Source of the DNA: Bacteroidaceae bacterium
Lineage (GTDB): Bacteria; Bacteroidota; Bacteroidia; Bacteroidales; Bacteroidaceae
Assembly (NCBI GenBank): GCA_017470525.1
Contig: JAFUYM010000029.1
Location: forward strand, 1 to 39,753
DNA length: 39,753 nt
Reading direction: 5' to 3'
Positions 1 through 39,753 of the stretch are shown here, one piece after another (the first letter of the stretch is position 1; every line of letters begins with the position of its first letter). The position numbers and the translations under genes were made by a program. The notes beneath the pieces are model-generated. The model searched no databases. It saw only the letters and a program-made list of their open reading frames with translations, and was not told the origin of the DNA.

Positions 1-1
1 G

Positions 2-511
2 ACGGACACGGAGCAGGAGGCAGGCACATTCACCTTCCACAAGACGGAGGGCGGCGACCTCTTCCGCTCCCCGGGATGGAAACTGGACGAATGCTTCTCG
101 AACCCGCACCTGAGCGACGGCGGCGCCACCGGCGAACTGAATCCGCACGGGTGCATCCGCACGGACAAGGGCAACAGCCGTGACTCGTGGGAGGGCCAGG
201 TGTGGTACAGGGGCGACGGCGGCCGCTATGCGGTGCGCAGCACGAACGCCGTGAGCGACGAGTGGGGCGCCTCCACCTACTGGACGGTGCTCGACACGGA
301 CAATGACGGCATGCCGGAGGCTGACTACAGCTGGACGCCTGACTTTGTCTGGATGCTGCAGGAGGCTGCGATTCCTGACGGCATCGGCGGCATACAGACA
401 ACCGCCAACGATGATGCCGACTGGTACACGCTGGACGGCAGGAAGTTGAAGGGAAGACCTGCGGGGAAGGGCGTGTACATCCGAAACGGGAAGAAGGTTG
501 CTGTCAAATAA
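2..511 (+). CDS. C-terminal part of a secreted protein with a type IX-like sorting tail (5' end outside window)
   Basis: The reading frame is open from the first bases of the window and ends at TAA 509-511, so only the last 169 residues are seen. The tail reads DWYTLDGRKLKG, then PAGKGVYIRNGKK, then VAVK. This is the usual Prevotella form of the C-terminal sorting module of exported proteins: a W/Y-T/I-L-DGRK strand, a KGxYI strand and a basic end. The upstream part (YAVRSTNAV, WTVLDTDNDGMPEADYSW) resembles a module seen in large Prevotella surface proteins, but the catalytic or binding part lies outside the window. Base composition is distinctly GC-rich (about 64% over the first 120 bases) compared with the genes that follow. 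Function is otherwise unknown. Confidence 0.75.
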   Translation, partial: TDTEQEAGTFTFHKTEGGDLFRSPGWKLDECFSNPHLSDGGATGELNPHGCIRTDKGNSRDSWEGQVWYRGDGGRYAVRSTNAVSDEWGASTYWTVLDTDNDGMPEADYSWTPDFVWMLQEAAIPDGIGGIQTTANDDADWYTLDGRKLKGRPAGKGVYIRNGKKVAVK

Positions 512-550
512 AAAGAGAGGTGCTGAATGACGCTTTCAGCACCTCTCTTT
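512..550. terminator. Strong hairpin after the first gene
   Basis: A perfect 16-bp stem (512-527 with 535-550) around a 7-base loop starts directly after the stop codon. It is A-rich on the left and T-rich on the right, so it can act in both directions between the convergent partial gene and ispF. Confidence 0.8.
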
Positions 551-596
551 CGGACTGCTCCAGTGCGGCACGGCGGACTGGAGCAGTCCGATTTTT
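551..596 (+). terminator. Second hairpin with T-run
   Basis: A perfect 14-bp GC-rich stem (551-564 with 577-590) is followed by ATTTTT. This is a textbook intrinsic terminator for the plus strand, immediately behind the first hairpin. Confidence 0.8.
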
Positions 597-634
597 GGAG
601 TGTGTTGATGATTGTGATTTGGGTTTATAAAGTC

Positions 635-668
635 AGCAGGGCGACCTCCGTATGAGGGTCGCCCTGCT
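635..668. terminator. Third hairpin, on the ispF side
   Basis: A perfect 12-bp stem (635-646 with 657-668) has a 10-base loop. On the minus strand it is followed by an AT-rich stretch (GACTTTATAAA), so it may end the dxr-ispF transcript. Three hairpins in 160 bases insulate the two convergent units. Confidence 0.6.
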
Positions 669-689
669 GTTATATAAATAATGAATGGG

Positions 690-1181
690 TCAGGTGTTTT
701 TTTGCAGCAGCACCACGGCGTAGGCACTGATGCCTTCCTCGCGGCCTGTGAAACCGAGTTTTTCGGTGGTGGTGGCTTTGATGGAGATGTCGTCGGGTTC
801 GATGTTCATGACCTCGGCGAGGGTTTGCTGCATCTGGGGGATGTGGGGATTGAGTTTGGGACGCTCGGCGCAGATGGTGGAGTCGATGTTGCCGATGGTG
901 TAGCCTCGGGTGGCAACGATGTCGAGGGTCTTGCGGAGCAGAATCTTGGAGTCGATGTTCTCAAACTCGTTGCCTTTCTTGGGGGGAAAGTGGTAGCCGA
1001 TGTCGCGCATGTTGGCGGCTCCGAGGATGGCATCGCAGATGGCATGGATGAGCACGTCGGCATCACTGTGTCCGAGCAGACCGTGGGTGTGCTCAATCTT
1101 GATGCCGCCTAACCAGAGGTCGCGGTCTTCCGCTAATTGGTGGACATCATATCCGAAACCGATTCTGAATTTGTAAGCCAT
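690..1181 (-). CDS. ispF: 2-C-methyl-D-erythritol 2,4-cyclodiphosphate synthase
   Basis: IspF converts CDP-methylerythritol 2-phosphate into the 2,4-cyclodiphosphate with release of CMP, the fifth step of the MEP isoprenoid pathway, in the cytoplasm. The 163-residue length is normal for the family. The metal-binding set is visible: D12 and H14 in GFGYDVH, and H46 in HSDADVLIHAICDA. The late TTTEKLGFTGR motif binds the nucleotide. It is the last gene of the unit that begins with dxr, the second MEP enzyme, so two pathway steps share a transcript here. It starts 14 bases after porV. Confidence 0.97.
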   Translation of the reverse strand: MAYKFRIGFGYDVHQLAEDRDLWLGGIKIEHTHGLLGHSDADVLIHAICDAILGAANMRDIGYHFPPKKGNEFENIDSKILLRKTLDIVATRGYTIGNIDSTICAERPKLNPHIPQMQQTLAEVMNIEPDDISIKATTTEKLGFTGREEGISAYAVVLLQKNT

Positions 1182-1195
1182 ATATTAATTGTTCA

Positions 1196-2425
1196 CTATC
1201 TTCTGCGTCGTTTGCCCAGCAGGTCACTGATGCCGTCCATGTCGAAGGCAAGGGAGAAGCGGAGGGTCTGGTCGAGCGGGTTGCTCTGGGCTGTTGAGAT
1301 GACGTAACCTGCATCGAGGGAGAAGACGTTCATCTTGAAGCCTGCACCGACGGTGAAGTAGGTGCGGTTACCCTTGTTGGGGTGTTCGTAGTGATAACCT
1401 GCACGGAGGAAGAACTGGTTGTTGTAGGCGTATTCGAGACCTGCACTCCACTGGATTTCCTGCATTTCTTCCTTGAAGCCGTTGGGGGCATCGTGGAATG
1501 ACTTGAAGATGCCTGAGACGGGGGACACGTTGTAGTAGCCTTCGCCTTCGAGCCAGGTGCGGTAGTCGGAGTAGTTCTGCTCATAGTCTTTGGCTTCGCC
1601 TCCTTCGGTCTCGACCATGTGCTGCACATACTGTTCCATCGTGGGGCGTGTGGGCACCAAGAGTTTGTTGGCATCGGCTGCAATGGTGAGGGTGTTGTAT
1701 TCGTCGAACGGGACGAGCAACGAGAGACCGAAACGCAGGTTGGTGGGGAGGAATTCGGAGGTGTTGCCGCTGTCGTAGGAGATTTTTGAACCAATGTTGT
1801 TGACGTTCAGACCCCATCCGAGTTGGCTCTCGTGTCCACCCAGGTTGATGTAGCCGTTGTGATAGAGGGCAATGTCGGCAGCGAAGGCGGAACCTGGCGA
1901 TATTTCGTCATCGCCTTTATAGGCAAGGTCGGAGTAGATGTAGCGGAGGGCTACGGCTGCCGAGAAGGTTTCGGAGAGCATGCGTGAATATGCCAGATCC
2001 ACAGACATTTCATAAGGTCTGAAAGTGATGCTTTCATCGTCCATGAGTCCTACTTCGCCCAGTGAGAAGTAGCGGAGTGAGGAAGAAAGGGCATCGTAGT
2101 CACCCAAACGGTAGTAGCCTGTGATGTTGGCGAGGTCAATGCCTTCGACTATTTGGCGCAACCAAGGTGTGTAATTGAGTGCCACCCCTGCACGGCTGAT
2201 GCAGAAGGGGTACTTGGCTGGGTTCCAGTACTGTGAGTTGACATCTGGGTCGGTGGCAGCACCTACATCGCCGAGACCTGCCGAACGTGCGTCGGGGGCG
2301 ATGGCGAGCGATTGTACTCCGTGATAAATAGGGTTGAGTTGGTTTTTCACGTCTTGTGCCTTCATGGAAAGGAAGGATGCTGCGTGAAGAATGATGAATG
2401 AAAGTATGAATAAGATTCTTTTCAT
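1196..2425 (-). CDS. porV: Type IX secretion outer-membrane protein PorV (LptO)
   Basis: A 409-residue protein with an N-terminal signal peptide (MKRILFILSF, cleavage near the AQD at 23-25). It carries the family signature DARSAGLGDVGAATDPDVNSQ-YWNPAKYPF, and alternating hydrophobic strands predict a FadL-like outer-membrane barrel. In Porphyromonas gingivalis PorV shuttles cargo from the translocon to the PorU sortase and is needed for removal of the C-terminal sorting signal and attachment to A-LPS. The gene follows porU after 55 bases, the same order as in P. gingivalis. The basic KRRRR end is unusual for a barrel, whose last strand normally ends in an aromatic residue. Confidence 0.93.
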   Translation of the reverse strand: MKRILFILSFIILHAASFLSMKAQDVKNQLNPIYHGVQSLAIAPDARSAGLGDVGAATDPDVNSQYWNPAKYPFCISRAGVALNYTPWLRQIVEGIDLANITGYYRLGDYDALSSSLRYFSLGEVGLMDDESITFRPYEMSVDLAYSRMLSETFSAAVALRYIYSDLAYKGDDEISPGSAFAADIALYHNGYINLGGHESQLGWGLNVNNIGSKISYDSGNTSEFLPTNLRFGLSLLVPFDEYNTLTIAADANKLLVPTRPTMEQYVQHMVETEGGEAKDYEQNYSDYRTWLEGEGYYNVSPVSGIFKSFHDAPNGFKEEMQEIQWSAGLEYAYNNQFFLRAGYHYEHPNKGNRTYFTVGAGFKMNVFSLDAGYVISTAQSNPLDQTLRFSLAFDMDGISDLLGKRRRR

Positions 2426-2480
2426 TTGCGATGTTTGCTATTTGATGATTTCCTCTAATAGAAACGAAAGCGGGTGTGCT

Positions 2481-5400
2481 TTATTGTGTGGCGAAGAACT
2501 TTTCTGTCTTGGTGGCAATGTTGCCTTGTGGCGAGGTCAGACGTTCGCGACAGATGTAGATGCCCTTGGGCAGAGAGAAGGATTTCTCTGTGGTGCTTTG
2601 GATGAGGCGACCTGCCATGTCGAAGATTTCATACACTTTGATGAGTCCTTCCACCACCTCGAAGGTATAAACCTGCTCGCCCATATTGTTGAGGGTGTCG
2701 AAGGCTCGGATGACAAGTGTGTGTGTGCCAGCAGCGATGGCTGGAAGGGTGTAGGTGATGCTGCCATGACGGTAGTCGCCGATGGATTGCTGGTAGTAAC
2801 TGTTGAGGGTGTAAGTGGTTGACTCGTTGTTGTCGATGATGGCAACAATGTCGTGCCCGAGTCCGTTGCCCGTGGTGTTGATGCCGCTTGAGTCAGCCAG
2901 TTCGATGTAGAGGGTCGGGCTCTCGGTCGTATAGTGAAGTTCAGACATGTTGAAGCCGTCGCTGAAGGCTGCAATGGATGGACCGATGGTGTCGGTGAGT
3001 TCTTCTTGCGAGGTGCCTCCTACAAGGAAGTTCTCGAAACGACCTTGTGCCTCGACACTCTTCTCGTTGTTGATGGCATGGAGAATGATGAGTCCGGATT
3101 CGTTGGAGTAGTTGATGTCGAGCGGAACAGGGAAGGTGAAGGTGAACTGACCTGCCGACACGGAGTCTGTGCCAGAATAGAGGGTACGTGTGCGGTCGTC
3201 ATACTCGAATGGAGAGCCATCGTTGCCCATATTGTTTTTGCAGATAATGTGCTCTTCGTTATCGTAAACGATAGGCGATACGGTTCCGTTGAACTGGGTG
3301 GCAGTCTCGCCGCTTTCATCCACGATGTGCCCTGCGATGGTGACGGTTTCACCTGCTGAGATGGTTGGTAAATTGTCGGTGTCGATGCTCTTGCCGTTGA
3401 AGGTGTCAATTTTCACCTTATAGGTTGGCGTAATGAGACGGATGGCTGGGTCGCCCAACAAAATGAAATGCGCCTTGTTGATGGTGTCGAGTCTGGAAGA
3501 GTAAGTCTTGGAGGAGAGGATGTCGGCTTTTGCCTGTGCCAATGCTTCGCCCAGGGTGTAGTGTTCGCCGTTGTTCTTGAGGGCAAGCACGTGCGACATG
3601 AAGTTGCGGTTGATGACACGGTTGGGCGATGAATAAACAGTACGTGCAGTGCCGATGAAGCCCATTGCACCGCCTTGTTTGTTGAGCACTGCCTCGCAAG
3701 CCAGATTTTCTGTGTTCATGTCGAAGGGGGCAACGTCACAGGCTGCTGTTATCCAGAGAGGAAGGCGTGGTGATGTCCAGTTCTGGAAATCAGACGTCTT
3801 CATCACTTGTTCATGGGAAAGCATATAAGCAGCACCGTGTCCCGTATAGTTCATGATGAGGGCACCTTCCTCCATCGTCTTGTTGATGTCAGCATACACC
3901 CCAGGGTAACTGTTGCCTGTGGCTGATTGCTGACGAGCGTAACTGTCCCAATAGATGCGTTGGTAGTGGTAATCGGGGAAGAGGTTCTGGGTGTTGGTGA
4001 GCACGTTCTCTGCATCTTCCATGTGGATGGTGGTCACGTCGTCGTCGCCCATCAGACAGATGGTGTTCTTCCATGCGCTGGCATAGACATTGTTCATGTA
4101 GGCAATGAGTTTGTCAACCACTCCTTTGGCGTCAGATGCTGTGGAAACTGGCAAACGACCCACTCCGCAGTCGGGCAGTTCTTTCAATGGCGAAACGCCT
4201 TTTCCGTCGGCAAGCAGGGTGAAGTATTCTTCCATCACGTAGGAGTCGGTGTGTGACCATGAGTTATCAGACTCGTAAGCCAAAAGGTAATCATCTTGTG
4301 ACTTTCCCTTGAGTCCACTGGTGACCAATCGGTTGTCCCACAGACAATTGCCGAAGAGGAGAATGTTGAGGCTTCCTTTCTGTGTGCCCGTGAGGGGCGA
4401 GGAGGTGTACTGTTTGTCGTAGAGCATCTTCATCAGGCGACGATAAGCCGTTGCATCGGGTGTGCCCGAAGAAAACTCATTATAGACTTGGTCAGCCGTC
4501 ACCACAGCACAATGGATGCTGTCTTTTGCTATGTGTGCCGCAGCCAATCGTTGTGCCTGTGCGGTCAAATCGCCACTGGTCGGTACGATGATGAGCAGGT
4601 TGATGCTGTCGAGCGCATGCAGGTCTTGGTTGTCGATGGTGCCGACGGTTTCGGGGGTAGGGAATGTCGCATTTGTGTTGACTGCCACAAATTGGTCGGT
4701 GAATTTGGAACCAGATGCGGACACCTTGTAGGCGGAGCCAGAGAGGGTTCCTGTGAGTTCATGTGTTTGAGATGCTTGGGTAACGTCCCAAATGCTGGTG
4801 GCATTGTTTGCTCCTTGCAGTTCGAAGGCATTCACCTCGTCGTTGTTGGGGGAGAATGTCACATAGTCCTTGTCTGCTAAAGAGAGTTGTGCCTCGTAAC
4901 TGGCACGGATGTAGTCAAGGTGTCCTGCCACTCCAGAGGTACGGGTATGTTTCAGTGTGACACTGAGTGATGATGCCATCTGGTCGTAGAGTGTGAAGGA
5001 ATCGCTGCTAACATAGGCATATTGGTAGTTTTCCAACTTGGAGAACACCAATGAGCCAAGCGTGTTTCCACCTACAGAGACACTGAGCGTGGAGGCACTG
5101 CTTCCTGCTGCCGCAAACTGCACATCGAGTGTCACGTCGCCACAACTGGTGTTGTCGAAATCCAGTTTGTAGGTCTTGGTGGGACCTGTGGCAAAGTCAT
5201 ACGAATCGAAGAAGGTCCGTCCTGCGTTGATGAAGGAGTAGGCATCCTGTTCGTAGAGCGAATGTGCGTAGTAAGTGTTTTGTGTGTTGCTTGAAGAAGA
5301 GGAACCCTCCACCTTGTCGAAGGTGGCAGGTGTGCCGCTGTTTTCTGTCAAGAAGTAGTAGATGTAGTTAGAGTAGGGGTTGTTCCTGTGTGTGTAGGCA

Positions 5401-5771
5401 CTGGTAGTATCTTTCCGTTTCCATTGGGTTGTGCCACAAGAGTAGAACAATACCGTGCCGTCGGATTTACGGTAGAGCGGAATCTCGGTGAGGTCATCGG
5501 CAATGTTCTCAATGTAGGCTTCGGGCAGGAACGGGAGGTTATATCCATAGAGGCTCACCTTTGCGGGGTTGCTGAACCCCATGTTCTTCAATGCCGAACT
5601 GGTGAGTTGATACACACCTTCATCTGCCACACGAATCTTCACCCACTTGCCAGAAGCCAGTTTGGAATGTTCCGCATAGCGAGATTGGGCATGGGCGATA
5701 AGTGCCATTGCCATGATGACGAATAATGTGTATAGTCTCCTGCGCATGGATGGTTGTATTGTCAATGTCAT
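2481..5771 (-). CDS. porU: Type IX secretion sortase PorU (C25 family peptidase)
   Basis: A 1096-residue gingipain-like protein with a signal peptide ending near AHAQ. The N-terminal half is a beta-rich domain, and the C25 catalytic domain lies around residues 390-790. The likely catalytic pair is H645 in NYTGHGAAY and C678 in ITAACDVAPFD, by analogy with PorU of P. gingivalis. A C-terminal domain (KVYEIFDMAGRLI...KGIYI) resembles a sorting domain, which PorU keeps. PorU cleaves the C-terminal signal of secreted cargo at the cell surface and transfers the cargo to A-LPS. The start overlaps the upstream stop as ATGA. An internal ATG at codon 9 (MRRRLYTL) gives a more typical signal peptide and may be the real start. 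Confidence 0.95.
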   Translation of the reverse strand: MTLTIQPSMRRRLYTLFVIMAMALIAHAQSRYAEHSKLASGKWVKIRVADEGVYQLTSSALKNMGFSNPAKVSLYGYNLPFLPEAYIENIADDLTEIPLYRKSDGTVLFYSCGTTQWKRKDTTSAYTHRNNPYSNYIYYFLTENSGTPATFDKVEGSSSSSNTQNTYYAHSLYEQDAYSFINAGRTFFDSYDFATGPTKTYKLDFDNTSCGDVTLDVQFAAAGSSASTLSVSVGGNTLGSLVFSKLENYQYAYVSSDSFTLYDQMASSLSVTLKHTRTSGVAGHLDYIRASYEAQLSLADKDYVTFSPNNDEVNAFELQGANNATSIWDVTQASQTHELTGTLSGSAYKVSASGSKFTDQFVAVNTNATFPTPETVGTIDNQDLHALDSINLLIIVPTSGDLTAQAQRLAAAHIAKDSIHCAVVTADQVYNEFSSGTPDATAYRRLMKMLYDKQYTSSPLTGTQKGSLNILLFGNCLWDNRLVTSGLKGKSQDDYLLAYESDNSWSHTDSYVMEEYFTLLADGKGVSPLKELPDCGVGRLPVSTASDAKGVVDKLIAYMNNVYASAWKNTICLMGDDDVTTIHMEDAENVLTNTQNLFPDYHYQRIYWDSYARQQSATGNSYPGVYADINKTMEEGALIMNYTGHGAAYMLSHEQVMKTSDFQNWTSPRLPLWITAACDVAPFDMNTENLACEAVLNKQGGAMGFIGTARTVYSSPNRVINRNFMSHVLALKNNGEHYTLGEALAQAKADILSSKTYSSRLDTINKAHFILLGDPAIRLITPTYKVKIDTFNGKSIDTDNLPTISAGETVTIAGHIVDESGETATQFNGTVSPIVYDNEEHIICKNNMGNDGSPFEYDDRTRTLYSGTDSVSAGQFTFTFPVPLDINYSNESGLIILHAINNEKSVEAQGRFENFLVGGTSQEELTDTIGPSIAAFSDGFNMSELHYTTESPTLYIELADSSGINTTGNGLGHDIVAIIDNNESTTYTLNSYYQQSIGDYRHGSITYTLPAIAAGTHTLVIRAFDTLNNMGEQVYTFEVVEGLIKVYEIFDMAGRLIQSTTEKSFSLPKGIYICRERLTSPQGNIATKTEKFFATQ

Positions 5772-6400
5772 TTAATCCTTAAATCCAACAGTTTCTTGTC
5801 GCCAATGTAGGCTTCCAGTTTGTCTCCCTCTTTCACGGGACCTATGCCCGCTGGTGTGCCTGTGAAGATGAGGTCGCCCGTCTTGAGGGTGAAAAACTTG
5901 GATGCATGGGCAATGATGTGGTCGATGGTGTGAATCATGTCTGCCGTGTGTCCTGTCTGTCGGCGTTCACCGTTCAAATCCATGTGGAAATGGATGTCCT
6001 GCACATCACAGCCCAATTCTTCCTTTGTGATGATTTTGCCCAATGCGGCACTGCCGTCAAAGCCCTTGCAACATTCCCAAGGCATGCCTTTCTCGCGGAG
6101 TTCCTTTTGCAGGTCACGTGCCGTGAAGTCGATGCCGACGGTCAGTTCATTGTAGTAGCGATGGGCAAAGCGCTCGCTGATGTCCTTACCTACATGGGCT
6201 ATCTTCACCACAATCTCAGTCTCGTAGTCGAATCGTTCAGCAAAGTCGGGAACAAAGAAAGGTTTGCCCGGCTGTATGATGCTCGAATCGAACTTGGAGA
6301 ACAGCACTGGCTCTGTATGTAATAACGAATTTTTCTCCTCGCTATTGTGTAACTCGTCGATATGTTTGGCATAGTTCATGCCCACTGCCAATATCTTCAT
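5768..6400 (-). CDS. Fumarylacetoacetate hydrolase family protein (acylpyruvase / oxaloacetate decarboxylase-like)
   Basis: A 210-residue single-domain protein of the FAH fold. Visible motifs are the GMNYAKHIDEL start, metal ligands E60 and E62 (FDYETEIVV) and D91 (GIDFTARDLQ), and the closing TGTPAGIGPV loop. Relatives split C-C bonds in acylpyruvates, hydrate 2-hydroxypentadienoate or decarboxylate oxaloacetate, and the sequence alone does not decide the substrate. It sits seven bases after rseP and shares ATGA with porU, so it is translated as part of the same unit, with no obvious metabolic link to secretion. Confidence 0.88.
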   Translation of the reverse strand: MKILAVGMNYAKHIDELHNSEEKNSLLHTEPVLFSKFDSSIIQPGKPFFVPDFAERFDYETEIVVKIAHVGKDISERFAHRYYNELTVGIDFTARDLQKELREKGMPWECCKGFDGSAALGKIITKEELGCDVQDIHFHMDLNGERRQTGHTADMIHTIDHIIAHASKFFTLKTGDLIFTGTPAGIGPVKEGDKLEAYIGDKKLLDLRIK

Positions 6401-6407
6401 CCGATTT

Positions 6408-7883
6408 TTATAGTCCGAAAAGTCTTAGAATATCGTTCAGTTGTGCCAACACCATGATGGCCAATAGGATGTACATGCCAAAGTATTGAACCACCAGCAA
6501 GAAATTGTCGTTGAGACGTTTGCCTGTAAGCAGTTCAAAGGTGGCAAACAGCGCATGACCACCATCAAGTGCAGGAATGGGCAGTACGTTCATGAAACCC
6601 AGCACGATGGAGAGGAACGCGGTCAACAGCCAAAATCTCTGCCAATCCCATACATCGGGGAAGATGTTGCCAATGCTGATGAAACCGCCCACCTGACGCG
6701 CGCCTTTCTTGGTGAATACATATTTCATCTGGTCCACATAACTGGTCAGCGTTTCGATGCCATACTTCACGCCAGCAGGGAAGGACTCAAAGAAACCATA
6801 CTCCTTGGTCGTGATTTTATCTTGATATGGCATCGCATTGGCAAAACCAAGCGTAAACTCTGGTGTGAGGGTCACCTGCTTAATGACCGAATCATTAAGT
6901 AAAAGTGTGATTTGCCGTGCCTTGAGACTGTCTCCGAAGTTAGCATTTTCAGGCAAAGCCTTTTGCAATGCGATGAGGCTGTTCTGAAAATCATTGAAGT
7001 CTTTAATGGCATGTCCGTTGACAGCATTGATGACATCAGTCTTCTTCAACCCCATTTCTTCAGCGGGAGTGCCAGGAAGGATGCTGTCAATCTGGAGCGG
7101 TGCCCGCATTGCGGCATAAACAGGTTGCTCTATCATGTCGAGCAGAGAAAGTTCTTCAGGCATCTGGATGACAACTTCTTTACCATCGCGCAGTACCGTG
7201 ACCGTCTTGGCGTTTGACATGTCTTGCAGTACCGACATACGCCATGTACTTACAGTTTCATCATCAGTCTTGATGATGATGTCGCCATCGCGGAAACCAT
7301 CAGCCTTTGCTTGTTCCGAGAACTTCATGCCATAGGTCATGTCCTCGCTCTTCACAAAACTTTCGCCCCAAGTGAACAGCACCATGGCATAGATGACAAA
7401 GGCTGTGATGAAATTGACAATGATACCGCCCAACATGATGATGAGGCGTTGCCATGCAGGGTGTGTACGGAACTCCCACGGTTCACCTTTCACATCTTTA
7501 TTCTTGACGATGATGTGTTTCATCAGTTGAGGCAGTTGCTTCCAGAAACTCTTCTGGCTTCCATCTTCCTTGAAGGAAGACTCATCGACCATGCCCGAAA
7601 TGCTTACATAGCCACCCAGTGGAATCCAGCCGATACCATATTCTGTGCCTTCGTATTCATACTCGCCATTCTCCTTCTTCTTCACGGGAGCCTTGCCCAT
7701 CAACTTGCGCCACCAGTTGCTGTAGGTGCTGAACAGGCTGAACTTCCAGTCGAAGAAAAGGTAGAACTTTTCTACTCTTACTTTGAAAATCTTTGCTGCA
7801 ACAAAGTGACCACCTTCGTGCAATACGATGAGCAGCGCGAGGGCAACGATGAGTTGCAGACCTTTGATGAGAATTGTGTCCAT
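6408..7883 (-). CDS. rseP: RseP-type site-2 intramembrane zinc metalloprotease
   Basis: The 491-residue length fits the M50 family. The zinc motif H22-E-G-G-H26 lies in the first membrane segment, and the second metal motif NVLPIPALDGGH (Asp near 440) lies near the C terminus. A further hydrophobic segment at about 150-172 precedes a periplasmic PDZ region (about 200-330; the GTPAEEMGLKKTDVI motif is a PDZ carboxylate-loop type). RseP cuts anti-sigma factors or remnant signal peptides within the inner membrane. It starts two bases after the dxr stop. The dxr-rseP pairing is common in bacteria. Confidence 0.95.
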   Translation of the reverse strand: MDTILIKGLQLIVALALLIVLHEGGHFVAAKIFKVRVEKFYLFFDWKFSLFSTYSNWWRKLMGKAPVKKKENGEYEYEGTEYGIGWIPLGGYVSISGMVDESSFKEDGSQKSFWKQLPQLMKHIIVKNKDVKGEPWEFRTHPAWQRLIIMLGGIIVNFITAFVIYAMVLFTWGESFVKSEDMTYGMKFSEQAKADGFRDGDIIIKTDDETVSTWRMSVLQDMSNAKTVTVLRDGKEVVIQMPEELSLLDMIEQPVYAAMRAPLQIDSILPGTPAEEMGLKKTDVINAVNGHAIKDFNDFQNSLIALQKALPENANFGDSLKARQITLLLNDSVIKQVTLTPEFTLGFANAMPYQDKITTKEYGFFESFPAGVKYGIETLTSYVDQMKYVFTKKGARQVGGFISIGNIFPDVWDWQRFWLLTAFLSIVLGFMNVLPIPALDGGHALFATFELLTGKRLNDNFLLVVQYFGMYILLAIMVLAQLNDILRLFGL

Positions 7884-7885
7884 TA

Positions 7886-9028
7886 TTATAATAATGTAGA
7901 AGCGTATAGTCTGGCTTCCTTATCTGTTTGTAAATAGGTTTCTAATGTGGATTCGGTGGTGAAGGCAATCTTGCCCATCGTCTTTTCGATGATGTCACCG
8001 ATTTGTTCAAAGCCAATCTTGTCGTCGATGAAAGCGCGGTTGGCTATTTCGTTGGCAGCATTGACGATGCAGGGCATGTTGCCGCCCTGATGTAATGCCT
8101 CGTATGCCAAGCCTAAACAGCGGAATCGTTCAATGTCGGGCTTCTCGAACGTCAAGTCTTTCAGGGTGAAAAGGTCAAGGCGGGTGCCGTTCAGTGGTAA
8201 ACGTCTCGGGTAACTGAACGCATACTGGATAGGCAACCTCATGTCGGGTACGCCCAACTGAGCCTTCACGGCTCCATCCTCAAACTGCACTGCGCTGTGG
8301 ATGACTGACTGTGGATGTACCACCACCTGAATTTGCTCGGGTTTCACACCGAAGAGCCAACGGGCTTCAATTACCTCGAAACCTTTATTCATCAGCGTGG
8401 CGGAGTCAATCGTGATTTTTGCACCCATGTTCCAAGTAGGGTGAGCGAGCGCATCTGCCTTTGTTACCGTCTTCAGTTGCTCCTTCGTCAGCTTGCGGAA
8501 AGGACCGCCACTGCACGTGAGCAGAATCTTGTCAATTCTGTTGCCTGGCTCCAGACATTGGAAAATGGCTGAATGTTCTGAATCCACAGGCAGGATAGGC
8601 ACTTGATTCTCGTTTGCCAATCGGGTGATGAGGTCGCCAGCCACCACCAGTGTCTCTTTGTTTGCCAAAGCAATCACTTTTTTCGCTTTGATAGCGGCAA
8701 TCGTTGGCTCCAGCCCTGCAAAGCCTACCATCGAGGCGAGCACGATATCAACGTTGTCGTCCTGCACCACTTGGCACAGTGCATCTGCACCAGTATAAAC
8801 TTTGATGGGCAAGTCTTCCAACCCCTGCTTCACTTTCGTGTAATTCGATTCTTTGGCGATGACCACCGCTTCGGGGTTATATTTTCTGGCTTGTTCGATG
8901 AGCAGATCTGCGTTGTTGTATGCCGTCAGCACGTATGCCTCATAAAGGTCGCTGTGCTGCCCAATCACGTCCAAAGCCTGGGTGCCAATACTGCCTGTCG
9001 AACCTAATATACATATTCTCTTTTTCAT
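7886..9028 (-). CDS. dxr: 1-deoxy-D-xylulose 5-phosphate reductoisomerase
   Basis: Dxr makes 2-C-methyl-D-erythritol 4-phosphate from DXP with NADPH, the committed MEP step and the target of fosmidomycin. From this start the protein has 380 residues. The NADPH loop GSTGSIG is at 9-15, the metal site lies in PVDSEHSAIFQ, and the flexible substrate loop includes IDSATLMNKG. An in-frame ATG at 9076 would add 16 residues, but it lies upstream of the -7 promoter box (9048-9055), so it cannot be on the main transcript. dxr is the first gene of the unit ending in ispF. Confidence 0.96.
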   Translation of the reverse strand: MKKRICILGSTGSIGTQALDVIGQHSDLYEAYVLTAYNNADLLIEQARKYNPEAVVIAKESNYTKVKQGLEDLPIKVYTGADALCQVVQDDNVDIVLASMVGFAGLEPTIAAIKAKKVIALANKETLVVAGDLITRLANENQVPILPVDSEHSAIFQCLEPGNRIDKILLTCSGGPFRKLTKEQLKTVTKADALAHPTWNMGAKITIDSATLMNKGFEVIEARWLFGVKPEQIQVVVHPQSVIHSAVQFEDGAVKAQLGVPDMRLPIQYAFSYPRRLPLNGTRLDLFTLKDLTFEKPDIERFRCLGLAYEALHQGGNMPCIVNAANEIANRAFIDDKIGFEQIGDIIEKTMGKIAFTTESTLETYLQTDKEARLYASTLL

Positions 9029-9047
9029 GTCGAAACAAATTGTGGTG

Positions 9048-9076
9048 CAAAGGTACGAAAAAAATGCGGTTTTCAA
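9048..9076 (-). promoter_or_regulatory. Promoter of the dxr-rseP-FAH-porU-porV-ispF unit
   Basis: On the minus strand a TACCTTTG -7 box (9048-9055) has TTG 18 bases upstream (9074-9076), matching the Bacteroidota housekeeping pattern. It lies 19 bases before the dxr ATG and sets the dxr start. Confidence 0.75.
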
Positions 9077-9106
9077 GGGTCGTGAATATGAAAAAAATCT
9101 AAATCC

Positions 9107-9137
9107 TTGGTCTCGTCAGCATAGTTTGGTATCTTTG
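9107..9137 (+). promoter_or_regulatory. luxS promoter
   Basis: TTG (9107-9109), a 20-base spacer and a TATCTTTG -7 box (9130-9137) give a near-ideal Bacteroidota promoter. It is back to back with the dxr promoter and 41 bases before the luxS ATG. Confidence 0.8.
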
Positions 9138-9178
9138 CACTACGAAATCATCATAACACTCAAAAAAACAGAAACATT

Positions 9179-9673
9179 ATGGAAGTTATACAAAGTTTCA
9201 CGATTGACCACACTCACTTGAAGCCTGGCATCTACGTGTCGCGTGAGGATAAGGGCTTCACCACTTTCGATTTGCGTATCACGGAGCCAAACAAGGAGCC
9301 TGCCGTGGCTCCAGCCGCCATGCATAGTATAGAGCATTTGATGGCAACATGGTTCCGCAATTCTGAAGTAAAGGAGGATGTTGTATATGTGGGTCCAATG
9401 GGATGTCTCACAGGCATGTACATCATCATGACGGGGACATACACAGTGGAGGATATGCGCCATTTAACGATTGAATGCCTTCAGTGGATTCTCACACAGA
9501 CAGAGGTGCCTGCCACCCAGCCAGAGACTTGCGGCAACTATCTGCTTCATGACCTTCCGATGTGTAAGTGGGAAAGTGCGCGCTATCTCGAACGCCTGAA
9601 GCACGATTTCCATAGCGAATATACAAAACTTCAAATTACCCTTGATGACGGAAAGGTCTTTGCTGACGCTTAG
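9179..9673 (+). CDS. luxS: S-ribosylhomocysteine lyase (LuxS)
   Basis: LuxS splits S-ribosylhomocysteine into homocysteine and DPD, the precursor of autoinducer-2, in the activated methyl cycle. The 164-residue length is normal. The metal ligands are H49 and H53 in HSIEH and C118 in TCGNY. The catalytic Cys76 sits in VGPMGC. The gene stands alone on the plus strand, and its last four bases overlap the end of rimM on the opposite strand, so the two transcripts converge with no spacer. Confidence 0.98.
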   Translation: MEVIQSFTIDHTHLKPGIYVSREDKGFTTFDLRITEPNKEPAVAPAAMHSIEHLMATWFRNSEVKEDVVYVGPMGCLTGMYIIMTGTYTVEDMRHLTIECLQWILTQTEVPATQPETCGNYLLHDLPMCKWESARYLERLKHDFHSEYTKLQITLDDGKVFADA

Positions 9674-10203
9674 ATGTTTGACAATTCAAGCAAACCGAGA
9701 GGTAGGTCCATTGTCATGTGTTTTTCTTCTTGGTTGATGTCGGCGATGAATTCTTCGTGGGCAGGAATCAGCAGTTCTTTCCCATCAGTGTTTTCAACGA
9801 TGAAGAGCCAGTTGTCTGTTTTGTCATCGATGTCAATGATGGTGCCGATTTCCTTGCCATTGTCGCCATCGAGCATTTTGAAGCCGATGAAATAGTTGAG
9901 GGGCATTTCGTCCTCGTCGAGTTCTTCTTGGTATTTCTTTTCGATATAGACCTCGCTGTTCACTAAGAATTGTACGGCATCGGCACTGTCGATGTCCTCA
10001 AACTTCATGATGGCAGTAGAGTCACTGCGAAAACGGTATTCCTCAATAAAGAAAGGGGTGAGGATGCCATCGACATCGCAGATGAGGTAGTCGCTGTCGA
10101 TTCTGTCCCATACATCATCTGTGAACTGAAAGTTGATTTCGCCTTTCAGTCCGTGGGTTTTCCCCATTTTGCCTATTTGATAAACGTCTTCTGGTTTAAT
10201 CAT
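9670..10203 (-). CDS. rimM: Ribosome maturation factor RimM
   Basis: RimM binds ribosomal protein S19 and helps mature the 30S head domain and 16S rRNA processing. The 177 residues hold the N-terminal barrel (YQIGKMGKTHGLKGEI) and the C-terminal PRC barrel (NYFIGFKMLDGDNGKEIG, then LLIPAHEEFI). Its ATG shares four bases (ATGA) with the murA stop, indicating coupled translation. Its stop lies inside the last codons of luxS on the other strand, so no terminator separates the two. Confidence 0.95.
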   Translation of the reverse strand: MIKPEDVYQIGKMGKTHGLKGEINFQFTDDVWDRIDSDYLICDVDGILTPFFIEEYRFRSDSTAIMKFEDIDSADAVQFLVNSEVYIEKKYQEELDEDEMPLNYFIGFKMLDGDNGKEIGTIIDIDDKTDNWLFIVENTDGKELLIPAHEEFIADINQEEKHMTMDLPLGLLELSNI

Positions 10204-11507
10204 TGTATTCTCTTGATGGCGGCACCGAGTGCGGTGAGTCGCCCTTCGATATTTTCATATCCTCGGTCAATCTGCTCGATGTTGCTAATCTTGCTCACAC
10301 CGTTGGCTGAGAGGGCTGCAATGAGCAAGGCGATACCTGCACGGATGTCGGGGCTGGTCAGACGTGCGCCTTTTAGACGGCGTTGGTTGTCGTGCCCGAT
10401 GACCACAGCACGGTGGGGGTCGCAAAGGATGATTTGTGCACCCATGTCGATGAGTTTATCCACGAAGAATAGTCGGCTCTCAAACATCTTTTGGTGGATG
10501 AGTACAGAACCTTTCGCTTGGGTGGCAACTACGAGGATGATGCTCAGGAGGTCTGGTGTGAGTCCTGGCCACGGTGCATCGGCAATTGCCATCGTGCTGC
10601 CATCCATGAAAGAAGAAACTTCGTAGTGTTGATGTTCTGGAATGTGGATGTCGTCGCCTCTGCGTTCGATGGTGATGCCGAGGCGACGGAACATATTGGG
10701 AATGATGCCGAGGTTTTCGTAACTGACATTCTTGATGGTGATATCGCTGCCAGTCATGGCAGCCATACCAATGAACGAACCCACCTCAATCATGTCGGGC
10801 AGGATCGTGTGGTCTGTGCCGTGTAGTTCGGTCACACCTTCGATGGTGAGGAGGTTGGAACTGATGCCAGAAATCTTCGCACCCATCAGATTGAGCATAC
10901 GGCAAAGTTGCTGGATGTAGGGTTCGCAGGCTGCATTGTAGATGGTGGTGGTTCCCTGTGCCATGACTGCAGTCATAATGATGTTGGCTGTGCCTGTCAC
11001 ACTCGCCTCGTCCAACAACATATAGGTGCCTTTCAGTTCGTTGGCATCTATCTCATAAACACCCCGATCGGGGTTGTAGTTGAACTTGGCTCCCAGTTCC
11101 TGTATGCCGAGGAAGTGGGTGTCGAGTCGCCGACGACCAATTTGGTCGCCTCCAGGTTTTGCCACACATGCCTTGTGGAAACGTGCCAACAGCGGACCAA
11201 GCACAAGGATGCTGCCACGCAGGGAGGCACATCGCTGTACAAACTCCTGACTGCCCAAGTAGTTCATGTCAAGTTGGTTGGCTTGGAATTGCCAGGCATG
11301 GTCGCCCAGTTCTGTTACATGCACCCCCATCTTGCTGAGCAGGTTAATCAGGTTGTTGACATCAAGAATGTTGGGCACATTCCGAATGATGACAGGTTCG
11401 GCGGTAAGCAGGATGGCGGAGATGACTTCCAGTGCTTCGTTCTTGGCACCTTGAGGAGTGATTTCGCCATGCAGTTTGTGTCCGCCTTCTATGATGAATG
11501 ATGCCAT
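10200..11507 (-). CDS. murA: UDP-N-acetylglucosamine 1-carboxyvinyltransferase with Asp in place of the active-site Cys
   Basis: MurA transfers enolpyruvate from PEP to UDP-GlcNAc, the first committed step of peptidoglycan synthesis. The 435 residues are full length, with K22 in QGAKNEAL and the loop motif KPGGDQIGRR. In Escherichia coli the loop carries Cys115, the residue alkylated by fosfomycin. Here the aligned residue is D121 (codon GAC, 11145-11147). Mycobacterial and chlamydial MurA with Asp at this position are active and fosfomycin-insensitive, so the same is inferred here. The ATG overlaps the DUF4290 stop by one base (TAATG). Confidence 0.97.
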   Translation of the reverse strand: MASFIIEGGHKLHGEITPQGAKNEALEVISAILLTAEPVIIRNVPNILDVNNLINLLSKMGVHVTELGDHAWQFQANQLDMNYLGSQEFVQRCASLRGSILVLGPLLARFHKACVAKPGGDQIGRRRLDTHFLGIQELGAKFNYNPDRGVYEIDANELKGTYMLLDEASVTGTANIIMTAVMAQGTTTIYNAACEPYIQQLCRMLNLMGAKISGISSNLLTIEGVTELHGTDHTILPDMIEVGSFIGMAAMTGSDITIKNVSYENLGIIPNMFRRLGITIERRGDDIHIPEHQHYEVSSFMDGSTMAIADAPWPGLTPDLLSIILVVATQAKGSVLIHQKMFESRLFFVDKLIDMGAQIILCDPHRAVVIGHDNQRRLKGARLTSPDIRAGIALLIAALSANGVSKISNIEQIDRGYENIEGRLTALGAAIKRIQ

Positions 11508-12115
11508 TACTTTTTATTCTTCTTCTTTTTTACACTGGTTGACACACGGCTGCTCAAGAGTTCGCCGTCGCTGACGAGTTGGAAGCGGTCGAGGTCTAAC
11601 TGAATCTTACCGTCGGTGTAGAGTGCCATGTCGTCTGCCACTTTTTCGTCGCTCATCGAGTCGGTGCTCCAGTTGGAGAGGTCGCGCTTCATGTGATTTG
11701 CCACCATGATGGTCAAATCGTCGCGTTGCTGGTCTGCTTCCATCGTGGCAAGATGATTGGTGAACTTCTCCACAATGGCACCATAATTGCGCTGCCGGAT
11801 GCGCTGTTGTGGATAGTGCAAAGCCTCTGGTCGTGCTTCCTTGTCATCCATGCGTTCTATCTCTACGGGATAGTCGATGTCGAGGTTGTATTGCGCCATC
11901 GCAGCAAGATGGTTCCACAACTTCTTTTGGAAGTCTTCGCGGTCAGCCGTCTGTTCTGCCATGTTTGCCATCGTGTCGATGATGGTTTTGGCGCACCGCA
12001 TACGTTCCTCTTTGTCGGCGATGGTCTTGCAGTGCTCCACCATCTGCTGAATGCCACGACCGTATTCGGGCATGATGAGTTTCTCTCTCTTTGTATTATA
12101 ATCCATATTTTTCAA
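11507..12115 (-). CDS. DUF4290 domain protein
   Basis: A 202-residue soluble, mostly helical protein of a family found in Bacteroidota and usually placed directly before murA, as here. No catalytic motif is recognised. The N terminus (MDYNTKREKLIMPEYGRGIQ) is the family hallmark. That motif starts at codon 4, so the ATG at 12106 is an equally good start. The end is a lysine-rich tail (KKKKNKK), which could contact nucleic acid or ribosomes. One-base overlap with murA suggests coupled expression and perhaps a role in envelope growth. Function is unknown. Confidence 0.85.
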   Translation of the reverse strand: MKNMDYNTKREKLIMPEYGRGIQQMVEHCKTIADKEERMRCAKTIIDTMANMAEQTADREDFQKKLWNHLAAMAQYNLDIDYPVEIERMDDKEARPEALHYPQQRIRQRNYGAIVEKFTNHLATMEADQQRDDLTIMVANHMKRDLSNWSTDSMSDEKVADDMALYTDGKIQLDLDRFQLVSDGELLSSRVSTSVKKKKNKK

Positions 12116-12153
12116 ATTTCAACTCTTAATTTTCAACTTCCAACTCTCCATTT

Positions 12154-12891
12154 TCATCTCTTCAATTCTTCCAATGGGTTTTTGGCTTTGATGGCTTGGA
12201 ATTCCTTCAGATAGTTTGGCTCGAAATAGGCGACATCGGCAAAGTCCTCTTGCAAAAACTTTTTCTCTGCCAAAGGTGACATATATTTAGCCAGCAATGG
12301 TACACCGTCAAGGAAATGGGCATTAGGATGCTGAATCACTGTCTTGCACTTTTCTGCTCCATTGCCAAAGAAATAAACGGGATGTTCGTTCAAATATACC
12401 TCAAACGAATGTTCGTCCACCACTACAGGTTGTGTAGGCATGACCGCCTTCAAAGCCCGCGTATAAAGGGCGGCATATACCTCCATGCGTCGGGCATCAA
12501 GCATTGGGCATAACAGGGCATCTTCAGGCAGGTCATCATGTACCAAAAGCACTGGGACGCATTGCACCTCCAGGGTTGGTAGTGCAATGAGTTTCAGGTT
12601 CCTGCCGTATGCGATGCCTTTTGCCATTGACACGCCGATGCGCAGTCCTGTATAACTGCCTGGACCTGCACTTACAGCCACTGCATCGAAGGGAATGGCA
12701 TGGTTGTCAGTGAACGACATCGCCTCATCCACCATTACTCCGAGGATGGAAGCATGGTTTGCTCCTTTCTCACCTTTAGGATTCTCTCCTTCCTTAGGCA
12801 GATTGTCCGTCTGGAAAATGATGGCGCTGTCCTGACTCACGGCTACGCTGCACAGTTCAGTCGCCGTTTCAATATGTAGTATTACTGACAT
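12154..12891 (-). CDS. tsaB: tRNA threonylcarbamoyladenosine biosynthesis protein TsaB
   Basis: TsaB is the inactive Kae1-like partner of TsaD in the complex that adds threonylcarbamoyl to A37 of ANN-decoding tRNAs. The 245 residues show the ASKHA-fold start (ILHIETATELCSVAV), NHASIL, and the strongly conserved AVSAGPGSYTGLRIGVSMAKG. Length is normal for Bacteroidota. It lies between gmk (32 bases) and the DUF4290 gene (38 bases) in the same unit. Confidence 0.94.
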   Translation of the reverse strand: MSVILHIETATELCSVAVSQDSAIIFQTDNLPKEGENPKGEKGANHASILGVMVDEAMSFTDNHAIPFDAVAVSAGPGSYTGLRIGVSMAKGIAYGRNLKLIALPTLEVQCVPVLLVHDDLPEDALLCPMLDARRMEVYAALYTRALKAVMPTQPVVVDEHSFEVYLNEHPVYFFGNGAEKCKTVIQHPNAHFLDGVPLLAKYMSPLAEKKFLQEDFADVAYFEPNYLKEFQAIKAKNPLEELKR

Positions 12892-12923
12892 GTGAGTCGC
12901 TTGAAAATAGAAAGTTTTTACGT

Positions 12924-13505
12924 TTAAGTCTCTTCCAAGAAATCTTCCACCAAAGCCAATGCTTCCACCTTCGCAATTTCAAGATTGTCGTTGATGACCA
13001 CCTCGTCGAATTTCTCCACCAGACTCAACTCATACTTGGCACGTTCGATGCGTTGTTCGATAACTTCGGGGGCGTCGGTTGCACGATGTTCCAAACGACG
13101 GCGCAACTCTTCGATGCTGGGCGGTTGGATGAAAATGCTGAGGGCGCGTTTGCCATAGAGTTCCTTAATGCGCAAAGCACCATTCACATCCACATCGAAT
13201 ACAATGTTCTCCCCATCTGCTAACTGTTTATCCACCTGTGACTTGAGGGTGCCATAAAACTTGTCGGTATAGACTTCTTCGTACTCGATGAATTCGTTGT
13301 TCGCAATCTTTTGTCGGAACGCTTCTGGGGTGAGGAAGAAGTATTCAACACCATCTTTCTCTTCGCCGCGAGGGGCACGAGAAGTGGCGGAAATGGAAAA
13401 ATGGAGGTTCAGTTCCTCTGCTCCTCCGTCAGCCATGATACTGTTGATGATTGTTGATTTGCCAGAACCAGAAGGGGCGGCAAAGATGATGAGTTTTCCT
13501 TGCAT
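12924..13505 (-). CDS. gmk: Guanylate kinase
   Basis: Gmk phosphorylates GMP to GDP with ATP. The 193 residues include the P-loop APSGSGKS (10-17), the GMP-binding SATSRAPRGEEKDGVEYFF segment and the EYEEVYTDKFYGT segment. The yicC-gmk order is widely conserved. The gene follows yicC after about 50 bases on the same strand. Confidence 0.97.
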   Translation of the reverse strand: MQGKLIIFAAPSGSGKSTIINSIMADGGAEELNLHFSISATSRAPRGEEKDGVEYFFLTPEAFRQKIANNEFIEYEEVYTDKFYGTLKSQVDKQLADGENIVFDVDVNGALRIKELYGKRALSIFIQPPSIEELRRRLEHRATDAPEVIEQRIERAKYELSLVEKFDEVVINDNLEIAKVEALALVEDFLEET

Positions 13506-13555
13506 GGGGTGATGGAAATTATAGGGTTAATGGGAAGAATGGAAACAAAGGAGGC

Positions 13556-14431
13556 TTACATTACATTAAGTACCTGTTCCTTAATTTGTTCCAGTTCGTC
13601 CTTCATCTTAACGACAATGTTCTGCATCTCGGCTTGATTGGATTTTGAGCCAGTCGTATTGATTTCACGCCCCATTTCTTGAGCGATGAAGCCCAATTTC
13701 TTGCCTTGACCGTGGCCATCTTGCATGGTCTCGATGAAGTAGTGAAGGTGGTTGGTTAGACGTTGTTTCTCTTCTGAAATGTCCAATTTCTCGATGTAGT
13801 AAATCATCTCTTGTTCGAGGCGGTTTTTGTCGTAATCTACACCGATGTTTTGTTCCAAAGCATCGAGAATACGCTGACGAATCTTCTCTGTTCGTTCTTT
13901 TTCGTAAGGTTCGATAGATGCAAGCAATGTGGTAATGTTATCAATTTTTTCCTGAAATTTCTTTGCCAGTGCAAGTCCTTCCTGCTTGCGGAATGCAACC
14001 AACTCATCGACAGCCCCTTCTACAGCACGGCGAGCCTCCACCCACTCTTCATCAGAAAGTTCTTCCACTTCGGTATGGGTGAACACATCAGGCAACCGCA
14101 GGAGTGTGGCATACCAATCGCTGGGTGCAGGCAGCCCCAATTCCTTCTGCATCATCTCCACCTGTTGCTTGTAAGAACGCACAAGTGCCATGTTGAGTGG
14201 AGTGGCAGCCGAAGCCTCGTCTTTTTCCACCCAAAGTACAAAGTCAACTTTTCCACGTTCCAATTTTTGCTGCATGATTTGGCGCATCTCCATTTCTTTC
14301 TCACGATAGATGGGAGCAATGCGAGCCGTGATGTCGAGTGCCTTGCTGTTCAGCGACTTCACTTCGGCATGAATCTTCTTTCCATTGTACTCTACGACGC
14401 ACTTGCCGTAGCCAGTCATTGATTGTATCAT
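13556..14431 (-). CDS. yicC: YicC family endoribonuclease-like protein
   Basis: From this ATG the protein has 291 residues and begins MIQSMTGYGK, the family's invariant start. The C terminus holds the DUF1732-type segment (GREINTTGSKSNQAEMQNIVVKMKDELEQIKEQVLNV). E. coli YicC has been reported to act as an endoribonuclease, and the family is usually linked to gmk. A longer reading from 14461 is excluded because that codon lies within the -7 box (14459-14466). It is the first gene of the yicC-gmk-tsaB-DUF4290-murA-rimM unit. Confidence 0.93.
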   Translation of the reverse strand: MIQSMTGYGKCVVEYNGKKIHAEVKSLNSKALDITARIAPIYREKEMEMRQIMQQKLERGKVDFVLWVEKDEASAATPLNMALVRSYKQQVEMMQKELGLPAPSDWYATLLRLPDVFTHTEVEELSDEEWVEARRAVEGAVDELVAFRKQEGLALAKKFQEKIDNITTLLASIEPYEKERTEKIRQRILDALEQNIGVDYDKNRLEQEMIYYIEKLDISEEKQRLTNHLHYFIETMQDGHGQGKKLGFIAQEMGREINTTGSKSNQAEMQNIVVKMKDELEQIKEQVLNVM

Positions 14432-14458
14432 TTGTTCCGTTTGATTGATTTCCGACTG

Positions 14459-14466
14459 CAAAGTTA
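14459..14466 (-). promoter_or_regulatory. -7 box of the yicC-rimM unit
   Basis: TAACTTTG on the minus strand lies 27 bases before the yicC ATG. No clear TTG is seen at the expected -33 distance. Confidence 0.65.
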
Positions 14467-14550
14467 CACAAAAAACCTTGATTTATAAGCCTGCCTCCAC
14501 AAAAAACAAAAATTATTGGAACAAATTCTTTTGTTTATGGGGAGAAGTAC

Positions 14551-14580
14551 TTGGCAAAGCCCATTATTTAGGTATCTTTG
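14551..14580 (+). promoter_or_regulatory. Orphan plus-strand promoter with no gene behind it
   Basis: TTG (14551-14553), a 19-base spacer and TATCTTTG (14573-14580) match the phylum consensus as well as the luxS promoter does. Downstream there is only the yicC-nagB gap, whose longest open frames from an ATG are 17 codons or run antisense into nagB. A small RNA ending at the hairpin 14719-14769 would fit. Confidence 0.6.
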
Positions 14581-14586
14581 TATTCG

Positions 14587-14775
14587 GAAACAAGCATCCA
14601 TGTATCTGTTCCCATCCATAAATCGGTACAAGCGATTTATTTGGGGGCATTAGAGGATGTGGAGGGGGCAACTGAAGGAGATGGGGCATTGGTACACTCA
14701 GTATTGATGAATAAAAACACCCAGTGTGAAATGTTCCAGGTACTCGGTGCCTATCATTTCACGCTGGGTTGTTCA
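14587..14775 (+). ncRNA. Candidate small RNA in the yicC-nagB gap
   Basis: This is inferred from the orphan promoter upstream and the 15-bp hairpin at 14719-14769 downstream, which is followed by a weak TTGTT. The gap 14432-14794 holds no convincing gene. The transcript would contain the 23-base palindrome array, and read-through would be antisense to the nagB 3' end. Nothing ties it to a known RNA family. Confidence 0.3.
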
Positions 14776-14786
14776 GAGATTCTACG
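14695..14786. repeat. 23-base-period palindrome array A
   Basis: Small palindromes (ACAC-TCA-GTAT, ACAC-CCA-GTGT, GTAC-TCG-GTGC) are centred at 14699, 14722 and 14745, exactly 23 apart. A fourth, decayed unit begins at 14764. Each unit is a 9-base core (YACYCNGTR) plus 14 variable bases. The segment 14749-14766 is the exact reverse complement of 29471-29488 in array B. Confidence 0.7.
14713..14769 (-). terminator. nagB terminator formed from array A
   Basis: A 15-bp stem (14719-14733 with 14755-14769, one G-U pair) is followed on the minus strand by GTTTTTATT. It lies about 25 bases after the nagB stop. Confidence 0.65.
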
Positions 14787-14794
14787 AGCGAAGT

Positions 14795-15586
14795 TTATAG
14801 GTTACCGCGCTCTTTGTCAAGATAATACTTGTAAGTACCGACCGTCAATTCATCGCAAGCGGCTTCGTCGCAGACAACGATGGCATGTGGGTGCATCTGG
14901 AGCATGGAGGAAGTCCACTTATGGCTGATGTCGCCGTCGATGCAATGCTTGAGGGCACGTGCCTTGTTGTGACCACTACATACGAGCAGCACCTCCTTGG
15001 CATCCATCACGGTGCCGATACCGACGGTAAGAGCCTGTTTGGGCACAAGGCTGAGGTCACCATTGAAGAAACGACTATTGGCATGGATGGTGTCGGTGGT
15101 GAGGGTCTTGATGCGGGTGCGTGAGGTGAGAGACGACCCCGGCTCGTTGAACGCAAGGTGTCCGTCGGGACCAATACCGCCCATGAAGAGGTCGATACCA
15201 CCTGCTTCAGCAATAAGTTCTTCATAGTGGTTACACTCGGCAACAAGGTCGGGGGCATTGCCATTGAGGATGTGTACATTCTCACGTTTGATGTCGATGT
15301 GGTTGAAGAAGTTGTTCCACATAAAACTGTGATAACTCTCTGGATGTTCTTCTGGCAGTTTCACGTATTCGTCCATGTTGAACGTGATGACGTTTTGGAA
15401 AGAAATCTTGCCAGCACTGCACATGTCAATCAGGTTGCGGTAAAGACCAAGTGGTGAGGATCCAGTTGGACAACCCAAAACGAATGGCTTTTCGGGTGTT
15501 GGATTGGCTTCGATGATACGGTTTGCCACGTAGTTGGCAGCCCATTTTGAAAGGGCCTCGTAATCGGGTTCAATAATTACTCTCAT
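14795..15586 (-). CDS. nagB: Glucosamine-6-phosphate deaminase
   Basis: NagB converts glucosamine 6-phosphate to fructose 6-phosphate and ammonia in amino-sugar use. The 263 residues align over the whole length with the E. coli enzyme. The phosphate loop is PTGSSPLGLYR. Catalytic D72 lies in FNMDEYV, and D141, H143 and E148 lie in GIGPDGHLAFNEPG. No -7 box was found in the 74 bases before it, so it is probably the last gene of the unit that starts at the 20772 lipoprotein. The array A hairpin follows. Confidence 0.97.
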   Translation of the reverse strand: MRVIIEPDYEALSKWAANYVANRIIEANPTPEKPFVLGCPTGSSPLGLYRNLIDMCSAGKISFQNVITFNMDEYVKLPEEHPESYHSFMWNNFFNHIDIKRENVHILNGNAPDLVAECNHYEELIAEAGGIDLFMGGIGPDGHLAFNEPGSSLTSRTRIKTLTTDTIHANSRFFNGDLSLVPKQALTVGIGTVMDAKEVLLVCSGHNKARALKHCIDGDISHKWTSSMLQMHPHAIVVCDEAACDELTVGTYKYYLDKERGNL

Positions 15587-15660
15587 AATGTCGTTTTGTT
15601 TTTGAGGTTAGTTATTATTTAAGTCTTATATGTTTGTAAAATCAATGAATTTGTCATTTT

Positions 15661-16719
15661 CTATTGGAGAGGATTCCAGCCTTGCGCTTTGAGTTCAAAC
15701 TCTGCTCCGTCGCGAGTAATCAAGGCGCACCCGAGACTCTCTTTGGTGATGTGACCAATGAGTTTCACGCCTTCCATCTGTTCAATTTTCTCGTGGTCGG
15801 TAATGGGGACAGTGAACAGGAGTTCGTAATCTTCGCCTCCGTTGAGGGCTGCAGTGGTGAGGTTCATGTTCAGTTCCTCTGCCATGACGGCTGTCTGGTA
15901 GTCGATGGGGATGCGTTCTTCGTAGATGCGGCATCCACAATGGCTTTGGGTGCAGATGTGGAGCAGTTCAGAAGAGAGTCCGTCGCTGATGTCCATCATG
16001 GCAGTGGGGTGGATGCCAGCCTCTTGCAAGCGGAGGATGATGTCACGGCGTGCTTCGGGCTTCATCTGGCGTTCGAGCAGGTATTCACGACCGCTGAAGT
16101 CGGGTTGAGAGATGGCAAGACGTTCGGCATCGGTCTTGACTGTTTCAATCTGCTTATAATAGACTTCTTTCTCACGTTCAAGCAGTTGGAAACCCATGTA
16201 TGCCGCTCCGAGGTCTCCGCTCACACAAATGAGGTCGGTCTCTTTTGCTCCGTTCCGATAGATGGCTTTTCCTTTCTCCACCTCACCAATGGCGGTGATG
16301 GAAATGGCAAGTCCTGTGCGTGAACTGGTGGTATCGCCTCCTACAATATCAACTTGGTGTTCTTCGCATGCCAAGCGTAGTCCTTCGTAAAAGTCTTCCA
16401 AATCTTCCACACTGAATCGTTTGCTCAAGGCGAGGCTCACGGTGATTTGCTTGGGCATTCCCCCCATTGCATAGATGTCGGAGAGATTGACCATTGCAGA
16501 TTTGTACCCCAGATGCTTCATGGGCATGTAAGTCAGGTCAAAGTGTACCCCCTCCATCAGCAGGTCGGTGGTGACAAGGATGTCTTTGTCATCATCGTAT
16601 TTCAACACGGCACAATCGTCACCCACTCCGTATTTTGTTTCAGGGTTCTTTAGTTCGATGTTTTCTGTGAGTCGTTTGATGAGACCAAACTCGCCGAGTG
16701 TTGCTATTTCTGTTGCCAT
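15661..16719 (-). CDS. thiL: Thiamine-monophosphate kinase
   Basis: ThiL phosphorylates thiamine monophosphate to the active diphosphate cofactor. The 352 residues show GVGDDCAVL, TTDLLMEGVHFDL, NLSDIYAMGG, VGGDTTSS and the late MDISDGLSSELLHI and NGGEDYELLF motifs that build the Mg-ATP site. It starts three bases after the lpxK stop, so translation is probably coupled. No other thiamine gene is nearby. Confidence 0.96.
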   Translation of the reverse strand: MATEIATLGEFGLIKRLTENIELKNPETKYGVGDDCAVLKYDDDKDILVTTDLLMEGVHFDLTYMPMKHLGYKSAMVNLSDIYAMGGMPKQITVSLALSKRFSVEDLEDFYEGLRLACEEHQVDIVGGDTTSSRTGLAISITAIGEVEKGKAIYRNGAKETDLICVSGDLGAAYMGFQLLEREKEVYYKQIETVKTDAERLAISQPDFSGREYLLERQMKPEARRDIILRLQEAGIHPTAMMDISDGLSSELLHICTQSHCGCRIYEERIPIDYQTAVMAEELNMNLTTAALNGGEDYELLFTVPITDHEKIEQMEGVKLIGHITKESLGCALITRDGAEFELKAQGWNPLQ

Positions 16720-16722
16720 TTA

Positions 16723-17760
16723 CTATTTTCTTTTTAATTGATTGAGAATGTTGTTGTGTGAGTTCTTCAACACATAGTTTTGGATGATTTGGTCGAACTC
16801 CTTTGCTTTCTCATCGAGAAACTCCACTTCAATGGGAATAACCTTGAGGTTTTTGAGACCATGCAGACGGGTGGCATCCTTTTCGGTCGTGAGAATAGTG
16901 CGACCTGCCGCTTTGGAACGGATATCCTCGATGTCTTGAGGGGAGAAGGGGTGGTGGTCAGGAAAACTCATCATCTCGAACTTCGGTATGAGTTTGCTGA
17001 GATCGTATTCCATCTGTTCAGGTGAGGCAATGCCCGTGACAAGCAGTGGATTGTCACCCACATCCTTGATGCTCTTGGGGTATCTGTAAGTGGTGAAAAA
17101 GAGGTGTTGCCAGTTTCCGAGGTCAAGGCTTCGTTCTATGCCTCGACAGTCCATCGGGGTGAGGTAGCGTGGGCATTTGGTGACAATCACGATGTCGGCA
17201 CGGAGTCGTCCTGATAGTTGTTCACGTAACCGCCCTGCTGGTAGCAGTTTGTCGAAATAGATGAGACGGTGGTAATCCATTAGCAAGATGTTGATACCCG
17301 CCTGCACATAACGGTGTTGGAAGGCATCGTCAAGAATGACCACATCGGTGGATGGTTTCACATGGTCTTTCATCAGTTGCTCAATGCCATGACAACGGTC
17401 TTTGTCCACTGCCATGTGAATATTCGGGAACTTATGCTTCATTTGGTAAGGTTCATCGCCAATTTCAGTCATAGGCGTGTCCTTTGTTGCCAGCACAAAC
17501 CCTTTGGATTTTCTTTTATATCCACGACTCAACACTGCCACCTGATACTGCTTGGAAAGCAACCGAACCAGATATTCCGTATGCGGGGTCTTGCCTGTGC
17601 CCCCCACAGTGAGGTTTCCTACACAAATGACAGGCAATTGGAATTTCTTGGATTTGAGCACACCATAATCGAACATCAGGTTTCTGATGCCTACCACAAG
17701 CCCGTAGAGCCAAGAGAATGGCAAGAGCCAATAGTTGATTTTGATGTGGTCGCCTTCCAT
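16723..17760 (-). CDS. lpxK: Tetraacyldisaccharide 4'-kinase
   Basis: LpxK adds the 4'-phosphate to the lipid A precursor at the inner membrane. From this ATG the protein has 345 residues and begins MEGDHIKINYWLLPFSWLYG, with a membrane-associated N-terminal helix followed by the P-loop VGNLTVGGTGKT. VILDDAFQHRYV is the family's Asp-rich motif, and LLVTGIASPEQ and TTEKDATRL come later. A longer frame begins at 17826, but it would overlap the upstream gene by about 57 bases and lacks family similarity. The chosen start leaves an 8-base gap. Confidence 0.95.
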   Translation of the reverse strand: MEGDHIKINYWLLPFSWLYGLVVGIRNLMFDYGVLKSKKFQLPVICVGNLTVGGTGKTPHTEYLVRLLSKQYQVAVLSRGYKRKSKGFVLATKDTPMTEIGDEPYQMKHKFPNIHMAVDKDRCHGIEQLMKDHVKPSTDVVILDDAFQHRYVQAGINILLMDYHRLIYFDKLLPAGRLREQLSGRLRADIVIVTKCPRYLTPMDCRGIERSLDLGNWQHLFFTTYRYPKSIKDVGDNPLLVTGIASPEQMEYDLSKLIPKFEMMSFPDHHPFSPQDIEDIRSKAAGRTILTTEKDATRLHGLKNLKVIPIEVEFLDEKAKEFDQIIQNYVLKNSHNNILNQLKRK

Positions 17761-17768
17761 GCTAATGA

Positions 17769-18959
17769 TTATTTCTTCTTTCCTGCGATTCTTCCTGCTA
17801 AACTTTGATCCGCGAAATAATTGCAAAACTCATAGGCTGCTAAAAGCCATGCGCCTGTACCAAAGGGGGCTTGCGATTTGGCATTGACAGTCTTGGTCGG
17901 GTCGGGTTTCTCACCGATGGGTTGCACGTAACCAATGCTTCCATCGGGTTGGAGTGCCACCTCAAAGAGGTATTTATATGCTTTTTGGATGGTCTCTTGG
18001 TATTGTTCACGAGGGAGAATGAGGTGGTTTACTCCCCACAGGATACCAAACGTGAAGAAGGCCGTTCCAGAAGTCTCATAGCCTGGAGCATCATCGGGGC
18101 AAAGCATGGAGCGTGTCCAATAACCTTCGGGCTGTTGGCACTTGGCAACTCCTTCTGCTAATTTCTTGAAGCGGTCAATGTAGAAAGGACGGTATTTACA
18201 GTCTTGTGGGAGGTCTTCCAGTACTTGTGCCAAACCTGCCAGCACCCATCCTGCACCACGTGCCCAGAATGATTTGCCATTGTTGCAAGCGGTCTTTACC
18301 TTCGGATAAACATACTTGCCGTCGCGATAATAAAGTTGTTCTTCGGTGTCGAACAATAAACTGTCCGTCCATTTGAAACACTCATACTGTTTGTCAAGCA
18401 ATTTTTGGTCATGAGTGACAGTATAGAGTTTAGAGAAGATAGGTAATCCCATATACAAGGCATCTGCCCACCACCAATAGTCTTTTTCAGGAGTGGAAGC
18501 CTGATAGCACATCACTTCGAGGGCTCGCTGGATGCGTTCGGCACGGTGTTCCTGCTTGTAGAGATCAATATACACCTGGAAGCAGATTTGCCAGTCGGCG
18601 AAGAGGACATGGTTCATGCCTTCGCCATAGGTCTTGTATTCCCATTTGGTCTTGTCCGTCTGTGTGGCACCTTGCCAGTGATTGTATTCAGCCCATTCGA
18701 TGGCATAGTCAAGATATCTCTTATTAGGGAATCTGCGATATACCCTCTGATTCGCTGTGAAGTAAGCGGCATTGTCCCAAAATGCACGACATTTGGGAGA
18801 ATTGTGACTCTGCCAGTAGTCGTTGACTTTCACTGTGGCATCTTCGACTTCTTTGACAAGTTTTCTTCCTATTTCCAATCTCTCGTCCAAAGCGGATTGT
18901 GCTACAGATGTTTGTGCCATGAGCACTATCCCGAGCATAAGTGTTGTGAATCGTTTCAT
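17769..18959 (-). CDS. Glycoside hydrolase family 105 protein (unsaturated rhamnogalacturonyl hydrolase type)
   Basis: A 396-residue exported protein with a signal peptide cut near VAQS (about 20-22) and an (alpha/alpha)6-barrel pattern. The family motif WWWADALYMG holds the likely catalytic D166. GEGMNHVLFADW, FWARGAGWVLAGL and GYETSGTAFFTFGI are further GH105/88 landmarks. Such enzymes remove the unsaturated uronic acid left by pectate or rhamnogalacturonan lyases, or by ulvan-type lyases; the exact substrate cannot be read here. It is oddly placed, within 8-16 bases of housekeeping genes (cca before it, lpxK after it) and with no SusC/SusD or lyase genes nearby. Confidence 0.9.
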   Translation of the reverse strand: MKRFTTLMLGIVLMAQTSVAQSALDERLEIGRKLVKEVEDATVKVNDYWQSHNSPKCRAFWDNAAYFTANQRVYRRFPNKRYLDYAIEWAEYNHWQGATQTDKTKWEYKTYGEGMNHVLFADWQICFQVYIDLYKQEHRAERIQRALEVMCYQASTPEKDYWWWADALYMGLPIFSKLYTVTHDQKLLDKQYECFKWTDSLLFDTEEQLYYRDGKYVYPKVKTACNNGKSFWARGAGWVLAGLAQVLEDLPQDCKYRPFYIDRFKKLAEGVAKCQQPEGYWTRSMLCPDDAPGYETSGTAFFTFGILWGVNHLILPREQYQETIQKAYKYLFEVALQPDGSIGYVQPIGEKPDPTKTVNAKSQAPFGTGAWLLAAYEFCNYFADQSLAGRIAGKKK

Positions 18960-18975
18960 TTTGTAATTCAGTTTT

Positions 18976-20490
18976 TTATAGGTTAGTAATTGTTGTCAAT
19001 CCCATTTTCTTGCCTTCTTCGATGAGCAGGGCTTTGGCAGGCTCGTACTCATTGGGAATTTTTCCGTCGAGAATGGCATCTTTTATCACGGTTTTCAACA
19101 TACCCACTTCCTTGCTGGGCTTCAACCCAAACATCTCCATGATTTCCTCGCCGCTGACGGGCGGTTGGAAATTGCGGATTCGGTCTTTTTCCTCGATTTC
19201 CACCAGTTTGGTGCGCACGGCAATGAAGTTGTCGATGAATTTCTTCTTTTTTACTTCATTCTTCGAAGTGATGTCAGCGGTGCTGAGAATCATCAAGTCG
19301 TCTATGTCATCGCCAGCCTCGAACAGAAGTCTTCGCACGGCACTGTCGGTCACTTCTTCGTCGGCAATTACGCTGGGGCGCATGTGCAGTTGCACAAGTT
19401 TCTGCACGAACTTCATTTTCTCGTTCATCGGCAGTTTCATGCGTCGGAAGATAGCGGGAATCATCCGTTCACCAATGTCGTTATGGTTGTGAAACGTCCA
19501 TCCCAACAGAGGGTCAAAGCGTTTGGATTTAGGTTTGCCGATGTCGTGCAGGATGGCAGCCCATCGAAGCCACAATGCGTGGTCTTTGGGAGAATCCCAT
19601 TTGCCGTTGCCTTCGGGGAGGTCGCCGGGGTTGGTGGTGGCTTTTGCCACGTTGTCGAGCACTTCCAAGGTATGGTAGAAGTTATCCTTATGCGCCTTCC
19701 CGTTCTTGGTCTCCACGCCTTGAAGTTGTGCCAATTCGGGGAAGATGAGCGGAAGCAAACCGCAACGCTCTAATTCCACAAATCCTTTGGACGGAATGGG
19801 GGAGAGGATGATTTTGTTCAGTTCATCCGCCACACGTTCTTCGGAGATAATCTTGATGCGTTCCCTATTCCTGCCCAAAGCCTCGAAAGTCTCTTCTTCG
19901 ATGTGGAAATCCAGTTGAGTGGCAAATCGGATGCAACGCATCATGCGCAAAGGGTCGTCGCTGAAGGTGATGTCTGGGTCGAGTGGGGTGGCGATGATTT
20001 TGTCTTCCAAATCAGCCAATCCATCGAATGGGTCAACCAGTTCACCAAATCGCTCCTTGTTCAGGCAGAGTGCCATCGCATTGATGGTGAAGTCGCGGCG
20101 GTTCTGGTCTTCCTCCAAGGTCCCATCTTCAGTAACAGGTTTCCGTGAGTTGCGGTCATAACTCTCCTTGCGTGCTCCCACAAACTCAATCTCCAACTGC
20201 TTATGTTTCAATTGAGCCGTACCGAAGTTTTTGTAGATGGCAATGTGGACTTTCTTTCCAATCTTCTTCTTCAATGCCTCAGCAATGGCGATGCCAGGAC
20301 GTTCCACCTGCTTCTTTTGGTCCACCACCACAATGTCGATATCGTTCGACGGGCGTTCCAAGTAGAGGTCTCGCACCCATCCACCAATCACATAACACTC
20401 CAAACCCAACTCTTCAGCCGTGTCTGAGATGAGACGGAAGAAGGGGTGGTCAATATGTTGGAGTATGTCCTCGTGGGTGAGTAGTTTCAT
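18976..20490 (-). CDS. cca: CCA tRNA nucleotidyltransferase with HD domain
   Basis: A class II nucleotidyltransferase of 504 residues. The head domain carries GGWVRD (36-41) and the metal-binding D50-I-D52. The neck contains NRRDFTINAMAL and the R-rich helix DPLRMMRCIRFATQL. The C-terminal HD domain (AILHDIGKPKSK, then HNHNDIG) suggests an added phosphohydrolase activity. It adds or repairs the 3' CCA of tRNAs; a poly(A) polymerase role is less likely. It lies 18 bases after the small lipoprotein gene and 16 before GH105. Confidence 0.92.
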   Translation of the reverse strand: MKLLTHEDILQHIDHPFFRLISDTAEELGLECYVIGGWVRDLYLERPSNDIDIVVVDQKKQVERPGIAIAEALKKKIGKKVHIAIYKNFGTAQLKHKQLEIEFVGARKESYDRNSRKPVTEDGTLEEDQNRRDFTINAMALCLNKERFGELVDPFDGLADLEDKIIATPLDPDITFSDDPLRMMRCIRFATQLDFHIEEETFEALGRNRERIKIISEERVADELNKIILSPIPSKGFVELERCGLLPLIFPELAQLQGVETKNGKAHKDNFYHTLEVLDNVAKATTNPGDLPEGNGKWDSPKDHALWLRWAAILHDIGKPKSKRFDPLLGWTFHNHNDIGERMIPAIFRRMKLPMNEKMKFVQKLVQLHMRPSVIADEEVTDSAVRRLLFEAGDDIDDLMILSTADITSKNEVKKKKFIDNFIAVRTKLVEIEEKDRIRNFQPPVSGEEIMEMFGLKPSKEVGMLKTVIKDAILDGKIPNEYEPAKALLIEEGKKMGLTTITNL

Positions 20491-20508
20491 GGTGCATCAG
20501 TTCAGTGT

Positions 20509-20772
20509 TTATACCTTTTCATCATCTATTACCTGCTCAAAGTTTAGAACCTCGGCATTCTGGATGCATGCACCATAGAACACGGTGGGGAAAAGTCTTG
20601 GATTCACACCACAATCGCCTAAACACACCATCACATCAGGTATGCTGTTGGAGTTGATGTTCTCCAAACTGCTGGCGTTGGGTGTATCATTGGCAGACTT
20701 TGGATCCGTGGCACTTTTGCTTAAGCACGAAGCGAGAAGTGCTGTCAGTACAATCGCAAGATATTTCTTCAT
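20509..20772 (-). CDS. Small lipoprotein of unknown function
   Basis: An 87-residue protein with a lipoprotein signal: a charged start MKKY, a hydrophobic core and lipobox LLASC, with Cys16 the lipidated residue. The mature part is short and Ser/Asn-rich at first, then VMVCLGDCGVNPRLFPTVFYGACIQ, with three Cys that could bind metal or form a disulfide. No family is recognised. It is the first gene of the unit that continues with cca, GH105, lpxK, thiL and nagB. Confidence 0.7.
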   Translation of the reverse strand: MKKYLAIVLTALLASCLSKSATDPKSANDTPNASSLENINSNSIPDVMVCLGDCGVNPRLFPTVFYGACIQNAEVLNFEQVIDDEKV

Positions 20773-20806
20773 CTTCTTTGAGGCTTAAGGTAATACTTTG
20801 TGGTTG

Positions 20807-20814
20807 CAAAGATA
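20807..20814 (-). promoter_or_regulatory. -7 box of the lipoprotein-cca-nagB unit
   Basis: TATCTTTG on the minus strand lies 35 bases before the lipoprotein ATG. No TTG is seen at the usual distance. It faces away from the plus-strand lipoprotein promoter at 20889. Confidence 0.65.
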
Positions 20815-20888
20815 TGAAAAAAATGAAAAAAATAGGTGGAAGAGTTCAGTTTATTTGCGAAAAAAGGTCTTTTTGTGCAAAATCTCCT

Positions 20889-20896
20889 TATCTTTG
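20889..20896 (+). promoter_or_regulatory. -7 box of the plus-strand lipoprotein gene
   Basis: TATCTTTG lies 17 bases before the ATG at 20913 and excludes the longer upstream reading frame as the start. Confidence 0.65.
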
Positions 20897-20912
20897 CCAC
20901 AAAACTGGTGGT

Positions 20913-21458
20913 ATGAAAAAGATTACAAGTGCCATGCTGTTGCTGTGGATGTTGTATGCTTGTGGGAAGCATCCATCGGCTGTAGAACAGCGTAAAGAGG
21001 AAATTCGACGGAATGATTCATTGGAGTTAGTTCAGACCAGGATTGACCTTGCTGCCGCTGACAGTATGGCAACGTTTAAGGCATTTGAGTTGGAGGACTT
21101 AGAAAAACAATTCGTTTTCGAAAAGCAAGAAAAGTATCAGACGATGGGTTATTATGTCTTGCCCTCATATGCTGGCAGCAAGGCGAAGTTCTCGTTCTTC
21201 CCCGAAGTGGAAGAGGGCGGAAAATTGTTTTTTGTGACAATTGATAAGACACGTCAATACTCATTTACAGAGATTTCTCTTGACGGAGATGACTACACAC
21301 CCCAACTCCCACAAGGGCTCTCAGAAGCCATGAAACGTGACATTGCCCAATGTTATTCTCTTGCCAAAACAATGCAGGATCTTCAGACGGCTCAAAAGCA
21401 GCAAGAAAAATTGGCTCTGAAAGTGAAATTCTTTGAGAAAAAATTGGAGGATGATTAA
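20913..21458 (+). CDS. Putative lipoprotein of unknown function
   Basis: From this ATG the protein has 181 residues. A lipoprotein signal MKKITSAMLLLWMLYAC has Cys17 as the lipid site. The next 60 residues are highly charged and helical (VEQRKEEIRRNDSLELVQ, DLEKQFVFEKQEKYQ). A short beta-rich middle follows (GYYVLPSYAGSKAKFSFFPEV), and the end is a likely coiled coil (DLQTAQKQQEKLALKVKFFEKKLEDD). No family is recognised. The open frame reaches back to 20682, but that part lies before the promoter box. It starts divergently from the cca unit. Confidence 0.75.
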   Translation: MKKITSAMLLLWMLYACGKHPSAVEQRKEEIRRNDSLELVQTRIDLAAADSMATFKAFELEDLEKQFVFEKQEKYQTMGYYVLPSYAGSKAKFSFFPEVEEGGKLFFVTIDKTRQYSFTEISLDGDDYTPQLPQGLSEAMKRDIAQCYSLAKTMQDLQTAQKQQEKLALKVKFFEKKLEDD

Positions 21459-21468
21459 GCGTATATAT

Positions 21469-21540
21469 CGTACCCCTCGACTACGACGTGGCGTACCCCT
21501 CGGGTACGGCATGACGTACCCGAGGGATATGGTATGACGG
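21469..21540. repeat. 23-base-period palindrome array C
   Basis: CGTACCC starts at 21469, 21492 and 21515, exactly 23 apart, with a decayed CGGGACT at 21538. Each unit is a 17-base palindrome (perfect in the second: CGTACCC-CTC-GGGTACG) plus a 6-base linker (ACGTGG, GCATGA, GTATGA). Units two and three also pair with each other (21497-21507 with 21516-21526). It lies between the convergent lipoprotein gene and tsf, ahead of the tsf terminator. Confidence 0.75.
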
Positions 21541-21561
21541 GACTATGTTGTGGCTGTTGTG

Positions 21562-21604
21562 AAAAATAAAAGAGGAACACATTTCTGAAATGCGTTCCTC
21601 TTTT
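21562..21604 (-). terminator. Terminator of the rplM-rpsI-rpsB-tsf unit
   Basis: An 18-bp stem with one mismatch (21568-21585 with 21587-21604) is followed on the minus strand by ATTTTT. It starts 22 bases after the tsf stop. Confidence 0.8.
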
Positions 21605-21625
21605 GTATAGATTCGATAGGGTTTC

Positions 21626-22618
21626 TTACTCTGCGCGGAGAGTGAAACGCTTAAAGTCTGTAACAGTGAGATCCTTGTCAATACCCTTGAGGTATTGAGC
21701 AACAGAAATCTTGTTGTCGTCGATGTAAGCCTGGTCGAGGAGGCAGTTCTCCTTGTAGAACTTAGCAACCATACCCTTGGCGATGTTCTCAATCATCTGT
21801 GGCTTGAGGTTCGCCTCAGCCTCCTTGGCAACGGTCTCCTTGATTTCACGAGCCTTGGCTGCTTCTTCTGGAGTAATCCAACCCTTAGCAGTGTTAGACT
21901 CGATGTGGTCTTCAGAGTCAACGTGAGCAGGATTGATGCCGGCCTTCTTGAGAGCGTTCTCAACAGCCTTGCCAATCTGGTTCTGCTTAGCCTTGTCGAT
22001 AGAGTTGCGCATTTCGGTGTCCTTCACATCCTGTGGAACAGCCTCTTCGTTGAGTGCTACAGGAGACATGGCTGCAACCTGCATTGCAACACCCTTAGCA
22101 GCCTCTTCGAAGCCCTTCTTGTTGAGCACGACGAGGGCGCAGAGGAAATTCTGGTTCATGTGGTTGTAGGCAACGATGTCCTCGCCTTCCACATAGTTGA
22201 AACCGTCAAGTTCCATCTTCTCGCCAGTCACACCAGAACGGTTGGTGATAGCGTCCTTGATGTTCTCGCCGTCGATGGTCAGTGCGTTCACCTCGTCCAT
22301 GCTCTTGCACTTGTTGGCTACAACGGCATCGATAATCTTGGTGGCGAGTGCTACGAAGTCAGCGTTCTTAGCCACGAAGTCGGTCTCACACTTCAGTGCA
22401 ATCATTGCACCGTAGTTTCCATCTACCTTTGCAAGTACACAACCCTCGGCTGCATCACGGTCAGAACGCTTTGCAGCCACAAGTTGACCCTTCTTGCGAA
22501 GGATTTCCATAGCAGCCTCCATGTCGCCGTCAGCCTCAGTAAGAGCCTTCTTGCAGTCCATGAGACCAGCCTGAGTCTTCTTGCGAAGTTCATTGATTTC
22601 TTTTATAGTAATTGCCAT
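21626..22618 (-). CDS. tsf: Elongation factor Ts
   Basis: EF-Ts exchanges GDP for GTP on EF-Tu. The 330 residues start with the UBA-like domain (ITIKEINELRKKTQAGLMDCKKAL) followed by the core motif CETDFVAKNADF. It is longer than the E. coli protein (283), which is usual in Bacteroidota, where the central domain is extended. It follows rpsB after 29 bases and is the last gene of the ribosomal unit. Confidence 0.97.
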   Translation of the reverse strand: MAITIKEINELRKKTQAGLMDCKKALTEADGDMEAAMEILRKKGQLVAAKRSDRDAAEGCVLAKVDGNYGAMIALKCETDFVAKNADFVALATKIIDAVVANKCKSMDEVNALTIDGENIKDAITNRSGVTGEKMELDGFNYVEGEDIVAYNHMNQNFLCALVVLNKKGFEEAAKGVAMQVAAMSPVALNEEAVPQDVKDTEMRNSIDKAKQNQIGKAVENALKKAGINPAHVDSEDHIESNTAKGWITPEEAAKAREIKETVAKEAEANLKPQMIENIAKGMVAKFYKENCLLDQAYIDDNKISVAQYLKGIDKDLTVTDFKRFTLRAE

Positions 22619-22647
22619 AACTATTTTCGTTTATTAAAAGATGATTA

Positions 22648-23445
22648 TTATTCTGCTGCTGGAGCATCTTCTTCTTCAACTGGTTCCTCATCAGATTCTA
22701 CTGCCGGAACATTGCCTTCCTTTTTCTCGGCGTTGGCTTCCTGGTCAGCCTTTTCCACCTTGCGCTCCTCGATACCCTCGTTGATGGCCTCGCAAACAAC
22801 ACTGAGAATTAACTCAATTGACTTTGTTGCGTCATCGTTTGCAGGAATCACGAAATCGATGTTGTTTGGGTTTGAGTTGGTGTCAACGATAGCGAACACT
22901 GGGATGCCCAGACGGTTAGCCTCGCTCACAGCGATGTGTTCCTTCATCACGTCCACAACGAAAAGTGCTGATGGAAGACGTGTCAGGTCAGCGATAGAAC
23001 CGAGGTTCTTCTCCAACTTGGCGCGCTTACGGCGAATCTGGAGGTTCTCACGCTTAGAGAGTTTATCGTAAGTACCGTCGCTCAAAAGTTTGTCAATGTT
23101 AGACATCTTCTTCACTGCCTTACGGATAGTAGGGAAGTTTGTCAACATACCTCCAGGCCAACGCTCTGTTACGTAAGGCATACCTACTGAAGCAGCCTTT
23201 TCAGCGATGATTTCCTGTGCCTGCTTCTTGGTGCCGACGAAAAGGACGCGCTTGCCACTCTTTGCAATTTGCTTAAGAGCGTCAGCAGCCTGGTCGAGTT
23301 TTGCGACTGTCTTGTGAAGGTCGATGATGTGAATGCCATTGCGCTCCATGAAGATGTAAGGAGCCATAGCGGGGTTCCACTTGCGCTTGAGGTGACCGAA
23401 GTGAGCACCTGCTGCGAGAAGAGAATCAAAATCTGTTCTTGCCAT
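22648..23445 (-). CDS. rpsB: 30S ribosomal protein S2
   Basis: S2 is 265 residues. The start DFDSLLAAGAHFGHLKRKWN, the VLFVGTKKQAQEII segment and the ERWPGGMLTNFPTIRK segment are all typical. The C-terminal 35 residues are strongly acidic (EKKEGNVPAVESDEEPVEEED), an extension common in this phylum. It is separated from rpsI by an unusually long 199-base gap, while the other spacings in the unit are 12 and 29 bases. Confidence 0.97.
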   Translation of the reverse strand: MARTDFDSLLAAGAHFGHLKRKWNPAMAPYIFMERNGIHIIDLHKTVAKLDQAADALKQIAKSGKRVLFVGTKKQAQEIIAEKAASVGMPYVTERWPGGMLTNFPTIRKAVKKMSNIDKLLSDGTYDKLSKRENLQIRRKRAKLEKNLGSIADLTRLPSALFVVDVMKEHIAVSEANRLGIPVFAIVDTNSNPNNIDFVIPANDDATKSIELILSVVCEAINEGIEERKVEKADQEANAEKKEGNVPAVESDEEPVEEEDAPAAE

Positions 23446-23644
23446 AATTGTTTTTGAGTTGTTTACTTTCTTTTTGAGTTAATGCTTGTTTAACCAACCC
23501 ATAGGTCGCCCTTTATATGAGAGAGCCTGTGAGTTTAGATACTAAACGGTTATTTCTAATGATAGAGATGCAGGTCTTCCTAATTCAACTTGCCATTCTA
23601 ATTGTACTAGTCTTTTTAGTGATGCGAGCCTCTCTACAATGAGT
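23446..23644 (-). promoter_or_regulatory. Long rpsI-rpsB spacer, candidate S2 leader
   Basis: On the minus strand the spacer holds a 6-bp hairpin (GTTTAG-TAT-CTAAAC), an ATTGTA/TACAAT pair enclosing about 28 bases, and an AGAGAG/CTCTCT long-range pairing, ending in an A-rich stretch before the rpsB ATG. No TAnnTTTG box is present, so rpsB probably reads through from rplM. An autoregulatory S2 leader is a guess based only on length and pairing. Confidence 0.35.
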
Positions 23645-24037
23645 TTAACGCTTAGAGAACTGGAAGCGACGACGTGCCTTTGGCTGACCTGGCTTCTTAC
23701 GTTCAACAGCACGTGCATCACGTGTGATGAAGCCTTCTGCGCGGAGCGCTTTCTTGTCTTCTTCGTTAATCTTCACAAGCGCACGGGCGATAGCGAGGCG
23801 GAGTGCCTGGCTCTGACCTGTGTAACCACCACCCGTGAGGTTTGCCTTGATGTCATACTTTTCGGCAACACCGAGGAGGTTGAGTGGCTGCTTTACCACG
23901 AACTGGATGAGTTCAGATGGGAAATAATCAGTGAGTTCACGCTTGTTGATGATGATTTTGCCAGTACCTTCTGTAAGGTACACGCGAGCAACGGCGCTCT
24001 TACGACGACCGAGTGCATTGATATATTCTACTGCCAT
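23645..24037 (-). CDS. rpsI: 30S ribosomal protein S9
   Basis: S9 is 130 residues. It shows the N-terminal YINALGRRKSAVARV, the central GGGYTGQSQALRLAIARAL, and the C-terminal basic tail ending FQFSKR, the S9 tail that reaches the P-site tRNA. It starts 12 bases after rplM. Confidence 0.98.
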   Translation of the reverse strand: MAVEYINALGRRKSAVARVYLTEGTGKIIINKRELTDYFPSELIQFVVKQPLNLLGVAEKYDIKANLTGGGYTGQSQALRLAIARALVKINEEDKKALRAEGFITRDARAVERKKPGQPKARRRFQFSKR

Positions 24038-24049
24038 ATACCTTATTCT

Positions 24050-24511
24050 TTATTTGAGGGTGTTAATATCAAGAGTTACTGGCTTCTGAGCCTGCTTGTC
24101 GTGCTCTGCACCTTCGAAGATGTAGAGGTTCTTGAGGAGATGACGACCAAGGATGCCCTTGGGGAGCATACCCTTTACAGCGTGACGGAGCACTTTCTCG
24201 TATCCGTTAGGACGCTTAATCATCTCAGCATAAGTTGCCTTGTGCTGACCACTTGGATAACCAGAGAATGTGATGTAGATTTTCTCTGTCTCTTTCTTGC
24301 CTGTCACCTTGATCTGGTTGGCATTGATGAGAATTACGTTGTCGCCACAGTCCATGTTGGGTGTGAAGACGGGCTTGTACTTACCGCGAAGTACCTTTGC
24401 TACCTTTGATGCGAGGCGACCGAGGGTCTGACCTGCGGCATCCACAACCACCCACTGCTTGTTGGCAGCCTCTGTGGTGATGTAGGTTGTCTTAAAACTG
24501 TTTGATTGCAT
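24050..24511 (-). CDS. rplM: 50S ribosomal protein L13
   Basis: L13 is 153 residues. Motifs are KQWVVVDAAGQTLGRLASKVAKVLRGK, GDNVILINANQIKVTGKK and the VKGMLPKGILGRHLLKNLYIF core. It is the first gene of the rplM-rpsI-rpsB-tsf unit, with a leader of about 200 bases between its promoter and ATG. Confidence 0.98.
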   Translation of the reverse strand: MQSNSFKTTYITTEAANKQWVVVDAAGQTLGRLASKVAKVLRGKYKPVFTPNMDCGDNVILINANQIKVTGKKETEKIYITFSGYPSGQHKATYAEMIKRPNGYEKVLRHAVKGMLPKGILGRHLLKNLYIFEGAEHDKQAQKPVTLDINTLK

Positions 24512-24715
24512 TTAACCTTTTTGGTTTTAATAATTAATAATGTGTGTTCGCTGCCAGTTCGACGTTTCCGTGCGATTGACGTACTGTGCCCATTGGTTCC
24601 TCCTAATGGATTTTGCCTTTGGGTTTTCTGCGTTTCACGGACCGCATTTCCGGTTAAAAGAAGATGCTATCCACACAGAGCACGGGGCGGCTTTCGCTGC
24701 CCCTCGATGTAAATC
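24512..24715 (-). promoter_or_regulatory. Structured rplM leader
   Basis: Between the promoter and the rplM ATG lie about 200 transcribed bases. On the minus strand they include a GC-rich hairpin (24683-24702: GGGGC/GCCCC, an inner GC/GC and a GAAA tetraloop) and a purine-rich AGGAGG (24599-24604). L13 is an autoregulator in other bacteria, so an L13-binding leader is plausible; this is inference. The gap 24512-24818 holds no gene larger than the small frame at 24534. Confidence 0.5.
24534..24593 (-). CDS. Possible 19-residue leader peptide before rplM
   Basis: ATG at 24593 is preceded by a perfect AGGAGG (24599-24604) with a 5-base spacer, and the frame ends at TAA 24534-24536. The peptide begins MGTVRQSHGNVELAAN. 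Strong Shine-Dalgarno sites are rare in this phylum, so this one stands out. The AGGAGG could instead be part of a folded leader. Confidence 0.3.
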   Translation of the reverse strand: MGTVRQSHGNVELAANTHY

Positions 24716-24721
24716 GGCTTG

Positions 24722-24751
24722 CAAAGTTACGACTTTTTGTTCATGTGGCAA
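24722..24751 (-). promoter_or_regulatory. Promoter of the rplM-rpsI-rpsB-tsf unit
   Basis: On the minus strand TTG (24749-24751), a 19-base spacer and TAACTTTG (24722-24729) form a consensus promoter about 210 bases before the rplM ATG. Confidence 0.75.
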
Positions 24752-24792
24752 TGTTTTTTTTATTTTTTTTCTCTTCTTTGCAAAGAATTCTT

Positions 24793-24800
24793 TACCTTTG
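24793..24800 (+). promoter_or_regulatory. -7 box of the CotH-like gene
   Basis: TACCTTTG lies 19 bases before the ATG at 24819. The longer open frame beginning at 24540 runs through this box and through the opposite rplM promoter, so it is not the start. Confidence 0.65.
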
Positions 24801-24818
24801 CACCAAAATGACCTATTT

Positions 24819-26927
24819 ATGATGCACAAACTAACGCTGATTTTTTCTTTTACCCTCTTTGTAATCACTTCTGCCACAGCACAGAACTACGTGCGCAAAA
24901 CCAATCTTCCGCACCTCTACATAGAGACTTTCGACCATGTTTCCATCAACAGCAAGGAGACTTATGTTTATGCCACGATGCACTATGTGGATGAGGATGA
25001 TGTGGTGACGCAATACGACTCCATGCAGATTCGCGGTCGCGGAAATTCCACGTGGAACTTGAGAAAGAAACCATATAGAATCAAGTTCAATCAGAAAGAG
25101 AAATTTCTGGGGAAAGGCTATGCCAAGGCAAAGAAATGGACGCTTTTGGCAAATGCGGCTGACCACTCTTTGATGCGCAATGCCATCACCTCGCTGATGG
25201 GCGATTTCTTGGGTTTGAAGAACAATCCTGCCCATAAGTTTGTGGATGTCACGCTGAATGGCACCTTCATCGGCAATTATCAAATCAGTGATCAGGTGGA
25301 TGTGCGTCCGCATCGTGTCAATATTACTGAGCAAGACCTTCCGTTGACTGACGAGAGTGACATTACTGGTGGCTATCTGTTGGAAGTCGATGGCTTCAGG
25401 GATGGCAACTGTTTCACGACATCGACCTACCAGGTGCCCATCCGTATCCACTATCCTGACGACGAAGACATCACCTACTCGCAGAATAACTATATTCGTC
25501 AGTACATGAAGGACTTCGAAGCGGTTCTCTCTGGCAGCAACTTTGCCGATGCTGACAATGGCTATCGTGCATGGGTCGATTCCACGTCCCTCGTCAATTG
25601 GTTCATCGCCACCGAGGTGAGTGGCAATGTCGATGGCTACTATTCCACCTATTTTTATAAGGACCAGCAGGACTCCTTGCTCTATTGGGGACCGCTGTGG
25701 GACTACGACATCGCCTATAACAACGATAACCGGACAGACAGGGGAGGCACCAACAATACTGAATATCAACTCATGACCGACAACGGATATGGGGCGACCA
25801 AGAACTGGATCAATCGTATGTGGCAAGACCCTTGGTTTGGGCGTCTCGTCAATCGCCGTTATGCCGAAGTGCTTGATGCTGGGCTGGAAGACTATCTTTA
25901 TCAGCAGATTGACTCCATCTCCGATTTATTGCAAGAATCACAGGAACTAAACTTCAACAAATGGGGCATTTCAACCCGAATGCTCCGTGAGCGGGTACTC
26001 TTTTCCTCCTATGACCAATACGTCGCTGACCTCAAGTCCTACATCGGTACACATATCCCATTCCTTCAGACCGCTTTTGCCAATAAAAAGGCTGCTGAAC
26101 CAACTCCACCTTTTGTGCCAGGAAATCATTACTACCTGATCACCAATATATCTAATAGTAAGGCAATTGATACAGTGGATAAGTCGGGTGAAGCGGGCGA
26201 CCTCATCTGCACATGGGCTGTCACAGATGACCAATACTCTCAACAATGGCAAATCCTGCCTGTCGCCAATTATTTTATGTTGTTGAACCGCAATAGTGGT
26301 ATGGCTCTCAACGACCCAACGGAAGGGACATCGACTGCCACAACCAATGTGGGTACACAACTCAATACCGCTGTTGCCGATGCTCATAATGAAAGACAAC
26401 TTTGGAGCATCGTTCCCCAAGGCACACAAGGCTATTATAATTTGGTCAATAAATACACCAATCACACAGCCAATCAGAGCGGTGGTGGTTCATTGAATGG
26501 CACTGCTGTCCTCAGTTACACGACCGATTCTCGTAACGCTTCCAGCAGAAATCGTTTATGGTACATCATTACTGGTGATGAAATAGAAGAACCAGACCCT
26601 GACACTCCTGATGACCCAGATGATCCGGATAATCCTGATACCCCAGACAACCCAGATAATCCCGACCCAACCCCCGATGCCATTGCATCTGTCGAGCCTT
26701 CCGAATATGCTCTTGGATACAATCCGCATACCAAAGTGCTGCACTTCGGTTCTGAGACACCAGAGCAGTTGACTTTCCCCGTCAGAATCTACTCTACCAA
26801 CGGCATCCTCATGCGCACATTCCAAGCCTCTGAACAATGCTCCGTAGCAGACTTTTCTCATGGTATATATATAATAATGTGGAAAGCAGGCTCCCAAACT
26901 CGCTCCACTAAACTCCTCATCCAATAA
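24819..26927 (+). CDS. CotH kinase family surface protein with ricin-type lectin region and sorting tail
   Basis: From this ATG (or the next one, three bases on) the protein has about 702 residues. A signal peptide ends near ATAQ. The CotH region shows RGRGNSTWNLRKKPYRIKF, KKWTLLANAADHSLMRN, GGYLLEVDGF and the late WGPLWDYDIAYNND motif. A ricin-B-like region follows (YLITNISNSKAID, QQWQILPV, NRNSGMALND, QLWSIVPQ). An Asp-Pro-rich linker repeats DP(D/E)NP-like units, and the end YSTNGILMRTF...HGIYIIMW resembles a type IX sorting domain. CotH proteins in spores and some bacteria phosphorylate protein partners; here the role is likely at the cell surface, target unknown. Confidence 0.88.
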   Translation: MMHKLTLIFSFTLFVITSATAQNYVRKTNLPHLYIETFDHVSINSKETYVYATMHYVDEDDVVTQYDSMQIRGRGNSTWNLRKKPYRIKFNQKEKFLGKGYAKAKKWTLLANAADHSLMRNAITSLMGDFLGLKNNPAHKFVDVTLNGTFIGNYQISDQVDVRPHRVNITEQDLPLTDESDITGGYLLEVDGFRDGNCFTTSTYQVPIRIHYPDDEDITYSQNNYIRQYMKDFEAVLSGSNFADADNGYRAWVDSTSLVNWFIATEVSGNVDGYYSTYFYKDQQDSLLYWGPLWDYDIAYNNDNRTDRGGTNNTEYQLMTDNGYGATKNWINRMWQDPWFGRLVNRRYAEVLDAGLEDYLYQQIDSISDLLQESQELNFNKWGISTRMLRERVLFSSYDQYVADLKSYIGTHIPFLQTAFANKKAAEPTPPFVPGNHYYLITNISNSKAIDTVDKSGEAGDLICTWAVTDDQYSQQWQILPVANYFMLLNRNSGMALNDPTEGTSTATTNVGTQLNTAVADAHNERQLWSIVPQGTQGYYNLVNKYTNHTANQSGGGSLNGTAVLSYTTDSRNASSRNRLWYIITGDEIEEPDPDTPDDPDDPDNPDTPDNPDNPDPTPDAIASVEPSEYALGYNPHTKVLHFGSETPEQLTFPVRIYSTNGILMRTFQASEQCSVADFSHGIYIIMWKAGSQTRSTKLLIQ

Positions 26928-26948
26928 TCCTCTCCATTCCTTCTTTGC

Positions 26949-26971
26949 GGGCTTCGGTTTCCCCGAAGCCC
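26949..26971 (+). terminator. Hairpin between the CotH-like and radical SAM genes
   Basis: A 9-bp stem GGGCTTCGG/CCGAAGCCC with a short loop lies 21 bases after the CotH-like stop and 12 before the next ATG. No T-run follows, so it may slow rather than end transcription. Confidence 0.4.
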
Positions 26972-26983
26972 ACCTTCCTCCTC

Positions 26984-27907
26984 ATGCATCTCTACAACGA
27001 CTACGGCACATGGCTCACTGCCCAACTCGGCACTAAGACCCAGAAAATTTCCATCAATGCTGGCTTTACCTGCCCCAACCGCGACGGTAGGGTGGGCACG
27101 GGTGGTTGCACCTATTGCAACAACCAAACCTTCAACCCCGACTATTGTGCCCCCACCAAGTCCATCACGCAACAACTGGAAGAAGGCAAACGCTTCTTTT
27201 CCCGAAAATACCCCGACATGAAGTACCTCGCCTATTTTCAGGCATATACCAACACCTACGATTCCATTGACCATCTGAAAGCCAAATACGAAGAAGCCCT
27301 CTCCGTTCCCGATGTTGTCGGTCTCATCATAGGTACTCGTCCCGACTGCATGCCTCCTGCTCTTCTCGACTATCTCACCGACCTCAACCATCGCACCTTC
27401 CTTCTCATAGAATACGGCATCGAATCTGTGTGTGACGCAACTTTGGTGCGCATCAATCGTGGTCACTTTCATTCCCAATCCGTCGATGCCATCACTCGTA
27501 CAGCAGCCCGAGGCATCCGGGTTGGTGCACACCTCATTCTGGGTCTTCCCCATGAGAGCAAAGAAACCATGCTTGCCGAAGCCCAAACCCTCTCCTCGCT
27601 TCCTCTCACCACCCTCAAACTCCACCAACTTCAACTCATCAAAGGTACACGCATGGCAGAGGAATATGCCCAAAATCCTCAGGATTTCCATCTCTTTACA
27701 GCCGACGAATACATCGACCTCGTCATCGACTTCCTCGAACGCCTCCGCCCCGACCTTATCCTTGAACGCTTTGTGTCTCAGTCTCCAGCCAGCCTTCTTG
27801 CCATCCCCGGTTGGGGCTTGAAAAACCACGAATTTGTTGCCAAAGTGCGCCATCGCATGATAGAAAGAGGCAGCCATCAAGGTCGCCTCTATATTCCTGT
27901 CTCATAG
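26984..27907 (+). CDS. Radical SAM protein, YhcC/TIGR01212 type
   Basis: From this ATG the protein has 307 residues and starts MHLYNDYGTWLTAQLG. The iron-sulfur cluster Cys lie in GFTCPNRDGRVGTGGCTYCNN, the spacing typical of this family and unlike the classic CxxxCxxC. IIGTRPDCMPPALLDYL and LIEYGIESVCDATL are further family landmarks. The reaction is unknown. A TTG start at 26945 is possible but falls in a hairpin (26949-26971, GGGCTTCGG with CCGAAGCCC) that may end the CotH-like transcript. Confidence 0.9.
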   Translation: MHLYNDYGTWLTAQLGTKTQKISINAGFTCPNRDGRVGTGGCTYCNNQTFNPDYCAPTKSITQQLEEGKRFFSRKYPDMKYLAYFQAYTNTYDSIDHLKAKYEEALSVPDVVGLIIGTRPDCMPPALLDYLTDLNHRTFLLIEYGIESVCDATLVRINRGHFHSQSVDAITRTAARGIRVGAHLILGLPHESKETMLAEAQTLSSLPLTTLKLHQLQLIKGTRMAEEYAQNPQDFHLFTADEYIDLVIDFLERLRPDLILERFVSQSPASLLAIPGWGLKNHEFVAKVRHRMIERGSHQGRLYIPVS

Positions 27908-27942
27908 CAGGTCTCATTTGCAAGCACATCATGCTTGCCTCT

Positions 27943-28545
27943 CTATTCCTTTCTTTTTTCCAGCACCCCCACAAATTCCACCTCATACCCCAGTTTACCC
28001 ATCACCTCACTAATTGCATCCTCCGCATACCTCTCCGCCTTTCTCCTGTTATTCGGCGTGTCAAATCTTTCCTTTATCTGTCTTTCCACCTTCCTCTTCA
28101 TCTCATTCGTATTAGGCAAATGCTCTGCCCAAAAATTCCCATCATCGGACAAAAACGAACTGCTCTGTGTCGAAGCCACATACTCCACCTTGGGCAACTT
28201 CACCAGCACCACGCGGGCAGAATCGTCTGGCAGATACTCTACCTTGTCAAGGTCTATCTTGTAACTGCACTTTTGCCTCATTGTTTGTACGCACGAATGC
28301 TCCTCATTCGGGAATATGAGATTCCTTTCCGTCGCTTGTAGCATCGTGTAGTCCTCAATCATGGCGCTGCACACATAAATCTCGCCCCTCAACTTCACCT
28401 CCTCAATGCTTGCCATCGTCTTTTCCATTGGAAGCACACCGTCATCTTCTTTCCTGCATTTCTTCACAATCACCACCCCGACAATACACAACACCAGTGC
28501 CACCAAAGCAGACACTGTTTTCTTATCTTTCAGCCACTCTTTCAT
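27943..28545 (-). CDS. DUF4230 family protein (second of a tandem pair)
   Basis: A 200-residue protein with one N-terminal membrane segment (about 12-28, VSALVALVLCIVGVVIV) followed by a charged extracytoplasmic domain. Motifs such as EEVKLRGEIYVC and the C-terminal helix with AERYAEDAISEVMGKLGYEVEFV agree with DUF4230. Function is unknown. It shares ATGA with the preceding gene, a paralogue by family, so the two proteins probably work together at the membrane. Confidence 0.75.
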   Translation of the reverse strand: MKEWLKDKKTVSALVALVLCIVGVVIVKKCRKEDDGVLPMEKTMASIEEVKLRGEIYVCSAMIEDYTMLQATERNLIFPNEEHSCVQTMRQKCSYKIDLDKVEYLPDDSARVVLVKLPKVEYVASTQSSSFLSDDGNFWAEHLPNTNEMKRKVERQIKERFDTPNNRRKAERYAEDAISEVMGKLGYEVEFVGVLEKRKE

Positions 28546-29180
28546 CTTCCCCGCACCTCCTTTCTTTTTACAATCACATCTACATTCTTCATCCCCACAC
28601 TTTTCACAATCGAAGCAAACACCACTTTGGCATTATGTTCAATGTCTCCCCTCACCATCTCCGTGTAATCCTCTTCCAACACTGTCCGGTACGCCTTTTC
28701 CATCAGCCTGTCAACCTCTTCGTGACTGATTTTGTCTCTCAGTCCCGACGACATTCTCACCACCGCCTTTTCTTCCACCTTTGCCTCATACCCGGCATCA
28801 ATCACTTTCGGTTCTGGCAGAAGAATTACCACGGCTGTACTGTCATCAGTCAGTTTCACATCGTCTATTGTCAAATCTCTCAAGTCATACCCGTATTTGA
28901 TGGTCACATCTACAGGCACAATGCACTTCCTCTCCCCATATTTCCATGTCCTCGGGTCCTTCAACTCAAACTTCTCATGTTTGCTTGAATCATAAATAGC
29001 CAATTTCCTCACCCTCACTTCCGTTGTCACCAAGTCAGCCTTCTGCTTGATGTTCGACAGAATCACCGATTCCATCTTCGGCACCTCAAGGTCATGCTTG
29101 CTGCCGCACCCGTTGCACGAAACAAATAGCAGCGCCGTTGCCAGCGCACCTATGTATATAATAATGTTCAAACGTTTCAT
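28542..29180 (-). CDS. DUF4230 family lipoprotein (first of a tandem pair)
   Basis: From this ATG the protein has 212 residues and starts MKRLNIIIYIGALATALLFVSC, a lipoprotein signal with lipobox FVSC. The rest (VILSNIKQKADLVTTEVRVRKL, DVTIKYGYDLRDLTIDDVKL, LPEPKVIDAGYEAKVEEKAV) matches DUF4230. The longer frame to 29252 is excluded because it would begin within a few bases of the predicted transcription start behind the -7 box at 29255-29262. The pair has no recognised function. Confidence 0.78.
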   Translation of the reverse strand: MKRLNIIIYIGALATALLFVSCNGCGSKHDLEVPKMESVILSNIKQKADLVTTEVRVRKLAIYDSSKHEKFELKDPRTWKYGERKCIVPVDVTIKYGYDLRDLTIDDVKLTDDSTAVVILLPEPKVIDAGYEAKVEEKAVVRMSSGLRDKISHEEVDRLMEKAYRTVLEEDYTEMVRGDIEHNAKVVFASIVKSVGMKNVDVIVKRKEVRGR

Positions 29181-29254
29181 GTGACAATTCTTCAGGGGTT
29201 TCAAGTCCAGTTTTTTAGTTTGGCGGCAAGCCATCTTCCCATTCCCCTCCACTG

Positions 29255-29262
29255 CAAAGTTA
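29255..29262 (-). promoter_or_regulatory. -7 box of the DUF4230 pair
   Basis: TAACTTTG on the minus strand lies 74 bases before the DUF4230 lipoprotein ATG. No clear TTG is seen upstream. Confidence 0.6.
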
Positions 29263-29464
29263 CAGCATTTTTCTTTACCCTACACATGCTTTGTATGGAA
29301 ATCTTCAAAATTCATCTCAAAATTAAATAAAATAAAGATTTTTATAGGACAAAATTATCTTCTCTTTTTGAAAACTGTTGTGAGAGGTGATGTTGGACGT
29401 CGTTCACCATATTTTTCTCAAAAACATTGTAATTGTTGAAATGACAGATGGTTGTGTAAAAGTG

Positions 29465-29545
29465 GGCACTCAGCGTGAAATGATAGGCGCTGGGTGCTCG
29501 TAATTTTATACGCAGGGTGCGTGAAAAGAGAGGCGCAGGGTGCGC
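29465..29545. repeat. 23-base-period palindrome array B
   Basis: CGCWGGGTG cores start at 29488, 29511 and 29534, exactly 23 apart. The last two are palindromes (ACGCA-GGG-TGCGT and GCGCA-GGG-TGCGC). A degenerate unit precedes them, and GCACTCAGCG/CGCTGGGTGC can also pair over 32 bases. The segment 29471-29488 is identical to part of array A in reverse orientation. Apart from this array the gap 29263-29741 shows only AT-rich sequence and the inverted repeat listed separately. Confidence 0.75.
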
Positions 29546-29666
29546 ATATAGGAAGATGTTGACATCGGAAGATACAATCAAACTTGTTTTTGATGAAATG
29601 TAAGCGATGGTTTTGGGGTGAAAGATGAACAAAAAGAAAATATTTTGTGGTTGGATGGCATAATTT

Positions 29667-29718
29667 ATTGATAATTGACTCTTCACTTTCACTTTTTTAT
29701 GAATTATCAATTATCAAT
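29667..29718. repeat. AT-rich 12-bp inverted repeat upstream of the DUF4861 gene
   Basis: ATTGATAATTGA (29667-29678) pairs perfectly with TCAATTATCAAT (29707-29718). Further copies of AATTATCAATTA follow up to 29734. It ends just before the -7 box at 29742 and could be an operator or only AT-rich filler. Confidence 0.5.
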
Positions 29719-29741
29719 TATGAATTATCAATTAAAAGTTG

Positions 29742-29749
29742 TAAATTTG
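29742..29749 (+). promoter_or_regulatory. -7 box of the DUF4861 gene
   Basis: TAAATTTG lies 26 bases before the ATG. No TTG occurs at the expected -33 position. Confidence 0.5.
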
Positions 29750-29774
29750 TACCCCAATAACTAACTAAGACCTT

Positions 29775-31022
29775 ATGAAGACAATTGGTGTGATTTTATG
29801 GATGCAGTTGTGCTGGGTGGTCGCCGTGGCACAAACGAAGACATTTATGGTGACTGTGACGAATGATTGGACAGCGGACAAAGTGGATGAGCCTGTGGCT
29901 GTGAAGTTGCCGCCATTGAAAAAGGTGGGCTTTGAGGTGAAGGGCGTGAAAGTGACCTGCGAGGGTAGGGAAGTGGCTTGTCAGTTGGACGACATGGACG
30001 GCAACCTGAAGGCAGATGAGGTGTTCTTTCTGGCTGACGTGAAAGCCAAGGAAACGAAAACCTACAAGGTGGAGTTATCGGCAACGGAACGGACGGAATA
30101 CGGGAAACCACGTGTTTATACGGCATTGCAGATTCGTGACAAGCAGGATAAGCATCCTGATGTGCTGAAGGTGGAGGCTTCGGGCAAGAGTTTCTTGTTT
30201 AATGACATCTACATGCACGGAGTGACGATAGAATCGGAACTGACAGGGTATCGTATCTATTTCGACCATCGGCAGAACATCGACCTGTATGGAAAGAAAT
30301 TCCAGAGGATAGAATTGCCCGAAACGCAGTTCTACACGTCGGAGGAACAGTTGAAGCAAGGCTATGGGGTGGATGTCCTGTGGGCAGGCAATGCGATTGG
30401 TTGCGGTTCGTTCAAGGACTGGAAGGACGGAAACCCGGAGAACTGGACGGATGTGGCGGTGAGAGGTCAACGTGTGGTGACGACAGGCGCGTTGCGCACG
30501 GTGGTGGAAGTGTATGACTTGGGTGTGAAGGCGGCTGACGGCACCACGTATGATATGCACCAGTATTATTCTCTGTATGCGGGTCATCGCGACTTGAAAG
30601 TGGATGTCCTGTTTGGTCAGCCTCTGGAAAAACTGTTCTGCACGGGTGTGCAGAAAGTAGGTGCCACGGCTGATGCGGAGACGAGAAAAGGACACCAGTC
30701 AGAGGGCTTCTTGCAAAAGGATGGCATTGCTGCCTCCTGGGGATGCGACTACCCCGACATGGGCAAGAAGCAGGTGTGGGCACCTGAAGCAGTGGGCTTG
30801 GCGGTGTATGTGCCGACGGAATATATTGTCGGGCAGCAGGAAGATGAACTCAACTATCTATACACCGTAAAGAGTGATAAGAAGAATGAGATTCACTATT
30901 TTGTAAGTTTCTGTGCCGACAAGGAGGAACAGGGCTTCCATTCTGCCAAGGAGTGGTTTGCCTCGATGGACGGATGGAAGGAGCGTGTGAGCCACCCTGT
31001 GAAAGTGGGGGTGATGAAATAG
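29775..31022 (+). CDS. DUF4861 family exported protein
   Basis: A 415-residue protein with a signal peptide cut near AVAQ (about 18-20). The rest is beta-rich (FMVTVTNDWTADKVDEPV, DDMDGNLKADEVFFLADVKAKETKTYKV, FNDIYMHGVTIESELTGYRIYFD), as expected for DUF4861. The family is often found with pectin or uronic-acid degradation genes in Bacteroidota, and the GH105 gene at 17769 is the only such gene here. A sugar-processing or sugar-binding role is therefore only a suggestion. It stands alone between two minus-strand units. Confidence 0.8.
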   Translation: MKTIGVILWMQLCWVVAVAQTKTFMVTVTNDWTADKVDEPVAVKLPPLKKVGFEVKGVKVTCEGREVACQLDDMDGNLKADEVFFLADVKAKETKTYKVELSATERTEYGKPRVYTALQIRDKQDKHPDVLKVEASGKSFLFNDIYMHGVTIESELTGYRIYFDHRQNIDLYGKKFQRIELPETQFYTSEEQLKQGYGVDVLWAGNAIGCGSFKDWKDGNPENWTDVAVRGQRVVTTGALRTVVEVYDLGVKAADGTTYDMHQYYSLYAGHRDLKVDVLFGQPLEKLFCTGVQKVGATADAETRKGHQSEGFLQKDGIAASWGCDYPDMGKKQVWAPEAVGLAVYVPTEYIVGQQEDELNYLYTVKSDKKNEIHYFVSFCADKEEQGFHSAKEWFASMDGWKERVSHPVKVGVMK

Positions 31023-31044
31023 AGAGTGAACAATTTTTTATGAA

Positions 31045-31695
31045 TTAACTTTTCTTGTTGAACTTCAAACCAAGATACATTCCTTTGTATTGGCTCAGTA
31101 CGGTAGCCACAGAACCCATCTGGTTGGAATAGGCACTTGCTTTGTTGGCGATGGTGCTTACGATTTCGAGCATCTTGTCAGCGTTCATGGCAAGTTGCAA
31201 TGTGCCGAGCGAGATTTTTGCATTCGTCTTGATGCTTCTGGCTGGTGTCTTGAAGTTGAGGGTCACATTGGAACTCTCAATGTCGTAGGTGCCCGAAAAC
31301 GATTTCTTGCCGACGGTCATGGTGAAAGTCTTGTCCGTGTTGAATGTGATGGACACTTTGCCCGACTTGATGCCCGCCTTTTCGAGACCTTTCTTCAGTT
31401 TCTCCTCTATTTTCGACGATGCAACACTGCCGCCGATGTTGCTGAGCACACTTTCGCTTTCGAAGGCGACGCAAGGTTGTGTATAGACCCATGTGCCAGC
31501 AAGGCTTTTCTCTGAAATCTTGCCAGAGCCGAGCAGATCGCCTATGATGTCGGTGACCGTTCCAGCAGTGGAGGACGAACCAGAGATGGCATCCTTTGCT
31601 CTTCCCAGAATCTCTTCCAACTGTGCATTCATGGTGGTGGGCATGATGAATGCCACCATTGCAGCGAGGGCAAATTTGATGATGTTCTTTTTCAT
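31045..31695 (-). CDS. DUF4923 family exported protein
   Basis: From this ATG the protein has 216 residues and a signal peptide MKKNIIKFALAAMVAFIMPTTMNAQ. The mature part has a helical start (LEEILGRAKDAISG), a lipocalin-like strand pattern (LAGTWVYTQPCVAFES, VSITFNTDKTFTMTVGKKSFSGTYDIESSNVTLNF) and an end matching DUF4923. A longer frame to 31791 is excluded by the -7 box at 31761. Function is unknown; a lipid or small-molecule binding role is a guess from the strand pattern. Confidence 0.8.
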   Translation of the reverse strand: MKKNIIKFALAAMVAFIMPTTMNAQLEEILGRAKDAISGSSSTAGTVTDIIGDLLGSGKISEKSLAGTWVYTQPCVAFESESVLSNIGGSVASSKIEEKLKKGLEKAGIKSGKVSITFNTDKTFTMTVGKKSFSGTYDIESSNVTLNFKTPARSIKTNAKISLGTLQLAMNADKMLEIVSTIANKASAYSNQMGSVATVLSQYKGMYLGLKFNKKS

Positions 31696-31760
31696 AATTT
31701 TGTGCTTAATGATGAGTGTATAAGAATGAATAATATGTGTGCTGATAACAAAAAACGTTG

Positions 31761-31768
31761 CAAAATTA
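31761..31768 (-). promoter_or_regulatory. -7 box of the DUF4923 gene
   Basis: TAATTTTG on the minus strand lies 66 bases before the DUF4923 ATG. Confidence 0.55.
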
Positions 31769-31810
31769 CGAATCATGAATGAATTTTGCAATAAAATCTT
31801 CCCAAGAGCC

Positions 31811-31841
31811 TTGTAGTTTAATGAAATTTAAACTATCTTTG
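31811..31841 (+). promoter_or_regulatory. Promoter of the divIC-like gene
   Basis: TTG (31811-31813), a 20-base spacer and TATCTTTG (31834-31841) match the consensus. The ATG follows 46 bases later. Confidence 0.75.
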
Positions 31842-31887
31842 TGCCCTGATTTTCATTCATCTTATATATTAGGAGGGCGATTGACCT

Positions 31888-32187
31888 ATGAAAAGTAGCA
31901 TTAAGTATTGGATTTTTAAGTTGAAGTATGTGGTCGCATTGGCAATCTTCGTGGGTGTGATTGGTTTTGTGGGAGAAACCAGCCTTGTGAACCGCATCGG
32001 TCAGCAGCAGGAAATTTCGCGGCTGAAGAGTGAGATTGACGATTACAACCGTAAATTTGAGCAGGACAAGAAGACGCTGGAAGCCTTGAAGCATGACATC
32101 GAGGCAGTCAAGGAGGTGGCTCGTAGCCGCTACTACATGAAGACGGACAATGAGGACATCTTTATTGTGGAGGATGACGAGGAGTGA
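31888..32187 (+). CDS. Septum formation initiator family protein (FtsB/DivIC-like)
   Basis: A 99-residue bitopic membrane protein with a short cytoplasmic N terminus, one membrane helix (about 14-31, YVVALAIFVGVIGFVG) and a periplasmic coiled coil (about 38-75, QQQEISRLKSEIDDYNRKFEQDKKTLEALKHDIEAVKEVA). The RSRYYMKTDNEDIFIVE end is the conserved part of the family. Such proteins join FtsL and FtsQ/DivIB in the divisome. The gene shares its promoter with the next membrane protein. Confidence 0.88.
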   Translation: MKSSIKYWIFKLKYVVALAIFVGVIGFVGETSLVNRIGQQQEISRLKSEIDDYNRKFEQDKKTLEALKHDIEAVKEVARSRYYMKTDNEDIFIVEDDEE

Positions 32188-32227
32188 ATCTCCGGGTTTC
32201 TGTGTATCATGAAGAAGAAATGAATCT

Positions 32228-32629
32228 ATGGATAAAGAGAAAGTTTTAGGAATCATTGAGGTGGTTGGTTTGAGCATGGTGTGGGTGGCAGCATGTGTGT
32301 GGATAGTCAATAAGCCCGAAATCCGTTTTTTGGCGTGTGTGTTGATGGCTGTCGCCACCGTAGTGCTGGCATTGGGACGCTTCATGCAGACCCCGTTTTA
32401 TGAGAACTATCCGCAGAGCGACCCGAGAGAGTTGACCCTCCGCAGATTGTACCATCAGCGTGTGTTTGGCATTGTTGGGCTGATTTTGGCTGCAGTCCTG
32501 ATGTTTGTGCCAGCAGGTTTCTATGCAGGCATGTATGTGGGACCCACCTCATGGCTGATACCCTTCGTGTTCTTTGTCGTGGTCGAAGTGTACACTGCAT
32601 TTCGCATTTCTGCCGTTGAAAAGGGTTAA
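32228..32629 (+). CDS. Small multi-pass membrane protein of unknown function
   Basis: A 133-residue protein with four hydrophobic segments (about 7-26, 32-50, 80-98 and 107-125) and a charged loop between the second and third (QTPFYENYPQSDPRELTLRRLYHQRVFG). No family is recognised. It follows the divIC-like gene after 40 bases on the same strand, so a role near the division or envelope machinery is possible but unsupported. Confidence 0.75.
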   Translation: MDKEKVLGIIEVVGLSMVWVAACVWIVNKPEIRFLACVLMAVATVVLALGRFMQTPFYENYPQSDPRELTLRRLYHQRVFGIVGLILAAVLMFVPAGFYAGMYVGPTSWLIPFVFFVVVEVYTAFRISAVEKG

Positions 32630-32698
32630 AAATATGTAAATCTTGACACAACCATTCATTTCTTTGAGCATCATTTTTTCCACTTTCTGAAAAAGCCG

Positions 32699-32706
32699 TA
32701 TCTTTG
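32699..32706 (+). promoter_or_regulatory. -7 box of purB
   Basis: TATCTTTG lies 170 bases before the purB ATG. The leader behind it has small hairpins (GACTC/GAGTC at 32727-32743, GCGTC/GACGC at 32808-32822). No known purine riboswitch core was seen. Confidence 0.6.
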
Positions 32707-32875
32707 CATTGTAAAAGCAAATGATGGACTCAGTGAAAGAGTCACAAAGATTTGAAACCAATAAAACTATCTGAAATTACAAAGTAAGAAGACAAAAAAG
32801 GCTTTCAGCGTCTCGGGGACGCAAATACATACACAATTATATATATAAATGGAATAGCAAAAACGGAAGAAAAAT

Positions 32876-34222
32876 ATGGAACTGAATGCACTTACGGCGG
32901 TTTCACCTATCGACGGCCGTTACAGAAGCAAGACACAAGACTTGGCTTCGTATTTCTCTGAATATGCATTGATTAAGTATCGTGTCCGTGTTGAAATCGA
33001 GTATTTCATCACGTTGTGCGAGTTGCCCCTTCCTCAACTGAAGAGTTTCGACCAGAGCCTCTTCGAGCGTTTGCGCGACATCTACCGCAATTTCTCGGAG
33101 GCAGATGCTCAGCGTGTGAAAGACATTGAGAAGGTGACCAACCACGACGTGAAGGCAGTGGAATACTTCATCAAGGAGGAGTTGGACAAGATAGGTCATT
33201 TCGACGATTACAAAGAGTTTATCCATTTTGGCTTGACCAGCCAGGACATCAACAATACATCGGTTCCTCTTTCCATCAAGGATGCCTTGGCTGAGGTGTA
33301 TTATCCACAGGTGGAAGAACTGATTGCTCAACTGAAAGAGTATGCCGACGAGTGGAAAGACATCCCGATGTTGGCAAAAACGCATGGTCAGCCGGCATCG
33401 CCTACCCGTTTGGGCAAGGAGGTGATGGTGTATGTGTATCGCCTCACCGAGCAACTGAATCAGTTGAAGGCTTGCAAGATTACGGCAAAGTTTGGTGGCG
33501 CGACAGGCAACTATAACGCGCACCACATCGCTTACCCTGCCTACGACTGGAAAGCCTTTGGCAACAAGTTCGTGAGCGAGAAGTTGGGCTTGGAGCGTGA
33601 GCAATGGACAACGCAGATTAGCAACTACGACAACATGGGTGCTATCTTCGATGCCATGAAACGAATCAACACCATCATCATCGACCTCGACCGCGACTTC
33701 TGGATGTATGTCTCGATGGAATACTTCAAGCAGAAAATCAAGGCTGGCGAGGTGGGTTCTTCGGCAATGCCACACAAGGTGAATCCGATTGACTTCGAGA
33801 ACTCGGAGGGCAACCTCGGCATGGCGAATGCGATTCTGGCATTTTTGAGCCAGAAGTTGCCAGTGAGCCGTTTGCAGCGCGACCTGACCGACTCGACGGT
33901 GCTCCGCAATGTGGGTGTGCCAATGGGTCACATGGTCATCTCCATCCAATCGACACTGAAGGGTCTGCGCAAACTTCTGCTCAATCAGGATGCCATCAAC
34001 CGCGACCTCGACAACTGCTGGGCAGTGTGTGCAGAAGGCATCCAGACTATCCTTCGTCGTGAGGCATATCCACATCCTTACGAGGCACTCAAGGCACTCA
34101 CCCGCACCAATGCTGCCATCACAGCCGAAAGCATCGCCGGCTTCATCGATGGGCTGGAGGTGTCGGACAGCGTGAAAGCGGAATTGAGAGCCATCACTCC
34201 CCACACTTACACAGGAATTTAA
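32876..34222 (+). CDS. purB: Adenylosuccinate lyase
   Basis: PurB removes fumarate from SAICAR and from adenylosuccinate in purine synthesis. The 448 residues belong to the E. coli-type branch. Motifs are FGLTSQDINNTSVP, AKTHGQPASPT with the likely acid/base His170, and the signature GSSAMPHKVNP at 294-304 with catalytic Ser295. It begins a plus-strand run with the pseudouridine synthase and asnS. A long antisense open frame (32903-34204) is a shadow of its codon use. Confidence 0.97.
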   Translation: MELNALTAVSPIDGRYRSKTQDLASYFSEYALIKYRVRVEIEYFITLCELPLPQLKSFDQSLFERLRDIYRNFSEADAQRVKDIEKVTNHDVKAVEYFIKEELDKIGHFDDYKEFIHFGLTSQDINNTSVPLSIKDALAEVYYPQVEELIAQLKEYADEWKDIPMLAKTHGQPASPTRLGKEVMVYVYRLTEQLNQLKACKITAKFGGATGNYNAHHIAYPAYDWKAFGNKFVSEKLGLEREQWTTQISNYDNMGAIFDAMKRINTIIIDLDRDFWMYVSMEYFKQKIKAGEVGSSAMPHKVNPIDFENSEGNLGMANAILAFLSQKLPVSRLQRDLTDSTVLRNVGVPMGHMVISIQSTLKGLRKLLLNQDAINRDLDNCWAVCAEGIQTILRREAYPHPYEALKALTRTNAAITAESIAGFIDGLEVSDSVKAELRAITPHTYTGI

Positions 34223-34280
34223 GAGAGAAAAATAAATAAAAAGATTGTAAATTGTAAAAAGTTAAATTGTAAATTAAATT

Positions 34281-35699
34281 ATGTCTGAAATTGAAGAATG
34301 GCAGGGCAAAGCACCTGCGGCAGAAGAAAAACCCGAAAATGGCGGTGACCGCGAGGGCTATCGTCCATCTTACAACCGTGAAGGCAACATGGGTGGTCGT
34401 CCATCTTATAACCGTGGTGACCGTCCGCAGCGTCCTCGTTTCAATCGTAATGAGCGTGCTGCATACAGTTCAAATGGCGTACAGAACGAGCGTGGATTCC
34501 GTCCATCAGGTTTCGGTGGCTCTTCTTCCGAAGAAGGTGGCTATCAGCCTCGTCAGGGCGGCTATCAGCCTCGTCCTTATAATAATGGTGGCTATCAGCA
34601 GCGTGGCGGTTACCAGCAGCGTGGTGGCTACAACAATCAGCGTGGTGGCTACCAGCAGCGTGGCGGCTACAACAATCGTGGCTATCAGCAGAATGGTGAC
34701 CAGGAAGGTTACGAGCAGCAGGGTGGCTATCAGCCACGCCAGGGTGGTTATCAGCCACGTCAGGGCGGTTACCAGCAGCGTGGTGGCTACAACAACCAGC
34801 GTGGTGGTTACAACAACCAGCGCGGTGGCTACAACAATCAGCGTGGTGGTTACAACAACCAGCGCGGTGGCTACAACAATCAGCGTGGTGGTTACAACAA
34901 CCAGCGTGGTGGCTACAACCCGAATGCGAAGTACAGCCTGAAGAAGCAGATTGAGTACAAGGAGTACTTGGAAGACCCCAATGCACCTATTCGTCTCAAC
35001 AAATTCTTGGCAAATGCTGGTGTATGCTCTCGCCGTGAGGCAGACCAGTTCATTCAGGCAGGTGTTGTTTCTGTCAACGGTCAGGTGGTCACTGAACTCG
35101 GAACAAAGGTGCAGCGCACCGACCAGATTCACTTCCACGACCAGTTGGTGAGCATCGAGAAGAAGGTGTATGTCATCCTCAACAAACCCAAGGATTATGT
35201 GACCACTTCTGATGATCCACAGCAGCGCAAGACCGTGATGGACCTCGTGAAGAACTGCTGCCGCGAACGCATCTATCCTGTAGGTCGTCTCGACCGCAAC
35301 ACTACCGGTGTGCTCCTCTTCACCAACGATGGCGACCTTGCCTCCAAGTTGACCCATCCTAAGTTCCTCAAGAAGAAGATTTACCATGTCTTCCTCGATA
35401 AGAACCTCACCGCTGCCGACATGAAGCAGATTGCCGAGGGCATCACGCTAGAGGATGGCGACATCAAGGCAGATGCTATCAGTTACGCCTCCGACACCGA
35501 CCGCAAGCAGGTGGGCATCGAGATTCACTCTGGCAAGAATCGCATCGTGCGCCGTATCTTCGAGAGCCTTGGCTACAAGGTGTGCAAACTCGACCGCGTC
35601 ATGTTTGCAGGTCTCACCAAGAAGGGCATCAAGCGTGGCGATTGGCGCTTCCTCACCGAGCAGGAAGTGGCAATGCTGCACACAGGACATTATGAATAA
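34281..35699 (+). CDS. RsuA/RluB family pseudouridine synthase with long low-complexity N-terminal tail
   Basis: A 472-residue protein in two parts. Residues about 1-215 are disordered and made of Gly, Tyr, Asn, Gln and Arg, first GGYQPRQ/GGYQQRG-like units, then six tandem copies of YNNQRGG. Residues about 233-472 form a complete enzyme: an S4 RNA-binding domain (IRLNKFLANAGVCSRREADQ) and the catalytic domain with Asp338 in GRLDRNTTGVLLF. It modifies uridine in ribosomal RNA, most likely 23S (RluB type), but the exact site is not shown. The RGG/YNQ tail resembles RNA-binding, phase-separating tails. It lies between purB and asnS, 58 and 12 bases away. Confidence 0.92.
   Translation: MSEIEEWQGKAPAAEEKPENGGDREGYRPSYNREGNMGGRPSYNRGDRPQRPRFNRNERAAYSSNGVQNERGFRPSGFGGSSSEEGGYQPRQGGYQPRPYNNGGYQQRGGYQQRGGYNNQRGGYQQRGGYNNRGYQQNGDQEGYEQQGGYQPRQGGYQPRQGGYQQRGGYNNQRGGYNNQRGGYNNQRGGYNNQRGGYNNQRGGYNNQRGGYNPNAKYSLKKQIEYKEYLEDPNAPIRLNKFLANAGVCSRREADQFIQAGVVSVNGQVVTELGTKVQRTDQIHFHDQLVSIEKKVYVILNKPKDYVTTSDDPQQRKTVMDLVKNCCRERIYPVGRLDRNTTGVLLFTNDGDLASKLTHPKFLKKKIYHVFLDKNLTAADMKQIAEGITLEDGDIKADAISYASDTDRKQVGIEIHSGKNRIVRRIFESLGYKVCKLDRVMFAGLTKKGIKRGDWRFLTEQEVAMLHTGHYE
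34782..34919 (+). repeat. 21-bp in-frame tandem repeat in the pseudouridine synthase gene
   Basis: Six full 21-bp units and a partial one encode GGYNNQR. Units two and four end in CGC and units three and five use AAT, so 34803-34844 and 34845-34886 are identical 42-bp blocks. This points to recent duplication of a two-unit block and to length variation between strains. Confidence 0.85.
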
Positions 35700-35711
35700 A
35701 TAAGGAAACAG

Positions 35712-37133
35712 ATGAAAAGAACAAAAATCATAGACCTCCTTCAGCGCACCGACTTCGGTGCCGAGGTCACCGTCATGGGTTGGGTTCGCACCAAGCGAGG
35801 CAGCAAGGCTGTCAACTTCATCGCCCTTAACGACGGTTCCACCATCAAGAACGTGCAGGTGGTGGCTGATGTGGAGAAGTTCGACCCCGAAATGATGAAA
35901 CAAATCACCACCGGTGCTTGTCTTTCAGTGACAGGCACGATGGTGGAATCCATTGGTTCGGGTCAGGCTGTGGAAGTGCAGGCAACCGAAATCAAGGTGT
36001 TTGGTGAATGTCCTGCCGACTACCCTATGCAGAAGAAAGGGCAGTCCTTCGAGTATATGCGCCAGTATGCCCACATGCGTCTGCGCACCAACACGTTCGG
36101 TGCTGTGATGCGCATTCGCCACAATATGGCAATGGCAATCCACACCTACTTCCACGAGCACGGCTACTTCTACTTCCACACCCCCATCATCACAGCCTCC
36201 GACTGTGAGGGTGCAGGTCAGATGTTCCAGGTGACCACCAAGAACCTCTACGACCTGAAGAAGGACGAAAACGGCTCCATCATCTACGACGACGACTTCT
36301 TCGGCAAGCAGACCTCTCTGACCGTCTCCGGTCAGTTGGACAGCGAACTGGGTGCCACCGCATTGGGTGCCATCTACACCTTTGGTCCTACTTTCCGTGC
36401 CGAAAACTCCAACACCCCTCGCCATTTGGCTGAGTTCTGGATGATTGAGCCGGAAATTGCCTTCATGGATTTGGACGACCTCATGGATCTCGAGGAAGAC
36501 TTCATCAAGTATTGTGTTCGTTGGGCACTCGACCACTGCAAGGACGACCTCGACTTCCTCAACAAGATGATTGACAAGGGACTCATCGAACGACTCGAAG
36601 GCATTCTCAAGGAAGACTTCGTGCGTCTGCCTTATACCAAGGGCATCGAGATTCTGCAGCAAGCCATCAAGGACGGCAAGAAGTTCGAGTTCCCATGCAA
36701 CTGGGGCGACGACCTTGCCAGCGAGCATGAGCGTTTCTTGGTGGAAGAATACTTCAAGAAGCCTGTCATCATGACGAACTACCCCAAGAAAATCAAGGCG
36801 TTCTACATGAAGATAGACGAGAAGAACCCTGTTCTCGACGGCAAGGAGATGGAGCAGACCGTGCAGGGTACCGATGTGCTCTTCCCACAGATAGGCGAAA
36901 TCATCGGTGGTTCCGTCCGCGAAGAAGACTACGGCAAACTGATGAACGAAATCGAGGAACGTCAGATTCCGATGAAGGACATGTGGTGGTATCTCGACAC
37001 CCGCAAGTTCGGTTCCTGCCCCCATGCAGGTTTCGGTCTCGGCTTCGAGCGTCTCATCCTCTTCGTCACAGGTATGCAGAACATCCGCGACGTTATTCCA
37101 TTCCCACGCACCCCGAAGACCGCCGAATTCTAA
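35712..37133 (+). CDS. asnS: Asparagine-tRNA ligase
   Basis: AsnRS charges tRNA-Asn directly. The 473 residues have the N-terminal OB-fold anticodon domain ([24 protein letters not shown]) and class II catalytic motifs. Motif 2 is [21 protein letters not shown] and motif 3 is [29 protein letters not shown]. The WMIEPE pattern and NSNT fit AsnRS rather than AspRS. It starts 12 bases after the pseudouridine synthase. Confidence 0.97.
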
Positions 37134-37206
37134 AGACGCGTCATTGCGAAGCGCTTGCATGGCAAGAACCGTTAAGAAGAACTTCCGAAAGTAGAATAAT
37201 AAGATA

Positions 37207-37340
37207 AGAGGGTGGGTCAAATTACATCGTTTCAACTCCTCGAAACCGACATCGTCGATGTCGGTTAACCGATGTCGACGACGTCGGTCGGTCGATGTCG
37301 ATTCAGAGGCTATAGAAGCATGTAATTTGACACACCCTCT
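37207..37340. mobile_element. 134-bp MITE-like element with terminal inverted repeats
   Basis: The 21 bases at 37207-37227 (starting AGAGGGTGGGTC) and at 37320-37340 (ending GACACACCCTCT) are inverted copies with one mismatch. They enclose palindrome array D and no gene. No target duplication is obvious at the ends. It could instead act as a very long terminator hairpin behind asnS. Confidence 0.6.
37246..37300. repeat. 23-base-period palindrome array D
   Basis: CCGACATCGTCGATGTCGG (37246-37264) is a perfect 19-base palindrome with a 4-base linker. CCGATGTCGACGACGTCGG follows exactly 23 bases on (37269), palindromic with one G-T pair. A half unit TCGATGTCG starts another 23 bases on (37292). 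Confidence 0.8.
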
Positions 37341-37352
37341 CAATTCATATCT

Positions 37353-38646
37353 ATGCAGATAGAACAAGAACAAGCAATCGCTCAATTGCGTGTGGTCATT
37401 GAAAACGCCGTCGGTAGGCAGATGAAGACGCCCAAAGATTTTGATTTCCTGTCCGATTGTATCTTCGAGAAACTCCATCAGAAAGTCAGTCCGACCACTC
37501 TGAAACGCATGTATGGCTATCTGGCAGAACCAGTCACCCCACCTTTCCACACTCGACATGTTGGCACAGTTTGTCGGTGAAGAGAATTGGAACACTTTTT
37601 GCCAAAAGATGCCGACCACAGAGCTAGTTTCTCTTCCGACAGATGATGTACCGCATCATCCTCGCCCTTCCTTCTCAAAGAAGTGGCGTATTGCCTTCAT
37701 TGTCCTTCCCCTGCTGTTAGTGGGGCTGCTCATTCTCTTCATCCATAAGCCGTCAGGTGATGCAGACGACACTCAGCCGGCATCTGCCACGACCCCTTCT
37801 CTGCCAGACGACACACCCATTGTCTTTGCCGACTCGGTAGTGAAGCAATTATGTGTTTCCCATTGGGACACCAATGGCGATGGTGAATTGAGCATGGCAG
37901 AGGCTGCCGCAGTCAAGGATTTCGGAAATGTGTTCAGGGGCAACAGGGACATCATCGCTTTCGATGAAATGAAGTACTTTACAGGAGTGACAACAGTGGG
38001 TAGTTACGCTTTCGATGGCTGTGAAGGACTGAAATCCGTCCACATTCCCGACCACATCCTGCAAATTGACCAATTAGCATATAATGCTTGTACAAGTTTG
38101 GACACATTACATATTGGTAGCGGGGTTTCCCTTATTCACCATTCCGCATTTACGTCTATTCCCCCTCTTGCTTGCATCACCGTGTCGGAAGACAACACGT
38201 TCTACGACTCCCGTAATGGCTGCAACGCCGTCATTGAGACAGCCACCAACACGCTGGTTGTGGGTGGTTGTAAAACCACGATACCCGATGATGTCCCCAT
38301 CATCGGAGAGGCTGCATTTAGCGGCTGCGGAGGATTCGCCGCCATCAAGATTCCCGACTCCGTCACCACTATCGAACAAGATGCCTTCGCCTGGTTTTAC
38401 CTTCTTTCTGCCATAGAGATACCAAGCGGTGTCACCTACATTGGCAAACAAGCCTTCAGTTGTTGCGGAGCACTGAAGACCGTCGCTTCCCACATGAAGC
38501 ACCCCTGCCGTCTTAGAGATGGTGCTTTTGCTAAAATAAATTACAAATGTGTCCTTCTCATCCCCAAGGGCACCCGTTCTGCCTACCTCACCGCAGGCTG
38601 GACAGAAGAGGTCTTCCAGGGTGGCATTGTGGAAATGAAGAATTAA
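37353..38646 (+). pseudogene. BspA-like transmembrane protein gene broken by a one-base frameshift
   Basis: Two overlapping frames make one protein. The first (37353-37580) gives an N-terminal domain (MQIEQEQAIAQLRVVIENAVG, then SPTTLKRMYGYLAEPVT) that continues in the second frame as HLSTLDMLAQFVGEENWNTFCQ. Together they match a module common before membrane anchors in Prevotella. Losing one C from the run 37537-37540 would restore a protein of about 430 residues. After a membrane segment (WRIAFIVLPLLLVGLLILFI) come an EF-hand-like loop DTNGDGELSMAEA and BspA-type leucine-rich repeats (VGSYAFDGCEGLKSVHIPD, IGEAAFSGCGGFAAIKIPDSV, IGKQAFSCCGALKTV). The second frame alone has an ATG at 37513. 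A sequencing error cannot be excluded. Confidence 0.75.
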
Positions 38647-38685
38647 GGGGGTATCAGTAAAAAACAAATGGTCATGGAGAGAAGA

Positions 38686-38719
38686 ACGTGGACGAAAGGC
38701 AATCGTCCGCGTTTTTTTT
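38686..38719 (+). terminator. Terminator after the BspA-like gene
   Basis: A 10-bp stem ACGTGGACGA/TCGTCCGCGT (38686-38695 with 38703-38712, one G-T pair) runs into eight T, a strong intrinsic terminator. Confidence 0.85.
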
Positions 38720-38807
38720 GTCCTTTTAGGCATTGAAACAGCGAAATGGACTAAATGGACTGATGAAAAGGACTAAAAATGAAGGCACTAAAATGAAGGG
38801 GAATCCG

Positions 38808-38815
38808 TAACTTTG
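38808..38815 (+). promoter_or_regulatory. -7 box-like site in the 38647-39231 gap
   Basis: TAACTTTG, without a TTG at the usual distance. It is followed by two direct copies of AAACGGCTCA (38829-38838 and 38854-38863). Confidence 0.35.
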
Positions 38816-38891
38816 CCCCCGAAAAAAGAAACGGCTCAAAAATAAATTTAAAAAAACGGCTCACAATGGAACAAGTTTCAGAAACTTTTCT

Positions 38892-38899
38892 TATCTTTG
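38892..38899 (+). promoter_or_regulatory. -7 box of the leader upstream of the last BspA-like gene
   Basis: TATCTTTG, about 340 bases before the ATG at 39232. It would start a long leader or a separate small RNA. Confidence 0.5.
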
Positions 38900-38905
38900 C
38901 CGCTG

Positions 38906-39173
38906 CAACACCTTCATAGGTGTGGCGACATAAGAGGAAGCATCAGGCTCCGTCCGTCAGTAAATCTGGAAAATTTGCTTTGTATATAGGACAGAAGTTG
39001 AAGGCGTTCCTCCTGTTGGGGCAATATACGTCCGTGTCTTTCCTGCTTGTAAGGGAGAAGACTATCCGTATATCTACACCCGCAGGTGTGAGTCGTTTCT
39101 TTTTCCATTCTCCAATATACAGGTATTCCAGAACCTACTGACAGGGAATGTCGGAAGGCTCACACTCTTTTTG
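38906..39173 (+). ncRNA. Candidate structured RNA or attenuator leader before the last BspA-like gene
   Basis: The segment starts just after the -7 box, has an ACACCT-TCAT-AGGTGT hairpin (38909-38924), and ends with GTGTGAG (39086-39092) pairing with CTCACAC (39159-39165) directly before TCTTTTTG. The inner CATTC/GAATG and TTTC/GGAA pairs extend this stem. This could be a free small RNA of about 270 bases or a leader with a terminator that controls the next gene. The open frames here show no protein-like features. Confidence 0.35.
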
Positions 39174-39231
39174 TATGCATATTTGAGAATGGAAAATATT
39201 ATTTTTTATTAACATCTAAATTATAAATCTA

Positions 39232-39675
39232 ATGAAACGAAAACTATGTCAAATCCTGTTGCTTTTATTTGTCTGCATGACAAGTAAGGCATCCGACTTT
39301 GGTGAAGGTAATTTAATGTACAACATCATTGACGACGAAACGACCGCGAATGTGGTGGAAGTAGAGGTCACTTATGTGGTGGATGGCGAAGAAAATGCCA
39401 ATTACTACACAGGCGACATCGAGATTCCTGCAGGTTTCATGAAAGATGGGAAAGCCTACAAAGTGGTTAGTATCGGTTCATCCGCTTTTAACCATTGTAG
39501 TGGAATTACCTCTGTGGTTATTCCTAAAAGTGTGGTTACAATCAATGACTGGGCATTCTCCTTTTGCAGTGGTCTGACAGCCATAACCATTCCCAATAGT
39601 GTGACGACCATTGGGGAATATAACCAAGAAATCAAGGGTGAGACGAACGTGGAAATTATTCCCGTAAGTGCCTGA
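39232..39675 (+). CDS. Short BspA-type leucine-rich repeat protein
   Basis: A 147-residue exported protein with signal peptide [21 protein letters not shown]. The [17 protein letters not shown] start and the [24 protein letters not shown] leader are standard for Prevotella BspA proteins. Two repeats follow ([42 protein letters not shown]), and a third begins at TTIGEY. There the repeat pattern breaks off into [17 protein letters not shown] and stops. Family members usually have many repeats, so this looks truncated by rearrangement. BspA proteins bind host proteins or aid co-aggregation in other species. Confidence 0.8.
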
Positions 39676-39753
39676 CAGACTGCTGATTTTATGTATTCCA
39701 TGTTTCGATGGGCAGGAATGCATATTGTGAAATATGACCATCGTTCCGTTACC

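What the first reader, a model, noticed from the sequence alone, without database searches (positions are those of the whole stretch)
14695..37300. Four intergenic arrays of unrelated palindromes share an exact 23-base period
At 14695-14786, 21469-21540, 29465-29545 and 37246-37300 short palindromes recur at exactly 23-base spacing (centres 14699/14722/14745 and 29493/29516/29539; starts 21469/21492/21515 and 37246/37269/37292). The palindrome sequence is specific to each locus (ACACCCAGTGT-like, CGTACCC-GGGTACG, GCGCAGGGTGCGC, CCGACATCG-CGATGTCGG), but the period is constant and the units have a 9-base core plus 14 less conserved bases. Constant period with changing sequence suggests that spacing is what is selected or copied. 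Possible causes are a dedicated repeat-making enzyme, arrays of DNA-binding sites at about two helical turns, or stacked RNA hairpins. I know of no described element with this layout.
Basis: seen in the sequence. Interest (0 to 1): 0.82.

Follow-up and report, generated by a model that had tools for sequence, protein, structure and literature searches.

The report
Fixed-pitch palindrome arrays between genes
Many short repeated DNA elements between the genes of this Prevotella-like bacterium are built from about three similar blocks set exactly 23 bases apart whatever the sequence of the blocks, and two sampled relatives from other genera keep equally strict spacings of 21 or 22, which suggests that an unknown protein measures the distance.

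Summary
In 833 kb of this genome 40 intergenic loci repeat at lag 23, against 0-7 at each of lags 19-22 and 24-26. The four window arrays are three families: arrays 1 and 3 are the same one. A fifth array lies at 551-590. The commonest unit is a 17-bp imperfect palindrome plus 6 bp, usually three per array. With the gap left free, 72 of 72 pairs of one family sit at exactly 23, in 9 of 45 congeneric genomes. Single genomes of other genera have other periods: 22 (50 of 50 rows) and 21 (67 of 68 listed rows). Several families are MITE-like, resembling the 23-nt BrickBuilt MITE of Porphyromonas; others lack TIRs. The arms of a unit do not covary, which argues against RNA hairpins. Linker bases vary but keep a purine/pyrimidine pattern. 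Best reading: mobile intergenic repeats organised as a lattice of binding sites for a protein with a fixed step of about two helical turns. The lattice is shown; the protein is inferred and unidentified. New variant of a known kind.

The parts
551..590 (+). family B array, two units of 17 bp (551-567, 574-590), with a CTTTCAGCACCTCTCTTT end just before it
14691..14773 (-). array 1: family F, four diverged units at 23 bp, orientation -+++ on the minus strand
   Evidence: weak alone (p=0.009), supported by gapless alignment with seven other F arrays
21469..21531 (+). array 2: family C, three units of 17 bp with two 6-bp linkers, orientation ++-, starting 10 bases after the stop codon of the upstream gene (20682-21458)
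   Evidence: orthologous array in L271 and L280
29342..29568 (+). F-type dispersed element of about 225 bp carrying array 3 near its right end
   Evidence: 33 matches in the own genome, of different lengths
29466..29546 (+). array 3: family F, four units at 23 bp
37208..37339 (+). MITE-like element around array 4, with 20-bp terminal inverted repeats at 37208-37227 and 37320-37339
37247..37300 (+). array 4: family A, two full units (37247-37263, 37270-37286) and a third shortened by a 9-bp deletion

Best explanation
The arrays are dispersed, non-coding intergenic repeats whose core is a lattice of usually three (family F: four) roughly two-fold-symmetric sites at one fixed pitch: 23 bp in this genus, 22 or 21 in sampled genomes of other genera. 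Several families (A, B, D, K) are MITE-like: the same short terminal inverted repeat, in fixed register with the lattice, encloses different interiors, and some A copies have longer outer TIRs. Others carry the lattice bare (C) or inside a 225-bp repeat without TIRs (F). Shown: genome-wide excess, exact pitch, preference for three units, different pitch in other genera, presence and absence between species, no covariation of arms, linkers constrained to a purine/pyrimidine pattern. Inferred: the pitch is held by a DNA-binding protein that sits as neighbouring dimers or oligomers on about two helical turns per site and reads linker shape more than base sequence. The likeliest candidates are the transposase that moves the elements in trans, or an architectural or silencing protein that coats them. 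New block sequences are tolerated only if they stay in register.
For: Excess at one lag. 72 of 72 C pairs at 23 with periods 17-31 allowed; 50 of 50 rows at 22 in G010; 67 of 68 listed rows at 21 in G015. Five clusters without mutual similarity at lag 23 in this genome. Three units in 19 of 20 C and 7 of 8 B arrays. The TIR lies at exactly -9 from the first unit in 26 of 36 A ends and 6 of 16 B ends, and five TIR pairs enclosing A, K or D interiors all span 99 bp. R/Y-constrained linkers in A, B and C, and in the inter-site DNA of G015. No covariation of arms. In orthologous C arrays linkers change more than arms: 6 of 12 against 5 of 42, and 4 of 12 against 2 of 42, loops 0 of 9.
Against: No protein is identified, and no gene could be shown to track the arrays. 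Only 11 of 18 A arrays have three units in the strict search, and A does not show the ++- order. C arrays have no TIR (3 of 40 ends). Families A, K, B and, more weakly, C align in register, so part of the shared period may be plain inheritance. Period by genus rests on one genome each outside g1; G013 shows no clear peak (3 at 21, 2 at 22). Isolated pairs in three other genomes of G015's genus are at 21, 21, 22, 23 and 23. R/Y constraint could in part reflect transition-biased mutation.
Confidence: 0.45

Rival explanations
1. Inherited register without a ruler: all families of a genome descend from one founding periodic element. Sequences turned over, but the period could not change because every unit would have to shift at once.
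For: A-K-B align in register with scores 22 and 19, B-C 12 and C-F 11 against a shuffled maximum of 12; K is part A-like and part B-like. Units are lost in multiples of 23. A and D share the TIR.
Against: D, E+G, F and H have no detectable similarity to A-C in their units and sit in different carriers. G010 has six k-mer clusters at 22. Linkers are changed yet not shortened or lengthened in 72 of 72 C pairs.
Confidence: 0.3
2. Structured RNA: the arrays act in transcripts as stacked hairpins or one long hairpin (terminator, mRNA protection).
For: Strong predicted folds for all four arrays, z -4.7 to -8.7. Modest excess between convergent genes: 12 of 38 classified arrays, against 37 of 232 gaps of 90 bp or more. 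Array 2 starts 10 bases after a stop codon.
Against: No covariation of arms and no complementarity of the two linkers (p 0.90-0.98). 7 of 38 classified arrays lie between divergent genes. At the array-2 locus relatives have a separate hairpin with a T run further on (by eye). No Rfam match in the window. Folding z-scores follow from the palindromes themselves.
Confidence: 0.1
3. REPIN-like elements moved by a REP-associated tyrosine transposase (RAYT).
For: Intergenic, palindromic, dispersed, lineage-restricted; one Y1_Tnp protein of 326 aa in the genome.
Against: No lag-23 array within the 3.2-kb locus of that gene; no shared terminal tetranucleotide noticed across families; mostly three units rather than two; several families for one gene.
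Confidence: 0.08
4. A repeat-making enzyme or replication slippage writes 23-bp tandem copies locally.
For: Units are lost or gained in whole steps in the MITE copies; one G010 array has eight copies.
Against: Units of one array are not more alike than units of different arrays in B and C; the count stays at three in most B and C arrays; units occur in both orientations, which slippage does not make.
Confidence: 0.06

Closest known systems
BrickBuilt MITE of Porphyromonas gingivalis (PMC4596501)
   Same: Intergenic, 23-nt tandem repeats, most non-conserved sites in the latter half of the unit, flanking segments with terminal inverted repeats, multi-copy, lineage-restricted (abstract and sections 5, 7, 8 as read).
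   Different: One sequence family with 1 to 22.8 units and IS5-like TIRs (GAGACCTTTGCA). Here several families share the period, three units predominate, TIRs are other sequences, some arrays have none, and other genera use 21 or 22.
REP/REPIN elements with RAYT transposases (PMC3733652 passages; REPIN papers seen in listing only)
   Same: Short intergenic palindromes in many copies, grouped and in both orientations.
   Different: REPs of that survey carry GTAG or CGTC tags and pairs lie 20-100 bp apart in most; here the pitch is exact and no array lies by the Y1 gene.
PINSR, 188-bp repeat of Prevotella intermedia/nigrescens (PMC4755523, abstract and passages)
   Same: Intergenic, about 180 copies, no TIR, restricted to a sublineage; resembles the F element as a kind.
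   Different: No internal period is described in the passages read.
Multi-site operators and transposon ends (lambda OR, Tn7, Tn552, Mu; recalled, no call)
   Same: About three near-palindromic or tandem sites at roughly two helical turns bound by one protein: an analogy for geometry.
   Different: There one sequence and one cognate protein; here many loci and several sequences. Three A, B and C patterns had no exact match in the viral collection.

Membership tests
BrickBuilt MITE | 23-nt tandem unit | tested here: met
BrickBuilt MITE | terminal inverted repeats of the BrickBuilt/IS5 type (GAGACCTTTGCA) | tested here: not met
   TIRs here are GAGGGTGTGTCAAAWTACAT and CTTYCACARCCTCTRAA, by comparison with Table 2 of PMC4596501
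BrickBuilt MITE | sequence similarity of the unit | not tested
   the unit is given in a figure that I could not see
MITE | short non-coding element with terminal inverted repeats in many copies | tested here: met
   long-TIR A copies: 24 TIR hits making 11 close pairs and two single ends; short-TIR A, K and D elements of 99 bp
MITE | target-site duplication | tested here: inconclusive
   flanks show no consistent duplication
MITE | autonomous partner with the same TIR | tested here: not met
   no distant TIR pair at up to 3 or 2 mismatches (the one 843-bp pair is coding); the genome is 83% complete and no relative was searched for it
MITE (C and F arrays) | terminal inverted repeats | tested here: not met
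   C flanks: 3 of 40 ends with CCTC near; F ends not inverted repeats of each other, by eye
REP/REPIN | cognate RAYT gene flanked by its repeats | tested here: not met
   one Y1_Tnp gene, no lag-23 array in its 3.2-kb locus
REP/REPIN | GTAG or CGTC tag at one end of the stem-loop | not tested
   no systematic test was run
structured RNA | covariation of paired bases | tested here: not met
   a pattern-limited test on A, B and C only
protein-binding lattice | a protein that binds the sites with the stated pitch | not testable with these tools
   sequence evidence only

The most novel reading that the evidence does not exclude
A lineage-specific molecular ruler: an undescribed oligomeric DNA-binding protein, perhaps a transposase shared by several element families, that reads site spacing and the purine/pyrimidine pattern of linkers more than base sequence, so that unrelated intergenic elements of one genome must all keep one period, and the period moves as a whole (21, 22, 23) when the protein changes between lineages.
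Probability: 0.3. Interest if true: 0.88.

Novelty: new variant of a known kind. Interest (0 to 1): 0.72.

Why it matters
Periodic mobile repeats such as BrickBuilt were described as single-family oddities. Here the period looks like a property of the genome and not of the repeat: several families without detectable similarity share it to the base, and sampled genomes of other genera use a different value. That predicts a common, lineage-specific factor and gives a direct way to find it: the binder that fails when the linker is changed by one base. It also offers a model for how element families can change sequence while staying recognisable to one machine, and points to a class of intergenic lattices, roughly 200 in this genome by extrapolation, that gene-centred annotation passes over.

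Tried and rejected
Chance: rejected. RNA hairpins: disfavoured. RAYT adjacency: not found. Autonomous IS with the same TIR: none found in this genome; the one TIR pair 843 bp apart on contig 79 lies in coding sequence. Phage operators: three exact patterns (A, B, C) had 0 hits in the viral collection. Orthologous gaps carrying different families (L056 against L077, L037 against L088 and L123) are not used as evidence, because L074-L130 were fetched for holding family A. Ortholog pairs for rates of change: only L044/L150 and array 2 in L271 and L280 were usable; one search gave 3 more places among 84 arrays, none informative. In an early note I counted 8 of 12 changed linker bases in L044/L150; the recount is 6 of 12. 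Target-site duplications: not resolved. A first clustering by shared 9-mers merged families by single linkage in this genome and was replaced by ungapped scores; at the lowest threshold (12) those also fall to three clusters. Filters that drop rows: low G+C, overlap with crude ORF calls of 100 or 120 codons, and repeats of period 1-12; these ORFs are not an annotation, and one search also has 10 lag-23 loci on the coding side. In one search, 11 of 51 arrays overlap an ORF call and 2 lack a neighbour, so gene order is known for 38. In one search identical duplicate stretches were dropped before counting. The unit searches use family patterns, so arm conservation cannot be read from them, larger compensatory changes would be missed, and the 109 A units include chance matches (53 have a GAC or GTC centre); linkers lie outside the patterns. 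The linker test gave no result for G010, where too few distinct linkers were held. L074-L130 (43 lag-23 arrays in 436,871 bp) are not a fair sample and are not used for the excess. The output was cut.
Full report
OBSERVATION. Tandem Repeats Finder reports arrays 2 and 4 at period 23. Best runs at lag 23 exceed every one of 1000 shuffles for arrays 2, 3 and 4; array 1 is weaker (p=0.009). Arrays 1 and 3 are one family: eight F arrays, with array 1 reversed, align with no gap inside the array, four units. Array 4 lies inside a MITE with TIRs at 37208-37227 and 37320-37339. Of the 14 copies aligned, 10 have three units, L013 has two (minus 23 bp), L016 and L017 have one (minus 46), and the window copy lacks 9 bp of unit 3. 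A fifth array, family B, lies at 551-590.

GENOME-WIDE TEST. The window is contig 26 of a genome of 3,236,980 bases in 83 contigs, 83% complete. In 832,830 bp (40 stretches plus the window; 77,641 bp outside ORFs of 100 codons or more) lag 23 gives 40 intergenic loci; the other lags from 10 to 60 give 0-7, except lag 14 (11) and lag 46 (15, the double). On the coding side lag 23 gives 10, not unusual there. With simple repeats removed and the window left out, lag 23 gives 44 and the other 15 lags from 16 to 31 give 26 together. Palindromes of 7+3+7 give 25 intergenic pairs at spacing 23 and 13 at 46, 0-6 elsewhere. A separate scan lists 51 merged arrays in the sample, about 200 per genome by extrapolation; 11 of the 51 overlap an ORF call.

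FAMILIES. Family names are mine. A: CGAYRTC-GWC-GAYRTCG (array 4). B: CGGACTG-CTC-CAGTCCG. C: CGTACCC-CTC-GGGTACG (array 2). K: CGATGTG-CTC-CACATCG with some B-like halves. D: GGGTAAGACTCTCTCCC. E and G; F (arrays 1 and 3); H. Ungapped local scores (maximum of 300 shuffled pairs 12) put 43 arrays in five clusters at thresholds 14, 16 and 18: A+B+C+K (28), E+G (6), F (4), D (4), H (1); at threshold 12 in three. Representative pairs align in one register: A-K 22, B-K 19, E-G 19, B-C 12, C-F 11. L278 of a relative has a 16-bp palindrome plus 7 bp, again 23.

ANATOMY. Of 20 C arrays 19 have three units and one four; of 8 B arrays 7 have three and one two; of 18 A arrays 11 have three and 7 two in this strict search. 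Judged by the CTC/GAG centre, order is ++- in 14 of 20 C and 5 of 8 B arrays; A, judged by GAC/GTC, shows no such rule. Close neighbours in the A, B and C unit scans are 23 apart in 60 of 63 cases; the others are 6, 6 and 46. A and B ends carry a motif like CTTYCACARCCTCTRAA, with CCTC at exactly -9 from the first unit in 26 of 36 and 6 of 16 ends; C has CCTC near in 3 of 40; background 3.9% per 16-nt window. Five TIR pairs in the own genome span exactly 99 bp; by position they hold A (two), K (one) and D (two) interiors. The TIR motif recurs once at 23 bp in the sample.

LINKERS AND ARMS. The 6-bp linkers vary in base but not in class. The purine fraction by position is 1.0/0/.93/.2/1.0/.13 in B (15 linkers), 1.0/0/.21/.86/1.0/.07 in A (29) and .56/.05/.78/.12/.93/.37 in C (41). 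Information in R/Y is 4.36, 4.32 and 2.11 bits of 6 for B, A and C, against null maxima of 1.33, 0.67 and 0.42. S/W and K/M stay within their null ranges for B and C; in A they reach 1.55 and 1.42, above their nulls (0.61, 0.50) but far below R/Y. In G015, another genus and another sequence, 16 distinct inter-site stretches have R/Y 6.74 bits of 13 (null maximum 1.44), S/W 2.82 (2.37) and K/M 2.04 (1.70). The two arms of a unit do not covary (identical halves: A p=0.12 of 109 units, B p=0.99 of 24, C p=0.29 of 36). The two linkers are not complementary (p 0.90-0.98), and units of one array are not more alike than units of different arrays, except a small excess in the tandem comparison of A (6.21 against 6.05 of 7). 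In orthologous C arrays the linkers change more than the arms: L044 against L150 6 of 12 and 5 of 42; array 2 against L271 and against L280 4 of 12 and 2 of 42 each; loops 0 of 9. This is the pattern of sites read by a protein, partly through shape, rather than of base-paired stems. Transition-biased mutation is a caveat, though B arms vary mainly by G/C exchange and two linker changes of array 2 are transversions.

OTHER SPECIES AND GENERA. Family C, both units exact, occurs in 9 of 45 genomes of the genus. With the gap left free from 2 to 16 all 72 forward places have gap 8, that is period 23. A family A pattern was found in 57 stretches of Prevotellaceae, Bacteroidaceae and Bacteroidales MAGs, many with ruminant names. 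In other genera of the family the period differs. G010 (280 kb): 18 arrays at 22, none at 23, one at 21. G015 (280 kb): 14 at 21, one at 22. G022 (220 kb): 5 at 22. G013 (220 kb): 3 at 21, 2 at 22, 2 at 20, no clear peak. G002 (80 kb): one at 22. G113, of the window's genus: 7 at 23, other lags up to 4. G010 has six k-mer clusters at 22. Free-gap searches: GGARCRYGCTCC pairs, all 50 rows (37 distinct places) at 22, in 1 of 61 genomes of that genus; CAATAAGG pairs in G015, 67 of 68 listed rows at 21 and one at 22 (109 counted, 68 listed). In three further genomes of G015's genus five rows are at 21, 21, 22, 23 and 23 (4 of 58 genomes have any match); the backward control pattern has five such isolated hits too, so these may be background. 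So the searched families turn over between species, while within one genome the period is nearly invariant. The period of a genus rests on one genome each outside the window's genus.

GAIN AND LOSS. At the array-2 locus, of 29 relatives examined (41 of 45 genomes matched, own included) L271 and L280 carry the orthologous C array, L278 another array, and 26 none above the threshold. At the array-4 locus, of 29 relatives examined (43 of 45 matched, own included) four have a lag-23 array, none of them the MITE: L212, L217, L227 and a two-copy one in L237. The neighbours are mostly ordinary genes: YicC, a glucosamine-6-phosphate isomerase family protein, EF-Ts, a class II tRNA synthetase, DUF4230, DUF4861, a BspA-type LRR protein; one had no Pfam match.

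MECHANISM. I read these as mobile or formerly mobile intergenic repeats organised as a lattice of binding sites. About two helical turns per site puts neighbouring dimers on nearly one face. Symmetric sites, R/Y-coded linkers, a preferred number of three and a register that includes the terminal repeats fit a protein that assembles side by side. Whether it is the transposase or a coating protein is not known. The main rival is inheritance: one founder per lineage, with the register kept because no single indel can change it. Searches support some common descent; searches suggest that more than inertia is at work.

LITERATURE. BrickBuilt (PMC4596501: abstract, sections 5 and 8, first part of section 7, passages) is the closest precedent. 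PINSR (PMC4755523: abstract and passages). GTAG/CGTC REPs (PMC3733652: passages). A survey of periodic repeats (PMC6344855: passages). P. gingivalis resequencing (PMC5771137: passages). REPIN papers were seen in a listing only. Searches and 94 of the held open-access library showed no title or abstract describing a shared exact period across unrelated intergenic repeats or periods that change between lineages; long lists were seen only in part, and subscription papers and preprints were not searched. The comparisons with lambda OR, Tn7, Tn552 and Mu are recalled.

VERDICT. Real, not chance, not ordinary. A new variant of a known kind (minisatellite-bearing MITE-like repeats of Bacteroidales), with a property that I did not find described: the period seems to belong to the genome and not to the sequence.

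Noticed in passing
window 29342-29568: A dispersed F element of about 225 bp with 33 matches of differing length in this genome, with conserved blocks TTATAGGACAAAATTATC and TATAGGAAGATATTGACATC at its ends and a less conserved stretch of constant length between them in the four copies aligned.
   Followed up: partly
L069:1027-2007 (contig 72): A single Y1_Tnp (RAYT-like) gene of 326 aa in the whole genome, without arrays near it.
   Followed up: partly
L080, L097, L099, L102, L104, L109: A nearly identical family A array in six contigs of different assemblies, with flanks of 79-98% identity: either strong conservation or a shared mobile carrier.
   Followed up: no
L093:4563-4803 and L112:1651-1833: Direct repeats at 23 bp of a motif like the reversed terminal repeat (GAGGATGTGGAAG), running on from a family A array.
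   Followed up: no
window 34586-34919: In-frame 18-, 21- and 42-bp tandem repeats inside the ORF 34281-35699, which look like a glycine- and arginine-rich protein tract.
   Followed up: no
own genome sample, intergenic: A smaller peak at lag 14 (11 loci), perhaps 7-bp tandem repeats; not explained.
   Followed up: no
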